Below, piece after piece: positions 1 to 64,000 of a stretch of DNA of 64,000 nucleotides. The position numbers were made by a program, and so were the translations under genes. The DNA is from Symbiodinium sp. CCMP2592 (Eukaryota > Sar > Dinophyceae > Suessiales > Symbiodiniaceae): assembly GCA_905221615.1 (NCBI GenBank), contig CAJNDT010000136.1, positions 631,001 to 695,000 of the forward strand, in the 5' to 3' direction. A model generated the notes under the pieces. That model was not told the DNA's origin, did not search any database, and saw only the letters and a program-made list of their open reading frames with translations. Each line of letters starts with the position of its first letter. The stretch's first letter is position 1.

Positions 1-240
1 GTGAGCGTCTGCACAACTGTGTTGTTGAAAGGTGAGCGTGCCGACGCACTGTGTCTTTTGAAGCGGAACTGTATCTTTCACGGGCGCTGACACGACACAA
101 CTGCGTGTCTTTCAAGGGCTTGCAGCGCGTGTGGCGCGCGCAGACGACTGTATTTTCAAGGGCGGGCGCGCGGACGCAACTGAATCTTTCAAAGGTGAGC
201 GCGCCGATGCAATTGTATCTTTGAAAGGTGAGCGCATGAC
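1..240. repeat. Degenerate tandem repeat, about 33-36 bp
   Basis: Roughly seven diverged copies of a unit built on GGTGAGCGCGCCGACGCAA followed by CTGTATCTTTCAAA run from the window edge to about 240. The last two copies (from about 160 and 195) are the cleanest. Weak ORFs through it are a by-product of the repetition. The array may continue left of the window. Confidence 0.7.
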
Positions 241-1627
241 TGCCGCATTTCAATTTTGTGAACATCCTGTGCAAGTTGGCAAGGTGTGCCTGGCATCCTT
301 TGGCAGAGCGGGGGGGGGGGCACAACTGGCATGAAATTTGCGTTTTGCCAGGTGTTGTGTTTGGATGTGGCATGTTCTTGGAGGAAGGCTCAGAAAGCAG
401 TCATGTCGATGAGGGTGTGTGTGTGTGTTTGGTTTGTGTGGTTTGAATTTGAGCAATGACAGTGACCGTGATCTGGCTTGCAAGTGTTGCTGGTTTGCAC
501 CTTGAAGTCTTGACTTGTGAAGATGCACATTGGAAACCTTCTTGTGTAGGTCTTTCTAGGCCGCAATTGTTTGATGTCACCACAATCGTTAGTCAATTGT
601 CTTTTCGTTAGTTAATATGCGTTGACAACCAATATTAAACTATTTGTTCACTCACAGATAGAGTTGACAACTTATTTTAGCGTTCTCGCAGAATCAATCA
701 ATCAACCAAGCCATGCCATGCTCATTCTCGCATCAACCAATCAATCAAAGCTCACTGATGTAAAGGCCTCCCGGGCATTTTTGCAAAGACGAACGTGCTT
801 CCAGCTCACTGGAGACTTAGGGCCACCCCCATTCGGCCGAAATATGGGGTCACCCCGCTCTGTATGTCACGCCAATGTCAGGGGCGTTGGAACTCTTGTG
901 TCGTCTTTGTCCTGCGCGGCACTCTGAAGTCCGCTGGTGCCCCATGGTGACGACGACGGGCCCCCTTGTGACAAGTCCATACTCGTCATAGAGTGGATTC
1001 GATGCGCAACGCAGCGATTCAGAAGTGACATTGTCACTGCCGACATTTACATGTGCCACTGTATCGATGCGATCCGGGGCCACGCGGACATGGTAGCCGA
1101 CATTCGATTGTGGTGCGGGTATGTGGCATGTCGTAAAGTGAGGCCTCCTCTGCAATGTGTGAGAATCCCGTCTCTACCAGTGGGCACTCCACTTTGCTGG
1201 ACAGGCGACCGCACAGAATAAATCCCCACCCCTGGCCAACGACACTGTCCCGCACGGACACGTACCCAGGGCCCAATGGTCCGAGCCCGACTCGAGCAGT
1301 GACGCCTGCTGAACTGCCTTGCGGTCTGTCAGACCACTGAGCTGGGCGTGCGGGATGGGTAGGGCGAATCGAACAAGCCAAGCAGGCCGACCAAGCCAAG
1401 CAAGACATGAGACATGACATGAAAGCAAGTTCGTCGGCAAAGGCTGAACAACCCCCTCTGAAGCGGCACATGTGCCTGGCCCCAGGTACTCTGGCAGGAT
1501 TCTGGCAACTTCCTCTGCGAAATCAAGAACAATGTAGCTGTGCTGCATCTTTTGCGAATGAATTGACCATGGAACCTAGCTTGGATTCTGATGCCTGTGC
1601 GCGAATGCACCTTCGCCCTTCGCTGAC
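241..1627. other. No supported gene
   Basis: Overlapping open frames up to 145 codons occur on both strands (for example minus 1034-1471 and plus 1407-1685), but none shows splice signals, a domain or internal repetition that singles it out. A GT-rich patch lies at 413-445 and repeated AAGCCAAGCA-like words at 1375-1405. Confidence 0.4.
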
Positions 1628-1890
1628 TGACATCTCGGCAATGTCACATCAGGCTTGGACAGAATTGCTAAATAAATTTACATGAAGAACGTTTTTGAAG
1701 TTGAACCATCACTGACATTTTGACAAACTCGACACATCCGGCTAGGACAGAACGCCATCGCTGACATTTCGGTAAACTCAATACATCCGGCTTGGACAGA
1801 ATACAATTGTGTAAATGAAAAATGTTCGGCAAACAAAGCACACCCGGCTTGGACAGAATACCATCGCTGACATTTCGGCAAATTCAACCA
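1628..1890. repeat. Degenerate tandem repeat, about 50 bp
   Basis: Four to five copies of a unit containing CATCCGGCTTGGACAGAAT, then CCATCGCTGACATTTCGG and a CAAACTCAA tail. Copies start near 1650, 1735, 1788 and 1848, with spacing made irregular by insertions. Confidence 0.7.
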
Positions 1891-2299
1891 CGGAGAACGA
1901 TGGTTTCCTCACGCAGGCTTGCTCCAGGATAGAAATTGCAGCTGTTGTCGTTTTGGCCAACCCCAGGGTCCAAGCAAACGCTTTCGAGAGAGCCATAGGC
2001 CGTGCCCCCGGTATTAAAATAGTTAATAAATACATAAAAAATTTAATGCTGCAACAGCCTGAAACCCTACAGGAGTTCAATGTCGGTATATTGAACTGCA
2101 CTATTGAGGAAATTGGTTTTGGCCTTCAAACCCCACTGATGCAGCCCCCAAGGATTCAACCCTCAAAACGAGTGTGCCGATATGTGTATGTGTATCTGTA
2201 TATGTAAATGTAGAAGTACATGTATATGTATGTGTACGATGCATACATACATATACACACACATGTTTGTGATTAAAAAGTTAAAAGGGTCCCCTTCCT

Positions 2300-2587
2300 A
2301 TGCATCTAAGAATGGTGTTGACTTTGTGGGCCAGATGCAAGCGAGATGACAGAGGAACCGCAGACTGCGAGCTTTCACCCGCGAGATTGAATCCTGAGCG
2401 GCGCTTCCCTTGGTGTGTGTTTCCGGGCGGGGACGGTGTCTCAGGCATTTGGGAGATGATGGACCGCCACCTGCCCGATCGTCCTGTTCGGGCTTATCGC
2501 ACAAGGACGCTGCGAGACTGTGTGTTTAGGACGTGTCAGGACATGCCCAGAGCTTTGAGCGTAGAAGCCCAACGCCATAAAAAGTAA
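2300..2587 (+). CDS. Candidate exon, unknown protein
   Basis: A 95-codon open frame with balanced composition, rich in Arg, Asp and Cys (for example residues PERRFPWCVFPGGDG and DRHLPDRPVRAYRTRTLRDC). The frame is preceded by a possible acceptor (GCATCTAAG) and ends in TAA at 2585-2587. No domain is recognised. It could be a terminal exon; the opposite strand also has shorter open frames, so the call is tentative. Confidence 0.35.
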   Translation: MHLRMVLTLWARCKRDDRGTADCELSPARLNPERRFPWCVFPGGDGVSGIWEMMDRHLPDRPVRAYRTRTLRDCVFRTCQDMPRALSVEAQRHKK

Positions 2588-3510
2588 GAACCCTGCGCTC
2601 CATCGCGCTCCCAAGAGACCTGAACGGAGCACGGTCCCTAGAGGCGTCTTGAACATTGCGCCGATATGTGTCTCGCCCTGGCCTCATCATGTGTGTGCGG
2701 GGTCACCTAAACCGGGCGAATCTTTCTTTTTCTGATTACAAAGCGGAATCAGACTCTCTTCATGCATAGACACACTGTCTATATAGATTTGCGACGATGT
2801 ATACACTAATTATCCGCGCAAGTCTTGATAGACAGAAAGATAGGAAGACCCCAAGATCGGTAAAGATCCAAAGATGGGAAGACAGAAAGATAGAAAGACG
2901 GATAGATGCATAGAATTGCACCGTTGCAGCGCAGGTGCATAGAGCAACGCCTCCAAGGATTCTTAGGGAAACTAGTGTGGTTAGTGATTAGGGTTAGGTT
3001 GGTTTTCAGGCTTTCAGGGGGTGTATGGTCATGAGGGCCATTAGGCTTCTTGGGTTTCGTTATTAGGGTTATCAGGGTGATGAGGGTCTTCATAGTTACG
3101 ACAGTTTGGCGAGTAATGCAGGCCTACACAACAAGTACTGTAGGGGGTGACATGTTGCAGAGTTCAGGCATGTCCAAAAGATCAAGAGGATGAGCAGACG
3201 ATTCAACATGCATGTTTGGATGCATACATATGCAGGCGTGTATGTCTATATGCGCATATACCTATGTACGTAGGGAGGCAGGTCCAGCTAGGTATGTATG
3301 TATGCATCGTGCACATATATGCGTTTCTGTATGATATGCACACCTGCAGTAAGACAAAGACAAACTTGCGTGTTGCGGTTTTGCTCTTCCTTGGCCGTGC
3401 GCCAAGGAATTTCTCAGGACAATGTGTCCTGTTTTTTCCACTCTTGGCAAATTTGTCTGCCCGCCTCGTGATTAAGAGCTCTGAGAGCCGAGTCCTCATT
3501 CTTCGTTCCA
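2588..3510. other. No supported gene; simple repeats
   Basis: The stretch holds a GATAGA/GACAGAAAGATAG-type simple repeat at about 2826-2908, loosely telomere-like TTAGGGTT words at 2985-3085, and TATG-rich sequence at 3215-3335. The open frame 3147-3575 runs across the TATG-rich part and into an inverted repeat and is not supported as a gene. Confidence 0.5.
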
Positions 3511-3615
3511 AGAGAGCCCAATACCCCTTAATTCAGGAATATAGCGTAAATCATACTATAAAGCCCTATATATGATTTAAGCTATATTCCTTAATTAAGG
3601 GGTATTGGGCTCTCT
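3511..3615. mobile_element. MITE-like inverted repeat, family E (copy 1)
   Basis: An almost perfect 105-bp palindrome. The arms begin AGAGAGCCCAATACCCCTTA and run through AATATAGC(T/G)TAAATCATA to a centre near 3563. A half copy is found at 27452-27510, so this is a dispersed foldback element rather than a unique hairpin. No transposase is present. Confidence 0.8.
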
Positions 3616-4951
3616 GGGTTGTTGCTTTCAGGATTTGGAGGTGTCTTTACTGTGGCAACAGTTCTCCCTTTCCTTAATCGAAGCCACCGTGCTGGGGCAC
3701 GGCCATTCAGACCCCGTACGCGAGCAGTTTGGAGGGGATGGGTTGAGCGATGATTCGAAGTTACGGTGTAGATTCGCCGTGTAACTGTAGAGTAAAGGAT
3801 TCTGGTTTGGGGTTTCCTTGTGGGCTGGCGCCTGGCTTGGTTGAGAGTTGGTCTGGGCTTACCGGTTTCAATTTGTCGGAGCTGAGGGCGTTTTTGAGCA
3901 ATCCTGGAAGGTTCAGGCGGAAATCTCAAGGTCTTAGGACTAGAATTTGGCCGGTCGGAAGCAGAATCTCACGGCGTAGCTGTTCTCTATCGGGTTGAGA
4001 CTGATGGGTTTCGATGCTTGCTTGGCAGAGCTTTACATAGTTTCGGTTGCGGTTACAAGGTGGGGTATGAGGTCGCGGCGTCAATAGACTGAGGCGAAAG
4101 GTGTACTGTACAGAGAACAGGGTCACAGGGCTTCTTCGGATAGATAGATCTCAGATCTCCAGCTTGACAAGCTCCTCCTGCACTTGCAGACACCGCCCAG
4201 CGCATGGAACCTCGACTGAATCGTGTCAGCCTCCATTCCAAACGCTGCCCCCCATGCACGGCAGGCATTTCACCGCGATATTGCTGCGCATAACTTGATG
4301 ATTGCATCTCGCCTGCACTTGTGAGCGTTTGGGTCATGGGTTTTCAGGAGATGTAGGATGTGCCATAGCCTAGGATGTGCCATAACCTATCACAGCAACT
4401 ACAGCGAGCGACTTCTTCATGAATTTGCAGAGCTGTCCCCAAATCCTGGTGCATTTGTTGAGCCGACGACTTCGGCCACTAACTTCTTGAGCTGTAAACA
4501 GGTTGTAGGTGTAGAATCACAGTTTAGTGTCTAGAGCCTTCGATGCTACATCCTAATCCGTACAAAAGACAAGCCCAACGCCTACAAGCCCAAACCGGAA
4601 GCCCCAAACCCGCCCAAACCGGAACCGGAGCCCCCGGGCCTTCATGTATATATGTATTATGTATGCATACCTGCATGTATGCATGTAGACAATTGCATGT
4701 ACACACACGCAGCACACAACCCGCATACGTATGCAGATATACTAGGTGATTTTAGAGCTTTACATGTTCTTTATTGTGTTCAAAATTGGGTTCACTCTTG
4801 CAGTCGCCGATGGACAAAGCATCTTAAGGATTTCTTGAAGGGTAAAGGTTTGGAGAGCCATCAAGCCTATGGAAATTCTTGACTGAAGTTTAGGATTGAG
4901 TAGTACGTTGCCAAATTGAGTTCAGCAAGCACTTCGCTTCTGAGACGCGCC
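3616..4951. other. No supported gene
   Basis: Weak open frames on both strands (minus 4053-4337 is the most protein-like, 94 codons) lack splice or domain support. ACCGGAAGCCCAAACC-type repeats lie at 4570-4635 and a TATGCATG-rich microsatellite at 4640-4745. Confidence 0.4.
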
Positions 4952-4982
4952 ATGGCAAACTGCTGGGATGAGCTGGGGTCGA
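4952..4982 (+). CDS. Possible first coding exon
   Basis: ATG followed by ten codons (MANCWDELGS) ends at a consensus-like donor GTATGC. The start is chosen only because an ATG in reasonable context lies just upstream of that donor. There is no domain and no second exon I can tie to it. Confidence 0.2.
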
Positions 4983-5036
4983 GTATGCAGCTCATCTATG
5001 CTGCTTGACTGTTTAGCGATTTAGGGATTGGGGCTA

Positions 5037-5145
5037 CTATTGAGGCCTAAATAAGTACCTATACCATTCGGGGGTTCCTTATGAGAAATATGGTATAATA
5101 TACCCCCGAACCCTATTCTAATGACTAAGGCCGCTGTATCACTTG
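5037..5145. mobile_element. MITE-like inverted repeat, family F
   Basis: A foldback of about 100 bp with arms of the type TATTGAGGCCTAAATAA and the reverse-complement end ATGACTAAGGCCGC, and an inner CCATTCGGGGGTTCC / TACCCCCGAACCC pair. The end CCCTATTCTAATGATTAAGGCC recurs at about 6290-6330, 37910-37940, 50495-50530 and 61440-61470. Confidence 0.65.
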
Positions 5146-5252
5146 TGTGGGGTTAGCTTAGTGTTTCTGGAAAAAGGGCTCTTCTGTTCGACAGGTCGTT
5201 TTCGTTTCTGCGCTGCTGAGTTGAATATGGGGGTTTCCGAAAACTGGGGGTG

Positions 5253-5891
5253 CTATATGTTGGGGTCCTTATAATTATTGAAGGTGTTCTCTGTTTTACA
5301 ACCCAATCTTCGCGAGGGTAGACTTTTCGATGTGTGCAAGCAGCAGGTCCAGGGAATTTGCGAGAGGGCCATCCACAGGCAAACTCTGCCCTTTTGCACA
5401 CCACGCTGCATGGTGGTGCACACTTGGTGAATGGGAACACCGGCTGGCAGGTGTCTGGGTATGGGAGCTCCGTCTGCGTGCCCTGTTCTGATTGCCAGCC
5501 CGGGGAAGAACATCTGTTTGGGAAGAGGAAGATGATCGGCCGCGGTCAGCTGACTGGAGGCAGTGGCGCTGGCGTCACCGGTGGTGCTGCAACAGGAAGA
5601 GTCGGCGTTGAGTAGGCCGAAGGCGACGTAGAAGCGGCGATGGCTCGTGCCCTGAGGGTCCAGTCCTGTTGAGACAGTCGAGGCTGGCGCCGTTGATGAC
5701 GAAGCGCTCTGAAGTGGCCCTCTTTGGCGTAGCCCCTCGCCCGTGAGCTCCTTCTTGATGGCCTCTGAACCGGTTCCTCCACACTCTTGCCCTTCTTGGC
5801 CTTCGAGACCGCCCGAATCCGAGGAGGATGGTGGGAGGCACAGTTCCACCAGACTCCTCCCACCTTCCCATATGGCATTCACTGACAACAC
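5253..5891 (-). CDS. Candidate exon on the minus strand, unknown protein
   Basis: The longest open frame not built from simple repeats in the 5' third (212 codons). The central part (for example RRFYVAFGLLNADSSCC) has protein-like composition; the N-terminal third is Ser/Gly/Glu-rich. Two overlapping plus-strand frames and a second minus frame are also open, so the strand is uncertain. The last codons run into a sequence related to the family G inverted repeat (GTTTCCGAAAACTGGGGG at about 5230), so the true exon probably ends near 5330. No domain was recognised. Confidence 0.3.
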   Translation of the reverse strand: MLSVNAIWEGGRSLVELCLPPSSSDSGGLEGQEGQECGGTGSEAIKKELTGEGLRQRGPLQSASSSTAPASTVSTGLDPQGTSHRRFYVAFGLLNADSSCCSTTGDASATASSQLTAADHLPLPKQMFFPGLAIRTGHADGAPIPRHLPAGVPIHQVCTTMQRGVQKGRVCLWMALSQIPWTCCLHTSKSLPSRRLGCKTENTFNNYKDPNI

Positions 5892-5984
5892 CAGAAACGC
5901 CTTTAATGCGTGTTTTTGTTGGGCCGTCGATTGATTTGTGTTGTTTCCTTTCTGCTACTTAAAAAAAGCCGCCCAGACCCTAAG

Positions 5985-6172
5985 CCAGCTCGCAAACCCT
6001 GGGACGGCCTCGTGATGCTTTGGCCGCCAAGGACGCGAAGGATTCCGACTCCGAATATGTCGACCTCAACGACGATGAGGAGGCGCGCGACTTCAGCTCC
6101 AGGGTCCCCTACGCCCTACAAACCCTGATCCCGGAAATGAGCTGTAAAAAAGACAGACTTTTCGGATCTTGA
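5985..6172 (+). CDS. Acidic exon, unknown protein
   Basis: The open frame starts after a possible acceptor (GACCCTAAG) and runs to TGA at 6170. It encodes an Asp/Glu-rich stretch with pieces DALAAKDAKDSDSEYVDLND and EEARDFSSRVPYALQTLIPE. Composition is strongly protein-like and unlike the flanks. The left flank carries a CCCTAAG-type acceptor tract. The true 3' border may be earlier than the stop. Confidence 0.5.
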
Positions 6173-7089
6173 ATTCCGAGCCGCCGAAGTAGCTGGAGGG
6201 CCAAAACCGACCTTGAAGCAAAAGCCTCATATACGGACCAAAATAGTTACCACTCTTATTCTTAGGGTTCCTCACTGTCATCGTATTATGAGGGGTCCCA
6301 AAACCCCATTCTAATTCCAAAGGCCCCTGCCTTCGCTTTAAAGCATATCTCAAGCTTCCCGATCGGATGGGGGTTGAAGGTTGAGGTCCGGTAAAAGGCC
6401 GGAGGCCTAAATCCTTCGGGTCTACTGCTGGGTTGTCTGTTTCGGGGTAGGTTTTTGGCCTCTGGCGGGGTCGGGGAGGCGGCCAGGGCTAGGGCGACTG
6501 GCTTTGTAAGATGTCCACCCAGATCCTCAGCCAGCCCCCAAACCCCAGTATCCCCCGCCCACAATCTACCGAACCCCGGTCCCGGAGGTCATAGCCTCAG
6601 ACCCCAAAGCCCTAGCCCCCAAAACCTAGGTGCTACAAACCCCAAACACTGGAAATCAAGCAACGAAACAGCTTCTTCCCACTCAGGCGCCCATTCACCC
6701 AGATTTCCTGATACCAAAGACCCAGGAGGCAACTGCGACTGCAATTGCTCGGCTGTTCTTGCGGGCTTGAAGCTTTCGAGGTTTTGTTTGTGTCGCAGTC
6801 GAACGTGAAGGGTTTTTGCTTCAGGTTTGATGTTGTAGTTGGCTGGCGATGTGTGAGCTTCGTAGTGAAACCCACATGCACAGAAGCCAAAATGGTATGA
6901 GCGTCAGCTCTCAGAGAATATGCAGGGTCGGCTTGGCCGTTTGCTTGCACGAAGTGCATCAGTTTCAAAGCCTACGTTGCCTTTTGTTTCATAATGAGCT
7001 ACAAGAACCCGCCTCTAGAGGGAACGCTCGTTCTCACAATCATCAGTACCTGGGTATACTCTCTCAGCTCTACTTCTGAACATCCTGTC
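6173..7089. other. Family F-like element, GT/CA-rich tracts, weak exon candidate
   Basis: A family F-like inverted repeat occupies about 6232-6330. A GT-rich tract (6360-6470) is followed by a CA-rich tract (6535-6650, CCCCAAACCCC words). An open stretch at about 6660-6810 could be an exon, but frames disagree. No gene is asserted. Confidence 0.4.
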
Positions 7090-7500
7090 CCCAAGTGAAG
7101 CCCTCAATGCTAATCAGCTAATCCCAAACTCAAGACTCAAGACCTCGACAGTCTTAAGCCCATAAGCTCTAAACCAGAAGCCCGCAGCCCGAAACCCTAA
7201 ACCACAGGCCCTTGTCCCTAAACCCCCAAACCCTTATCCCCATGTCCCATATCGCTGCGCCCATATCCCTTATCCTTAAGCCTAAGCCCCAAAACCTCAA
7301 GCCCTGCACTCCAAACCTCCAAAAGCCCGAATCTCCCAAGCCCAGTCTAGGGTTTTCGGGTTCTAGGGCTTGCGGGGTTTGGAGGCTACCGTCTTTGCCA
7401 GCATCAAGAACCATAAAGGCTTTCCGATAAACAGACAGCATCCAGACACTACAACTCTCGGTTTAGGTTTTAGTGCTTGGTTTAGGTTCTAAGTTGGCTT
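7090..7500. repeat. Telomere-like CCCTAAA tract switching to TTTAGGG
   Basis: From about 7090 to 7343 the + strand is dominated by CCCTAAACC and variants such as AAGCCC and AAACCC. At about 7345 it switches to TCTAGGGTTTTCGGGTTCTAGGG and stays GT-rich to about 7500, apart from a short unique segment. No good exon is seen at the switch point. Confidence 0.75.
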
Positions 7501-8961
7501 TTAGGAAATGAGGGCTGTTCCCAATACAAGATATTTTCTACATGTCGCAGAATTGCGGCCTACAGCGGCATTCGCTGCAAGACCCGAGCATCCCTTAACA
7601 TGTCGTTGCTCATACTTCGGGTTTTGTTTCCAGCTACTTGCCGAACGCTCCCCCTGAGCCCAAACGCGTAAGCAGGCAGCGTTGGCAGTTGCCGGCAAGC
7701 CTAAGCACCACTTGAACTCCATGAGCCATGTAGGCAAGCAAGTTTTCGATGAACGCCGCACTAGCCATCATCGCGGTCGTACCAGCCCGGTCGCCATCGC
7801 GCTACTGTGTTTTTGTCTACAAATATAAAATATATACATACATAGAAACCTTACAATCCGCTGGACACTCACAACATCAGTCGCAAAGACTTGACAGTTG
7901 TCAGTATCAGCACAGCCGTCATCGTGACCATAACGGCGTTTGCTTCTTGTGGTGCCCGGGGATCACTGCGATGATCATCATGGTCATACAGTTGATGGCA
8001 GTGATGGCTGCAACGATAGCGATGGTGATGGTCGTGAATCAGGACGGGGATCATGATTAATGGTGATGATGACTGTCAGGATGATTGTTGACTCCATTCT
8101 GGTTCTGACGAGGGAGGTGATGGCAGCCGTACTAGAGATGGCGAAGACGAAGCGACCTAGTATACCCTAAACCCGAGGAGCTAAACCCCAAATGCTAAAC
8201 CCTACTATGACAGCTACTATGATCATAACAGTCCACGGATGGCGAGGTTTCTACCCAGCAGCTTTGTCCCCGCCTCGCGGCCGCAGAACTTGGAGCCAAG
8301 TTGGAGCCCCGCGAGCCCTGGAAGCTAAGGACCGAAGCTACATTCGGGCAGCCCTGAAGCCAAAAGTCCTGAAACCTGGCTGACCGAACCAAAAGGTTTC
8401 AACAATCCTAGCTATAGTCTCCATTGCAGTTCGTTTTGGGGGTTGCCTATATATGATACGAAATGGATATTTGGTTAAACCAAAGAAGGAACTGCAATTA
8501 CCAGTTTGCAGCTCATGTAACGTGGAGTACAGCTCTTAAGCATACCGGACTTACAGTCACGGGAGCAGGTCTCTCAAAGTTCTTCGAGACACTTGTGTCT
8601 GGATTGTCATTTTCAGGATGGTGTTTGCTGCGACTTGCCTGTTACACCCAGTACCACATGTGGAAGTTGAGACGGCGCAGCCTCTGACAGAACACCCGCG
8701 AAGCCGTCGAAATCAAAGTCTAGACGCTCGAAGCCTCAAGGAGTGAGATCGTAAGCCCTAGGCTTTAGCCCTAAACGCTAAAGCCCAATTGTGTCAGTTA
8801 GTAGCGCTAGCAAGAAACAAAAACAGGCATCCATGTGCAACCCGAAACGCTGTAGGGTTTAGCGTTTTCCCTATTTAAGAGGTTGCACTGCCCTAGGTTG
8901 ACGGCTGAGTGACTCGGAAGCTGACCCTAAATCCTAGTCCTTAAATCCTAATTCCTTGAAG
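7501..8961. other. No firmly supported gene; trinucleotide-rich patch
   Basis: A minus-strand frame (7501-7761, 86 codons) and plus frames 8192-8383 (with RRTWSQVGAPRALEAKDRSY) and 8463-8687 are possible exons without splice evidence. 7900-8100 is rich in CATCAT/GATGAT-type triplets. CCCTAAA-like words occur at 8165-8210, 8755-8785 and 8925-8955. Confidence 0.35.
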
Positions 8962-11363
8962 CCGACCTGATCGTTGCTGAGGGCCTGCGGTCCCGGGACG
9001 CCTGGGTGATTCGGCGAAAGTCGGCAGAGGACTACGTCAGCGATAAGAGCCTGGAGCTGCGGGGTCCGATCTGGTGATCTTGTGGTGTTTCTCTGATGTA
9101 GTGCAAAAGGCTTTCGATGCAGACGGCTACGTGGCAGCTACTCGTCACGCGAACACCTCGAAGGTGGTGGAGGTCCAACCCTGGGTCTTCGAATGCAAGT
9201 CTCCACTGCAAGACCGAGAGGAGTTCCGTGCCGCCAAGGGTTTGCCGGAGCAGTTTCCCAACCCCGACGATGCCAAGCGCATCTTTTACTTCGACGACTT
9301 AACTACCGACCTGACTGACGACTACTCGCTGGGCTTTTGCGAGTGCTTTGCTGGGAACTATGGGGACTCATGGCCTGTGCAGAGTCAGGCTTTTGAGGCC
9401 ATGCCTCCTGGCTCTGAGAATGCCTTTGTACCCCCACCCCAGCTGCTCGTGCATGGAGCCGGGCTGCGGGCTTTGAAACCCGCGTGGCCAGGACGTGGGA
9501 CTGCAGGACTGCGAGGTGCTGGCCAAGCCGCTCGGGCTGTGAAGTGCATGCAGCCATTGTAGCCATTGTAGCCTTCGTTGCGGTGGTAGGCCTGGTGCTC
9601 CGCAGAGTGTTTTGGCTGCCCCGCACCTGCAGGAAGTCGCATCGGGGAGTATGCAGGCATTTCGCTCTGCCGCCTCTACCTGACGTGCAACTCCTTGCAG
9701 GTCGAAGTCGGCGCCGAGGGCCAGTTGTTCGGGCTAAGCTTTCAGGAAGCCTGTGTCATCAATCCCGAGGAGTGCTGGGACGAGAAGCGCAGGCTCTTCT
9801 TTACCGGCTTCCAGACCTCATTGGAAGTGCACTCTATGAGCAGCTGAAGCAGTGCCACCGACTCAAGCGCTTGGGGGTTCCTGGCGTGCAGAGCTGTGAC
9901 ATGTGTCGCTTTGCTCCGAGCAGTTACCGCTCCGAGCGTCAGCCTCTGAGCCCCAGCTTCCCTGCCGGCACCGCCCTGAAAGTCTCTGCCATTCCGACCT
10001 CTACCGAACTTTCCATCACGAGGTCCAGATCAGCAGGATGGGCTTGACTTGCGTGAACGGCTACTGGATCACAGAATTCGGTGGCATGTCCATGATGGAC
10101 CTGAACTGCCAGATCGGTGTGCAGATCAAGTTTCCTGGACTACTCCCGAGTCCAGGGGAGGAATGGTTCGAGGCCCACGGAAAGACCCTTCGCTCTTGGG
10201 ATGAGTGCTTGGCCCCTGACCATTCCGAAGCCCTGGAAGCGAACGAGATGCCCCTCGTGTCCTTCGCTTTGCCTTGGGGCAACGTGGCTCATGTGCAGCT
10301 CAAGGGCTCCACGGTCTCCTTCTGCCAGGAGTCCACGCGCTTCCTGGCAGCCTTGGCGGCTCTGTGTACGGCTCGGGCTCCCGACAGCAGCTGGATTTGG
10401 GCCGGTTTGGAGGATGAGATCTCCTTCCTTGTGGTGGCAGCCACGGCAAGGTCGGCCTTTACAGCCTAGCCGGCGCTTCCTTCAAATCATCGGCCAGCAG
10501 CTGAAGCTCTCGGAGCAGCATTTGGCCCAAATGGACGACAGTGTGGTTTTCCAAGCCGTGGGCAGCCACTTGGACTTGAGTGCCTCCAACTAGTTTGCAT
10601 GACTTTAGCTGCGGCTGCCTCCAACACTGACACTACCCCTGCTTTGTTTCCAGTGGGAAGATCACTGAGGGCTTGCTTTTGGGCGCATTCAAGAAGCTGA
10701 GACTTAAAGGCACTTAGTACTCTCAGGCATATGCGGTCCGCATGCTGTTTGATTCGGAGGGCAGGGCGCGCCTAAGGTGACGATGTCCCTGAACCCTCGT
10801 GGTGTCTCGCATACTTTTGTTCAGGCAAGTGTCGATTTCTCTTTCGCTACTCTCTCTCCTTTTCTCCTTTTCTCCTTCTCTCCCTCTCTCGCTCTCCCTG
10901 CATCTCTGTCTTATTCCATTTCTTTGTCGCGTACCTCCAAGCAAACTGAAAACCCTATAACCCCGAAACCCAAAGCCCTCATTAGCTTTGTCAGGTGATG
11001 CCGGCCATCTCGGCCTTTGGAACCTGGGGAGCCGACGCTTTGTGACCCTGAACGGTGCTACAGCTCGTGCGGAGAACTGCTGCTCAGACTCAGGACACTC
11101 CTAGTGATTCAGAAACAGGCGAAATCCACTAGCATTAGGGTTCGGGGCAGTCTGGGGTTTTGGGCCCCCGCTTGGCTCGAGGCGCCTCATGCAGCAGCAG
11201 CTTGAGCGAGCAGATGACAGCGGAACAGACATTTGTGACACAGACGTTTGCCCACGAGTTTACCTTTCACCTTGGTGGATATGCCTGTGCCAACGTCTAC
11301 TTTGACATGACAGACTCCAGATGCCAGCAGCTCTGCTCCTCGGCGGCATTCGCTTGCGAATGA
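8962..11363 (+). CDS. Multi-exon gene, WD40-like segment, function unknown
   Basis: Likely coding segments: 8962-about 9065 (ADLIVAEGLRSRDAWVIRRK), about 9100-9448 (contains FPNPDDAKRIFYFDDLTTD), pieces between 9492 and 9900 (two overlapping frames both protein-like), about 9922-10430 (QISRMGLTCVNGYWITEFGG, DLNCQIGVQIKFPG), 10465-10592, 10654-10709, about 10760-10801, 10995-11103 and 11201-11363 (stop). Phase is preserved across introns 10593-10653 (61 bp), 10802-10994 (193 bp, with a long CT-rich tract) and 11104-11200 (97 bp). The joined residues VTMSLNPRG and DAGHLGLWNLGSRRFVTLNG look like one WD40 blade (GH..LWNL..RFVTL), but a single blade is weak evidence and no other was found. The last exon contains FAHEFTFHLGGYACANVYFD. 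The 5' end is not defined. Confidence 0.5.
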
Positions 11364-11394
11364 CCCTCGCCAAATTACATAGCGATCACTCTTA

Positions 11395-11740
11395 TTGGCA
11401 TTATCATCTTCGTTATCACTATCATTCCATTATCATCGTTGTTATCACTGTCATTGTCATTATCCGTATCATTATCATCAGGTTACCCTTGTCACTATAG
11501 TTATCGTGACCATTATCTTTGTAATTACCACTATCCGTCTCAATACTGTTTCTGTTGTTACGACTAGCATTATCAGTTTAATTGTTGTTGTTCTTCATTC
11601 CGAGCCGTACTGGTGTGAGCATTTGAGCATTATTGCTGTGTTCATTTTCGTCCGCTCTCAATACTGTTATTACAGGTGTTATAGTGTTTACCATGTACTT
11701 GGCTATTCAGTTTTATACTTGATTTACTATCAGTGTAGAG
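11395..11740. repeat. TTATCA/CATTAT trinucleotide-rich tract
   Basis: The sequence is dominated by ATTATC, GTTATCACT and CATTATC words, a degenerate trinucleotide microsatellite. The open frame across it (Ser/Thr/Val/Ile-rich) is a consequence of the repeat. Confidence 0.7.
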
Positions 11741-11741
11741 G

Positions 11742-11806
<65 letters not shown>

Positions 11807-11807
11807 G
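11741..11807. repeat. (GTT)n microsatellite, about 22 units
   Basis: An uninterrupted run of GTT triplets. It reads as poly-Leu, poly-Cys or poly-Val depending on frame and is not evidence of a gene. Confidence 0.95.
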
Positions 11808-12015
11808 GGCCTCATGAGTAGAAATCACATTGCCCCAGCAATCCTGAATCTACCACCAATAGTTGCGCTTGCAATCACACGTGATAATTCACTGGTGGCA
11901 AGAAGGGTTTCATTCAATCAACATATATACACCTTTGAGTCTCCAAAGGGTTCTACACATGGACAATTCTTGAACATGTTTTTGGTGACGGCGCCTGTAC
12001 GCGCCTATGTGTTTT

Positions 12016-12395
12016 TACACATTTCAGGGTATTGGGGGGAGGGGGGGGAGGGGGGGGCTAATAACGTTCTCTTCTACTCTAGCCTGTTCCACTCGTGCTA
12101 GGTCTACTAGTGCTGCTGCCTGCTGCCCTGTAGGCATGTCTAGGGTGTTGGACTCGTGCTAGGTGTACTACTGCTGCTGCCTGCTGCCCTGTAGGACACA
12201 TGTCAGGGTATTGGGGGGGAGGGGGGGGCTGCTAGCGTCCTCTTCTACTGTAAGCTGTTCCACTCGTGCTAGGTCTACTACTGCTGCTGCCTGCTGCCCT
12301 GTAGGCTTCTCTAGGGTGTTGGACTCGTGCTACGTCTACTACTGCTGCTGCCTGCTGCCCTGTAGGCATCTCTGGGGTGTTGGACTCTTCCTAGG
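12016..12395. repeat. Two-level tandem repeat: about 180 bp with about 65-bp subunits
   Basis: Two copies of a block of about 180 bp begin at about 12017 and 12196 with ACACAT(T/G)TCAGGGTATTGGGGGG. Inside each, a subunit of about 65 bp (CTACTGCTGCTGCCTGCTGC then CCTGTAGG) occurs twice. Homopurine G-rich runs (GGGGGGAGGGGGGG) mark the start of each block. Confidence 0.85.
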
Positions 12396-12492
12396 TCTAG
12401 GCTCCATTACCGTCGTTAGCCGCACTCTGCTCCTTCGTTCTTGCTTCATTTTTTGATTACGTCCAGAGAGGCGACAGGCTCGAGGCCTCAGG

Positions 12493-14030
12493 ATGCGCTC
12501 CATAGAGGAGACCTCGGTGCGATGGAGGGTAACGTCCAGCCTTGCCCTAGTTCTCTTGCTGCGGCTTGCTGGGTGCAGAGCTCTCCATGGGCTTGAGAGC
12601 TGGTGGGGCATGGACTTCCAGGTTCTCGACGAGATGCACTTTGTCTTCGCCTTACCGTCAGAGGACGTTGCGGCACAGGCAACACGTGCGGCTTTCTGGC
12701 GAGAGGGTTCCTTGTTCTGGATGTCTTTGCTAGCTGCTTGGCGAACTCTGTTGGAGACGTGGCACGCGCACCGGGCCCAAGGATGTCTGAGCGGGGTTGT
12801 TCTTGGCGCGTGGTGGACCTTCTCGCGCAGGGCGCTGGCCGGCTTCCGATGCGCCCCGCTGGAAAGCATCATGCAGGGTCTGAGGGCTTCCGCAGAGGAT
12901 TGGCGTCGCACGCCCTCTACGCAGATGAGCGGCGAAGCAGACACGGTCGACGTCTTCTGCGCTCCTCATAGCACGCGCTGCACGCACATGTCTGCTGAAG
13001 CAGAGGCGGTCGACATCTTCTATGCTCCTCTCAGCTGGGATGCCCTTGCCACAGACGAGGCCGTTCCTTCTTGGCACTTGTTTTGAAATGCTTTACCTTC
13101 GCTTAAGCAGCCCCTCAAACCTTGCCCTGGCAGGAGCATTCTTGCTGCAGCTCTTCTGAGACAGCGGATTCCGAGGGCACTGATGCTGCTGGACTTCAAG
13201 AGCAGGTCGAGGCAGCCGCACATGCTACAGACGATGGTCGAGCCTGTCAGGTTCCTTTGTCGCCGACGACGACTCTGCGCTACAGCTTTCTGCACGACCC
13301 GGAGGCTTTGAGTCCTGCACAGGCGCTGGACTCTCCGCGCGCCGTGCGTCTGAAGCTCTACAAGCAGTCCCTGGGGTCTTCGACAGCTGACTGCTCAGAG
13401 TCAGCGGATGACTCCTCCGAGCACGGTCTTGATGTTTCCTCCTGCTGCTCTGTTCCTTCTCCCGCTTCTGAGTTGCTACGTGACTGCCAAGACGCCTGTC
13501 CAATGCAATCGGATGACATGGAGGTTAGCTTTGCCAGCAGTTCCTTGCCACCTCCCGCAGCCGCCTATGATTTTCATGGGCTCTCCCGCAAACGGGTTCT
13601 TCACGACAAGGGCTGCACGAAGAGACAGCGTCCGGCCAAATATGGCCGCTGCACTGTCTGCAAGGACCTCATTCCGGTTTTGGGTTCTTCAAGCTTAAGG
13701 CAGTTTTCCCAGCGACAAGAGCTTATCATATCCTTAAGCCTTCGCTTAAGCCCCGAAACCTCTTGTAACAGATGAAGCTCTCGAGATTTTCAATACCAGG
13801 AGGTCCTGCGCCCCGTTGCACATCGCAGCGGACAGCACAGAGGTGAAGTGATTTTGAGGTGCAAGAATTGGTGGGAATTCGGCGCTTCGGATCGCAGGCT
13901 CTGCTGGCAGTGGCGCCCCTACAACGGCGAGTTGTCTTCATTGCCGAAGCAGTGCAGACAGGATCTATTCGAGATTCGTGGAAGCATCGACGTCGCCTTG
14001 AAGCGTGCAGCACGCGCTGCACCCTAGTGC
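12493..14030 (+). CDS. Multi-exon gene of unknown function with internal 14-residue repeat
   Basis: Coding segments: 12493-about 13078, about 13134-13690 and about 13782-14025. The first contains a duplicated motif, MSGEADTVDVFCAP and MSAEAEAVDIFYAP, about 27 residues apart; synonymous-type divergence between copies supports real coding. The first part also holds a hydrophobic stretch (SLALVLLLRLAGC) that could be a signal or anchor if the GTG/ATG region is the start. The second segment is Ser/Ala/Asp-rich and ends with a cysteine pair (RCTVCKDL). The third encodes RCKNWWEFGASDRRLCWQWR and later FEIRGSIDVALKRAARAA, giving a possible metal-binding Cys set (CxxC...C...C). No family name can be given. 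Borders are uncertain; a GC donor (G|GCACTTG near 13074) is possible. Confidence 0.5.
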
Positions 14031-14146
14031 TCTGCTTTGTGCTCCTGTGCGTGCTGGCTGCACTGGCTTCAGGGCTTGCTTTCTTGTGCTAAGGATTTAA
14101 GACCATAACGAGAAGCGAGCCTTTCACCTCTGAAAAGCCTCCCAGC

Positions 14147-15205
14147 ATGAGAAACCTCTGATAGGTCTTTCAGAAACGTCTCCGATGTGTGTGACAAGTC
14201 TCTGAGAAACCTCTGATAGGTGTTTGAGAAACGTCTGAGAAGTCTGTGACAAGCCCATGAGAAACCTGTGAGAAGTCTTTGAGAAACCTCTGAGAAACCT
14301 TTGACAAGCCTCTGAGAAACCTTTGACAAGCCTCTGAGAAACCTATGAGAAGTCTATGAGAAGTCTGTGAGAAGTCTCTGAGAAGTCTCTGAGAAGTCTG
14401 TGGGAAACCTGTCAAACGTCTTTGAGAAACCTTTGACAAGTCTCTGAGAAACCTTTGACAAGCCTCTGAGAAACCTATGAAAAGTCTATGAGAAGTCTGT
14501 GAGAAGTCTGTGAGAAGTCTGTGAGAAGTCTCTGAGAAGTCTCTGAGAAGTCTTTGAGAAGTCTGTGGGAAACCTGTCAAACGTCTTTGAGAAACCTTTG
14601 ACAAGTCTCTGAGAAACCTTTGACAAGCCTCTGAGAAACCTATGAAAAGTCTATGAGAAGTCTGTGAGAAGTCTGTGAGAAGTCTGTGAGAAGTCTCTGA
14701 GAAGTCTCTGAGAAGTCTTTGAGAAGTCTGTGGGAAACCTGTCAAACGTCTTTGAGAAACCTTTGACAAGTCTCTGAGAAACCTTTGACAAGCCTCTGAG
14801 AAACCTATGAAAAGTCTGTGAGAAGTCTGTGAGAAGTCTCTGAGAAGTCTCTGAGAAGTCTGTGGGAAACCTGTCAAACGTCTTTGAGAAACCTCTGAGA
14901 AGTCTGTGAGAAACCTTTGAGAAGTCTTTGAGAAACCTATGGGAAATCTGTGACAAGTCTCTGAGAAACCTTTGACAAGCCTCTGAGAAACCTATGAGAA
15001 GTCTATGAGAAGTCTGTGAGAAGTCTCTGAGAAGTCTGTGGGAAACCTGTCAAACGTCTTTGAGAAACCTCTGAGAAGTCTGTGAGAAACCTCTGAGAAG
15101 TCTTTGAGAAACCTATGGGAAATCTGTGACAAGTCTCTGAGAAGTATGTGGGAAACCTTTGAGAAGTCTTTGAGAAACCTGTGTCAAGTCTGTGAAACGC
15201 CTTTG
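14147..15205. repeat. 11-bp minisatellite with higher-order organisation
   Basis: About 95 units of an 11-bp repeat, consensus TCTGTGAGAAG / CTTTGAGAAAC, fill about 1.05 kb. The marker GTCAAACGTCTTTGAG occurs at 14411, 14576, 14741, 14873 and 15049; the spacings 165, 165, 132 and 176 are all multiples of 11, showing strict unit phasing and higher-order blocks of 12-16 units. Because 11 is not a multiple of 3, the minus strand reads as an 11-residue peptide repeat (LLTDFSQTSHR type) open in all three frames over long distances. It lies between the previous gene and the transposase-like gene, possibly in an intron. Confidence 0.95.
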
Positions 15206-15269
15206 ACAAGCTGTGACAAACCTCAACCCTAAAGCTGTAAAACCCTAAACCCAAACAGCTACCGCTCAG

Positions 15270-15446
15270 GTTCTCCTCGCGGGTGTTGGTGAACCCGCAC
15301 ACTTGCGACTGGCTTCGACGGGGCTAGGCTTTTGGGCTTTTCTTCGGGGCTACTGTAAAACTTCGGCCGCTGCAAAAGACAGCTTTTCGAAACAGTGCCC
15401 TGCAAAATCGAAAAGGGTTCTGAGACATGTGTCTTTCTTGTTTTGA
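15270..15446 (+). CDS. Candidate exon upstream of the transposase-like gene
   Basis: A clear acceptor (ACCGCTCAG, preceded by CCCTAAA-type words) opens a 59-codon frame to TGA at 15444. Residues include VLLAGVGEPAHLRLASTGLG and KTSAAAKDSFSKQ. It may be the 5' coding or leader exon of the following gene; a frame change is needed to join it. No domain. Confidence 0.35.
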   Translation, partial: VLLAGVGEPAHLRLASTGLGFWAFLRGYCKTSAAAKDSFSKQCPAKSKRVLRHVSFLF

Positions 15447-15537
15447 AAGCCTCCGCTGTGCAGTCTGGAACGTTCAGCGCGGCAGGGAAGTTGCAGCAAC
15501 TTGCAGCTCGGTTCCGGCTCAGGCGTTACGCACCAGC

Positions 15538-17107
15538 ATGGTGTGTAGTTGGTGTGGAAGCACCAAGCACAACAAGCGCACCTGTCCCTTTCCGAGCGCC
15601 AAGCGGACTGCCCAGTTGGAACAAGAGCTACGAGCACTGAAGAAGCAGACGGGGCTGCAACCGCAGAAGGGCAGAAGACCGCTGCGGTTTGGCAAAAAGA
15701 GCTGGGGCCTTCGCAAGCGTAAGGCGCAGACTGACTACTCTGGACCCAAGAAGCGCGCACAGACGCGGCAGCGCGACCGGGGCGCGCGAAGACACTTTCT
15801 GTGCCAGCAAACGCAGACCTCCAGCTTCAGGCCGTGGAGCAACTTCAAGAGCTCGGCTTTTTGCCACCGAAGCCGACCAAGTGTCCGGCTTGTGGCGCTA
15901 GAACTCTGCAGAAAGCATCGGTAGTCAGGGAGACTCAGGTGCCTTGTCTCCCGTTCAGGTCAATTTCGTTTCGTGTGGACAACCCCTAAAGAATCAACCC
16001 TAAGCCTTAAAACCAAGCTATGCCCTCAACGTTAAAGCTTATGCAAACATCCTCGCACAGACTTGCTGCAGGTGTGCTTTCGTTGCAGTGCTTGGGGTCG
16101 CAGTGCCCGCGTCAGGGTCGTGGCATGACTCCCGTCATGCTGCTGGCTTTGCTACGTGCTTGGACGGCTTCAGGCCTTTGTCAAACACCCTCGGCCTACG
16201 TGCTTGCACGACAGATCGGGAGCACGTACAAACCAGTCTCGAAAGTCCTGAAGCAGCTTCTCGACTTGGAAGCCACTGCGGGTAAAGACTACAGCGAGTC
16301 CCTGAAGCTGCGTGGCTACGTGGAAGTGGATGCCACGAGCGTTCGGTGCATCCGCGTCTACCACTGCAGCGTTCGCTTCCAGTCCCTGATCCAAGAATGG
16401 ATCGCCAGGCATCCGAATCAACGGTTTCTGCGCCTGAACCAGTAGTATGCTCAGTTTTAAGTTTAGGATTTTGCTCATGATGTCTATTGTTTTTTTCATC
16501 AAACACTATGCAAAGCCACCCGAACAAACTTCAGGAAACCGCCCTGGTGGTTGCTTTACTTTCGGATCCTGGGAGCTGCTCAACGAGGCCTTCACGAAAC
16601 CTAAACCTTAAGCCTCCATAAGCCCACCCAAGCAGACCTTTTCTTTGTTTATCAGGTGACGCAAGCAAGATGGTGATCTGCCCTGCTCCCTTGAAGCTTG
16701 TGCCTGCGGGCGGTAAACCGCCTCCTGAAGCAACAGATGAGATACTGCAAAGTGGGATTCTCACGTCCGTTGCTCGCAATAGCACTTTGTTCGCAGATGG
16801 ATGCAAAAGCTGGTCCGCGGCGGCGCGAGGCGTGTCGCACGGCGGACGCGTCTTGCATGTGTCCCACTCGAAAAACCAGTTTGTGCAGCGGTCCGAGGAC
16901 TGCAACAGGATCCTCGGAACGCAGCTCTTGGACAGGAACTGGGGACACCTGAAAACAGCGGTGCCAGCCCAAGCAAAGAGCCGAAAGCTCGATGACGAGG
17001 GCTCGCATCCGCAAGTTTACAGCTACGTGTGGCAAGCTCTGTGGCGAAAAGCCACAGGACATGCAAACCTCTTGTGCGAGTTAGGACAACTGGCGAGGGC
17101 GGCCTGA
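15538..17107 (+). CDS. ISXO2/IS1595-type (Merlin-like) transposase-derived gene, split by introns
   Basis: Four segments read as one protein. (1) From ATG 15538: zinc knuckle C-x2-C-x4-H-x4-C (CSWCGSTKHNKRTC) and a Lys/Arg-rich linker. (2) About 15800-15916: KPTKCPACGARTLQK, a zinc-ribbon half. (3) About 16066-16440: a second Cys pair (CLGSQC), a helix-turn-helix-like part (PSAYVLARQIGSTYKPVSKV), then LRGYVEVDATSV, the first catalytic-type Asp of the IS1595 DDE fold (VEvDE). (4) 16654-17107: TLFADGCKSWSAAARG with the second Asp, HSKNQFV and NWGHLK, where the third position is Asn rather than Glu; stop TGA at 17105. Joining segments 2 and 3 with a GC donor (AA|GCATCG) and acceptor CGCACAG gives a continuous frame. 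Introns carry CCCTAAA/TTTAGG-like words. In the IS1595/Merlin superfamily this fold moves DNA. No terminal inverted repeats were seen around the gene, so it may be domesticated or immobile. Confidence 0.65.
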
Positions 17108-17727
17108 GCAAAAGCGCCATTCGAGCTTTGGGCATTGGCCTCCAGCATCAACCCAGTCCTAAACCCTAAATCAAACCTAAATCACGTCAATATTCTAAAC
17201 TCAGCTAAACTTCCTCCAGAACTCTCTCTCAGATAAAGTTTTGCTCCGCAGCCTCTTCAAAAATAGGCTTAAAACCCGAGCGAAAACGCAGTTCAGGCCA
17301 AAGTTTACCCCAGCCTCTAGTGTTTCGCGCACCTGCCTTAAGCAGAATTCTTCTTCAAATTGCGCTCTCGCTGTGGTTTCGCGCGTATCCATGCAAAACT
17401 CCTCATACTGGAATGTGTAAAAACGCATAGGCGCGTACAGGCGCTGTAACCATGTTTTTGAAGCCTTTCCTAAGAAGAAGCTGACAGTTTGAGGAGTGGG
17501 CTTGGAAGGCCAGATCTACATACCCCTCGGGCAAGGGACAGTTTTTGTGCAAAGCGGAGAAACTGATAAGTTGGGGCAGGGCTCAGGGGTTTGGAAGGTC
17601 AGGTTTGCATATCCCATTGTCGACATGGGTGGTTTTATGTGCTGGCAGCTGTTCATGTTCCCGTGCTCGCTCCTTTCTGCAGCTTCTCAGCTTCAGGACC
17701 AACCTGACATTATCATCATTTGCGCTC
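17108..17727. other. No supported gene; CCCTAAA-type patch
   Basis: After the stop codon lies a CCCTAAATCAAACC patch (17155-17215). Frames at 17496-17777 contain a near-repeat (GGGCTTGGAAGGCCAGATCTACATACCCC against GGTTTGGAAGGTCAGGTTTGCATATCCC, described here by position 17497 and 17588), about 90 bp apart, but no domain. Confidence 0.35.
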
Positions 17728-18031
17728 ATGGCTCACCGTGCCAGGGCCAGTCGCAGGAAGTCAGGGTCCGAGTGTGAAAGCAGGACCCGCTCCACGCCAA
17801 GACCTTACCGAAAAGCTTGGGGCGCGCTCTTACTGGGCCTGCTTCTCGCGGCCTGGATGGCTAGGGCAGCATTTCAGGATCCCGCACCGGCATCTGGGCA
17901 GAGTCAAACCATCATGAAAAGCAGAAAAAGCTCGTTTTCAGGGCGCATTCGGTCCTCACTAGTCTGCATTCAACATCTGAGGTACAGCAAATCCTCTTGG
18001 ATGGCAATTCTGAAGACGATGCGTGGGCTGC
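17728..18031 (+). CDS. N-terminal exon(s) of a membrane-anchored protein, probably the kinase below
   Basis: ATG at 17728 starts a basic N terminus (MAHRARASRRKSG) followed by a hydrophobic segment at about residues 33-51 (AWGALLLGLLLAAWMARAAF), the layout of a type II signal anchor. From about 17883 a second frame becomes more protein-like (HHEKQKKLVFRAHSVLTSLH, then LLDGNSEDDAWAAD) and ends at a donor GTGCGTC at 18032. A frame switch of this kind needs either a very short intron or an indel. No catalytic residues lie here; the link to the kinase exon is by order and strand only. Confidence 0.45.
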
Positions 18032-18265
18032 AGACATAGGTGCGTCAAGCTTAGTTTGCCATTTTGCTAGAACCTCAACCTTTCTGCCCGATCCAAGAAA
18101 GAGACTGAGATAGGAAGACCCGGCGCCGTGCAGTGCAAGCACCCAGAGTTCAATAGAGTTCAACAGATACGTCCCTAAAGTCCACAGTGGTAGCAGGAGG
18201 CTAGTGGTTCTTCGACCACTCCACTGTTTGTTCACTGTATTGGTCATGCTTTCCTCCCTTTTGCA

Positions 18266-18652
18266 GAGGCCTGGAGATGCTCATGGCATCGACTTCTTTG
18301 CAAGAGGCTCGGTGGCGATTCCTCACTGGGTGCTACGGTTCTGTGCGCTGCACAGCTCCCGCCTTTAGCCTGCGTGGCAGCAAGCACCCCCTCCGGCCTG
18401 CAGCTCCGTCCTGGGTTGCCCCGATTGCCTATAAGACGGCCGAGTCGATTGCCCAAACGGCATCCTCCTTGATGGCATTGGCTGCCTTCTCAGCTGCCCC
18501 AGCTGCGGTTCCGGTTCTTAAATACATCACTTCATTGCGGCGCAGAAACGATTCTTGCGGGCTCAGGCTGCTTTTGCCACATGTGCCGCCCTAGGGTTTG
18601 AAGCTGGGCACGCTGCCGCAAAAGCTTCACAGCGCCATGGCTGGTGAAAGGG
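18266..18652 (+). CDS. Exon cluster between the membrane anchor and the kinase loop
   Basis: Acceptor TTTGCAG opens frame RPGDAHGIDFFARGSVAIPH (18266-18363). A second frame from about 18397 reads WVAPIAYKTAESIAQTASSL and, after a possible 31-bp GT-AG mini-intron at 18514-18544 with phase kept, KRFLRAQAAFATCAALGFEA. The composition is Ala-rich and helical. No family was recognised. Confidence 0.4.
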
Positions 18653-18835
18653 CTTGTGTCGGTGACCTGTTTCAGAAACCTGCAGCTTTGAGATGCTGCG
18701 TTGCTAAGGACTGTCGCAAGCAGCGCTGGTGCGGACGCAAGCTTTTCTCGGCAGGAAACATTTGCCGACAATCCGCCGGTGCACCTTGAGTCACTTAGCA
18801 TGCATAATCGAAAGAAGGCTGCTTGATCACTCTTC

Positions 18836-18977
18836 GAGCATGTTGCAGTTGCTTCGTATGTGGCAGCACATGCGGAGAGCGTCGACTTTCACACGAAAAG
18901 GTCTCTTGGCGAAGCTCTGGGCCGTGGAACTTTTGGGGAGGTCTTTGCTTCTTGCCTTAACGGCAAGGTGGTTGTCG
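18836..18977 (+). CDS. Protein kinase N-lobe exon (glycine-rich loop)
   Basis: The frame encodes RSLGEALGRGTFGEVFASCL followed by NGKVVV. GRGTFGEV matches the protein kinase subdomain I consensus GxGxFGxV, with a beta1 strand before it and the beta2/3 strands after it. The frame stops at TGA (18980) just past a possible GC donor (GCAGCT) at 18978, so the exon presumably splices there and the catalytic Lys, HRD and DFG parts are in later exons not identified in this window. The next plausible exon is about 19045-19162 (SLFGLVETQRQLWVEYRHAA). Substrate type (Ser/Thr or Tyr) cannot be judged. Confidence 0.6.
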
Positions 18978-19044
18978 GCAGCTGAGTTTTTTTACCAAAT
19001 GCATGTCCGAGCTCTTCACCTTTAGAAAATACTTCAACAAACTG

Positions 19045-19164
19045 CCTGCGCTAGCACGCACTCGCTCTTTGGCCTGGTCGAAACTCAGCGACAGCTCTGG
19101 GTGGAATACAGGCACGCAGCAAGTTTGGAGCCAGGAACTCAGGGGCCCCCTTGTGCAAGGTCTT
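19045..19164 (+). CDS. Candidate exon after the kinase loop
   Basis: Open frame with residues LFGLVETQRQLWVEYRHAAS and LEPGTQGPPCARS, ending in TAA. It resembles an amphipathic helix followed by a polar loop. It could continue the kinase N-lobe, but the invariant Lys and Glu are not evident. Confidence 0.35.
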
Positions 19165-19626
19165 AAAAGGTAGGTGCAAGATGTGAGACGATTGTTTGGC
19201 TTTCTTAGGCACCCTGTGCTCACCGCTGGGTCTCCCTGAGAAGTGGCCCCGGCACTGCTCGGGGCTCAGGGAACTGTGGCAATGGAAAGCTTTTGAGTAG
19301 CCCCTTTGAACAGGCGGTGCCGAACCTAGAAGAGCTCCCTGCTTACTAGCCTCAAGGTCTCTCAGCTCATGGGGCTTGTATGGTACTCACCTTGTATCAC
19401 CCTAGACCCTGAACCCCAAACATTAAACCTAAAGTCCTCCTTACACCCTTACATGCTAAACCCGTATAAGGCCTTAAATCTAAAATCCTAAGCCATACGC
19501 CCTGTACCACCCAACAGTTGATCCTCAACCCCAAGGCAGGACCCTAAATCCTAGACCTGAGCCCTCAGAAACAAAAACCCGAATCCCACGACCCAAACTT
19601 CCTACAGCTCCCTTAAACCCTTACAG
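19165..19626. repeat. CCCTAAA-type intron tract
   Basis: From about 19395 to 19626 the + strand is rich in CCCTGAACCCC, CCTAAATCCTAG and AAACCCTTACAG words, ending directly at the acceptor of the next exon. Confidence 0.7.
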
Positions 19627-19743
19627 TGTTCAACCAGGTCTGGGAATTCGTGGAAAGACACTCAATAACGAGCTGATCAATCGATCCCAGATCGACTACG
19701 CAGCCGTTGCGCGAGACCTCCACAACCTGTGGGGCCCCCCAGG
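19627..19743 (+). CDS. Exon, unknown protein; CCCTAAA left, TTCAGGG right
   Basis: Acceptor AAACCCTTACAG opens frame VQPGLGIRGKTLNNELINRS then QIDYAAVARDLHNLWGPP. The donor is GTTCAGGGTTTTGGGTTTAA, a telomere-like heptad variant. Strong protein-like composition and both splice borders support it. No domain. Confidence 0.6.
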
Positions 19744-20180
19744 GTTCAGGGTTTTGGGTTTAAGCCTTTAAGCTTTCAGGGTGCATAGTCCCATGTGGCT
19801 GCAGGCTGCGGCTTGAGGGTATGGATTCAAAAGCAGCTTCCATGCTTCCATGCGTCCAGGGGGAGTTACTTGCCTAGTTGGTGAGCAATGAATTCACCTT
19901 CTATAGATGTCCTGTAAGGGTTCTTTCAGGGTTCTGAACAAGAAACTCCGGGGCCCTTGGAGAAGTTTTCTGGGCAAACAGGGTTTCGGATTTTGGGTTT
20001 AGCGTTCGGTGAAGTCTTATGGTCTTATGGCATGCCGGTTCGATATCAGACAGGGGTTCTTTCGATACAAAATCAAGTCGGAGTATCCGAAGGTGTGTAC
20101 CGGGGTTCGTGGCGATTGCACTCGGTGATTACGCTTTGGACAGAAGAAGCAAAGGGGAACACGTGGACCTGAGCTCTAAG
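19744..20180. repeat. TTTAGGG-type intron tract
   Basis: GTTCAGGGTTTTGGGTTTAAG and later GGGTTTCGGATTTTGGGTTTAG words characterise the 5' part of this intron (19744-20010). An open frame at 19957-20172 is composed of these and is not called. Confidence 0.55.
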
Positions 20181-20275
20181 CTGTGAGGTACGTCCGCCAT
20201 GGCGTAATCCCGCCGCCGCTGGGCAGTGACATCAGACGGCAAGCTGAGGCATCCTTCCTGAGCTTCAAGAGACCG
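20181..20275 (+). CDS. Exon, unknown protein
   Basis: Frame RYVRHGVIPPPLGSDIRRQA EASFLSFKRP is bordered by acceptor CTCTAAG and the consensus donor GTAAGA at 20276. Good composition; no domain. Confidence 0.5.
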
Positions 20276-21305
20276 GTAAGATGGGGAGTCAGGATAATCA
20301 CCGTAGTGTTGGGTCCGGCTCCGGAGTTAGAACCTGAGCTGGAATCTGCAGGCAGAAGTTCTGACCAGACGTATTTGGCGAGCAGCAATCCGACCTAGCA
20401 GCAGGTTGTCCTGGCGATGTCAAAGCTACCAGGCAAACCTCTGGATTTTTGGCCTGGCTCTTAGTCCTGTTGGAAGCCACGATACGTGGACCGAGAGCCT
20501 TGGTTCAAAGCTTTGGGGAGGGCGCCTTACCCAGCAATCCTGGCGAGAGAGTGGCAGTTTATGCAAATTCTGTTACCCGGGCGCAGCCAGTGTCTCTGCC
20601 ATGCAGGCGTCATTGGTCGCTGAATATCGCGACCACCACTATGATGGTGCCGATTGACAACTGCAGCGACGATGTTTAATTGACACTGCTGTTGTTGTTG
20701 ATGATGGTGCTTGCGAATGTGTCCTCATGAAAACGTTGGCAGTCGTAGTGATAATGGCCCTGGTTTTGAAATGGTTTCATTAACATTGATGCACATCTTG
20801 AGGGCGCTGATGATGACGATGATGCTGTCCTTTTCCATGAGATGGTGATGGCATTGAAGGTGGCGCTAGCAAAGCTGGTATTGAGGCTTATGACGATGAT
20901 GATGGAGGTATTTGGTACTGGTGATGTCTTCTTGACCGCCACCATCATCAGGTCATTATAAGGGGTGTTAAGGCCCCCTCCCCCTTACCCCCCATAAAGA
21001 TCCCTATGAACCCTGCCTGTCAGGATGTACGGGCTTTCCCGTGAAGCAATGGAAGTCGACCAGCCGGAGCCTTCATGGGCTTCGCGATTGGGGCTCCGCG
21101 GTTTAGAGCTTCGATCTTTGGGACTGCGCACCGGTAGATAAGGCTATCAGCTGTGCATATACACATGTGCGCAACCACATACATGCGTACGAATATGTAT
21201 AAATGTATACATGTATGTGTCTATGTCTATCTGGTCTGAATAGGTATATGTGTATATGTGTAACTACTAGGTTCGTGGCGCATTCCCGCGCGTGGTACAA
21301 AAGGC
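20276..21305. other. Intron or intergenic; GATGAT-rich and TATG-rich patches
   Basis: 20690-20950 is rich in GATGATG/CATCATCA triplets. 21140-21265 is rich in ATACATGTATG words. No exon is supported. Confidence 0.4.
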
Positions 21306-21640
21306 ATGTTCTCAACGACGGACGTGCCGAAAACATCGGCAGGGGTGGGTTTTGAGTATGTCGGGCAAGGCATGCCTATTTTAGGGGGGAGGCTGTTTGA
21401 CTACTTGCTCGCATTGAAAAGGGTCATGGACGTGCAGAAAGCATCGGCAGGGGTGGGTTTTCAGCATCTCGGGCAACGCATGCCTATTTTAGGGGAGACG
21501 CTATTTGACTACTTGCTCGCATGGAACTGGGTGATGGACGTGCAGAATACATCGGCAAGGGTGGGTTTTCAGCAGATCGGGCAATTTTTCCTACATTGGG
21601 GGGCAGGCTGTTTGAGTACTTGCTCGCGAGTAGTTGTTAC
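21306..21640 (+). CDS. Three 108-bp tandem repeats coding a 36-residue repeat
   Basis: The marker GACGTGC begins at 21321, 21429 and 21537, giving two intervals of exactly 108 bp. The frame encodes repeats with SAGVGFEYVGQGMPILGG, SAGVGFQHLGQRMPILGE and SARVGFQQIGQ, each followed in copies 1 and 2 by LFDYLLA. Copy 3 drifts out of frame after GQ (a neighbouring frame restores LFEYLLA), so the third unit carries an indel. An ATG at 21306 could be a start. Downstream the frame runs into simple sequence. No known repeat family (not ANK, TPR, LRR or WD40). Confidence 0.5.
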
Positions 21641-21916
21641 GGAAAGTGGCCTTTTCGTCGTCTGGCATGCAAGCCATTGCGTCACCATGCCGGCTTTGAC
21701 TCCGAATGCGCGGGACGGAGAACGACTCGAGGTGCGGAGTCTTGGGCGTCAATGCATCGGGTTTGGATGGAGACAGTCGAGCTGGGGCGTTTTGGGCTTG
21801 CAGAAGTCCAAAAGCACGGAATCACCCCCCCCCACCCCACCCCACCCCACCCCGAAAAAGTCCCAGAAGTGGCGGAAACTACACGAGCGTGTACGCGCCA
21901 CACTCCAACTACATGT

Positions 21917-22056
21917 ACTGTACGTATGTATGTATGTATGTATGTATGTATGTATGCATGTATGTATGCATGTATGCATGTATGTATGTGTGTATGTGTG
22001 TATGTGTGTATGTGTGTATGTGTGTATGTATGTATGTATGTATGTATGTATGTGTA
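21917..22056. repeat. (TATG)n / (TGTATG)n microsatellite
   Basis: About 140 bp of TATG units with interspersed TGCATG and TGTG variants. Long open frames on both strands (poly Tyr-Val-Cys-Met or His-Thr-Ile) are artefacts of it. A preceding run CCCCACCCCACCCCACCCC lies at 21826-21853. Confidence 0.9.
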
Positions 22057-22059
22057 TTG

Positions 22060-22084
22060 TATAACTACCCATGAACCTCCAAGT
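22060..22084. mobile_element. Solo end of MITE-like family A
   Basis: TAACTACCCATGAACCTCCA followed by AG is the terminal arm of family A. The partner arm is missing; the TATG microsatellite sits where the rest of the element should be. Confidence 0.65.
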
Positions 22085-22464
22085 AAGCTCTGAACCCTCA
22101 ACCCCCAAAGCCCATAGCCCCTGAATGTCTTACTCGGCTTTCCCTAGGGAAGGCGAGATTAGTACAAGGCTTGCAGATGGGCCTAAACCACCCTAAACCA
22201 TCCTAAACAACTGTGAACTCCTAAACGCCGACCCCAAAGCAGTGAGAAACCTGTTCCGGAACTTCACATGCAGGTGCATCTTCTGGAAGCCGATTCTGTG
22301 GCTTGGCCTTTGCAGCCTCCGGCAGGGTTGTTGAACATCCCTAGAAGTTTCTGCGTGCCAGGGGTGCTGCGTTCTGTTTTTCGAAAAGGGGAGGCTGGAT
22401 GTTAGCGCGAAGCCCAAAAACCCAAAGCACCAGAGCCCCAAAACTCGACAAGCCAAAACCTGAG
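22085..22464. repeat. CCCTAAA-type intron tract
   Basis: CCCTGAATG, CCACCCTAAACCACCCTAAA and AACCCAAAGC words dominate 22090-22240 and 22405-22464, ending at the next acceptor. Confidence 0.55.
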
Positions 22465-22542
22465 GTCGTGGTTCTGGTCGACGGCGTGCCATTCCGCGGC
22501 CGAGTGTCTTGGGAGGCTCAGGCGCGAGATGTCGGGTGCCAT
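22465..22542 (+). CDS. Exon, unknown protein
   Basis: The acceptor AAACCTGAG opens frame VVVLVDGVPFRGRVSWEAQA RDVGCH and the donor is GTAACT at 22543. Left flank is CCCAAA-rich. Composition is strongly protein-like. Confidence 0.5.
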
Positions 22543-22888
22543 GTAACTATACTAGGTATCGGAGAGTCTTGAACAGGTGTGCAGTAGTGATAGTGATCCT
22601 AATGTTTAGGGTGAAAGCTGCTGACAGCATGACTCTGAGTGCTTGTGAGTTGTACAGCTTTCATGCACGGAGTTCACATGCATTGTCGGAGAAGCCAGTC
22701 GGTTCCCGTGCGCCAAGGAGCCTGACGTGAGGCACTGAAGCACTAGGCAAGGCTGTTCCCCCTTACGTCTCATGGGGGCTCTGAGGGTGTGCCGCATGAA
22801 GTCTTTTTCGGCAAGCCCCAAACTTCCAAGGCTTAACCCCAACCCTGAGCCCTAAGCAAAAGCCTCAAGGCCCCAAAGCTTTTGAAAG

Positions 22889-22957
22889 CCCAAACCCCGC
22901 CGCCCGGAATCGGAAGGCCTGCATCTCTTGGGAGAGCGGCGAGGCATGGCTGAAGAA
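22889..22957 (+). CDS. Exon, unknown protein
   Basis: After a CCCTAAGC-rich left flank, the frame encodes RRPESEGLHLLGERRGMAEE and ends at donor GTGAGA (22958). Short but with both borders. Confidence 0.45.
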
Positions 22958-23479
22958 GTGAGAAGTGAGCACGGACAAAGTTCCGACCGAAGAGCTCCCA
23001 GCTGACGAAGTCAATGGGCGATCCTGGGGTTTATCGTTTTTCAGATTGCATTTAGCAGACTTCCAAGTGAGGTGTCCCGCTTGCTATGGGGCCTGAGGAC
23101 ACTGAATCCAGACTCCAGCCCCATTTAGAAACCATGTCTTTCTTGTTTATATAACTACACCACAGCCCGATCAGGAGAAGGACCAGTGACATAGCCCAGA
23201 ACCCGGTCCTATTCAAAACGCTTCCCAGTGAGAACCAGAGGCATCGCATCAGGTTGCGACATTACATGATCAGGGGATTGTGCTGCAATGTGGTTGGGGT
23301 TTTAAGAGGTTACGGAGCTCCTTCTTTCAACTTTCAAACTAATTTCTACAACTATATCGGTGAAAAGCACACCCTAGATTTCAGATTTGAACATGTTGGA
23401 ATACGAACCAAGCGTATGAGAGTTTCGGGGAATCCTCGGAAGCGCGACTTACAGTAGCCCCTAGCCAAAAAGCCCAAAG
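22958..23479. other. Intron stretch with no clear element
   Basis: Mostly unique sequence, with an open frame at 23254-23457 that lacks splice or domain support. Confidence 0.3.
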
Positions 23480-23551
23480 AGGCTTTCCTGTCACCGTCCG
23501 CTGCCAGAGCAAGATGCATAATGTCCGTGGGGACACGGTTCCAGGTCCAGC
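23480..23551 (+). CDS. Exon with heptad-type donor GTTTAAG
   Basis: Acceptor AGCCCAAAG opens frame AFLSPSAARARCIMSVGTRF QVQ; donor is GTTTAAGTTTTGCGG at 23552. CA-rich left and GT-rich right flanks match the polarity rule. Confidence 0.45.
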
Positions 23552-24124
23552 GTTTAAGTTTTGCGGTTCAGGTTTAGATTTCGGGTTGAGGTTTGAAGAT
23601 ATAAACTAAGTGTTCGAGTATAGCAAGCTTCCTTTTCGCTCATTCCCGTTACCTTTCATGGCAACTGTGTCACGGCATGTGATTAGACGAACTTGTCTTC
23701 TTGCTACATGTGTGTACAGTTAGCCGGCACCCTCAATAAAGATGACATGCGGGCCCGAATGTTACATCCTGCGGATTTGTCAATCAGGGTGTACATGACT
23801 CAATATTGGCCTGCTCCCACCATTTAGAATTCAGATTTATTCATTTGACCGTTATCATATCAGGGTTCCCACTATGAGTATTCAATCGACATATCTTTAA
23901 CCTTTTCAAGATTCCCATCACCGGTTTTTGCAAACCCTGAACTCCCGATCTTCCAATACTTCCAAAGCAAGCACCAGATGTCTTCTACAACCCCTACACT
24001 ACCGTTAGGCCTTTGCGTTTCGGGTTTAGACCCCCCGCCCTCACAAGGTAAACTGTTAAGTTGCTGAACCCCTAAGCTTGTTAGCCCCCTGAGCCCCGAA
24101 CCCAAAAGCCCTGGCCCTTTGTGC

Positions 24125-24241
24125 GGCCTATGGCTTAGGGAGTAGGGTTTAGGGATTAGGGTTTAGGGTTTAGGGATTAGGGTTTAGGGATTAGGGTTTA
24201 GGGTTTAGGGAGTAGGGTTTAGGGATTAGGGTTTAGGGTTT
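24125..24241. repeat. Interstitial TTTAGGG array
   Basis: About sixteen units of GGGTTTA alternating with GGGATTA and GGGAGTA variants form the purest telomere-type block in the window. It is internal and flanked by unique sequence, so it is an interstitial telomeric repeat and not a chromosome end. Confidence 0.95.
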
Positions 24242-24269
24242 TTCAATCGAGAAGGGTTCCTTGCTTCAG

Positions 24270-24377
24270 GTCTGGCAGTGCGGCAGCATGCCCCCGTGCT
24301 GCAAGCAGCCGGGGCCCCTAAAAAGGTTCAGGAGTTTCGGGCGTAGGCTGATCATGTTCATGGCGTTAAAACTTACG
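24270..24377 (+). CDS. Exon immediately after the TTTAGGG array
   Basis: Acceptor TTGCTTCAG (24269) opens frame VWQCGSMPPCCKQPGPLKRF RSFGRRLIMFMALKLT, ending at donor GTATGC (24378). Cys pairs are present but form no named motif. This exon is an exception to the polarity rule: TTTAGGG lies on its left. Confidence 0.5.
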
Positions 24378-24826
24378 GTATGCAGTTGGGTTACTAATGA
24401 TGTAGCTGCACACCACTTCGAAAACATATTGGTTCAACAGACGTGCTAAGTTTGATTGCCTGTGCCTTGCTATTTGCTCACAAAGTCAACCTTCAGTTCA
24501 GACTTTTTTAAATCCGAGGATTTTCAATCGGACACAGATAGAATGTGCCAGAAACTCCATGCAGCTTGTTACAGCTGGCGTGCAGGCGCCCTTGCAGTTT
24601 CCCTCAATGCGGAAAGCCATCCTGGTTGAAACCCCAAGATCCGAACTTCCAGAAGCTCTGTGAGAACCACAAAAGGACCATGTCTAGCAAGGAATCTTGA
24701 CATGAAAGGCAGCAGAAGTCGTTGTGGTTTGAGTATGTTGTATGGGTATGATGTGTCCTGGTCATCCTCAAGTCCCCCGTCGCCGTCGTCATGTTACGAG
24801 TACGGCGTTGGCATCAGCAGTAGTAG

Positions 24827-24899
24827 CCGGACCGAGGACATGGCGTGCCGCAGAGAAGTTCAAGTTCGCGGTGGACATGAAGCGCGATCCTAAGCCCAC
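24827..24899 (+). CDS. Exon, lysine-rich
   Basis: Acceptor GCAGTAG opens frame GPRTWRAAEKFKFAVDMKRD PK. The right flank gives CCCTAGGTCC and then GAGTTTAGG. Other frames are open too, but this one has the best composition. The donor is uncertain (24900-24905). Confidence 0.45.
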
Positions 24900-24904
24900 A
24901 CCCT

Positions 24905-26128
24905 AGGTCCTGTCAGCTTCATGAGTTTAGGTTGTAATTCATGCTTTAATCTTCTTACGAAGTCACCGGATCCTTCAACCAGAATTCAGACTTCAGGCTT
25001 GGCATGGTGTTGCAGAGAACTCCGGACCGTCATATAGAACAGGGAGGGTTTATGCTTGCAACGTGATCTCTACGGGTTACGATAGGGGTTACTGTCCGGT
25101 TTTTCTTTCTGCAGGCTTCGGGTTTACGGGTTAGGGTGTGGTGTAGCATGGTAACCTTATATACATTACAAGCCTGAGGCGCAACTCTATAGTTCAGCAA
25201 GTTGGCAGTTTAGGATCATCGGAGTCCCTGATCATTGCAGGTCTCACCGCCTCCTTCTCAATGCATTTTGTCTAGTAGGGGTTTATGGTTCGGCAGATCA
25301 CCTTACTAGACAAGAGGTCCGAAAAGCAGTAGCGGTGTCCGATGAGAGGCCTTGTCTAGTTGTCCTACCACATACACCAAATACCCAGTCTGGTTCGTGC
25401 GGTCCCTTGATGATAGATTGTTGCACAAAACAAAATGGGGCCTTCATAATCAGCATACGGCTTAGGGGTATGCTATGCTAAACTTGTAGTCTAACTGAGG
25501 TAAGGCAGCCTGAGGAATACAAGCGTTTGGGCTCGTATAGTATCAGCCTCAGAGGTTCATAAACCCAAAGCCCAAAGCCCTAAGCGCAGACTCTGAATTC
25601 AGTGCCGCAAAACACCCTAAGCATCGCACTTCTTTCATGATTGTAGGTGTCTCGCCACTGCCTGGCCCGAAACCCACTTTTCTCGAAGCTACCTCTTTGT
25701 AGTAGAGTAGGTAACCCTTAACCTTTTGGAGGGTCCTCGAATCCATGATCTTTGTTAAACCCTATATCGATGTGATCCACAGTCTTCATGTACCCCCTAC
25801 AGTGTCCCGTTATAACGCAAGACGATCGCTACACAACCTGGAGGTACTGTACCCTTGGATACTGGGCCAGCAAGTAATTCTGAGCCCCTCACAGCACATT
25901 CGACCGCAACGCCCAGATCCTTCCAGAGTTTTCCTTGGATTTTCCAATCAACCCTTGGATAACTTATGGGGGTTGAACTGCCTAAACTCCTGACCGAAGC
26001 TCGGCCTTAACCGTAAATCCCAAACTCTAAACCCCCGCCAAACCCTGTCTAGAACTCCTATAGAACCCTTACCGCACACTTATATAGAACCCTTTTAGAA
26101 CCGTTACAGAACCCTCGCGCGAACAAAG
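24905..26128. other. Intron stretch; small hairpins and CCCTAAA-type words
   Basis: A short hairpin TTGTCTAGTAGG / CCTTACTAGACAA lies at 25268-25312. CCCAAAGCCCTAAG words lie at 25562-25585 and CCCTAAA-like words from 25995 to 26120. Frame 25745-25993 is open but unsupported. Confidence 0.35.
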
Positions 26129-26192
26129 AAGCACCCGGAGCCTGAGAGGAAGATGCGGGCACCCGCCAAGCGCTCAAGCCCGGTCCCTGGTG
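26129..26192 (+). CDS. Candidate exon, basic
   Basis: After an ACAAAG acceptor the frame reads KHPEPERKMRAPAKRSSPVP, ending near donor GTTGAG (26193). Left flank is ACCCT-rich. Short and only moderately supported. Confidence 0.35.
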
Positions 26193-26435
26193 GTTGAGAT
26201 TGCTTCGGGCTCCTAGCACAAAGCTTAAACCCTCAGCCCCCAAAGCCCTCTGAACCTCAACCCCAGGTTCAGGGGTGTATAGGGTTTCGGGTCTTAACTA
26301 CCCGAAATCCTCAAAGTCTAAACCCCGTAGAGCCCTGAGCCCGGAAGCCCCAAACCGCCTAAACCTCCTGAGCCCTGAAACCCTACGGTCCTAAGCCCTC
26401 TAAGCCCCTTGGCTGTCATACGAATCCTTCACCCA

Positions 26436-26471
26436 TTTAGGGTTTAGGGTTTAGGGTTTAGGGTTTAGTAC
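26436..26471. repeat. Perfect TTTAGGG x4-5 block
   Basis: ATTTAGGG followed by four uninterrupted GTTTAGG units. It faces a CCCTAAA-rich tract at 26225-26415 across a unique spacer of about 30 bp. Confidence 0.9.
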
Positions 26472-26629
26472 CTCCCCTCAAGGTAGGTTCATTAAGGCTT
26501 TGTGGCCCTCTCGGTTTAGATCCAGATGAGGAAGTCTTTGCCATAATTCAGGGTTTAGGTTGACCCAAGTTCCAAGAGAGTAGGGTTAAGGCTAATTGAC
26601 CGAAAACATCCCAAAACCCTAAACCCTAG

Positions 26630-26672
26630 ATCCAGTCTCACCGCATGCCTCGCAGTGAGGAGACTGGATGGG
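26630..26672. other. Short hairpin
   Basis: GATCCAGTCTC and GAGACTGGATG form an 11-bp stem with a loop of about 20 bases, directly after AAACCCTAAACCCTA. Function unknown. Confidence 0.6.
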
Positions 26673-26808
26673 AGGGTTGGGTCTGACATGTGTAAAAGAA
26701 CCTTAAAGCCTAAACCCTAAACCCTACTTTAATCTCTGAGCCACTAAAGTGTGCTTGGCTTAGGGTCCGAAGGTTCGCAGGGACTGATTTCGGAGATTCT
26801 GAAAACAG

Positions 26809-27157
26809 GCTCCGGTTGTGCCTGCTGCTCCTCCGGGTCCTCCTTTTCACAGGGGAGGCCTGCGCGGAGGCGCTTCCGGCATTGGCTCATCGGCAGCTCA
26901 GGCTAAGTACAGCCGTTCTAGAAGCTTGGTTCCGTCTCCCTGCCCACTGCGTGGAGCGTGTGCGCTTTGCCCTGCCCTCATTGCCAGGGCCTACCTGGAC
27001 CGCAAAAAAAATGAGGGCTTGAACGGATCAGACGAGCCGCGGGTTAGGGCCAACTTCAATGCCGACCCCAACTTGGCTCAGATGACGGCAGCTTTCAAGT
27101 TCCTAGTCACCGCAGGAGCGAGCAAGCTGAGGCATGCGCACATGCACAATAATCGGG
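26809..27157 (+). CDS. Large exon, Gly/Pro/Ser-rich then helical
   Basis: Acceptor GAAAACAG opens 116 codons without a stop. The first third (APVVPAAPPGPPFHRGGLRG) is low-complexity; the remainder (LIARAYLDRKKNEGLNGSDE, NADPNLAQMTAAFKFLVTAG) looks globular or helical. The donor is GTTAAGGTTTAGGG at 27158, a heptad. CCCTAAACCCTAAACCC lies upstream at 26708-26728. One of the better exons in the long-gene region; no family recognised. Confidence 0.6.
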
Positions 27158-27197
27158 GTTAAGGTTTAGGGTATTCCATAGCCGAGTGTATCCATAC

Positions 27198-27296
27198 GGT
27201 TGATAATATAAATCCTGCACTACCCATAAAAAGGAATATACCATAATTCCCATAGTTTAGGGTCCTTAAGGTACTGCCGGACTTGTATCATTAAGA
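27198..27296. mobile_element. MITE-like inverted repeat, family D (copy 1)
   Basis: Contains AATATAAATCCTGCACTACC, AGGAATATACCATAATTCCC and TAGTTTAGGGTCCTTAAGG. Near-identical copies lie at 43606-43702 (reverse orientation) and 63439-63533. Confidence 0.85.
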
Positions 27297-27451
27297 GTAC
27301 CCCTCCTGAAACCAAACAGGGAACCTCAGCCGGCCCACTTGGGCTCCGTCCTAGTCCTAGGCTCCTCGTCACGAATCCCTCAGCCAGAAAAAGCTCGAAG
27401 ATCCGAAGGCCATAAAGCTTACGTAAACTCACAGGCCCCCAGGCCCTACCC

Positions 27452-27510
27452 GGAGAGCCCAATACCCCTTAATTAAGGGATATAGCTTAATCAGAATATG
27501 AAGCCCTATA
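27452..27510. mobile_element. Half copy of MITE-like family E
   Basis: AGAGCCCAATACCCCTTAAT and ATATAGCTTAATCAGAATAT match one arm of the 3511-3615 palindrome. A family A-like element follows directly. Confidence 0.75.
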
Positions 27511-27512
27511 TA

Positions 27513-27622
27513 ATGAAGTTCATGGGTAGTTATAAGTGGGGTTACAAGTAGGGTAACTATAGTTATAGCTCCAATTAGTAGACTTCTAGCCCTGCTTTTT
27601 ACTAGCCATGAATTTTCAAGTA
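27513..27622. mobile_element. Diverged MITE-like family A copy
   Basis: AAGTTCATGGGTAGTTATAA at the left and TAGCCATGAATTTTCAAG at the right form degenerate family A arms around TAACTATAGTTATAGCTCC. Confidence 0.7.
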
Positions 27623-27807
27623 AAGCCCTAAAGCCCAAAAGCCGGAGGCCCCAAACAATAAACCCTGACACCCTAAAACCCTAATGCCTCCCTTTAAGCC
27701 CTACAGCCCCAAACAATAAAACCCTAAAGCCCTAATCCCGTAATCCCTTGAACTCGAATGCTTAGGCCCTCATCGAACCCCGAAGCCCGACGAACGACTG
27801 CCTGCAG
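27623..27807. repeat. CCCTAAA-type tract before a micro-exon
   Basis: AAACAATAAACCCTGACACC, CCCTAAAACCCTAATGCC and similar words run into CTGCCTGCAG, a good acceptor. Confidence 0.75.
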
Positions 27808-27851
27808 GTGTGACGCCGGCCATGGCTTGCCCTGGCACGTCTTGCGATCAG
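27808..27851 (+). CDS. 44-bp micro-exon with perfect borders
   Basis: CTGCAG before and GTAAGAG after, with frame VTPAMACPGTSCDQ. The left flank is CCCTAAA-type; the right flank reads GGCTTTAGGGTTTAGGGGCT. The clean consensus borders and flank polarity make this the textbook example of the exon-island layout seen here. Confidence 0.6.
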
Positions 27852-28207
27852 GTAAGAGTACGGTCGAGGCTTTAGGGTTTAGGGGCTTTAAGGGGCAGGG
27901 TTTCGGGTTTAAGATCTAGGATTTAAGGTTCACGGTCTAGTGCTCTAGGTTGAGGGTAAGAGTTATGGTTTAGCACCTTGGTCTTGAAGGCTGACGATGT
28001 AGGATTTAAGCTTTAAGGCCTCGGGTTCAGATATTACGCCAAAACACACGACACTGAGAACGCAGATTGGCCAGCGGCCTGTCCGGCGCTCTGAAACCGC
28101 GGAGCCTCGTCACAAGCTATCAGAAGCATAGCGACTTCCAACAAGCTAGGATAGGGGCTCAAACAGTTATCAATGCTACTTTGGAAGCTCCTTATCGTAA
28201 CTATGGT

Positions 28208-28320
28208 ACGATATGGGTGGTTGTCAATTATCGTCCCTTTTCGGGTCCCCATTATAATACGGCACCTATTATTTAGGGTACCCCAAAAAGGGGCCATAAG
28301 TTTGACAACCACCCATATGT
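28208..28320. mobile_element. MITE-like inverted repeat, family B (copy 1)
   Basis: Arms ATATGGGTGGTTGTCAA and TTTGACAACCACCCATATGT enclose TATCGTCCCTTTTCGGG / CCCCAAAAAGGGGCCATAA. Related copies at 42135-42238 and 44229-44314. Confidence 0.9.
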
Positions 28321-28465
28321 ACCTCAAACCCCTATTCAGATTATGGGGGCCCATGCATTATGGGAGCCCTCCGCACCTCTTGGTCTTCCCGGGAAGCCAT
28401 ATCTGGAACCTGTCAACGCACCAATCGAAATGGTGACCCTAGACCCTCCCCCAAACACCCTAAAC

Positions 28466-28586
28466 CTTGACTGGGTTCTTGTCAAGGGATGTAATTTAAG
28501 TTTCCATAAGAAGGAAACCCTATGATTCGCTATAGATCCCTGTTATGGTAACTTAAGTTAAAGTCCTTAACAAGAACCCCAACTGG
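28466..28586. mobile_element. Inverted repeat element, family J
   Basis: Imperfect arms ACTGGGTTCTTGTCAAGG / CCTTAACAAGAACCCCAACT with inner TAATTTAAG / CTTAAGTTA. Only one copy is seen in the window. Confidence 0.6.
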
Positions 28587-28884
28587 GCCTATGAGCCGTT
28601 GGCTCTCCTCGTTGGTAAGGTCAGGATTTCACGGTTTGGGGCTGTAGGGCTTGAAAATTCAGCAGCACAGGGCTTGCGGCTGTAGGCTTTGGGACTCACA
28701 AGGTTTAGGGTGGGCACTGCATGCTATGACCAGGACCTCTTTCGGAAGGCTTCTTAACCCGAGCAAACCCCATACAAAATCTATGGTAATCGCCTGAAAC
28801 ATTAGAAGAGGGTTTGATGACTTTATGGGATACTATGCACTATACTGCTCTGAGGGACTTTACGGAGCCACCCTTGCCGTCCTG

Positions 28885-29019
28885 ACATCAGACCTGTGCC
28901 TTTTGAAATTGGAAGCTTTCCGTTCGCTGGCCTTGCGCCTCCTGGCTCGTAGCCGCGAGTGCTTGGCCATTTATCGCAGAAGAGCCACTCACATCGAGGG
29001 GCTTCCGATGTTATGGCTC
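28885..29019 (+). CDS. Candidate exon, helical
   Basis: After a possible acceptor (CTGACATCAG) the frame reads LLKLEAFRSLALRLLARSRE then CLAIYRRRATHIEGLPMLWL and TAA. It is Leu/Arg-rich and could form a helix. GTGAGGGTTTAC follows immediately. Confidence 0.4.
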
Positions 29020-29355
29020 TAATTGGTGAGGGTTTACATATCGCATTCCACGGTCCTTACGCCACTTGCCTCATCTTACTTTCGACGCCGCCCAGACCAG
29101 GGCGTAGAGGCGCCTGAGGCTTCAGGGTTTTTCGTTTCGCGCACAGATCCAGGAACAAACTGCTCATGCTTTGTCCTTTTCCTTGGGCCTTGAGTGTAAT
29201 TACTGCCCTGGGGCCTTCAGTTTTCCGCCGTTCTCCTTGCGATGGAGCTCCTGAACTCTGCGACGGAGGCATCCGGGAGCGAGTTGAGACAGGTTGCTTT
29301 CAGGGGCTTTCTTATGTTCTTTAGAAGGCTGCTGCTACCTCCTACTTGCTGCTAT
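29020..29355. other. Possible small exon at 29242-29292
   Basis: ATG at 29242 opens MELLNSATEASGSELRQ, ending before GTTGCT. Otherwise unremarkable sequence. Confidence 0.3.
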
Positions 29356-29580
29356 TGCTACTGCTGCTGCTACCACTACCACTACCACTACCACTACCAC
29401 TACCACTACCACTGCCACTGCCACTGCCACTGCCACTGCCACCGCCACCGCCACCGCCACCGCCACCGCCACTACCACTGCCACTGCCACTACCACTACC
29501 ACTACGACTACGACTACGACTACGACTACGACGACGACGACGACGACGACGACGACTACTACTACTACTACTACTACTAG
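29356..29580. repeat. Compound trinucleotide/hexanucleotide microsatellite
   Basis: Ordered blocks of CCACTA, CCACTG, CCACCG, CCACTA, CGACTA, CGA and CTA units, about 225 bp in all. Open frames on both strands across it are poly-Thr, poly-Leu/Pro, or Ser/Gly/Arg and are artefacts. The stepwise change between unit types suggests successive single-base changes followed by re-expansion. Confidence 0.95.
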
Positions 29581-29989
29581 TCCTCATACTACTACCGCTG
29601 CTTGATGACAAAGGGGGAACAAACATAATGAGAGTAGCACCAAGATCAGAAGCAACCACAAGTCGAAGTTTAGAGTGCCTGCTTCAGGTCTATTGAGGTT
29701 GGTCGCGTTTTCGGCATGACTCTGAGAACCTGGATGGCTTGAGGTGCTTCGAAATCTCAGCCGTCCTAGTTATGTAGTTCTAGTCAAAGTCTTCGGTTTC
29801 TCGTTGGGTGTAGCTGCATTTCACTATTTTACGGTTAGATGACACAGTTGAGGCCTTTTGTGCAGTGCTTCGGGTGCAGGCATCGGATGTTGCAAGGTCG
29901 AGCTTCTCCGCTGACTCTTGGTCTTGGCCCTCTTATATATCTTGGGTCTCCATATGTAGGAACAATGCAAGCTAGCTTGTTTTCGCGGG

Positions 29990-30093
29990 AATACTTGGAG
30001 ATTCATGGGTAGTTAGGAGTAGGGTTATGAGTCCCCAAATAGGGCTTATAACTATAGCTACCCGACTTATAACCCTGCTTATATCCAAGTATT
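29990..30093. mobile_element. MITE-like family A copy
   Basis: AATACTTGGAGATTCATGGG at left and ATATCCAAGTATT at right, with TATAACTATAGCTACCC in the middle. It ends 26 bp before an exon acceptor. Confidence 0.8.
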
Positions 30094-30119
30094 GTTCAAC
30101 CTCCTAGAAGTCCCAGCAG

Positions 30120-30208
30120 TGCACCGCGTGCAGAGCGCCGGAGGCCATTCGCGGCGTTCTGTCGCCGTCGCGCAGGGAAAAGGCCAAAGAGAAGGCACGG
30201 GGCTGCTT
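30120..30208 (+). CDS. Exon, basic, just downstream of a MITE
   Basis: Acceptor CCCAGCAG opens frame CTACRAPEAIRGVLSPSRRE KAKEKARGC, ending at consensus donor GTAAGC (30209). Good composition, both borders present. Confidence 0.55.
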
Positions 30209-30544
30209 GTAAGCATGAGGGCTCAGGGCTCATACAGAGGTCTAGACAGCAGCAGTGTTCGCTTACAGTCCCTATCTGGCATGGAAGTATACCTTGTCAT
30301 CCCTCACAAGATGCCTATGGTAAGTAAAGCCGCCATGTAAGCCACAAAAGCCCGGACCACCCAACCCTAGACCACGGTTGATGCTACAAGCTTTGCATCC
30401 TGAAGTCGAGCATGGACATAATGCCAGTGCAGCTCCTTCGCAGCATGTGCGATCCAAATGAACCGTCCACCAGGATGGCCGAGAGTGCTTGACGCATGCC
30501 ATGGCGCGGCTGAGTGCCTCTCTTGCCTTTGCCGTTGCCGTAAG

Positions 30545-30730
30545 CACTGATGCCTGCATCCGTGCCTGGAAGGGATTTACAAAGCTTGGAGGAGCACTGG
30601 GCTTATGAACTGGACACTGGACATCGCGCGGCTCTGGTGAAGCCGCCAATGCATGTTTCAGACACCGGCTTCAAGATGTGCGCAGACGTGGAGGTTCGAA
30701 GCAAGAGCAAGCGACGCAGCACGGAACGCG
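30545..30730 (+). CDS. Exon with consensus donor GTGAGT
   Basis: The frame from acceptor CCGTAAG reads DLQSLEEHWAYELDTGHRAA, then MHVSDTGFKMCADVEVRSKS and KRRSTERG, ending at GTGAGT (30731). A minus-strand frame of 125 codons overlaps, but the plus frame has the splice site. No domain was recognised; the Lys/Arg-rich end could be a nuclear or nucleic-acid-binding tail (inference). Confidence 0.55.
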
Positions 30731-30839
30731 GTGAGTCAATCACGCCTTAAAGCCCATTCTATCCTTCAATATTGAAATCCCTAAAACCCTGAATCTCAAA
30801 TACCCGCAACCCAATGCCGACAGGCCTGTCCCCGTGTTG

Positions 30840-30899
30840 CAGGGCCCCTAAACCCTAAACCCTGAACCCTGAACTCCTAAACCCTGAAGTTTCTACAAG
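30840..30899. repeat. CCCTAAA-type tract
   Basis: CCCCTAAACCCTAAACCCTG and variants, directly upstream of the exon acceptor TTCTACAAG. Confidence 0.85.
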
Positions 30900-30959
30900 A
30901 ATCCACCAGGCAGAGTGAAGGCCGTGAAGGGTAGGCTGTCCGACGTAGTTGGTCAAGCT
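30900..30959 (+). CDS. Short exon, basic
   Basis: Frame NPPGRVKAVKGRLSDVVGQA. The donor may be GTAGGC (30931) or GTTGGGGTTGAG (30960); the second would leave the whole frame. TTAGGGTTTAGGGG tract follows to 31020. Confidence 0.45.
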
Positions 30960-31439
30960 GTTGGGGTTGAGAGTTTATAGGGCATTAGGGTTTAGGGGTT
31001 TAGGGTTTAGGGGTTGTGGAGCTTGGGGAGTTCAACACTACTCGTTCAGAACAAGCGCCAACAGCTTGACACATCAGATGCTTTGTGCAACAATAGTTCG
31101 TTTATACAGGAAGCTTAGCATGAAACTTCATCCGCCGCCTTGCAAGTTGTCGGATAAGAGGCGTTGTGTTGGCCTTGTTCGTAAGTATCGATATACTGCT
31201 TGCGGACCTCAAGTGCTGTGGGATCAGGTCTGTGATCATTATGTTTCTGTCTTCGGGTTGAAGGTTCTAGAACTTGTGCTTTCGGTTTAGTTTTCGTAAT
31301 TGTTGTTTTCGCATGGAGTTTGTAAACCCTAAACCCTAAACCTTTAAACCCCTCAACCCGAAATCCTTAAACCGCTACACCTTAAATCCTGAGCCCTTAA
31401 ACCCCCAAGCCCTAAGCCCCAAACCCTTAACCCTGACAG
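30960..31439. repeat. Intron with TTTAGGG start and CCCTAAA end
   Basis: Starts GTTGGGGTTGAG and TTAGGGTTTAGGGGTTTAGG, has a unique centre (31020-31315), then CCCTAAACCCTAAACC to 31435 and acceptor CCCTGACAG. Centre frame 31085-31290 is open but without borders. A clean example of the self-complementary intron layout. Confidence 0.7.
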
Positions 31440-31514
31440 AAGCAACGCTCCAGAGCGTTGTTCTCCACCCCTTTGGGAGCCAAACATCCGAACATGAGCA
31501 ATGAAACTCGAGAA
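31440..31514 (+). CDS. 25-codon exon, phase 0 at both ends
   Basis: CCTGACAG before, GTAGCTTTAGGGTTCAG after. The frame is KQRSRALFSTPLGAKHPNMS NETRE with no stop. CCCTAAA tract left and heptad donor right. Confidence 0.6.
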
Positions 31515-31839
31515 GTAGCTTTAGGGTTCAGTGTTTAGGATTTCGAGAAGCATTCAATGAACTTGGATGACTATGATTTATGGTGTAATGCTCGAGTAGC
31601 ACATATGGGCTCGCCTTCCATCTGCTCCCCTGAAGTGTTCGATGTGTTGACGGCTTTCTCGAGTTGGCTGTAAAACGCCGTTTCGACTCCAAATTCCTTA
31701 TGCCTGGCGTAAACAAAGCCTGCAGCATGAAGTTGTTGTCCTAAGCCCTCCCAGACCCTGATACCCGCAAGCGCGAAACCTTACACGCCTAACCCTAAAC
31801 CCTAGGTCCTAAAGATCCTAAACCCTACACCCGAAGCTC

Positions 31840-31898
31840 GGATCCACTCCTTACTGCGCGACCCTGGTGCGCTGTTGGCTATAGTCTCCTGAGGGAGT
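31840..31898 (+). CDS. Weak exon candidate between CCCTAAA and TTTAG tracts
   Basis: After CTACACCCGAAG a frame reads SDPLLTARPWCAVGYSLLR. The right border is unclear. Supported mainly by its position between opposite heptad tracts. Confidence 0.3.
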
Positions 31899-31990
31899 GT
31901 GTTTTGTTTTTGAACTGTTGTTCATATGAACCTAGTGTTTAAGCAATAGTTTTGTTATGGTTTTAGGGGGGGTAGAGTTGATCTCTGCAG

Positions 31991-32038
31991 AGGCGGTGGC
32001 GTTGCGCCAATCGCTTGGAGAAGGCAGCTGAGTTGGGA
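31991..32038 (+). CDS. Short exon, basic/helical
   Basis: Acceptor GATCTCTGCAG opens RRWRCANRLEKAAELG; donor GTTTCGAGG (32039) or GTTGGG (32032). Confidence 0.4.
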
Positions 32039-32702
32039 GTTTCGAGGTCTTTGGCCCTTAACTAGACCCTAAACTCGTAGGCCACAGATCCTAAACCGTT
32101 AAGCCTTAAATCCCAACCCCGTAAGCCTGAACCCGTGGTCTATGGATCCGGTCTTGGGTGATGGACACCTGGACACCCAAAAGTAGGTGAAAACAATGGC
32201 CCGCAACTAACAAAAGGCCATTATTCTGCGCGCATTTGGGGTCCTGCTTCAGCCGCTTAGAAAGGATGTATGGTTGCAGGCTCAGGCTTTTGTAGCGATT
32301 ACCGGGGAGGGGGAGGGGCGAAGGGTGAAAGGTTTCAGGTGTTCCATGATGTTGTGTGAGTGGCAAGTTGTTGGAGTTAATGCAGGGGGACAGGCAAGGG
32401 ATTCCGCACGCCTTAAGCTGGCTGTTGCTTCAAGTTGCGATTCTTAAGTACACATGCAGGAACTCCGTTTCTGATATAGAGGTCTGAATCGGTAGCCATA
32501 GTATCCAGTGTAGTCCGTTTGCAATCGCACTATACTCCAAACCCCGTTCTCTTCATTAACGCTCCTGCATCAGAACCCTTGGCATATACCATAGTATCCC
32601 TGGTAGGCCCCATGCAGTTACCCTATACTATGCTCTACTATACCCCACTTTACTCTACCATATACTCTACTACGCTATAGACCCTAAACCTTATCTTAAC
32701 AG
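32039..32702. other. Intron stretch with CCCTAAA words and ACTATACT-rich part
   Basis: CCCTAAACTCG to CCCCGTAAGCC at 32055-32130. 32610-32690 is rich in CTATACTCTACTATACCCC words. A weak inverted repeat with ends ATGCAGGAACTC / GCTCCTGCAT spans about 32454-32572. Confidence 0.4.
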
Positions 32703-32753
32703 CTTTGGGTTCTTTGAGGCCTCTGCATCTGCATCGTCGGCTCGGGCGATGAG
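32703..32753 (+). CDS. 51-bp exon
   Basis: CCCTAAACCTTATCTTAACAG before, GTGATC after. The frame is FGFFEASASASSARAM. GT-rich TTTAGGG-type tract follows (32785-32930). Confidence 0.5.
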
Positions 32754-33077
32754 GTGATCTGACGGTTAATCCGAAGTTTTGCGAGGGTTTAGTGGGGTTT
32801 GGGTTTCAGGGTTGAGGGTGGTAGGGGTTAGAGTCAGGGTTTAGCATTAGGATTCTAGGTTTAGGATCCAGGGTTCATTAAAGTTCTGGGTTTAGGGCTT
32901 TAGGATTCAGGGTGTAGGGGTAATGGCCGAAGTCTTCCCGGAGCGAGCGCTTTTGACAGGTCTCGGGGGCAGATTTGCTTGAAGAGGGTTCCTTTCGTGA
33001 TTTTCGGACGGCTTGGGGCTGTGTAGGGCTTGTATAGCTACAGCGCTTAGGAGCCTAAACCCCTAAAGGCGGAACAG

Positions 33078-33245
33078 TGGCGAGGACGTCCGGGTTGTGG
33101 TCAAGAAGCCACACCAATCACAGAAAGTCGAGCGACACGCCGGCGGCACCGATTGCAAGCGGTTTCAGCGACAGCCGAAGGCCTCAGTAGCAGGAGCTGC
33201 CTCCAATACTGCAACACTTTTAGGCCTTCGGCTCTGGGATGATGG
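33078..33245 (+). CDS. 168-bp exon with consensus donor
   Basis: Acceptor AGGCGGAACAG and donor GTAAGC (33246). The frame has GEDVRVVVKKPHQSQKVERH, then GGTDCKRFQRQPKASVAGAA and ATLLGLRLWDD. CCTAAACCCCTAAAG lies just upstream. Best-supported exon of this segment; no domain recognised. Confidence 0.6.
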
Positions 33246-33364
33246 GTAAGCATGCTAGCAAGAAAGCTGCTAGTCTGCATGTATCCAAGCCATCTTACGT
33301 TTGGCAGCAACAACAGCTCGTGGGTTTGCGAACAGCACGGGAAACCTGATTGCTTGCAACCCAA

Positions 33365-33470
33365 GCATCACCAATATTGCGGCAAGAAAAAGTACGAGCA
33401 ACCAGGAGAGCGTTGCAAGCCCTGCTTGACCGTCCTCAGCTCCTTTGTTCACCGACCCCGCGGAGCGCGG
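33365..33470 (+). CDS. Exon
   Basis: After CAACCCAAG the frame reads ILRQEKVRATRRALQALLDR then PQLLCSPTPRSAG; donor GTAATG at 33471. An alternative frame (Cys-rich, CxxC...) is also open across this interval. Confidence 0.45.
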
Positions 33471-33554
33471 GTAATGTCTGTACGACGGCTTGCAGCGTCA
33501 AAGCAGTTGTAATAGTCTCCATAATCCATTCCCCCGTTCCCTACCAAGCACCAG

Positions 33555-33624
33555 ACAGACAAGGCGACTGCTGCTGCGGCGGCGCGGCAAGTGGCAGGGT
33601 CACAGGGCTCTGAGGCTGCTAGGG
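33555..33624 (+). CDS. Exon, Ala/Gln-rich
   Basis: CCAAGCACCAG before, GTCGGGGG after. The frame TDKATAAAAARQVAGSQGSE AARG is low-complexity. Moderately supported. Confidence 0.4.
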
Positions 33625-34790
33625 GTCGGGGGATAACAATATTTAGAAATTTAGGTGCCCACTTACCTGCCTATACCATAATTATGGTATACCATACTTT
33701 ACTAGGTTTAGGGACTTAGATCATGGGTACTTTAGGGGCGTGAATAACTAGAATAGGATTCCCTTAAAGGGTTCCTTTAAAAGGGGGTCCATAAGGGTTA
33801 CTATGAGGGTTCTATGAGAAGGAGGCCTTCATAATCAGAGTAGGGTTTTGGGGCCCACTATAAGATAAGTATAATAAGGAACACCGAAATAGTGTAGGCA
33901 ATTATCAAGGCCCCGATAGCATAGGTGCGGGGGTTTAGGGTTCTCGGGCTTTTGGGGCTCTAGCGTTTAGGGGTTTTGGGTTCTAAGGCTTCCAGGGTTT
34001 GCGGTTTTCGGGTTCTGGGGTTTTGGGTTTGCTGTGTAGGACTTTTAGGGTTCAGGGCTTCTAGAGTTCGGGGGTTTTTGGGGTTCTTGGGCTCTACCCG
34101 AAGACCCCAAACCCCTAAAGGAGCTTCTTAGACCCTTATAGAGATCGTGTTAGGATCCCTTTCAGGTTTTGAGGGGAATAAGGTTTGAGGTGGTTTTGGG
34201 GGTTTTGGGTTTGGAGGTCTTGGGTTTAGGGTTTTGTGGTTTTAGGGTCTTTCGCTGAGTCTAGCGACGTAATGTGACTCCCGGGCAAGAACCTTCGCTT
34301 CTTCAGATCTTGCTCGGGCCTTTGCGGGACTTCTCGTCCCGAGTCGTGCTCCACGGTGCAAGATCAACCTAAACCCCCGAACACAGGGGTCTTGCACATT
34401 AAACAAATAGCACTACCCCTGCTTTAGTCCGTATATGAGTATAGTACACCAGAATATGCTCGAAGCCGAATTCTATGCATATCAGGGTCGTTCGTGTGTG
34501 TCTCTGTGTGTGTGTGTGTTTGTCTCTGTATTGCATCGCTAGTCTGAAGACAAATAGAGCTAAGTTTTCGCTGTGGGATTCAGGGTAGTGGGGTTTACCA
34601 AATGTAGGATTGCATGCGCGTGTCTTCGCCCGGGTGGTTCGGTTCCGGGTGCGCGGACCGACCGCTGGCGTGACCCGACGCAGACCTCGAACTTCGAACT
34701 CGAAGCCCCTAAACCCGAAACCCTAAACATCAAACCCTGAACCCGGAACCCTAAACCCGAAAGCCTACACCCTAATGCCTTCGCCCGAAG
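33625..34790. repeat. Long intron rich in TTTAGGG, then CCCTAAA
   Basis: 33930-34100 and 34165-34255 are GGGTTT/TTAGGG/TTCGGG-rich on the + strand; 34100-34130 and 34690-34780 are CCCTAAACC-rich. A possible foldback of family F sits at 33650-33740. The last words run into TCGCCCGAAG, the next acceptor. Confidence 0.65.
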
Positions 34791-34852
34791 CAGCCAACCG
34801 ACTCGGCAGGGACCCTGTGTGACGAGACGACTGCAATGGGCACAGGGTTCCT
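34791..34852 (+). CDS. 62-bp exon with consensus donor GTAAGA
   Basis: Frame QPTDSAGTLCDETTAMGTGF between CGCCCGAAG and GTAAGAGTTTGTAGGG. CCCTAAA tract left, TAGGG words right. Confidence 0.55.
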
Positions 34853-35139
34853 GTAAGAGTTTGTAGGGTTCTATGACAGAGTCCCCTAATAACACTACAT
34901 TTTAAATATCTTTCAACTTTAAACCCCAATATCCCTAAGCCCTACTAGCCTTAACCCTGGGCCCTAACAACCTCAATGAGCCTAATTGCTCTAATAGGCC
35001 CTGTGCCTTCACAATCCCCCCAAAGAACTAGTGAGCCTAAGAACCCTAAACCATAATAATCTTAATAACTGATGACCCTGGTAAGCCTAACGACCCTAAA
35101 CCCCAATATCCCTAAGCTCTTTTGTCGTCGTGCTGCTAT

Positions 35140-35465
35140 TGTTTAGGGTTCCGTGTTGGATTCCGTTTAGATTTCCGCTTAGGGTTCCTCAGGTTCCGCA
35201 TAGGGTTCCGTTTCAGGTTCCACTTAGGGTTCCGTTTCAGTTTCCGTTTAGGGTTCCCTTTCAAGTTCCGCTTAGGGTTCCGTTTCAGTTTCCGTTTAGG
35301 GTTCCGTTTCAGGTTCCGCTTAGGGTTCCGTTTCAGTTTCCGTTTAGGCTTCCCTTTCAAGTTCCACTTAGGGTTCTGTTTCAGTTTCCGTTTAGGGTTC
35401 CGTTTAGGTTTCCGCTTAGGGTTCCGCTTAGGGTTCCGTTTGGTTTCCGTTCAGAGTTCAATTTA
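35140..35465. repeat. 12-bp tandem array TTCCGTTTAGGG
   Basis: About 27 units of a 12-mer (TTCCG(T/C)TTAGGG alternating with TTTCAGG and TTTCAAG variants) contain the telomere heptad plus five bases. The + strand reads FRLGFRFS and the minus strand RNPKRKLK repeats, both artefacts of a 12-bp (4-codon) unit with no stop. The block is preceded by CCCTAAA-type sequence (34915-35115). Confidence 0.9.
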
Positions 35466-35500
35466 GGGTTCCCATGCATGATGCGTAAAATTACTGTGCT

Positions 35501-35902
35501 GTGCGCGCCAGACCGATGGCAGCTCTGTGCTCGCCGCAAGAAGCGGAAGCACGGTCTTGGGCGGGCCAAAAAGAAGCACCACGGTGCGTTTCGCCAACAG
35601 AACGTTTGCCTCGCTGTCAGGATGTGCTTGTGCCTTTTTTGTCAGGCCGCGGTCCCGAAGATTCTTGGCTTCAATGGGCATCTAATCTAATGACCAGCGT
35701 CCATGCCCGACGTCCATGCAGGAAGAGTGGAAAGGCCACGGCCGGCCAAAATGAAGCGTCACGGCGCGTTTCTCCAACAGATCGTTTGCCTCGCTGTCAG
35801 GATGTGGTTGTGCCTTTTTGGTCAGGCCTCTGTCCTAAAGACTCTTGGCTTCAATGGGCATCTAATGGCCTGGCCAGAGCATCCATGCCCGAACGATGGT
35901 AA
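35501..35902 (+). CDS. Exon region with a 180-bp in-frame tandem duplication
   Basis: The word ACGG(T/C)GCGTTTC begins at 35581 and 35761, exactly 180 bp apart (60 codons). The frame reads RCQDVLVPFLSGRGPEDSWL QWASN in copy 1 and RCQDVVVPFWSGLCPKDSWL QWASN in copy 2. A different frame (FRQQNVCLAVRMCLCLF / FLQQIVCLAVRMWLCLF) is also open in both copies, so the coding frame is not certain. A shorter third related stretch (CATGCCCGAACG) occurs at 35884 and 35944. No family was recognised. Confidence 0.45.
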   Translation: MRARPMAALCSPQEAEARSWAGQKEAPRCVSPTERLPRCQDVLVPFLSGRGPEDSWLQWASNLMTSVHARRPCRKSGKATAGQNEASRRVSPTDRLPRCQDVVVPFWSGLCPKDSWLQWASNGLARASMPERW

Positions 35903-36254
35903 TGCTCATGCTGCATGGTAGCAGATCCATGGCCAAGGCATCCATGCCCGAACGCCGGAAACGTCCACTGTGCCATGGTATTAAAACCTTCTGGCGTTGA
36001 AGCCACATTACCCGCAGGGGTTTGCTTGCCACTTGCGTGTTCGGTTCTCGCTCTTCTGGCGTTGCGGCGCTGCTGGCAGCCGTGGGAAGATGCATCTTGG
36101 CCTACGTCGCTGTCGCTCGGAAACAAAATGTCTGCCAGTTTGAGGCGCAGCTAAAGAACTGCCACGGGGTTTCCTGAATTTATAACTTGTTCTTGATCTT
36201 TGCGGCTTGATGTTTTGATCCTTGTTTCATTTCGTTGGTCCGTCACCCTCGCAG

Positions 36255-36584
36255 GTCATCGAAAGTCCTGGAGTGCTAGAGCGCAGGCGAGGGCGCCGGG
36301 ATGATCGCGTGCAATTCCGCAGAAGAGGAGCGCTCGTCGAGGAGCGGCCATTCGGGTTTCACGGCATGCGTGCCTGGTTGAAAGCCTACGCGGCCGGGAG
36401 TGGCGAGGTGACGCGAACTGGCCCGAGCCCTCGCCAAAAAATGGCGGGGCTGGCTTACCCGAGAAGAGTGCAGGCTTCTACGGGGAGCGTCCCAGCCCTT
36501 TGGGCACAAGCCTGCGCGGAGAGGTCCGCGGGCGAAGCGGGAGGCTTCCCCGGCTCCGTCCTTCCACTGGTCGGACTGGCAGAA
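36255..36584 (+). CDS. 330-bp exon, Arg/Gly-rich, phase 0
   Basis: A pyrimidine-rich acceptor (GTCCGTCACCCTCGCAG) opens 110 codons without a stop: VIESPGVLERRRGRRDDRVQ, later RPFGFHGMRAWLKAYAAGSG and SVPALWAQACAERSAGEAGG, ending GLAE at donor GTGATTTAG (36585). It is one of the longest well-bordered exons. No domain recognised; a minus frame of 77 codons overlaps but lacks borders. Confidence 0.55.
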
Positions 36585-37119
36585 GTGATTTAGAATTAGG
36601 TTTATCTTCCTGTTTTAGATTGAAGCGTTAGTTGTTTAGAAGGAATTCGCATCCAAGAGGTTTAGGACGAAGCAGCTAGAATATCATCTTCTCCCAGCTT
36701 CGCTGCCAGGGTTTGATGGAAGCAGCACATACAGTCTAAGTTTACTGCTCGGAGCTGCTTGCTCAGACTTGCTGAGCTAGCATCCCCACGCTAAAGCTGT
36801 TCGGCTTCAGCAGGCGGCTGGGGGCTTTCATGAAAGATGAAGTTAGGGTTGAGCATGGAGCTTCAAGGTTTTTGAAGGTTGTGTAGGGATTCGGTTCCTG
36901 AAGCTTTCACAGTCCCAAGCAGATCAAGCCTCAGGGGCTTCAAAGCTCCAAAACCCCAAACCCCAAATCCTCAAACCCGAGCCCCAAATCCTGAACTTAC
37001 AATCCAACACTTTAAAGCCCAGAGCCCACATGCACCAAAACCAAATTCCATCCCGTAAAAGCAAAATGCCAGAAAAACACACCTTGGATTGCGGGCCTGA
37101 TATGGAATAATGAAATCTT
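36585..37119. other. Intron stretch; CCCAAA-type words
   Basis: 36905-37020 is rich in CCAAAACCCCAAACCCC and CCCAAATCC. No exon seen. Confidence 0.45.
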
Positions 37120-37490
37120 TTCAACCTTGTGCACTCCGACGGTAGGGCCTTGGACTGATGGGGGCGCCCCTGATGTTTTAAAGTCAGAACTCTGACACGG
37201 CTTTGAACTCCCGGTGGGGCCTTGGACTGCGGAGCGCATCTGATTGAGAAACCAGAAATAATCTAGTAAACCTTGAGCCCCGAGCGTGCCTTGGACTGAT
37301 GGGGTGCCCTTGATCTCAACATCAGAATTCTAAAAGACCTTGAACTCAGGGTGGGGCAATGGACTGCGGGGCACCCGTGATTTTGGGAGTATGAAGTCTT
37401 TTCAACTTTGAACTCCAGCGGGGCGGTGAACTGATGGGCGCCCCTGATCTTAGCATGGGCGCCCCTGACTTTTAAATTTTGAATCTTTTG
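37120..37490. repeat. Degenerate tandem repeat, about 70 bp
   Basis: Five or so copies of a unit GGGGCCTTGGACTGATGGGG then CGCCCCTGATCTTAACATCAG. Copies begin near 37140, 37210, 37280, 37345 and 37415, with a partial extra CATGGGCGCCCCTGA at 37454. Confidence 0.8.
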
Positions 37491-37839
37491 ACCCGTGGAA
37501 AAGTTATTGGTTGCGTCCGATGGAGACGATAATCTATGAGGTGTCTTAGCTCCGACTGGGACGTCGTGGGCAACCTGCACCCGTAAAAGATGAATCTATA
37601 GGGTTCCTAAAATGCATCTATAGGGTTTAGCATCTACTTAGAGATCATGGGACCTAGTAAGTAAGGTTCATTTAAAGGTGCTTTAGGTTCTAGAAAAGGG
37701 GCCCCATTCAAAGTTCGCATTTTGCAAAACAGGTTTTGTCTTGAAGGGATCCCAGCTTGCCCCCGTCAGCCCATTGAAGTATTTCATCGGGCTGCTCAGT
37801 ACAGATCCCTGAATCTGAGCCTTAAAGACCCCTAATTAC

Positions 37840-37948
37840 TCTATGGGCCGAAACAAATACCTACTGTATTCCTTAGGTTTCCCTGTTATACGCATATTAT
37901 AAAGGAGCCCGAAACCCTATTCTAATGATTAAGGCCACTATATCACAG
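37840..37948. mobile_element. MITE-like family F copy
   Basis: Ends TACTCTATGGGCC and CTAATGATTAAGGCCACTAT around an AT-rich centre with GAGCCCGAAACCCTATTC. Confidence 0.55.
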
Positions 37949-38084
37949 AACCCTCATAGTAGTCCTTGCGGATCATAGTAATCCTTATAGAGACCTTTTC
38001 AATGAACCCTTTCAGGGAACTGTATTCTAATTGTTAAGACTCAACCCTTATAGTACATTCACGCTCTTGGGACCCTTGAGACAG

Positions 38085-38152
38085 GCAAGCTACGTCACCT
38101 TGGGCCAAGCAGGCGCCCAGCAGAGCTGCTCGGCGATTCGTAGAGCCAGGCA
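38085..38152 (+). CDS. 68-bp exon
   Basis: Acceptor CCTTGAGACAG and donor GTAACT (38153). The frame QATSPWAKQAPSRAARRFVE PG is basic. Confidence 0.45.
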
Positions 38153-38404
38153 GTAACTAAAATGTTTCAGGGCGTCTTTATCGTATGAAAGCAAAACGGG
38201 AGTTTTGGGGATTTGTAAGCATAACTAACTATATGAAGGACGAAGAGTACGGTTCGGGCGGTTATCTAAAATCTAAGCGGACCCTCAACCAATCACCCGA
38301 AACCCGTATGTGGCATGGCCTCAAACCCAAAACCTCAACACCCTAAACCTTCAACCCCCTTCCATAGAGTATGAGCCCCCCTCCCCCCTCTCCATACTTC
38401 CGGA

Positions 38405-38575
38405 GTATGAACCCCCCGCTGCGGGCTAGGGCTAGGGCTAGCCTAGGGGTTGGCCGAGCGTAGCCCAGGGGTAGGCCTAAGGCCGCAAGCCTAGGGCTGG
38501 CCTAGGGGCGCGTTGGGGGGGCTGGCTTGGGGTAGGGCTAAACCTAGGGTAGGGGTAGGCCTTGGGATTACTGTT
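38405..38575. repeat. CTAGGG/CCTAGG-rich patch
   Basis: Repeated GGGCTAGGGCTAG, GCCTAGGGG and GTAGGGGTAGGCC words, with many CCTAGG palindromes. It may be a variant of the heptad tracts. Confidence 0.65.
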
Positions 38576-38629
38576 ACTACTATCATTAGATCTATGGCTT
38601 TATTTTTCATTTATGTCGTGTTGTTGGTA

Positions 38630-39260
38630 TGATGATTATTATGACTTTCATTACTATTATTTCCACCGCTCGTAGTAGTACTAGTACTAGTACTAGTACT
38701 AGTACTAGTACTAGTACTAGTATTTCCAATGTTACCATTATTACGGGTATTACTATTGGTACCATCATTACGATCATTGTTATGACTTTCGTGCGATTTA
38801 TGGCTTTATTTTCATTTATGTCGTTGCTATGATTACCAGATTACCATTATGACTGGTATTACTATTACTAGCGCTTGTATTCGTACTAGTGTTGCTAATG
38901 TTAGTACTGTTATTGATATTGTTGGTATTATTATTACTATTACTACTATTATTACTGTCGACACTTTCATTAGATTTATGGCTTTCTTTTTCATTTATGC
39001 TGTGTTATTACTATGACCATTAGCATGACTATCATTACTATTACCATCGCTCGTACTAGTACTAGTATTGCCAATGTTACCATTATTACTATTATTATTA
39101 TTATTATTTCTGTTAGTACCATTATTACGATTACTAATTACTACCATTATTACTGTTATTACCATTGTTACTGTTCTTACTGTTATTACAATGCTTGCTG
39201 TTCTTTGTTACTATTACTAGTAGTACTATTATCACTATGATTACTAATTCTTACTATTAG
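38630..39260. repeat. ATTACTATTATT triplet-rich tract with ACTAGT microsatellite
   Basis: A (ACTAGT)n run of about eight units (38671-38721) sits in a 600-bp tract of ATTACT/ATTATT/ACCATT triplets. ORFs through it (Ile/Thr/Ser-rich) are artefacts. ACTAGT is self-complementary, so the run can form hairpins. Confidence 0.85.
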
Positions 39261-39287
39261 AGACCGAGCCGATAGGTCAATTCTTCC

Positions 39288-39356
39288 GGACTATTAACCC
39301 CCCCTGGGCGCCCAGGGGGGGGAATATTATGAGGCGGGGGTTAACAGTCCGGGAGC
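39288..39356. other. Nested palindrome with poly-C/poly-G arms
   Basis: An inner perfect palindrome CCCCCCTGGGCGCCCAGGGG GG (centre about 39309) sits in larger arms CCGGACTATTAACCCCC / GGGGGTTAACAGTCCGG. It may be a degenerate foldback element; G-runs could also form quadruplexes. Confidence 0.8.
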
Positions 39357-40294
39357 ATTGAGGGGGGGGGTCAATACTCGAGGAGTCTTGACGGGGGGGT
39401 GCGGGGGGTTACTAGTCCAGGAGTGTGGAAGGGGGTTAAACCAGGCTTCTATACCGCTTTTTGGGGTCCAGGCAAGGTTTGGGGCAGAGGCTCAGAAGCT
39501 GGTGTGTTGTTTAAGGGTTTTTTGTTTTTAGTCAGGATCCGCAGGTTTAGTATGAGGTTTCTTCATTCTCTGAGATTCCCTTATGTAAAGCCACCGAAGA
39601 TGACGGAACGCCCTTCGGTGTCGGTCGGTAAAGGTATGACGCCGCTGACCAAGTGGCAGACACTCCAAACCCTGTGCCTACACCCAAAACCTTCACACCG
39701 TAACACACACACACACACAAACCACGAGAATAAGCTTCAATCCTAAACCATCAAACCTTGCGTTCTGCACATGCCCCAAAGTTGCAGAGCTTCAGGTGTG
39801 TTGGGAGTTGAGCCCATCAGTCGGTCTTAAGTTTGCCTGGGAGGTGCGTGTGTGTGTGTGTCTGTGTGTGTGCGTGCGCGCGAGTTTTAAGGGTTAAGGG
39901 TTTAGGGTTTTGGGTTTGAGCATTGTTGAGATAGTTCTTGCCTTCATAGGTTTAGGGCTTGCGTGTTTATCGAGCCGTTTTGAATTGTCCCGCCTGCAGC
40001 AAGTCGCGTGGGAATGGACAAGAAGGAGAACCGAATAGATATGCGCGCCAGTTGTCTATGGGTGGACATTAGTATGAGCTACTAACAAGCCCTTATCCTT
40101 GAATGCTTGAACCCCAAGCCCCCGAAACTGTGAACTCTAAACGCCCCCTGGTTCGAAACTTTGAGACCCTGAAGCCAAACCCTACACTGAGGCCCCTACT
40201 AAAGCCCTTCGCTGTCCTGAAACGAACCTTCACGGGAGCCCTTAAAGGAACCGTTCTAGAACCTTTAGAGAACCCTCTTCTATGGCACCTTCAG
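39357..40294. other. Mixed stretch; weak exon candidates and GT microsatellite
   Basis: G-rich runs at 39360-39415. Frame 39399-39746 contains KPPKMTERPSVSVGKGMTPL, which could be an exon near 39580-39680. (TG)n at 39846-39880. Possible exon at about 39999-40065 (SRGNGQEGEPNRYARQLSMG) after CGCCTGCAG. CCCTAAA-type words at 40090-40205. Confidence 0.35.
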
Positions 40295-40358
40295 AGGAAC
40301 CTTCCCCTGAGATCCCTCCCAAATTCGAGGCTTTGTGGCCGCCTGCCCTCCCGAGAAG
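40295..40358 (+). CDS. 64-bp exon, acidic/proline-rich
   Basis: Acceptor CACCTTCAG opens EEPSPEIPPKFEALWPPALP R; donor GTCCGGGG (40359). Left flank has AACCCT words. Confidence 0.5.
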
Positions 40359-40407
40359 GTCCGGGGAGTTGGTGGTTTGGACATACATGATTGTTTGAAC
40401 ATGTTGG

Positions 40408-40510
40408 TTCGAAGGGCGCGCACGGAAAGAAGCCCAGGTAGTTGGAGGCAGATTATCAGGCCAGTCCAAGTTCTCTAAGGAGGAGTTTCAATATTTGAGG
40501 GCTTCAGGTT
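40408..40510 (+). CDS. Candidate exon
   Basis: Frame FEGRARKEAQVVGGRLSGQS KFSKEEFQYLRASG, followed by a donor-like GTTTCGG inside a TTTAGGG-type tract (40500-40660). The left border is not clear. Confidence 0.4.
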
Positions 40511-41003
40511 TCGGTGCTTGTGGGTTTTTAATTTGCGAGACTCTAGGAGGTTTGTGGTAAGGTCTAAAGTTTGAGTCTGAATGTTTAGGGGTTTAAGGGC
40601 TAGGGGTTTGGGCTTGAGGGTGTAGGGTTAAGAGGTTGAAGGTTTGGTTGGGGTCCTCCAGGATTCGGGTTTCCACAGGGGCCAAAGTGACCAATACTAT
40701 CTCTTGTGGTCCCCTGTTATCGTTACAGTAGGTTTTAGTCTAATGTTTTTTTTTTAATAAAAACCCTCTATGCTGTTATGTTTACGGCAGGTTATAGCTA
40801 CCATCAACCCATTTCCTGACGAAATGTCATGACAGAACCCAAGACCCTCAAGTAAGCAATGCCTCTTCAGCCGTACCAGAGGGGTCGAAGTAGTTACCAA
40901 AATCCTGATAGACACCATCAATAAACCCTGAACCCGAAACCCTAAGCCCGAAACCCCAAACACCAAACCCGAAACCAAAACGCTAAACCGTTGTTGGGAC
41001 CAG

Positions 41004-41123
41004 GTTTTCCAGCTGATCCCCCATTGGGCGGTCAGCGGCCTAGTCGGCACCGACCTTCCCGGTGGCTCGGACCTCGAGGCGTGGGCAGCTCTAAACGGCC
41101 TACAAGAAAGCCCTATAAAGTGA
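41004..41123 (+). CDS. Terminal-type exon with stop, CCCTAAA left
   Basis: Acceptor GGGACCAG opens VFQLIPHWAVSGLVGTDLPG then GSDLEAWAALNGLQESPIK and TGA. The upstream 75 bp are CCCGAAACCCTAAGCCC-type. Composition is clearly protein-like. If the stop is real this ends one transcript. Confidence 0.55.
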   Translation, partial: VFQLIPHWAVSGLVGTDLPGGSDLEAWAALNGLQESPIK

Positions 41124-41874
41124 AAGAAGTAAGGGGTCACCCGTTGCTCATATTTTTATAAGAACTTTGGAAGACTTGTTCTGGTGATGTTGAGCGGGGT
41201 AGAAGCTTTTCAGAGGGTTGAAAGGGATTTATAGATTAGCTTCAGTCGACTTTTGCGGAGCGTCATAAGGTTTTCCATGGCTTTTGCAGGGGCTTTAGAA
41301 GCGTGGTATGAGGGTGTCTTGACTGTAAATTGGCTTGTAGATGACTGTGGCAAACGATTTGTCAGACTTCTAAGGGCCTGAGAAGACTTTCCAAGTGGAT
41401 TTGGGCTAAACAAGGGCTTGTCTGGTTTGAGAAGCATGTTTCGAGGTAGTTCTATACGGTTTCGGAGTTGTTGTCTTGCGTAATCACCATCATAGAACCC
41501 CGTAGACCCCGGCAGGATCTTCATAAATTGCTGTGAAAAACACGTGACGTGAAGACAAAGCTTCCAAGAACCTCGATCCAACGACATTCCGGGCCTTGAT
41601 TAAGATCCCCTGTAGACCTCATAGATCCCGTGTAGAACCTTTATAGATCGCTTATCGAATCCCTAGAGACCCAAAACCCAAAACCCTACACCCAAAGCTG
41701 TACACAAACCCTGAAGCCATCTGAACCCTAAGCCCTTCATCCCTTGTAGAGTCGAGATGGACCCAAAATCCTCAGCCCTAAACCCTAAGACGTAATTTTA
41801 TCCCAAGATCCCTTGTAGATCCCTTCCTTGCAAAACCCTTAGACCCTAAACCCTGAATCCTGGATCCTTTGTAG
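41124..41874. other. Intergenic or intron; CCCTAAA-type words from 41650
   Basis: A minus-strand frame (41210-41587, 125 codons) has no borders or domain. CCCTAAACCC and CCCTTAGACCC words dominate 41665-41865. Confidence 0.4.
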
Positions 41875-41951
41875 AACCAGGAGTGCGAGAGCATCTGCGG
41901 CTACCTGGCTGACGCCATCTTGGTCCTTGCGGATGCGCCTCAGGACCTCCC
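41875..41951 (+). CDS. 77-bp exon with donor GTTTAGGG
   Basis: Acceptor GGATCCTTTGTAG opens NQECESICGYLADAILVLAD APQDL; the donor is GTTTAGGGTCTAGGGG (41952), i.e. the telomere heptad itself supplies the splice donor. CCCTAAACCCTGAATCC lies left. Confidence 0.6.
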
Positions 41952-42134
41952 GTTTAGGGTCTAGGGGTTTGGGGCTTTCAGGGTTTGAGGGTTTTAGGGT
42001 TTAGTGTTTTAGGCTTTAAAGTGTTCGGGTTGAGGATTTTAGGGTTTAGGGTTTGGGGTTTAGGGTTGGCGGATCGGGGCAAGAGGCCCTCTATACCTAT
42101 ATCTGTATCTAAGCACCCACACAAGCGAGATATA

Positions 42135-42238
42135 CATGAGTGGTTGTCAAAATTATGGTCCCTTTTGGGGGTCCTTACTATACTGCGGCACCTAGTATTC
42201 AGGGTACCCCAAAAAGCCATAATTTGGACAACGACCCG
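42135..42238. mobile_element. MITE-like family B copy 2
   Basis: Arms ATGAGTGGTTGTCAAAATTA and AATTTGGACAACGACCC, with GGGTACCCCAAAAAGCC inside. Inserted in a TTTAGGG-type tract. Confidence 0.85.
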
Positions 42239-42353
42239 ACAAAAAGGCAGAAGCACAGAGACGATGAGTGAGTGGAGGAAGGGGGAAAGAGCCTGGACGC
42301 TAGATCCTGCACGCTAAGCCCGTAATCCGAGACACTAAACCCATCTAAGCCCT

Positions 42354-42467
42354 ACTTGGAGGTTCATGGGTAGTTATAAGTAGGGTTATAAGCCCCCTGA
42401 TAGGAGTTATATCTATAGTTCCCCGGCTTATATAACCTCATTTATAACTACCCATGAACCTCCAAGT
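42354..42467. mobile_element. MITE-like family A, near-perfect copy
   Basis: Arms ACTTGGAGGTTCATGGGTAG and CTACCCATGAACCTCCAAGT are exact inverted repeats continuing into TTATAA(G)TAGGGTTATA / TATAACCTCATTTATAA. This is the best copy to define the family ends. Confidence 0.95.
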
Positions 42468-42521
42468 AATAAGCCCTGAAAACCCTAAGCCCAGATTCGC
42501 CCTAAACCCGCACTCCACGAG

Positions 42522-42585
42522 GAGACGCTGACGGTTGCTGCCGAGAAGGGAGCCGCGGCTTGGACCAAGAATCGGAGTCGCTCCG
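42522..42585 (+). CDS. 64-bp exon
   Basis: CCCTAAACCC lies upstream; the frame ETLTVAAEKGAAAWTKNRSR S runs to donor GTAACTTAGGG (42586). Confidence 0.5.
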
Positions 42586-42780
42586 GTAACTTAGGGTCCA
42601 GAGGTTTAAGGTTTCGGGTTTAGGGGTTTAGAAGTTTAGGGTCTAGAAGTTTAGGGTTTAGGGTTTGAAGGGGTTCCGCTAGAGGGGGTTCTATAAATCC
42701 CCGGTCTAAGCCTTAGACCCTAAGCCTGAAACCCTAAACCTGAAACCCTAACTCTTAAACCCTCAACCCCACATTTTTTG
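42586..42780. repeat. TTTAGGG tract switching to CCCTAAA
   Basis: GTTTAGGG/GTTTAAGG words to about 42690, then CCCTAAGCCTGAAACCCTAA to 42780. Confidence 0.8.
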
Positions 42781-42848
42781 AACTACACTCAAAGGGATAC
42801 AATTGGGAGTTAAGGGCTTTTTTCAGTCCTGGACCCCTGACTGAAAGA

Positions 42849-42929
42849 ATCATAGGGGCCCTTAGGGGGGTTACTAGTCCTCTACTCCATCACCCAACCC
42901 CCCGTCCCCCCCCTAAGCGTCCCTATGAT
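42849..42929. mobile_element. Inverted repeat element, family K
   Basis: Arms AATCATAGGGGCCCTTAGGG and CCCTAAGCGTCCCTATGATT around a CCCCCC-rich centre. A single copy in this window. Confidence 0.65.
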
Positions 42930-43019
42930 TAGAAGGGATTGGGGATCCGAAGCTTCCAACATCTGGCACTGAACGCCCGGTGTCGAGTACTGAGGGTGTC
43001 GCAACAACAACAACAGCAC

Positions 43020-43204
43020 TCTAAACCCTAAACCGTTAACCTTAAACTCTAAACCTTAAGCTCTAGACCCTAAACTTTAAACCCAGAAAAGACTATGAAC
43101 CCTAAACCCCAAAAAGACCTTAAACCCGAAACTTTAAACCAAAAACCCTAAACCCTAAACCTTAATACCTTAAACTTGAAACCTTAACCCCAAACCTGAA
43201 ACAG
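43020..43204. repeat. CCCTAAA tract before exon
   Basis: CTAAACCCTAAACCGTTAAC and many AAACCCTAAACC, ACCTTAAAC words, ending GAAACAG. Confidence 0.9.
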
Positions 43205-43256
43205 GAGCTCTGGAGGTTCTTTTGCTAGGGGCAAGATTTGATGCAGCGCCGTCGGG
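43205..43256 (+). CDS. 52-bp exon with telomere-like flanks
   Basis: Acceptor CCTGAAACAG opens ALEVLLLGARFDAAPS; donor GTTCAGGGTTTCGGGTTTAG (43257). The residues resemble part of an ankyrin-type hairpin (inference, weak). Confidence 0.5.
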
Positions 43257-43350
43257 GTTCAGGGTTTCGGGTTTAGGGTTTAAGGTTTAGGGTTCAGACC
43301 GGGAATGTAGGGTTCGGTGGGTTTGGACTTGAGCTGGGAGGCTGTAGGGT
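43257..43350. repeat. TTTAGGG tract
   Basis: GGTTTAGGGTTTAAGGTTTA and related words; 5' part of the intron. Confidence 0.75.
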
Positions 43351-43605
43351 TCGGGGTTCGGTCGTAGACTTGTGCTTGTTCAAACTGTCGGGCGTTGGGA
43401 TTTCATCCCACATGTTGCGATGGCCATAAGCCAAGTTTTCCTGGAAGTTCAATTCCGCTTTACACCCTCCGGAACGCCTTATTTCATATGTGAGTCTGTT
43501 GAAGACAGGAGAGCCCAACATTTTCCGGGGTCTGAATAGTTAGCGACAGTATGTCTTGGGACGCGCCCTAACAGGAGCCCGACGGTCCACTCAGAACACA
43601 GATAC

Positions 43606-43702
43606 TGTTGATGATCTAAATCCTGCATTACCTTAATGACCCTAAGCTATGGGAATTATGGTATATTCCTTCGTATGGGTCATGCAGGATTTATGTCATC
43701 AG
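43606..43702. mobile_element. MITE-like family D copy 2 (reverse)
   Basis: Starts GATGATCTAAATCCTGCATT, contains GGGAATTATGGTATATTCCT, ends ATGCAGGATTTATGTCATC. Confidence 0.85.
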
Positions 43703-43818
43703 CCGTAGTATGTCCGGAATCATGCGGCACTTGTACCCAAACCCCTAGTCTAACAGGTAAGGCCCCCATAGAAAGGCTTGAAAGAGCAGGCTTCGCAGCC
43801 AGGCTGCAGGTTCCTATG

Positions 43819-43922
43819 GGAGTTTCCGACAATTTGGGGAACACCTGTTTTGGGGTCCTTATACTAAGGATCCTACTATTTAGGGTACTATATTAGGGTC
43901 CCCCCCCGATTTTCGGAAACTC
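43819..43922. mobile_element. Inverted repeat element, family G
   Basis: Arms GGGAGTTTCCGACAATTTGG and CGATTTTCGGAAACTCC, with GGGTCCTTATACTAAGG inside. A partial relative lies at 5228-5275. Confidence 0.75.
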
Positions 43923-43964
43923 CGGTTTCGATGAACTACACCCTCAGGATACCCATTGTAGTAC

Positions 43965-44082
43965 TTGGAGGTTCATGGGTAGTTGTAAGTGGGGTTATAA
44001 GTAGGGTAACTTTAGTTATAACTCCTATTGGGGCTTATTAGGGGACTTACAACCCCACTTTAACTACCCATGAACCTCCAAG
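43965..44082. mobile_element. MITE-like family A copy
   Basis: CTTGGAGGTTCATGGGTAGT and ACTACCCATGAACCTCCAAG arms with an AT-rich centre. Confidence 0.9.
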
Positions 44083-44228
44083 CAACCCTGATAGAACTTG
44101 TTTTTATTAGGAACCCTGTACTACATGAACTGTTTCAAGGAGCCGTGCACCTTAAAGACTTGAAGCATCGCGGGGCTCTGTATGTCTTTCTTGAGTAAAG
44201 GCTGATTCTTCCAAGCAAGCTCCTGACA

Positions 44229-44314
44229 TACATGGGGTGTTGTCAAAATTAGGGGCCCTTTTTGGGTTTTTCGGGTACCCAGAAAGGGACCATAATTTTG
44301 ACAACCACCCACAT
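44229..44314. mobile_element. MITE-like family B copy 3 (shorter)
   Basis: CATGGGGTGTTGTCAAAATT and AATTTTGACAACCACCCACA arms, centre deleted compared with the other copies. Confidence 0.85.
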
Positions 44315-44379
44315 ACTGGGTCCCATGATGCGGCTCTTTGTTCGGGGGTATGACTTCGTGACGATATTCAGCACCGGAA

Positions 44380-44545
44380 ACCCAAGAAACACAAACGTCC
44401 AAAGCCCTGGATCACTGGAAACCTGGAATCCTCGAGCCCTAACGCCCCAGAGCCCGAAAGCCTTAAACACCTGACGCCCCCGCACCCTTGAAAAGTGAAG
44501 CCTAGAGCCCTAAAGCTTTAAATTCTAAACCCTAAACCCCTAAAG
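44380..44545. repeat. CCCTAAA-type tract
   Basis: CCCAAGAAACAC to TAAACCCTAAACCCCTAAAG, ending before an open frame (44545-44754, GKAGAPSSGMSSSGVVVKK) that may be an exon. Confidence 0.55.
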
Positions 44546-44639
44546 TGGGGAAGGCTGGTGCGCCAAGCTCTGGTATGTCGTCGTCTGGTGTTGTAGTCAA
44601 GAAACTTTGTTCGAAAAGTCTCGTGCCATGCATTGCCAC

Positions 44640-44760
44640 ACGCACATTTGACATGTCGGGCTGTGCTCCTTGGATCCCAGCATGTGCTTGCAGTTTCCAC
44701 TCTTTTCAATGGCTGCCCACGTACAGATTTGGCCTGTCTGGCTGTGCTCCTTGAAAACCA
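44640..44760. repeat. Two diverged copies of an about 88-bp repeat
   Basis: CATTTGACATGTCGGGCTGT GCTCCTTGG at 44644 and GATTTGGCCTGTCTGGCTGT GCTCCTTGA at 44726. The minus strand reads KEHSPTCQMC / KEHSQTGQIC, so it could be coding, but no borders are evident. Confidence 0.6.
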
Positions 44761-45099
44761 CTATATAGCAGTTTTTGACTATAGTCTGTGAGTCGATATT
44801 GCGCGGGTGACTCCACTTCATGCGAAACCGGGCATGACATTGCAAAGACCGACTTCAGACGGTCTGGGTCGACTTAACCCCAGCGCTTGGTTCGCTTTAT
44901 TTTTGTTTGCATGGTCTTTGCGTGGCAAGCGACTTCCGAGGAGTCATCAAAAATAGAGGGTTGTTGATTGCAAGTTTTTTTTGGCATCCAGCGTTGCTTG
45001 TGTTCATTCAAAGGCAGGCATGGGCGGCCGCCCACGAAGAACCACAATCCCGGGCGTGCGGGGCAAATGCGAGCCTCGATCTGCAATGTGGAAGCTAAG

Positions 45100-45320
45100 A
45101 AAGAGAGTAGGCCCAAGTGCCTGAGCAGCAGCAAAAGCAATGGTATGGTGCACACAAACTATACAATGGAAGTTGGACATGGACCATGGAGCAATCGAGC
45201 TGCTAGGCCCAATGCCTTTGCAAAGAGCAACAATGGTGCATTCTGGATCGACGTACGATCTGCTGGGCCACGTGCCTGAGCAAAAACCAACAATGGCACA
45301 TGCTGGATCGACGTGCAAGC
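45100..45320. repeat. Degenerate tandem repeat, about 63 bp
   Basis: Units with GATCGA(C/G)...CTGCTGGGCC...GTGCCTGAGCAAAAACCAACAATGG-type order, markers AGCAACAATGGTGCATTCTG (45226) and CCAACAATGGCACATGCTG (45289), and a weaker copy at about 45110-45160. Frames across it are open on both strands. Confidence 0.65.
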
Positions 45321-45639
45321 AGCTTTCTGGTGAGTTTCAGAATTCTTGTTACCGATGTGTGATGGACACAAACGGATCCACACTCGCAGCTCAAACCATT
45401 GAGTTTTTTTGGGTCTATTCGCAAGTTTACCAAGCGCTGTTGCCACGGCACAGCCTCCCGAAGATCCGCAAGTGTTCCAATGTCAACTGTTGACATGAAA
45501 GGCTGATCGTTGAACGGTGCCAAAGTTGAACGAGCTTGCATGGCTTGCAGATTTGTCAGCTAAGGAAAAGCCACAAGGAAAAAGATCCAAGCCTTGAGGC
45601 TGGGTCCGATAGTGTCAGCGTTGCGGGAATCAGACGTCA

Positions 45640-45850
45640 GTCGGCTCTCCGCGGGTCTCCGCGTCGCTCAGTCAGCGCATGGACGTCTTGGAGAAGGAGC
45701 TGGCTGCCATCACCGTGAAGGTGGATGCCGAGCGATTTGCCCGCATCTGCGCATTGAGAAGCTGCCGCGTGCATCCTTGATGCCCCCCGAAAAGCTGCTG
45801 AAGCACATCCGTTTCTCAGAACGTGCTCATCGCCCGAGAGGTGGCTGATG
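45640..45850 (+). CDS. Candidate exon(s), helical
   Basis: One frame reads SASLSQRMDVLEKELAAITV KVDAERFARI and, in another frame a little later, EKLPRASLMPPEKLLKHIRF SERAH. Both have good composition; the change of frame near 45755 could be an intron or an indel. No domain. Confidence 0.35.
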
Positions 45851-46662
45851 AGACTTTGACTGAAGACTGATGGCGACACGGGAAGCGAGCATGGCTGCGC
45901 CATTGGCAGCAAGAGGCGGCCGCTCGGGGTCGTCCAAAAAAATTCAGACTCCACCCCAAAACCCTACAGTCCAAGAGCCTCGGAGCCCGAAGCCCGAAAG
46001 CCTTAAAACCCTACTGCCTTGGAAAGCCCTAGAACCCTAATGCCCTAGAGCACTTATAGCCGTAGACACTAAAGCTGATTTTTGGAGCCCCTGAGCTCGG
46101 GTTCTAAAACCCAAGAGCCCGAAACCCTGGATTTTCTATGGAACTCCTTAAAAGAGGCAGCTTGTTTGGGTCACAAGTCTGCCCCAAATCTTATACTCGC
46201 AACCGTACGTGCCTCTTGCCTTAACACCAAGCTCCAGCCTGGGAACATCTGGGAACATGCCAGGCTTCCATAACTGTGGCCCGTGAAAACCATCCTTTTT
46301 GCGTGTAGAAGCCATAAAAGGAACCTTGCAAAGGTAGGGTTTTTGGCCGAGCAGCACGCTTTGGCACTTTTCGTTTTGGGTTCCCCAATTAAAACCAAAG
46401 TAGAGATTCGGGTTTTGGAGTTCAAAACTCGTCATTCCCCAACCCTCAAGTTTGACCCAGATGATAAACCCACACCCCTAAACCTGAAACCTTAATGGCA
46501 ACGCCCTAAAAACCCCTTAAACTCCCAATCTTCATTCTTGCAGCTTGAAAATCCCATTGAACCCGAACTCCTGCAAAACCTTGTGCCCGTGACCCTGAAC
46601 CTGCACCCTAGTTCCAAAAATAAACCCTAAACCCCACGCCTTTGTGATTCGCTCACACCGAG
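45851..46662. other. CCCTAAA-type intron or intergenic stretch
   Basis: 45955-46130 and 46440-46640 are CCCTAAACC/AACCCTAATGCC-rich. Minus frames at 46148-46435 overlap unique sequence but have no borders. Confidence 0.45.
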
Positions 46663-46741
46663 GCCTTGGTCCCAGTTTTTGCCGGCACGCCGGCGCCAGC
46701 GGTGCTGCCCGAGCGCGCGCCGTGGTTTGCCACGCAGGCAG
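46663..46741 (+). CDS. 79-bp exon, Pro/Ala-rich
   Basis: TCGCTCACACCGAG before; frame LVPVFAGTPAPAVLPERAPW FATQ; donor GTCTAGGATTTTG (46742), or GC donor GCAGGT at 46738. CCCTAAACCCC left and TTTAGG-type right. Confidence 0.55.
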
Positions 46742-46933
46742 GTCTAGGATTTTGTTGTGGGTTTCGGAGAAGTACAAGAAGGGTTGCTGTGGGTTTTGTG
46801 ATACAAAGGTTTAGGTTTTCAAGGCTGAGGTGCAGTTGTTACGGGGTTGACGGTTCAGGGCCTCGGTGTTTCTTGGGGGTTGAGGGCTTGGGGGTTAGGC
46901 ATTTCAAGATTTCCGGAAAGGGCTTTCGTACAG

Positions 46934-47071
46934 CCTTGTATGCGTGTCGTAAAGAGTTGCAAGGCTTGGGCGGAACTGGTGGTCGAGACTGGCGGGGGTG
47001 CCGCCGAAAGCCGGCGCCTTTTACAGGCAGCCCTGAGGGCCCAAGTCGGCCACCGAAACTTTGAGGGATAA
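46934..47071 (+). CDS. Terminal-type exon with stop
   Basis: Acceptor CTTTCGTACAG opens PCMRVVKSCKAWAELVVETG, GGAAESRRLLQAALRAQVGH and RNFEG, then TAA. Phase 0, 46 codons. Helical, basic. GT-rich (TTTAGG-type) sequence lies on its left, an exception to the usual polarity. Confidence 0.5.
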   Translation, partial: PCMRVVKSCKAWAELVVETGGGAAESRRLLQAALRAQVGHRNFEG

Positions 47072-48119
47072 GTTGCTGCCTGTCACAACTGCAGAACAGC
47101 AGCAGCTGGTGGCCACATACAGCCCTCCGTGGGTGGGGGCGTCATTATATAATTGCAGACCCGTGATTGAGTGCAGGGCGAACACCAAGGAATGAGTTCC
47201 GGTGTGGCCACAAGGGCGTCCTTGCCTGGGCAGGCGTCACGCTGCGGGCAGAGAGTCCGAGATGCAAGGCACGAGCAGCTGAAGGGTGTGCAAAGCTTGG
47301 ATTAATATTATAGGATCTTAAAAATAGTTGCCAATACTGTCTTGGGGGTTCCTTATTACTAATTAGTTATAGTTATATATTGTATGCCCTACTCCAAACT
47401 TTACATTATTTTTTTGGGGGTGCTTGTTGAACGGAGAGATTTTCTACAACCCACGCCCTACGCCCTTTACAGCCCTTGAAGCCCATGCGCAAAAGCCCAC
47501 AACCTTACATAGATTCGAAAGCCCTCAACCATAAAGCCGGTAGCCTGAAGCCAAACCTCAAGCCCCACGGCCTGGAAAGGCATCATAAGCCCCCTGAGCA
47601 TTGCGCAGACTGACGTCATGCTGGTGTTAGGGTCGGAAGATGAACCACAGCTCAGGAACTCTGCTAATCGATTTTGGACCCTGCAGCAGACTCAAAACAC
47701 ATGTTCGATACCCCTGAAAAAATGATCCGAGTCTTCTTCACCCTGGAAACGCTTTCTACGATCCAGTTCAAGACACCCATCCCGAACCCCAAACCGTGAA
47801 CCCTAAACTTCAAACCCTGAACGCCCCACTCAAACCCTAAACTCCAAACCCTAAGCCCAAACCCTCAACGCAAAACCCCAAGCCCCACACGCTTCAGGGA
47901 ATCCTTACAACTTACGGGAACTTTCAAACTCTCAAAATCAAAGGCCTCCATGGACGGGATGAAGGTAGGTGAGGTAATCCCCAATAAGAGTCTTTTTAAA
48001 GGGATCCTTAATCGTACTGCCTTTGAGGCTTCCAACAAAGGAATCCTCATCCCTATCACCCAGAGGAGCCCTTCTTACGAGCCCTTCAAAGAACCCAAAT
48101 CCTAAGCCTTCCACCGAAG
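47072..48119. other. Intron or intergenic; CCCTAAA-type tracts and F-like element
   Basis: 47300-47400 resembles family F (TTGGGGGTTCCTTATTACTAA). CCCTAC/CCCTAAACTTCAAACCC words run at 47450-47590 and 47780-47890. A weak micro-exon candidate follows GCATTGCGCAG at 47629. Confidence 0.45.
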
Positions 48120-48178
48120 CTCTCGGTGGGGAGGAGCAGTGGCAGCTACTCCTCGACCCCGTGGCCCCAGTGGACAAG
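48120..48178 (+). CDS. 59-bp exon
   Basis: Acceptor CCACCGAAG opens LGGEEQWQLLLDPVAPVDK; donor GTGCCCC (48179). CCCAAATCCTAAGCC lies left and GGGTTTAGGG (48307-48325) right. Confidence 0.55.
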
Positions 48179-48370
48179 GTGCCCCTTCGGGCTTAGGATG
48201 TTTGAGGCTTCATGCTTTTGTCTATCGTTTGACCCCAAAGCCCTGTGCCTTCCCAGTTTGCAGCTTTACTTAAACGCCTCAGGGCTCAGGGTTGTGGGTT
48301 GTTAGGGTTAAGGGTTTAGGGTAAGCGCGGTTGTAAGTGCAGCTTCGTGTGTACTGTCTGCTTTTGGTAG

Positions 48371-48423
48371 GGCTATGACTTACTCGGCAACTACGAGATT
48401 TCTAAATACCATGAACTTCCTAG
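48371..48423 (+). CDS. 53-bp or longer exon
   Basis: TCTGCTTTTGGTAG before; frame GYDLLGNYEISKYHELPR; donor GTACAA (48424). The same frame stays open to about 48600 (YKGSCSVLASLQISEIAALP), so the exon could be longer. Confidence 0.5.
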
Positions 48424-49049
48424 GTACAAAGGGTCATGCTCGGTGCTAGCAAGTCTCCAGATTTCGGAAATCGCAGCCCTCCCCGCGCCAGTTGAGCAGA
48501 CCCTCAGGCCTTTATCCCAAATCATCCCGGATCCTGAGCCAGCCCTAAGCCCACTCAGCCCCCAAACTCCTAAACATTCCCCCCCAAACTCCTAAACATT
48601 CCCCCTACAGAAAGCTTGCAGCTCTTGAATCCTGATTCAGGAACACCTCAAAATTTAGAGGATACGCTGCTGCTATTAAGGTCACTATCGTTATGCTGAC
48701 CGCCATTTGTATTATGAGGGGTTCTGTTGCCAGTTTGTATGCGGTCACACAGCGGTTGTTGCTTGATATGCTTGAAGGACAAATGAGGATCTAAGATGAG
48801 GGGTTCCTTGGTTAATATTAATATGGAAGCCTATAAGCAATTTCTAACATGATTCCTTAGGGTGCCTCATTGCAACTATACAGGATCCCAAAACCCTGTT
48901 CCAACTATCGAGGCCCCTGTATTAATTGGCTTTTGAAGTTGCTGGGGCCTTCTTCCGTGGGTCTGAAAATCAACCAAACCCCTTTTGCTGGGGTTTGGGA
49001 TTTCGTTTCAGGGTTTTCGGGTTTTGGGCTTGAGGTGTTTGTTTAGGGT
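48424..49049. other. Intron stretch, F-like element, TTTAGGG-type words
   Basis: Duplicate CCCCCAAACTCCTAAACATT occurs at 48558 and 48581 (23-bp tandem repeat). F-like sequence at 48655-48730 and 48840-48930. GGGTTTTCGGGTTTTGGGC at 49008-49035. Confidence 0.4.
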
Positions 49050-49172
49050 TCCCGGAAGCCCGCAATCCGAGTCCGATTTCGGAACGATTTTGGCGATCTG
49101 GCAGCTTTCCTGCACAAGATCTTACTACTTCAGCGCTCTAGGAACTATTTGTTATCTTTATTGTCATAAAAC
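49050..49172 (+). CDS. Candidate terminal exon
   Basis: Frame VRFRNDFGDLAAFLHKILLL QRSRNYLLSLLS then TAA is helical. Acceptor near CCGGAAG (49055). A second frame is also open. Confidence 0.35.
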
Positions 49173-49282
49173 GTAGCACTCCTTCACATTCATGATTAGA
49201 TGAGAACTTGATCTCTCAAAGGGATGCTTAAGCACATAGCTTTTATTTGGGTTCTAAGGGTTTAGGGTTTCGGGTTTCTAAG

Positions 49283-49331
49283 GGCGCGCAGGACTCGTCA
49301 GTCGCAGCATCGCCGCCGCTCTAGAAGTATG
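49283..49331 (+). CDS. Candidate exon, Arg/Ser-rich
   Basis: After GGGTTTCTAAG a frame ARRTRQSQHRRRSRSM runs to GTACTC. Low complexity; weak. Confidence 0.25.
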
Positions 49332-49355
49332 GAGTACTCTATCACGAACCACCTG

Positions 49356-49475
49356 CTTGGAGGTTCATGGGTGTGTATAAGGGTCCCTTTAAAGGGATCT
49401 GTAGGAGTATACGTGGAGGTTCAGGGGTAAGTTACGACCCCACTTATAACTTCTAACTACCCATGAACCTCCAAG
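49356..49475. mobile_element. MITE-like family A copy
   Basis: CTTGGAGGTTCATGGGTGTG and CTAACTACCCATGAACCTCC AAG. The inner part also carries a second GGAGGTTCAGGGGTAAGTTA motif, suggesting a rearranged copy. Confidence 0.85.
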
Positions 49476-49539
49476 TAGACTCCTTTAGCAGCCCAAATAT
49501 GCTCCTATAGACGCAAACCCACACTGAACGTGGGCTGTG

Positions 49540-49890
49540 GCAGTTTCACATTGGGCCGCCTTTTGTCGCTTCACACTTCCATGCTTGGAAGATCGAAGTG
49601 CCGGTGCCAGAGCTCAGACAAAGGCCGTCGAAGATCTTCTGAGGGAAGCTGGCGCTGGCCCACGCTTAATAATTAGAATAGGGTTTGTGGGAAAGTATAC
49701 GATGCTTGTAATGAGGAACCCCACCCTACATTATGCACTGCCCACGGAGTTCATGAATTGCAGTACTAGCTCCGAGCTTGATGGTCTGGACTACGAGCAA
49801 CTTCTCTCAGCCAGTGGTTTGAAGGGGCCGCTTAAGACCCGGAATCCCCAAATACGCTTAGAGACTTTAGAGGCTTGTTGCGGGAGTTAG
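49540..49890 (+). CDS. Candidate exon(s) interrupted by an element-like stretch
   Basis: One frame stays open for 117 codons. Residues GARAQTKAVEDLLREAGAGP (to about 49670) and SELDGLDYEQLLSASGLKG (from about 49770) are protein-like, while the centre (AATTAGAATAGGGTTTGTGG) looks like a family F end. The element may have inserted in an exon or forms an intron. Confidence 0.4.
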   Translation, partial: AVSHWAAFCRFTLPCLEDRSAGARAQTKAVEDLLREAGAGPRLIIRIGFVGKYTMLVMRNPTLHYALPTEFMNCSTSSELDGLDYEQLLSASGLKGPLKTRNPQIRLETLEACCGS

Positions 49891-50449
49891 GCTTGTAGGC
49901 TTTGGGATGAATGGTGCAGGCTTCGGGGGCCTCAGGCCCCTCCTTCCCGTAAGCAGGGTAATGCTTGCGGCAAGGAAGAACAGCCAAGTGAGCACCCTGG
50001 AGCCTCAACTGTGCGGCGCATTGCCGGATGTGGGCTCGGTGTATGTGCTTCGTCTTTCGGGTCCCTACCCTGAACCCCATAGTTAAGACATGAGGTCGTG
50101 ATCAACAATGCCTGTTCCATCTCTCTAACACCCTACCAGAACACTCTGGCACCCTGAGGAAGCCTCTGTGTGTGTGTGTGTGTGTGCTACAGAACCCTAC
50201 GCCACGCCTTGTGGTAAAACTTTGAAATGCCCCCGTTTAGTACTCCTGATAGCATCCACTGACATTACCCTTGCGGAGGTGGCTGCGGCATGTGCCTCGG
50301 TTGTGACCACTTTTGGAGCCCATCACAAGGTGCATTGCTGAGGGAGCTTAGGGTTCAGTGTTCCCCAGCAAGACATGGCAACATATCCTTGATCACGTCA
50401 AGCCCTAAACCCTAAACTTGCCATTTAAACTGAAGGGGCTAACGCTGAA

Positions 50450-50540
50450 GGTATTATAGGGGCCTTAAGAATTGCTAAGTATAGTATAATGGGCCCCAAA
50501 CCCTATTCTAGCTGTTAAGGCCCCTATATTATGGTATCTT
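50450..50540. mobile_element. MITE-like family F copy
   Basis: GGTATTATAGGGGCCTTAAG and CTGTTAAGGCCCCTATATTA arms enclose GGGCCCCAAACCCTATTC. Confidence 0.75.
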
Positions 50541-50604
50541 CCGACACCCTGGCGTTTCATTTGGCTTTGCAACTCGTGGGTATTCGGAAGTCAAGTTAGG
50601 GATC

Positions 50605-50710
50605 TCTGAAATGGGGTTTGGGTTTTAGGTTGTAGGGTTTTGGATTTTAGGGTTTGGGGTTTAGAGTTTTAGGGTTTAAGTTTTATGGTTTAGGGTTTTG
50701 AAAGGGGTTT
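50605..50710. repeat. TTTAGGG-type tract
   Basis: GGGTTTTAGGTTGTAGGGTT and TTAGGGTTTGGGGTTTAG words. (TG)n at 50165-50186 lies upstream. Confidence 0.8.
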
Positions 50711-50972
50711 CGGAGGTTTGTGTATTCGGGTATCATGTGTTGATACGTTTCTGAAACTGCCGCATAGGTCTTCTGGGCCAGACATAACTCTGAATTTAGG
50801 GGCTAGGCCTCGCCCAAAGGATTGGTGTGGTCCTTGAGAGGCCGTGCGCCAGTTTTGCAGTGTTTTGGGTTACACGCTGTTTGCTGAGAACACCATCACC
50901 AGGGTTCTAATTGACCTCACCCTGCCAAACCCTAAAACCTAAACCCTACTCGTAGCTTGCCTGGTCTCATGG

Positions 50973-51065
50973 CTTACCTTTGGTTAGTAGGGAATGGAGG
51001 AATGGGGTACAATTATAGCTATTACAGTACTACCATTCTTCCATTCCCTACTAGCCAAAGGTAAG
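50973..51065. mobile_element. MITE-like family C copy 1
   Basis: TTACCTTTGGTTAGTAGGGA ATGGAGG and CCATTCCCTACTAGCCAAAGG TAA arms (given by halves) with CAATTATAGCTATTACAG inside. Related copies at 62459-62526 and 62626-62698. Confidence 0.9.
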
Positions 51066-51095
51066 ATGGTCCCTCAAGTAGTTCAAAAATCCCAG

Positions 51096-51146
51096 CTGCC
51101 GGAATCTCGCACTACGGAGGCTTCCGTATTCCGGTTTCCCGTCTAG
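51096..51146 (+). CDS. 51-bp exon
   Basis: Acceptor AAAATCCCAG opens AAGISHYGGFRIPVSRL; donor GTCTTGG (51147). TTTAGGG-type tract follows (51160-51215). It starts 31 bp after a family C element. Confidence 0.45.
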   Translation: MPESRTTEASVFRFPV

Positions 51147-51215
51147 GTCTTGGAAGGTGTTGTTTAGGGCTTCAGGGCTTTAGTGTTTAGGGGTTTTGGG
51201 TTTACGCTTTTTGAG

Positions 51216-51870
51216 CCTGATCAGCAGTAGTAGTCTCGTCATTATCCTCGTTGTCAGCATGTTTGTGATAATCTTCTTCCTCGTTTCCCATTATCTTCAT
51301 CTCAATAACCGTTGTCAGCGGCATTGCTAGCATGGGTATTCTCATCATCGTCACGACCATACATACAACGGCCACAACGGCTAAATCTCCATCATCTTTC
51401 TCATTTTACGTCGTACGTTTTAGAGCTCTTGTTTCGGTTCTCTGTGCTTTTGACACGCTGAACATGATAACCGAGGCCGGTCTGAGTCCGAGTACTGTTG
51501 CCAAGATGGCTATCACGCAAGATGAGTCCTTTCCTGAATAGTGCATGCGCATCCCCAAGAAAGTGCAAAAGATGGTGGCGCTTAGAAAGCACGGCCATAG
51601 ACCGTAAACCATGAGCACACAAACTTCAACCCTCGAGTTCCGTTTTCTTTGGAGGGGGTGGGGGGGTTTGAGGGTTTGGGGGGTTTAGGGGTCAGGGCTT
51701 GGGTGTTGGGGTTCTCGGGTCTGAGGGTTAAGGGATGTTAGGGTTTTAGGGTCTACGCTTTGCCGTAAACTCGAAACTTGGGTGACGGTCCAACTTAGGG
51801 TTCGGGGTTTGAGCTTGACATGCTGCGCCGGTCTCCAGGATACTGCCAGGACTTGTAAGTATAGCAACAC
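51216..51870. other. Triplet-rich patch then TTTAGGG-type tract
   Basis: 51215-51400 is rich in CATCATC/CGTT words. 51645-51830 has GGGGTTTAGGGGTCAGGG and TTAGGGTTTTAGGG words. No exon supported. Confidence 0.45.
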
Positions 51871-51877
51871 AAGCAAG

Positions 51878-51977
51878 ACTAATGTAGGAACCTGATTTAG
51901 AAACCCTGGACCTATAACCCCAAAATAGTAGGATCCATATAAGAAACCCAATAAAGGCCCATTTCCTACATTAGCAG
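51878..51977. mobile_element. Inverted repeat element, family L
   Basis: Ends CTAATGTAGGAA and TTCCTACATTAG, inner GGACCTATAACCCC. About 100 bp; a single copy here. Confidence 0.65.
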
Positions 51978-52178
51978 ATTGATAATCATTCTTCCTGGAA
52001 CAGTTGCAAGGAGCCTACTGGTCATAGTTTAGGAATGCTACGGCGCTACGGTAACTGTAGCCTTTCGCAGGCGAACATGAATGGCTGAGCAGCTGATCTC
52101 TGAACATATCCTTGGACATATTTGGCAAAGTTGGCCCAGTCCCTCAACTTCAAGCCTTGTACCCGCTTCTCCACTGCA

Positions 52179-54110
52179 ATGCTGCGCATCAAAAAGCTAT
52201 CAGGAGAGGCACTGGCCGACATACCGCTGGTGAGCGATGTGAGGGCCTTGAAACGGCAACTGAACCTGCTGCACGGCATGCCTACAAGATTCCGACAGCG
52301 ACTGCTTCTTGGGGGTAGCCCCTTAGATGATTCTACCAATCTGGACGTGGACATGGACTTGGAGCTGGTTCGGCTAACATATTGCGAGCCCTCCCAGACG
52401 GCAGCTGAGAAGCTGGTGACTGCTGCGGCAAATGGCTCTATACCTGAGGCCCGTTTTAGCCAAACCTGTAAACTGTAATCCCAACCTTGCCAACCCAGAA
52501 GCCGTAGTCTCAAAGTTTTAAGCTTTCCCAGCCACTGTAGGGCCCTTAAAAAGTAGAATGGGGTCCTGGGGTACTTTCGTACACTTATCGCAAGGAACCC
52601 GAGGAATGATATTGGTAGTTCTTCCGGCCTCTACAGTGTACGTAAGGTAAGAAGTATGGGCCCCTAATACGGACCCTTAGACCTTTCTGACGACGTTCTA
52701 GGGACCCTTGAGAGTCTACATAGGCTATTTAGTAGGTATATGAGGATCCTAGGGTTAAGGGCCTATACCAGGGGCCCCTAGTTTCAAGCGTTGAGTCTAG
52801 GGCGAGACCCCTGAGTTTGGATCTTCCCTGCAGGTTGAGGCCATGTTGCAGCTACCTCTGAACCCGGACCTGGTCGATGCGCAAGGGACAAGCGCGCTCA
52901 TGGCGGCTTCTTCTGAAGGTCATGTGGAAGTTCTGGGTCTGTTGCTGGAGGCCGGTGGCGACACGAACTTGCGAAACAGTGACGGCGAGTGTGCAGTAAT
53001 ACTTGCGGCTAGACGCGGTCATGTGGAAATTGTGCATTTGCTGCTGGATGCTGGTGCAGATCACAAGATGTGCGGCAATACCGGCGACACTGCCGTAATG
53101 GCAGCTTCTGAAGGGGGCCACGTGGGCGTTCTTCGGGTGCTGCTGGATGCCGGCGCCGACACGAGCTCACTCGATCAGCACGGCTACAATGCCCTGATCG
53201 CCGCCGCTGGTCAAGGCCAGGCTGAGACAGCTGGGTTGCTGCTGGAGGCAGGCGCCGACAAAGAAAGTGTCGCCGACGACGGCGCCTCTTCCATGATCTT
53301 GGCGGCAGAAAGAGGCCACGTGGAACTTGTACGACTGCTGCTGCATGCAGGTGCTGACTGCCACGACGCTGACAATGAAGGCCAATGAAGGCCGCACATC
53401 TCTCATCGCAGCGTCTTCGGAAGGCCACGTGGAAGTTGTACGACTGCTGCTGCATGCAGGTGCTGACTGCCACGAAGCTGACAATGACGGCGACACTGTT
53501 CTCATGGCAGCTGCTTCGGAAGGCCACGTGGAAGTCGTACGACTGCTGCTGCAGGCCAGTGCCGACGTGGACGTGGACATTGCCGCGAATGACGGCAGCA
53601 CTGCCCTGATGCAGTCATCGGTGGCAGGCCAAATCGAAGTTCGGAGTCTGTTGCTGGAGGCCGGTGCCGACACGAACTTGCGAAACAGTGACTAGGTTGG
53701 ATTTTGGGACATTTTCCTTATTTGGGTTTATAAGGGACCCTATGTATAAATATTTTTCAGGGCGTTTAAAGGCCAACCCAGGTGACGGCGGCTGTGCAGT
53801 AATACTTGCGGCTAGATGTGGTCATGCGGAAATTGTGCGTTTGCTGCTGGATGCTGGTGCAGATCACAAGATGTGTAGCAATACCTGCGACACTGCTCTA
53901 ATGGCTGCTGCTGAGTATGGCCACGTGGGCGTTCTTCGGGTGCTGCTGGATGCCGGCGCCGACACGAGCTCACTCGATCAGCCACTGCTCTAATGGCTGC
54001 CGCTGAGTATGGCCACGTGGGCGTTCTTCGGGTGCTGCGGGATGCCGGCGCCGACACGAGCTCACTCGATCTGCACGGCTACAATGCGTTGCTGTAGGCC
54101 GGTGCCGATT
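52179..54110 (+). CDS. Ubiquitin-like / ankyrin-repeat protein gene, degenerate at the 3' end
   Basis: Exon 1 (52179-52448) starts at ATG in AATGCTGCGC and encodes a ubiquitin-like fold: MLRIKKLSGEALADIPLVSD, RALKRQLNLLHGMPTRFRQR and LLLGGSPLDDSTNLD. The first intron (52449-52833) has a GC donor (GAG|GCCCG) and CTGCAG acceptor, joining IPE to VEAMLQLPLNPDL in frame. Exon 2 encodes about nine ankyrin units (pattern GHVEVVRLLLEAGAD). The frame is broken by a 10-bp duplication (53374-53393), continues, is interrupted by a 94-bp intron (53688-53781), and again by a 92-bp tandem duplication (about 53891/53983) and a TAG at about 54095. Ankyrin repeats bind partner proteins; a ubiquitin-like N terminus suggests a role in protein turnover or scaffolding (inference). 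The gene may be a recent pseudogene, or the breaks may be sequencing or assembly errors. Confidence 0.8.
53374..53393 (+). repeat. 10-bp perfect tandem duplication that shifts the ankyrin frame
   Basis: AATGAAGGCC occurs twice back to back. With one copy the frame reads ADNEGRTSLIAASSEGHVEV; with two it stops at TGA at 53386-53388. It is the only frame break between two stretches of intact ankyrin units. Confidence 0.9.
53688..53781 (+). mobile_element. 94-bp introner-like intron with 5-bp target duplication
   Basis: The intron begins GTGACTAGGTTGG and ends CCAACCCAG, followed by a second GTGAC at 53782-53786. Removal as GT...AG restores NSDGGCAVILAA in frame. The inserted DNA (53693-53781, 89 bp) has imperfect terminal inverted repeats TAGGTTGG / CCAACCCA. 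The paralogous unit at 52950-53000 has the same flanks (GAACTTGCGAAACAGTGAC then GGC) without the insert. Confidence 0.85.
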
Positions 54111-54585
54111 CCAATGCACGCGGCAATGAAGGCAACTCTGCCCTTACACAGGCTTCTCAATCAGGCCAGGCCGGAACTGTTGGCAAGATGCGATGTCGGC
54201 AGTTCTGTCCCGATGGGAGCAGCCCTAAGAAGCCGCGCCTCAGTGGCCCCTGAAGATGTGAGCTTGGGGAAAAAGGATTCTTGCACGATTTCGGGTTTTT
54301 CTTTTGAGGTCGAGGGTTCAAGAGGTTATTGCTGAGGGTCAGGTTGGTGGACGGATTCGTATGGGTTGGGGTCTGGAATGTCACCAGATCTAGCACAGAG
54401 TGCCTGAAGTTCCAGCGGAGGGCCCCAGCACGTACCGGACTTCTACATCCATCTTGTCCCCGGTGCAAACGCAAGGCGCACGGTTTAGAAAGCCAGAATG
54501 CTTCAAGAGCTTACCCCGACCTTGAACCCCCCTGAACCCCAGCCCCTAACTGTCGTCGTCGGGCAAATCCGATGAGCCGAAACAG
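54111..54585. other. 3' flank of the ankyrin gene
   Basis: Degraded ankyrin-like codons (GADSNARGNEGNSALTQAS) continue to about 54250. A CCCTGAACCCC patch at 54525-54550 precedes the next exon. Confidence 0.4.
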
Positions 54586-54726
54586 TGCCCAAGCAAAAGG
54601 GAACGCTATGTGGACAACTATCTTGGAGTACCGAACTCCCAAAAACCAAGACGTCAATATGGAGGTTTCAAGTACCGTGTCATAGTCCTTACCTTACCAA
54701 TGCACATGTTCTGCAAGTTCACCTAA
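54586..54726 (+). CDS. Exon candidate open in all three frames
   Basis: Acceptor GCCGAAACAG. One frame reads CPSKRERYVDNYLGVPNSQK and RRQYGGFKYRVIVL to TAA at 54724; another reads GNAMWTTILEYRTPKNQDVN MEVSSTVS to TAG at 54680. Both look protein-like and I cannot choose between them. The left flank is CCCTGAACCCC-type. Confidence 0.45.
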   Translation, partial: CPSKRERYVDNYLGVPNSQKPRRQYGGFKYRVIVLTLPMHMFCKFT

Positions 54727-55624
54727 AAAGCCACGCGCATCCACGCAATGCTATAGCACCCTTTAGCACCCTGCATTTAGCCGAGTTGTTTTCCGAGAGC
54801 CACTGTTTGCCCAAAGCCCGACCACCATCGGCCTTTTTCGCCGACAGGGCTTTAAAATTTGGGCTTTGGGATTCCAGCTTCGGGGTGTCTGAGGGTTCAA
54901 GTTCGTTTAGCGATTCAGGGTTCGGAGTTTGGGGTTTAGGGGTGCCGGGAATGAGCTCATGTTTAGGATTCAAATTCATCGGTCACCAAATTCATCAGTC
55001 ACCAATCTGAAAGCTCAGTTCCTATTGGCCCAAGCTCATCCAGGTAGGGGTGTGTTCACGCTGAGTTGTTTCTAGATTGGACTTTTCGTTTGTATTGACG
55101 TGTTTCTGTTGCGGTCGGCAGGTCTCTTTGAAAGTCTTTATTGGTGGTGCATTGTTTTAATATGTGTCTTCATTTGCCTTGTATCGTCCTTATGTGGCTT
55201 TTCCTGTCTTGAGTCTTGAGTGTCCTTAGTTACATTTGTTGGTTGGATCTTTACATGGCATCAAGAGGATCTGACTCTCAATCGTAGTGTCATTGTAATG
55301 CCAAAAGATTTGCCACAAATAATGATATAAAAAAAAATGACAGATCCAATATAATCATAGTAGTAATCATAATGACAATCATAGCGTTGAGAATACCGAG
55401 AAGTCTTCAGGAGTGAAGGCTTCATGGCAGCCCCGATGTGGAGCCTGCAGGGTTCTAGCAGCCCGAAGCCAAAACCCTTAGCCCATATAAACCCTACCAA
55501 GCCCTGCATCCTGCACTTTGAACCCTTCACCCTCAGAGCCCTAAGCCTACAATCCTAAACCTTCTGCCCTACACGCTTAGAGCGCTAAACCTTCAATCCT
55601 AAGCTTTGCGCCCTGCACCCTTAG
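54727..55624. other. Intron or intergenic; mixed tracts
   Basis: 54900-54945 GGTTCGGAGTTTGGGGTTTA words; 55495-55624 CCCTAC/CCTAAACC words. AATCATA-rich AT patch at 55320-55385. No exon supported. Confidence 0.4.
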
Positions 55625-55728
55625 AGCCCTACCCGAGAAGGCCGTTGCCGAACCTGAGAATTGCGACGAGCTCTGCTATGCCGATCCGGACGCGGACAGG
55701 CAGAAGTGCCGGATCGCTCGGGCTTGGG
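55625..55728 (+). CDS. 104-bp acidic exon; donor is GTTTAGGGTTTAGGG
   Basis: CTGCACCCTTAG before; the frame is LPEKAVAEPENCDELCYADP DADRQKCRIARAW. The intron starts GTTTAGGGTTTAGGG (55729). Three Cys and many acidic residues; no named domain. This is the cleanest case in which consecutive telomere heptads begin exactly at the splice donor. Confidence 0.6.
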
Positions 55729-55752
55729 GTTTAGGGTTTAGGGTTTGGGGGG
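55729..55752. repeat. TTTAGGG units at intron start
   Basis: GTTTAGGGTTTAGGGTTTGG GG directly after the exon. Confidence 0.9.
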
Positions 55753-56254
55753 TTCTGCAAGACAACAACCATGGTTTTTGTAAAAGCGATATTCGTGTCA
55801 AGACTGGTAAGTAGTAGCAATGTAAACGGCGAGAACTAATAGGCAATCATGGCTGTGTTCGGAGTGAGACGAATCATGATTTTTTCCATGGTTCACGTGA
55901 CAAAGCGCACCCACCCCGTTTGAATTGTTTCTCATGTTCGTTATCATAACCCCACTGAACTACATAGTCAAAGAAATGCTGTGAGTATGGGCCCCAATGC
56001 CGAAGGTTTCAACCTTTATTGCCTGCTACCTATGCGGTTCTAGGACTCAAGGTGTTCAAGGGTCTACCCTTACGGGTCTTTTGGGTTCATAGAACTTTGG
56101 ATTTTACGGCTTCAGGTTTTGTGGTTCGAAGGTTTAACGGATGGAGCACAGGGTCTATTAGGATAGACTAAGCGTGACTAGGCGGTCGCATAATGGCAAG
56201 AGCATTGTTTCTAATAAGTGTGTCTACTTTACAACTCTAAAACGGCGCAGAGGG

Positions 56255-56320
56255 TTTCTAGGTTGATTATTACTATTATTATTATTACCATTATTATTAT
56301 TATTACTATTATTATTATGA
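56255..56320. repeat. (ATT)n-type microsatellite
   Basis: TTATTACTATTATTATTATT with interruptions. The minus ORF 56224-56424 (poly-Asn) is an artefact. Confidence 0.9.
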
Positions 56321-56429
56321 AGGATGGGGAGACTGAAGCGGGCTTCAGGAAAAAGAGTCACGTGATTTCCTGAAGTACCTTCCAACAAAGGGTTCAGGGC
56401 TCCGTGCGCCAGATTTGCAGCCAAAGGTC

Positions 56430-56529
56430 CACACCAGCCCCTCCGAGCCCCCAGTTGGGTTTACACTGTTGGGATCAAGCAGGACCTTGCGTTCGGGTTG
56501 TGTTCGGCTGCTGCTGTGGACGGCCTGCG
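56430..56529 (+). CDS. Candidate exon
   Basis: Frame LLGSSRTLRSGCVRLLLWTA CG before a donor-like GTGTAGGGTTAAGGG. The left border is unclear (possibly CCTCCGAG at 56450). Confidence 0.35.
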
Positions 56530-56730
56530 GTGTAGGGTTAAGGGTTTAGACTTTTTAGGGTTTAGGTTTTAGGGTTTAGTGTTCGGGGTTGACGTGGACT
56601 GTGATTCGAACTTAGATGTGCTAATGGATGTTCCTTCCAATCCTAGCCTGAAGCTCTGAGACTCTCAAGAGGGTGTAGGGTTTTTAGGGTTCAGGGTTTA
56701 GGGTCTTAGGGTTTAGGGGAGGCGCTGAAG
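56530..56730. repeat. TTTAGGG-type tracts around a short open stretch
   Basis: GTAGGGTTAAGGGTTTAG to 56585 and GTAGGGTTTTTAGGGTTC from 56680. Between them the frame VDVDCDSNLDVLMDVPSNPS is open (56590-56650) and may be an exon. Confidence 0.5.
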
Positions 56731-57391
56731 GTCCCAAGCCCATCTAAACCCTGAACCACAGAGCCCTCAAGCCCGGAGCATCAAGAGACCCTGTTTGAAC
56801 CCTCATCCCATGCAGCCCTGGTCTTAGATCCACAGTATCTAACCTGTAACTTTTTGGGTTCTTATGGTTTAGTAGGAATCGGAAAGTTTAACCTTTCATT
56901 TCTGTGGCGTACTGGGGTAGTAAGTGGTACAACCCAACATACGCAGGCGCCGGAACAGTCACCATTTCTATCCCTTGACCATGATATAGTCCGGAAGCCA
57001 CATTGCAGTAGCTCATATAGCCTTCCTCAGAGAAACCCTTTAAGAATAGATATCGCTTTGGAATGAGTGTTAATGTTTAATGGAGAGCCTAGTTTAAACA
57101 GTTTTGGGCAGTGTTGAAATCGACACCTGGTATAGTAACATTCATAGTGACCCTTAAAGTAGCTCCCAAGGGAGCCCTTCCAGAACCTTGAAAGGAACGC
57201 TAGCCGCTAAATCCGGAGCACAGACCCTTCTTCATCTATTATCTGCTATCTCCTATCCCGGACCCAAAATTATATTCCGGCCCCTGCCCCTACGCCCTAA
57301 GCCTTAAGCCCTAACCAAACCCTGAACCCTAAACCGTAAAAATAGAAGAAATCCCAATGGGGGGAAGGCGCTTAAACAAAAAAACGTATAG
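56731..57391. other. Intron stretch
   Basis: CCCTGAACC words at 56740-56830 and 57280-57345. Frame 56854-57066 has no borders. AAAAATAGAAGAAATCCC precedes the next exon. Confidence 0.4.
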
Positions 57392-57473
57392 CAGCCGAAG
57401 GTGGGCCCAGCTCGCCGAGACTGGCGCGAAGCCTCCGCCCGACGTAACGAAGGGGAACCTGCCTGGGGGCTCA
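57392..57473 (+). CDS. 82-bp exon
   Basis: Acceptor ACGTATAG opens SRRWAQLAETGAKPPPDVTK GNLPGGS; donor GTTTGGATTTGGGG (57474). A second frame (QPKVGPARRDWREASARRNE) is also open. CCCTAAACCG left, GGGGTTTTAGGGG right. Confidence 0.55.
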
Positions 57474-57625
57474 GTTTGGATTTGGGGTTTTAGGGGTTTT
57501 AGAGGTTTCTAGGGGTTTAGGGTTCAGGATTTTGGGTTTAGGGTTTGGGATTTAGAGCTCAACAAAGGTTCGAAGTTGTGTTTGCAAGCTGTGGGGAACA
57601 GTGCTGTTGGGTTTAGGGTCTGGGG
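57474..57625. repeat. TTTAGGG-type intron start
   Basis: GGTTTTAGGGGTTTTAGAGG and GGGTTTAGGGTTTGGG words. Confidence 0.8.
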
Positions 57626-57640
57626 TTTAAGTTGCACCTA

Positions 57641-57747
57641 TAGTCTCCCTTTAGTTCCTTGTCTTTGTTAACCAAAATCTCAATTATAGGGTCCTAACCA
57701 TAAAATTGGCTAACCAAAAAAAGGAACTACACTGGGTACTATAGGTA
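57641..57747. mobile_element. Inverted repeat element, family H
   Basis: Ends ACCTATAGTCTCCCTTTAG and GTACTATAGGT, inner TTAGTTCCTT / AAGGAACTA and GTTAACCAAAA / GGCTAACCAAAA. Confidence 0.7.
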
Positions 57748-58590
57748 GGGTCATTTCGATTCTCTCGCTCTCCCCAGCCTCGGAGATCCCCCCCTGGGGC
57801 TTGCGGTTTTAGGATTTAGGTCTTGACATTACACGAGATCCATGATTATGGACCCCTGTTTCTGATGCCCTTAGGACCATTTCATGTTATGTGCCATCTT
57901 GACCGTATTAAAGTTTCAGTTCATGCTTAAGGTTTTAGGGCTTCCATCGTTGAAGGTTTCAAGTTGAAGAGTTGAGAACGTTTTGCCAAACATCGGGACT
58001 TTCGGTGTTTTAGATAAGGGTTCCCTAGGGATCAGGGTTCACCCAGGCCAAGTCTAGGATTCGTGTATCAGTGTGGTTATGATTCTTCTGCGGTCTGGGG
58101 CAGTGATCATACTCAATATTGCTATTTAAGTTCTGCAGCTGAAAATTCTTTAATGAATCTGTAGCCGACTCGTGTTTTCTCCCACGGCCACCACTAGTTT
58201 TTGTGACTGCGCTTTCATCCTACTACTTCTCGTTCAGCATGGCACTGCTTGCTGTGTTTAATACTGTGTTGCGACGATGGTTGCTATTGCCACCATAAAT
58301 CTGTAGGGCTTCGGGTTCAGGTTCTGAGGACCTGCGACACTACGGACTCGGTGGGTGCATGTCAGCTGCTCGAAAACTCATTCCTGTGTTTGTCCCATCT
58401 CTGCAAGATTGCCATTGTGCTGCCAGCCGGATGCATGTTGACCCGAATGCCCGTTTGCTACTGCTTGGAGATTGACACCAAACACCTTGGAGTCCGTGGC
58501 CTTGAGGCTGAAGTGTGATTCGTCTGACCCACTTCGAGGCCCTTGGAGCAGTAGAACCCACCGCAATTTACTTGGCCTCCTCAGACCGAA
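57748..58590. other. No supported gene
   Basis: Frame 58249-58518 (CysLeu-rich) and overlapping minus frames lack borders. GATTTAGG and TTTTAGGG words are sparse. Confidence 0.35.
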
Positions 58591-58700
58591 CTTGGAGGTT
58601 CATGGGTATTTATAAATAGGGTTATGAGCGCCCTAATAGGACTTATAACTATAGTTATCCTAGTTATAACCCCATTTGTAACTACCCCTGAACCTCCAAG
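58591..58700. mobile_element. MITE-like family A copy
   Basis: CTTGGAGGTTCATGGGTATT and TAACTACCCCTGAACCTCCA AG. AT-rich centre TTATAACTATAGTTATCC. Confidence 0.9.
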
Positions 58701-59430
58701 AAGCGATTCCAGTCCCAGTGGCACCTCCTCATGTGCCAGAGACATCCTGGGCCCTGCGCCCTTCAACCTCCTTCTGAGCCCAAGACAGCAATACACTGAC
58801 CCCGATCTGAAAACTTAAATCCCAAACCCTAAACACTTACCCGACGGATGGACAGCTCCCACTATTGAAGAAACAGCACCGATTTGGATGACCGTTGTCG
58901 GGATCTGACGGGTTCAGCTTGATGACGTCGGGTTCTGAGATCAGGCCGCAAAGAAGCAGACTGAACGCTAAGCCTTATGGTTTTCCGTAGCCTTGTAGAG
59001 CCTTCAAAAACCTCATTGCGGAACCCTCGACTCAAAGCATCAAGCCCTAAACCGCTGAACCCCCCTAGAGCCCTAAAGCCCTAAACACAAAACCCCTCAA
59101 GCCCCAAAAACTCTAAATTCACAAGCCAAAAAAGCCCTAAACGCCCCTGGACCCCTCCAATCTACTTCAAATACCAACTGACAAGGACTCGAAAGGGCAC
59201 TTGGGGGGTCCTGTCCGAAACTACACCCAAAGACCCTGAACGCAAAAGCCCGTGTTGCCTTCAGACATCCACTAAGTCCAGCGACCCTGAACCCAAAAGC
59301 CCTAAAGCCTTAAGCCCTTAAGCCCCAATAGATCCCGTATAGAAGGCGTCCTAACTCCCTTTAAGCCTCAGTCCTAAAATACTAGACCCAAAGGCCCTGA
59401 GCCCTAAAGCCCTTTAAGCCTTAAGCCCTA
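58701..59430. other. Intron or intergenic, CCCTAAA-type from 58960
   Basis: AACCCTAAACACTTACCC at 58823-58840 and CCCTAAACC/AGCCCTAAAG words from 59040 to 59430. Confidence 0.5.
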
Positions 59431-59645
59431 ATTGACCAAAAACCCTAAACCCTAAACCTTAACTCCGTTTAGGCTTTCTAAAACCCCGGTAGACTAAACC
59501 TTAAACCGTAATAGACTAAACCTTAACTCCTAAACCCTAAACCCTCAACCCTCAACCCTAAACCCTCAACCCAAAACCCTAAACCCTCAACCCTAACCCT
59601 CAACCCTAAACCCTAAACCCTAAACCCCTCAACCCCTAAACCCCA
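59431..59645. repeat. CCCTAAA/CCCTCAA array
   Basis: ACCCTAAACCCTCAACCCTC and similar units, the largest CCCTAAA-orientation array in the window (about 25 units, with CCCTCAA variants). Confidence 0.95.
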
Positions 59646-59688
59646 ATAGACTAATCCTTGGTTTTGAGAGACCCCAAGGCGCCTGCAG

Positions 59689-59747
59689 GGCAGCTTCTCT
59701 GGAAAGGCGACCACCCACAGCCACCAGCCCAAGCCTCAGCTACTCGG
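59689..59747 (+). CDS. 59-bp exon
   Basis: CAAGGCGCCTGCAG before; frame QLLWKGDHPQPPAQASATR; donor GTTCTTTTT (59748). The large CCCTAAA array lies directly left. Confidence 0.55.
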
Positions 59748-59769
59748 GTTCTTTTTAATGTATTTCTAA

Positions 59770-59880
59770 ATATATATATATATATATATATATTACGCAA
59801 TATAAGGTGGGTGTGTGTGTATATGTATATATATATATATATATATTATGTAACATAAGGTGTGTGTATATATACAGAGA
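59770..59880. repeat. (AT)n microsatellites
   Basis: Two blocks of AT dinucleotides (59770-59794 and 59821-59846) separated by GTGTGTGTGTATATG. Confidence 0.95.
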
Positions 59881-60750
59881 GACGAAGGTATAATATGTAT
59901 AGTGAGTAATTCGTAACATTCTCTTTTTATGGTCCTATACAGCCATAGCAGAGAGTTGATCGACTCCGATATACAAAGATCTCGAAAATGCGGTTCCAAT
60001 GTTTGAGGCCCGTGTTGTTTAGAAACGTGTTGAGATTTGACGTTTAAGACCTTTACTTCTCCCGAATCGTTGGTGTGGATCATGGTGCGGGGATTTGCGT
60101 CTGTGGTGAAAGCGGGACAATGATGAGCATGAGAGCTGCTAGTAGCTAGGAATCCGATGCCCTGAAACCTAAACCCCCATCCATTCTTGAATTATGGTTC
60201 CCGGTAGACAGAATGTTTCGGTTGATGTTCGGGCTCTTGCTTGTGTTTCTTTTCTGAGCTCCATGTTATGATGACTTCTGTCATATGCATGACTCTCACT
60301 ACAGTCATTTCATCCCTTGCTACGTTCCATTATACTCTTAAGCCCTAAATCCTCAAGCCATCAACCCTGAAACTCTGAAGCTCGAACCCTAAGACCCCCG
60401 CATGCTATGCCCGTATGCCGAAGTAAGAGCTGGATACCTAAAGTCCCCAAAAAAACTCCGACAAAGACCTGTCCCGAAACCCTGTTCTGTTGATTAACAG
60501 TTCCCCTGAACAGTCCTCACATAGCACACCAAAAAACACTTTTGTCGAAAACCGTCAATCTGTTGAACCCTTCAATACCCATCGAACCTTTCAAGAACCC
60601 CGTTCAAGAAGCTTTACAGTTACAGAACCTAGCAAAAATTAGTTCCCGCAAATCCACCACAGAAACGTGCGTGCATCCCTTCAGACACGGGTGAGGCTCC
60701 CTAAACCCCAAACCCGGAAGCCCTTGCATATCATATCCTAAGCCCTAAGC
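59881..60750. other. No supported gene
   Basis: A minus frame 59793-60083 overlaps the AT repeat. CCCTAAATCC and CCCTGAAAC words at 60340-60410. Confidence 0.4.
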
Positions 60751-60925
60751 CCTTAAGAAGAGCCCTTAAAGGAGGCCCTTAAAGGAGACCCTTATAGGAG
60801 CCCCTAAAGGAGAACCCTTATAGGAAGACCCTCTTATAGGAACCCCTTATAGGAACCTTAAAGGAACCCTTAAAGGATTCTAAAGGAGCCCTTATAGGAA
60901 CCCCTTCTAGGAGCCCCTAAATGGA
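60751..60925. repeat. Tandem repeat of about 15-18 bp, CCCTTATAGGA type
   Basis: About ten units such as CCCTTAAAGGAGG, CCCTTATAGGAGC and CCCCTAAAGGAGAA. The unit contains a CCCTTAAA/CCCTAAA core and is partly self-complementary (CCTTATAGG). Confidence 0.85.
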
Positions 60926-60954
60926 GCCCCGAAGCCCCGATCTCTAGAAAGCAG

Positions 60955-61012
60955 AGGATGGACGTGAACATCGGCGTGGACTTCGAGATGCCCAGCAAGG
61001 CACCCAAAGAAG
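60955..61012 (+). CDS. 58-bp exon
   Basis: TCTCTAGAAAGCAG before; frame RMDVNIGVDFEMPSKAPKE; donor GTTTCGGGCTGTAGGGG (61013). CCCTAAA-type array left, TTTAGGG-type right. Confidence 0.6.
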
Positions 61013-61400
61013 GTTTCGGGCTGTAGGGGTTTAGGAAGTTTAGGGTTTATGGATTTAAGGGCTTAGGATTTTTGGGGGTTTAGGGGTCTTAAGGATTTAT
61101 GGTTTAGAGGTTTAAGGGTTTTCGGGTTTGGGGGTTTAGGGGTTTAAGGTGACCCAAACAGGGTGTGATACCAACGGGGCAGCCCGAAATGCTTGGGCTT
61201 TAGAGTAGCGGCTTTAGGGGATCATCGTGGGTTTGGGGCTTTGCGGATGGTATTTGGTTTGGGGTCTAGTACGGGGTTTCGGGGACAATCTCGGGGTGAG
61301 GTTTAGGGGGTAATCTTGGGTTATTGGGTTTACGGTTTCGGATTGAGTTTAGGTTTCAGAGTTTAGGGGATAATACGGGGCTCGAAACATCGGCAATAGT
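61013..61400. repeat. TTTAGGG-type intron tract
   Basis: GGGGTTTAGGAAGTTTAGGG, GGTTTACGG and TTTAGGGGATAATACGGGG words. Confidence 0.8.
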
Positions 61401-61434
61401 ATTGTTTGAGGTTTGGGGCTGCAATATAACGATA

Positions 61435-61475
61435 TCCATACCCCTGTTCTGATTACTAAGGCCCCTCAATTAGGA
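61435..61475. mobile_element. Family F end
   Basis: CCCTGTTCTGATTACTAAGG CCCC; a second related end GGGGCCTTAATAATTACC lies at 61580. They may bound one diverged element. Confidence 0.5.
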
Positions 61476-61739
61476 CAAAAGTATCATCTGAAGCTCCAGG
61501 ATTACTTGAAGGGATGAACAAGGGTTCTACCGGAGTTTATGATGTGGATTTAAGGTTGCATTTCTGTGGTGGTATAATATAGGGGCCTTAATAATTACCT
61601 ATAATATTTTGGGGGGGTCCTAATTCTAATTATGTAGGCAGAGTTCTTTTGAGTGTTTTCTAGGCTTGGGATTTCGGTTTCGGGCTTCAGGCTTCAGGGC
61701 TTAAGGATAAACCCCCAAACCTCCGACTCCTGAGCGCAG

Positions 61740-61790
61740 GTGGCCGCGAAGACCATGAAGCAGCTCTCGGATTCGGGCCTTCTCCTCAGG
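61740..61790 (+). CDS. 51-bp exon with strong acceptor
   Basis: CTCCTGAGCGCAG before; frame VAAKTMKQLSDSGLLL; donor GTTATT (61791) after CTCAGG. Phase 0 start. CCCCCAAACC lies left of the acceptor. Confidence 0.55.
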
Positions 61791-61891
61791 GTTATTCGAT
61801 AGTCTGCAGACTTTTACTAACAGATTTCTAAACATGTTATATTAAAGGCTGTCTCTTAACATTCTAAGCATGCTAAAGACCGTCTCTTGAT

Positions 61892-62125
61892 ATGCTTGAG
61901 AAGGGGTCTGAAAAATGCCTAGTAAGGTTTCGGAAAAAGCTTAAGCGTCTCTCTATTCGACTCATCAAAACCCGCATGTTTGTTTGGGATCTGGGTTTGG
62001 GGCTTTCGGGTGTAGTGCCTAAAGACAGCTGCCTGACCTCAAAGCTTGAAGCCTGGGGCCCTGGGGGATTGAGGCCGGGGGGCCTCAATGTTGCAGGGCT
62101 TTTGTTGAGGACATTCGGGGTTTAG
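61892..62125 (+). CDS. Weak exon candidate
   Basis: Frame with SEKCLVRFRKKLKRLSIRLI is basic, but part of the frame is heptad-derived (TTGGGGCTTTCGGG). No clear borders. Confidence 0.25.
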   Translation: MLEKGSEKCLVRFRKKLKRLSIRLIKTRMFVWDLGLGLSGVVPKDSCLTSKLEAWGPGGLRPGGLNVAGLLLRTFGV

Positions 62126-62264
62126 GGTTCAATTCTCAGGCCCTGTCTGTGGTTTCGGGCTTTAGGGTTTGCAGTTACTGGATCTTTGAGCAGCTTAATT
62201 GGGAAAGACCAGACCGCAGCATCGTTTTGGGCAGCCGTGTGTGCACGCCTTGCGCACCTTGATA

Positions 62265-62420
62265 CCCCATAAAAACCCCAAAACCCCCCAAAACCACCCC
62301 AAAACCCCCCAAAACCACCCAAAACCACCCAAAACCCACCAAAACCCCCCAAAACCACCCAAACCCTAAACCCCCAAACCCTAAAACCCCAAATCCTCAA
62401 CCCCCAAAGTCCCAAACCCT
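62265..62420. repeat. CCCCAAAA / CCACCC array with CCCTAAA end
   Basis: About fifteen AAAACCCCCC/AAAACCACCC decamers followed by AAACCCTAAACCCCC. A minus frame (WVVLGGFGGF repeats) is an artefact. Confidence 0.9.
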
Positions 62421-62458
62421 CAATTCGATGGTTTCCTTCTGAAAGATCCGCTGTGTAG

Positions 62459-62526
62459 CAAAGGTATTGAATGGAGGCATGGGGTGCAATTATAACTGCT
62501 ATTACTACCATGCTTCCATTCCCTAA
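62459..62526. mobile_element. MITE-like family C copy 2, flanked by a long direct repeat
   Basis: AAGGTATTGAATGGAGGCAT and CCATGCTTCCATTCCCTA. It is bracketed by AAGATCCGCTGTGTAGC (62443) and AAGATCCGCTGTGCAGC (62525), 17 bp with one mismatch, unusually long for a target duplication. Confidence 0.75.
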
Positions 62527-62540
62527 GATCCGCTGTGCAG

Positions 62541-62616
62541 CTCCCAGGCATCACCCTGCCAGAAGAGGCTGAAGAAGCGCCTGGGCTCTCTTGGAAAGGC
62601 TCCACAGTCTCCAGAG
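62541..62616 (+). CDS. Exon between two family C elements
   Basis: GCTGTGCAG before; frame SQASPCQKRLKKRLGSLGKA PQSPE; donor GTTCCC (62617). Very basic. MITE copies lie immediately on each side. Confidence 0.5.
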
Positions 62617-62625
62617 GTTCCCTTT

Positions 62626-62698
62626 ACTTACCACTGGTTAGTAGGGAATGGTTATATTTGCACCCCATTCCTCCATTCCTTACTAACCAAAGGTAAGT
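62626..62698. mobile_element. MITE-like family C copy 3 (shorter)
   Basis: ACTTACCACTGGTTAGTAGG and CTTACTAACCAAAGGTAAGT arms with a reduced centre. Confidence 0.9.
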
Positions 62699-63438
62699 TT
62701 AACGGGTTTTTTTGATTTGAGGTTTGAGGGATCTATAGGTTTTAGGTTTAGAGATTTAAGGGTTCAGGGGTTTAAGAGTTTGAGGGCTTTCGTGTTTGGA
62801 TCCCGTTATGCTTTGGGTCGGTAGGTTAGGCGACACACTTTCGCAGCAATGCCTGTCACAGACAAGGCACGAGACCCCTCCCCCTCTTTAGGGTTCAGAG
62901 CTTAGGGTTCACGCTTCAGGGTTGAGGGTTTGGGGTGAAAGCCGCAGGCATGAGCTTAAGGGAGGTGGGGGCTCAAGTGGGAGGGGATTCTATAACCCCA
63001 CATCCCATAAATTACCAATACCGTTTTGGGGGTTCCTTGTTAGAATTATAGTAGAATACACCTCCCGCCCCCTCTCACAAGGAAACCAATGAAACCAATT
63101 CGAGTTGTTAAGGCCTGTATATCTACAACCGTAAAGCGACCCTTATTGTTTGCGGCGGAGCATGCGAAGCCATCCAAAATGACAAGTATCGAAAAGTATC
63201 GAATGTGTAGTGTCGACAAACCCAGGCCCCATGACAGTCGCTTCTGTATAGAAGTCCCTTAAAGTAGCCCTTTCAAGGAACCCTTTTCGACGATTGCCTT
63301 GAATCAGGTCCCTATATTACCTTTCTTCAGGCCCCCCCTAGACTACCCTTCTTCAGGCACCCTTATAAAACCCCCTAGAATACCCTTATTGAGGCCACTT
63401 TTGTATCCTGTTCGAAATCTGAGGGCCCCTATTAATTC
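62699..63438. other. TTTAGGG-type words and family F-like element
   Basis: TTTAGGTTTAGAGATTTAAG at 62740-62770 and GGGTTGAGGGTTTGGGG at 62920. An F-like stretch (CCGTTTTGGGGGTTCCTTG, then GAGTTGTTAAGGCC) spans about 63005-63115. No exon supported. Confidence 0.45.
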
Positions 63439-63533
63439 GGTTGATGATATATCCTGCATGACCCATAAGAAGGAATATACCATAATTCCCATAGTTTAGG
63501 GTCCTTAAGGTAATGCAGGATTTATACCACCAA
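63439..63533. mobile_element. MITE-like family D copy 3
   Basis: GTTGATGATATATCCTGCAT, AGGAATATACCATAATTCCC and ATGCAGGATTTATACCACCA. Same orientation as copy 1. Confidence 0.9.
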
Positions 63534-63563
63534 CCGTTACACTCTTTCCGGATTTTGTCTGAG

Positions 63564-63621
63564 GCCTTGACTCAGCCCCGCCGCTCGCTCTTCGGCCGCC
63601 TCCTGAACATTGAAAGGGGCA
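63564..63621 (+). CDS. 58-bp exon
   Basis: TTTTGTCTGAG before; frame ALTQPRRSLFGRLLNIERG; donor GTTCTC (63622). TTTTAGGGTTTAAG follows at 63644. Confidence 0.5.
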
Positions 63622-63949
63622 GTTCTCAAAAGTAGGGCACCCTTTTAGGGTTTAAGTTTTAGGAAATTTTAAGGGAATAGGGTTAAAACGGTTTGGGGTT
63701 ACATGATTATGGCAGATTCAAGTTCTCTAAATTTGGTCTTGTTTTAGTCCCATGACGCGGGTCTTCGTGGCTTAGGGCGGGGTCACTGAAACTTGAGTCT
63801 TCGCGGTGTTTAGAGGTGTAAGGCTTAAGGCTTGGATTGTGTAGACTTTACCATTTGGGAGGCTTCGGGGCATGGGATGCATCAGGGTTTCATCGGCAAT
63901 GAGGACGTTCGAGTTTCAGTGTTGAACAACGTTTAACCCGCCTTTGCAG

Positions 63950-63988
63950 GCTCGTCTTAAACCACAGGTCGTCCTCAGCGCCGAACCC
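63950..63988 (+). CDS. Exon start near the window edge
   Basis: Acceptor CCGCCTTTGCAG opens ARLKPQVVLSAEP before TAA. The right border is uncertain because the window ends at 64000. Confidence 0.4.
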
Positions 63989-64000
63989 TAAGTTGCTGTG

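Follow-up and report, generated by a model that had tools for sequence, protein, structure and literature searches.

Telomere-like repeats tend to face outward from exon-like segments in a 64 kb window and across a 1.1 Gb dinoflagellate genome

The locus described here raises the question of why telomere-like heptads should stand in one orientation to the left of exon-like segments and in the other to the right, and whether the two ends of an intron belong together. The window, that is, the whole stretch of DNA that was analyzed, has 64 kb and comes from a genome of 1.1 Gb (1.098 Gb in our counts), probably that of a symbiodiniacean dinoflagellate. We call TTTAGGG-like heptads G-type and CCCTAAA-like heptads C-type. 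In the favored orientation, outward from the exon, either strand reads TTTAGGG 5' to 3', exactly like a chromosome end. The observation of outward telomere-like repeats around exon-like segments is confirmed and holds genome-wide; their origin is unsettled among telomerase-healed breaks, splicing selection and decayed introners.

Repeats and exon-like segments in the window

The window harbors 90 copies of TTTAGGG and 78 of CCCTAAA, with 6.5 to 7.9 expected for each in 64 kb, an excess of more than 10x. Between 19 and 64 kb TTTAGGG is 10.7-fold above expectation and its single-change variants are up to 4.8-fold over expectation, which suggests decaying arrays. Across the 1.098 Gb genome, (TTTAGGG)x3 has 73,488 + 75,164 occurrences when overlaps between matches are counted; these are tandem telomere units inside chromosomes, as in interstitial telomeres. 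TTTAGGG is probably the organism's own telomere unit, by analogy with other dinoflagellates treated in the accessible part of PMC11453091. Rfam and a viral sequence collection gave 0 matches each, Pfam returned ankyrin repeats and nothing else for ten ORFs of the window plus two X-read frames from 40-55 kb, and the best E value of a PDB search with the joined window peptides was 0.23.

The exons of the window are putative, being deduced from composition and open frames. The following arrangements of repeats and exon-like segments were recorded:

19399..19762, no strand: C-type 19399-19621, exon-like 19622-19740, G-type 19741-19762
24135..24258, + strand: 15-copy G-type array left of the annotated exon 24270, an exception
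27626..27973, no strand: C-type 27626-27735, exon-like 27736-27870, G-type 27871-27973
30779..31012, no strand: C-type 30779-30885, exon-like 30886-30984, G-type 30985-31012
31323..31539, no strand: C-type 31323-31434, exon-like 31435-31519, G-type 31520-31539
32539..32904, no strand: C-type 32539-32690, exon-like 32691-32783, G-type 32784-32904
34707..34870, no strand: C-type 34707-34775, exon-like 34776-34843, then short G-type followed by C-type, a partial right-side exception
41674..42067, no strand: C-type 41674-41854, exon-like 41855-41951, G-type 41952-42067 beginning at the putative donor itself
42480..42666, no strand: C-type 42480-42509, exon-like 42510-42590, G-type 42591-42666
43021..43351, no strand: C-type 43021-43161, exon-like 43162-43260, G-type 43261-43351
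46605..46815, no strand: C-type 46605-46634, exon-like 46635-46758, G-type 46759-46815
48105..48322, no strand: exon-like 48105-48210, G-type 48288-48322 on the right, left side empty
55472..55746, no strand: C-type 55472-55591, exon-like 55592-55726, G-type 55727-55746
57295..57820, no strand: C-type 57295-57335, exon-like 57336-57484, G-type 57485-57820
60699..61368, no strand: C-type 60699-60921, exon-like 60922-61026, G-type 61027-61368

Codon-scored segments 19661-19735 (+) and 41875-41949 (+) fall inside the exon-like segments 19622-19740 and 41855-41951, respectively. When seven window segments were compared with Pfam in six frames (40 of the 42 frames were rescanned singly), the one placeable match was in 55592-55726 (+), an EGF-like domain (E 8e-4, under its cut-off). 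Inspection by eye revealed no sequence common to the array neighborhoods of the window.

The initial annotation had placed C-type repeats to the left and G-type repeats to the right of + strand exons, and the counts bear this out. Its 19 exons, 17 fitting and 2 exceptions, have 586 C-type and 177 G-type repeat-covered bases within 200 nt on the left, and 479 G-type and 78 C-type on the right. Exons 24270 and 46934, named as exceptions with TTTAGGG on the left, indeed supply 124 of the 177 left G-type bases. The resulting polarity of 810 was reached by 0.1% of 5000 rotations (mean 5.6, sd 160, maximum 826). Weak rows are 23480 (left side 6 v 6), 26809 (left side 33 v 20), 48120 (no repeat bases on the left) and 34791 (0 G and 42 C on the right). 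These exons were picked by eye with the pattern in view, and therefore independent tests were run.

Polarity in independent tests

Genome-wide, pairs of heptads were counted by gap in the order CCCTAAA-gap-TTTAGGG (C->G) or the reverse (G->C), which needs no exon list. At gaps of 90-120 there were 62,925 C->G v 35,487 G->C pairs (ratio 1.77) and at 300-330 there were 111,982 v 60,791 (ratio 1.84), while at 20-50, too short for most exons, the order was reversed (17,554 v 23,885, ratio 0.73). The orientation bias claimed from the window is thus present throughout the genome. In 114 kb, exact heptads gave 11 v 11 at gap 90-120 and a local C->G excess at 120-150 (21 v 10), which extends over 90-150 with variant heptads. 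Taken one by one, 2/20 C->G and 1/20 G->C segments had a codon score higher than 95% of random pieces of the window, and GC did not differ significantly between C->G and G->C gaps of the window (24 v 15, p 0.086). Pfam, applied to C->G segments only (138 six-frame pieces of 23 segments, namely 16 of the 20 C1 pieces plus the 7 window segments), gave three weak families, two of which fall on window 55592-55726.

The second test used 77 codon-scored segments, called after masking of the heptads, from 45 kb of the window and five 10-kb stretches elsewhere (95 kb together). At scores >= 6 none of 1000 rotations reached the observed polarity, and p was 0.006, 0.019 and 0.045 at >= 7, >= 8 and >= 9; the 19 strongest coding segments of the 95 kb showed no polarity (p 0.34). 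For the window alone p was 0.006, 0.066, 0.083 and 0.153 at scores >= 6, 7, 8 and 9, and 0.69 for the strongest segments, whereas in the independent 50-kb sample 0/1000 rotations reached the observed value at >= 6 (n=52). Of 154 flanks, 69 were undecided in a sign test and the others split 55 v 30 (p 0.009); by side it was 35 v 11 on the right and 20 v 19 on the left, which alone does not pass. At 0-50 nt the density of the favored orientation was 0.063 (CI 0.039-0.090) and that of the unfavored one 0.013 (CI 0.006-0.022), compared with 0.030 and 0.035 at 400-1000 nt. Within 50 nt of the segments the favored orientation is therefore about 2x, and the unfavored one less than half, of the distant level. 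Summed by predicted strand, the acceptor side of predicted genes had 626 v 271 bases and the donor side 750 v 276, and the tie to exon-like borders appears on both predicted gene strands. The bias is strongest in the first 200 nt or so from coding-like segments and is present at donor and acceptor sides alike. It is confined to telomere-type words: masking heptads, one mismatch allowed, abolishes the skew (outward GC skew interval -0.021 to 0.031). Because a codon table read backwards still gave biased flanks (328 v 291 and 427 v 177), much of the exon calling is driven by GC-richness.

In 70 hand-chosen flanks of myosin and kinase matches the polarity is weak. There were 176 C v 74 G bases at 0-200 nt on the left, and 82 G v 122 C on the right. 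Within 400 nt, 27 of these flanks had 12 or more repeat bases and 43 had fewer, and therefore polarised repeats concern a subset of introns. One homology-supported kinase intron (L038:287-459) ends with 77 nt made of eleven C-type units in register, and its acceptor AG belongs to the final unit, AACCCAG. The start of the intron has no G-type word, so the array is at the 3' end only. The peptide spanning this intron matches Pkinase 112-134 (E 3.3e-6). Its borders, AGA|GAC...CAG|GAC, carry the 3-nt repeat GAC at both (one case), and it is the one intron, GA...AG|G, in which an AG|G acceptor was seen directly after a C-type array; genome-wide the sign of it is indirect, in the CAGG counts given below. 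We also observed that the acceptor AG of this intron stands in register with the telomere units.

Intron ends and the origin of the polarity

The complementary ends of an intron had been proposed to pair, bringing donor and acceptor together. This claim is not supported: own ends are no more complementary (mean 30.8, n=14) than those of other introns (29.8, n=196), 19% of permutations reaching the own value. The G mass at intron starts and the C mass at intron ends are likewise uncorrelated (rho -0.02, n=15; 16 of the 19 annotated exons, omitting 23480 and the two exceptions, with neighbors taken as consecutive). In-silico folding against shuffles, which had been suggested as a check, came out mixed. 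Six of the seven listed introns (the seventh, above 1,700 nt, was left out) beat 30 of 36 shuffles, and intron 42591-43161 formed 71 expected pairs vs 4-21 in shuffles, but only one of the six beats all six of its own shuffles. Somewhat higher end-to-end pairing than in shuffles follows anyway, since complementary words must give it, and arrays also pair across or past exons (two of four folded stretches offered no rival partner). The two ends of one intron show no sign of belonging together. A polarity selected for a stem joining donor and acceptor is thus very improbable, and own-end pairing as its purpose was rejected, given the lack of specificity and of preference in folding.

It is scarcely credible, a shade less so even than pairing, that the pattern reflects exons chosen by eye to fit, in introns generally G/T-rich at the start and C/A-rich at the end. 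The post hoc exon list, the left flanks that fail the sign test, the weak bias in homology-defined flanks and a window that passes alone at the lowest cut-off only would all agree with it. However, the whole-genome counts use no exon list and largely refute it, and the independent 50-kb sample speaks against it as well. A general G/T v C/A skew was rejected on the loss of skew after heptad masking.

Splicing may act as a filter on repeats that arise anywhere in either orientation, one orientation being tolerated or useful near splice sites; as the whole explanation this is rather doubtful. In dinoflagellates the acceptor is AG|G. G-type words, which contain it, would be purged before acceptors, while G-type at the donor and C-type at the branch site may aid recognition. 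The depletion of the unfavored orientation near segments and the independent behavior of the two intron ends are consistent with such a filter, as is the enrichment of CAGG between C and G blocks: at the acceptor place it occurs 14,453 times genome-wide v 7,453 for GGCA, the single permutation compared (background 1.29). After CCCTAAA in 114 kb CAGG (21) stands behind GAGC (28) and AGGC (25), and no AG exclusion was seen upstream of homology-defined borders, which are imprecise. The doubling of the favored orientation is more than a filter by itself would produce. Decoy acceptors alone were rejected, since the donor side is equally polarised. Also against a filter, GGG outside one-mismatch heptads is hardly above CCC at 0-50 nt (0.0127 v 0.0112). 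If each such intron were an old insertion of an introner-like transposable element, ending in telomere-like inverted repeats, G-type and C-type and now degenerate, the polarity would follow by construction, and the GAC at both borders of the kinase intron would suit it. Introners with terminal inverted repeats and 4-bp duplications are described for Symbiodinium microadriaticum in the accessible part of PMC9860276, and introners in 5% of Effrenium genes in that of PMC11114475. Here, instead, intron ends are not inverted repeats specific to a copy or family (30.8 v 29.8; rho -0.02), the kinase intron is one-sided and no common sequence was seen by eye next to the arrays of the window, which makes introners unlikely.

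The reading we prefer, tentatively, is that a subset of introns carries telomere-type repeats at its ends, made by telomerase end by end after breaks, with wrong orientations removed. DNA broken at or inside introns would expose free 3' ends that are extended telomerase-style, healed and rejoined, and some rejoined breaks perhaps created the intron. Arrays in the wrong orientation close to splice sites would be lost, in part on account of the AG|G within each TTTAGGG; with time the arrays would degenerate and other elements would come to lie between them. The flip of pair order with gap (0.73 / 1.77 / 1.84), the densities near coding-like segments, the polarity of both gene sides, the loss of skew on masking, the variant heptads, the kinase intron, the CAGG count and the independence of the ends speak for this reading. 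The weak polarity of the myosin and kinase flanks, its absence from the 19 strongest segments, the result with the reversed codon table, the low codon scores of single C->G segments, the similar GC of C->G and G->C gaps and the rank of CAGG after CCCTAAA speak against it. Against healing, rejoining should leave back-to-back G->C arrays, but G->C is just 1.36-fold more frequent than C->G at gap 20-50, the nearest bin counted. We infer the break, the telomerase step and the intron-gain event rather than observing them directly. The stronger form of telomerase healing, in which breaks within or beside coding sequence were healed and rejoined, the joined telomeres became intron in part of the introns of this lineage and the exon still looks like a fragment capped on both sides, seems improbable. 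Telomere-capped linear DNA inserted as introns was rejected, as it would be expected to yield the opposite polarity.

Meaning and comparison with known systems

If verified splice sites agree, the position and strand of exons can be read from telomere-type repeats at gigabase scale. The pattern would then reveal either that introns can be gained via telomere healing or how splicing shapes repeat orientation, and heptad polarity would help to mark small exons cheaply in hard-to-annotate genomes. The initial annotation knew of no description of an orientation tied to splice borders, and our searches of the open literature listed none.

Interstitial telomeric sequences include head-to-head fusion remnants in the order TTTAGGG...CCCTAAA. 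They have the repeat unit in common with our arrays, and the order of telomere-telomere fusion too, whereas the sites described here are very many, short, degenerate and tied to exon-like segments. Ciliate transposons such as TBE of Oxytricha have telomere repeats at their termini pointing outward from the element; the polarity of our introns is the opposite, and it is the exon that looks capped. In Karenia, interstitial telomere signals in FISH are rare according to the accessible part of PMC6395649. A likeness in design is with the introner elements of Amoebophrya, which in the available text of PMC7789003 are dinoflagellate introns with complementary inverted-repeat ends proposed to join exon borders. 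Those have inverted repeats of 8-20 nt and direct repeats of 3-5 nt at the borders, while the present introns have degenerate telomere heptads over 100-200 nt, without own-end specificity and one-sided where checked. The introners of Symbiodinium microadriaticum share intron gain by TIR elements in a related alga and are, in the portion of PMC9860276 at hand, sequence families with 4-bp target duplications.

Telomere-type heptads and their order across the genome

The window covers positions 631001-695000 of contig C136. The heptad TTTAGGG, given as the telomere unit for dinoflagellates in PMC11453091, occurs 90 times in these 64 kb and CCCTAAA 78 times, with 6.5 to 7.9 expected of each. A GC content of 50.5%, genes with ankyrin repeats, a GA-AG intron and this telomere unit point to a symbiodiniacean dinoflagellate. 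The heptads form degenerate blocks of tens to hundreds of bases each, mostly between 19 and 64 kb, where TTTAGGG stands at 10.7 times its expected number; the most enriched variants with a single change reach 4 to 5 times theirs. In the whole assembly (1,098,105,373 bases in 5,383 contigs), perfect triple heptads number 73,488 and 75,164 for the two strands' words, overlapping matches included. A higher-order repeat containing TTTAGGG, with 12-, 24- and 96-bp units based on GTTTAGGGTTCC, lies at 35141-35472. Other repeats were also found.

Other repeats in the window (positions within the window)
27531-27622, 29992-30083, 42353-42471, 43959-43999 and 58591-58700: recurring palindromic MITE-like element, ends CTTGGAGGTTCATGGGTAGTTATAA
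42137-42170, 44278-44311 and 50973-51065: further elements with inverted repeats, of the TGGTTGTCAAAATTATGGTCCC and CTTACCTTTGGTTAGTAGGGAATGG types, arms 91-94% complementary
14148-15223: nested tandem units of 11, 22, 55 and 165 bp, about 1 kb, TGAGAAGTCTC

The several copies of the MITE-like element have arms 76-92% complementary, and an exact match to a 21-base piece of it is absent from the viral collection. Inside the tandem units, an open frame on the minus strand (14170-14991) has a repeated SQRLLRDFSQTSHRL-like peptide.

Ordered heptad pairs were counted by gap over the whole genome, independently of any exon list and including overlapping matches within arrays. The prevailing order reverses between a gap below most exon sizes and gaps that could hold an exon: CCCTAAA followed by TTTAGGG (C to G) gave 17,554 pairs against 23,885 in the reverse order (G to C) at 20-50 nt, 62,925 against 35,487 at 90-120 and 111,982 against 60,791 at 300-330. 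Control words read backwards gave 326 to 878 pairs. In a 114-kb sample, C to G against G to C was 11 to 11 (gap 90-120) and 21 to 10 (120-150) for exact heptads, and 163 to 80 and 229 to 98 for variants.

To see whether C to G pairs enclose exons, positions 31-80 of the first 45 distinct C to G and first 41 distinct G to C places with gap 90-120 on contig C1 were compared in one-sided tests. GC was 0.567 against 0.489 (p 7e-5) and stop-free frames out of six 3.71 against 2.88 (p 0.007); for the codon score p was 0.015. An earlier codon-score comparison of 20 against 20 loci gave p 0.003, a selected figure since the loci were hand-picked; only two of these 20 C to G loci, and one of the 20 G to C, scored above the 95th percentile set by pieces drawn at random from the window. 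Within the window, the GC of 24 C to G and 15 G to C gaps was not significantly different (p 0.086). CAGG placed 8-34 nt past CCCTAAA, with TTTAGGG 50-80 nt beyond, was counted 14,453 times and its permutation GGCA in the same place 7,453 times; the background CAGG/GGCA ratio in 114 kb is 1.29. Contrary evidence is that CAGG after CCCTAAA (21) stands behind GAGC (28) and AGGC (25) in those 114 kb. On 23 C to G segments Pfam yielded nothing but weak matches, among them an EGF-like one at 55592-55726 (E 8e-4) that was below the cut-off. An ankyrin-repeat gene is present at 52801-54094 (Ank_2, E 1.8e-34 over 52801-53388), with a 92-bp tandem duplication, 97% matching, at 53891-54071.

Flanks of exons and coding segments

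The initial annotation had described CCCTAAA-type repeats (C-type) left of exons and TTTAGGG-type (G-type) right of them. Around its 19 exons this description is accurate: repeat bases sum to 586 C-type and 177 G-type on the left, 479 G-type and 78 C-type on the right, a polarity equalled by 0.1% of 5,000 rotations of the positions. This is only a check on the description, because the list was compiled with the pattern in view.

A codon table was built from 2,140 codons, drawn from the ankyrin gene and from matches to myosin and kinases. Run on heptad-masked sequence from 45 kb of the window and five 10-kb stretches (contigs C1, C2, C3, C14 and C25), it gave 77 segments. No rotation in 1,000 equalled their polarity at score >= 6 (n=77), with p 0.006 at >= 7 (n=59), 0.019 at >= 8 (n=36) and 0.045 at >= 9 (n=28); among the strongest segments, >= 10 (n=19), polarity was not seen (p 0.34). 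At >= 6 (n=52) and >= 7 the 50-kb sample outside the window gave 0 of 1,000 and p 0.002. For the window by itself p was 0.006 at >= 6 (n=25), 0.066 at >= 7 and 0.69 at >= 10. Both predicted gene strands were concordant. Repeat density in the favoured orientation (C-type left, G-type right) was 0.063 at 0-50 nt, 0.032 at 200-400 nt and 0.030 at 400-1000 nt; in the unfavoured one it was 0.013, 0.031 and 0.035 at the same distances. By dominant type, 55 flanks were favoured, 30 unfavoured and 69 neither (p 0.009); left flanks alone divided 20 to 19. Segments from the table read backwards (n=52) retained part of the polarity (328 against 291 and 427 against 177), so the flanking pattern applies to GC-rich segments in general. 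Outward GC skew at 0-50 nt fell from 0.077 to 0.035 with exact words masked and to 0.018 with one-mismatch heptads masked; at 0-100 nt, the latter masking gave a 95% interval of -0.021 to 0.031. The polarity belongs to the telomere-type words, not to general intron composition.

Homology searches gave 25 matches to myosin and 137 to kinases. Of the 70 exon flanks picked by hand among them, 43 had fewer than 12 repeat bases within 400 nt. At 0-200 nt the left side held 176 C-type and 74 G-type bases; the right held 82 G-type and 122 C-type, contrary to the polarity. Much of this contrary value comes from one locus, L045, where by inspection a short intron carries a C-type array towards its 3' end and is followed by an exon-like segment, so judged without homology support, and then by a G-type array. 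The clearest homology case is the kinase locus L038. Its short intron (L038:287-459, 173 nt, GA...AG/G) interrupts the HRDLKP motif, and eleven CCCTAAA-type units run in register through its final 77 nt. Nine of these units read AACCCTA or differ from it by one change; the acceptor AG lies in the last unit, AACCCAG, and the intron contains no G-type words. The exon starting DLKPDN is part of a 120-bit kinase match. The intron-spanning peptide RYLHVTMNLVHR/DLKPDN... matches Pkinase 112-134 (E 3.3e-6; 27.1 bits, cut-off 31.7 not reached), and adding a further upstream exon by a guessed junction extends this to 82-134 (E 1e-9); that exon by itself had no Pfam match.

Pairing of intron ends

The proposal that intron ends pair to join donor and acceptor was not borne out. 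The mean complementarity score was 30.8 for an intron's own ends (n=14), 29.8 for ends of different introns (n=196) and 27.8 across one exon (n=15), against 17 to 18 for random sequence; this excess is the repeat in common, not a private match of own ends. Start and end masses of repeats were uncorrelated in fifteen neighbouring pairs. In folding, end-to-end pairing in six introns exceeded 30 of 36 shuffles, but only one intron exceeded all six of its own. Expected array pairs (26 to 65 within introns, 0 to 93 across exons, 0 to 49 past exons) varied with the stretch supplied, two of the four being single-exon and hence lacking a rival partner.

Origin of the oriented repeats

Each intron end acts independently, the orientation seen from the exon is that of a chromosome end, and the favoured orientation is enriched, not merely spared. 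A process that places telomere-type repeats at ends, together with removal of the wrong orientation near splice sites, is therefore favoured. As their putative source we prefer telomerase-type healing of breaks. No description of telomere heptads polarised at intron ends was found in open PubMed Central text by title or abstract start.

A splicing filter by itself, under which the favoured orientation would be only spared, is a serious rival to end placement by telomerase-type healing. Insertion of telomere-capped molecules is unlikely as a general source, because the polarity would be opposite. Also to be taken seriously are decayed introners, of which the repeats would be remnants; dinoflagellate introners are the subject of Roy et al. 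2023, as cited in PMC11453091.
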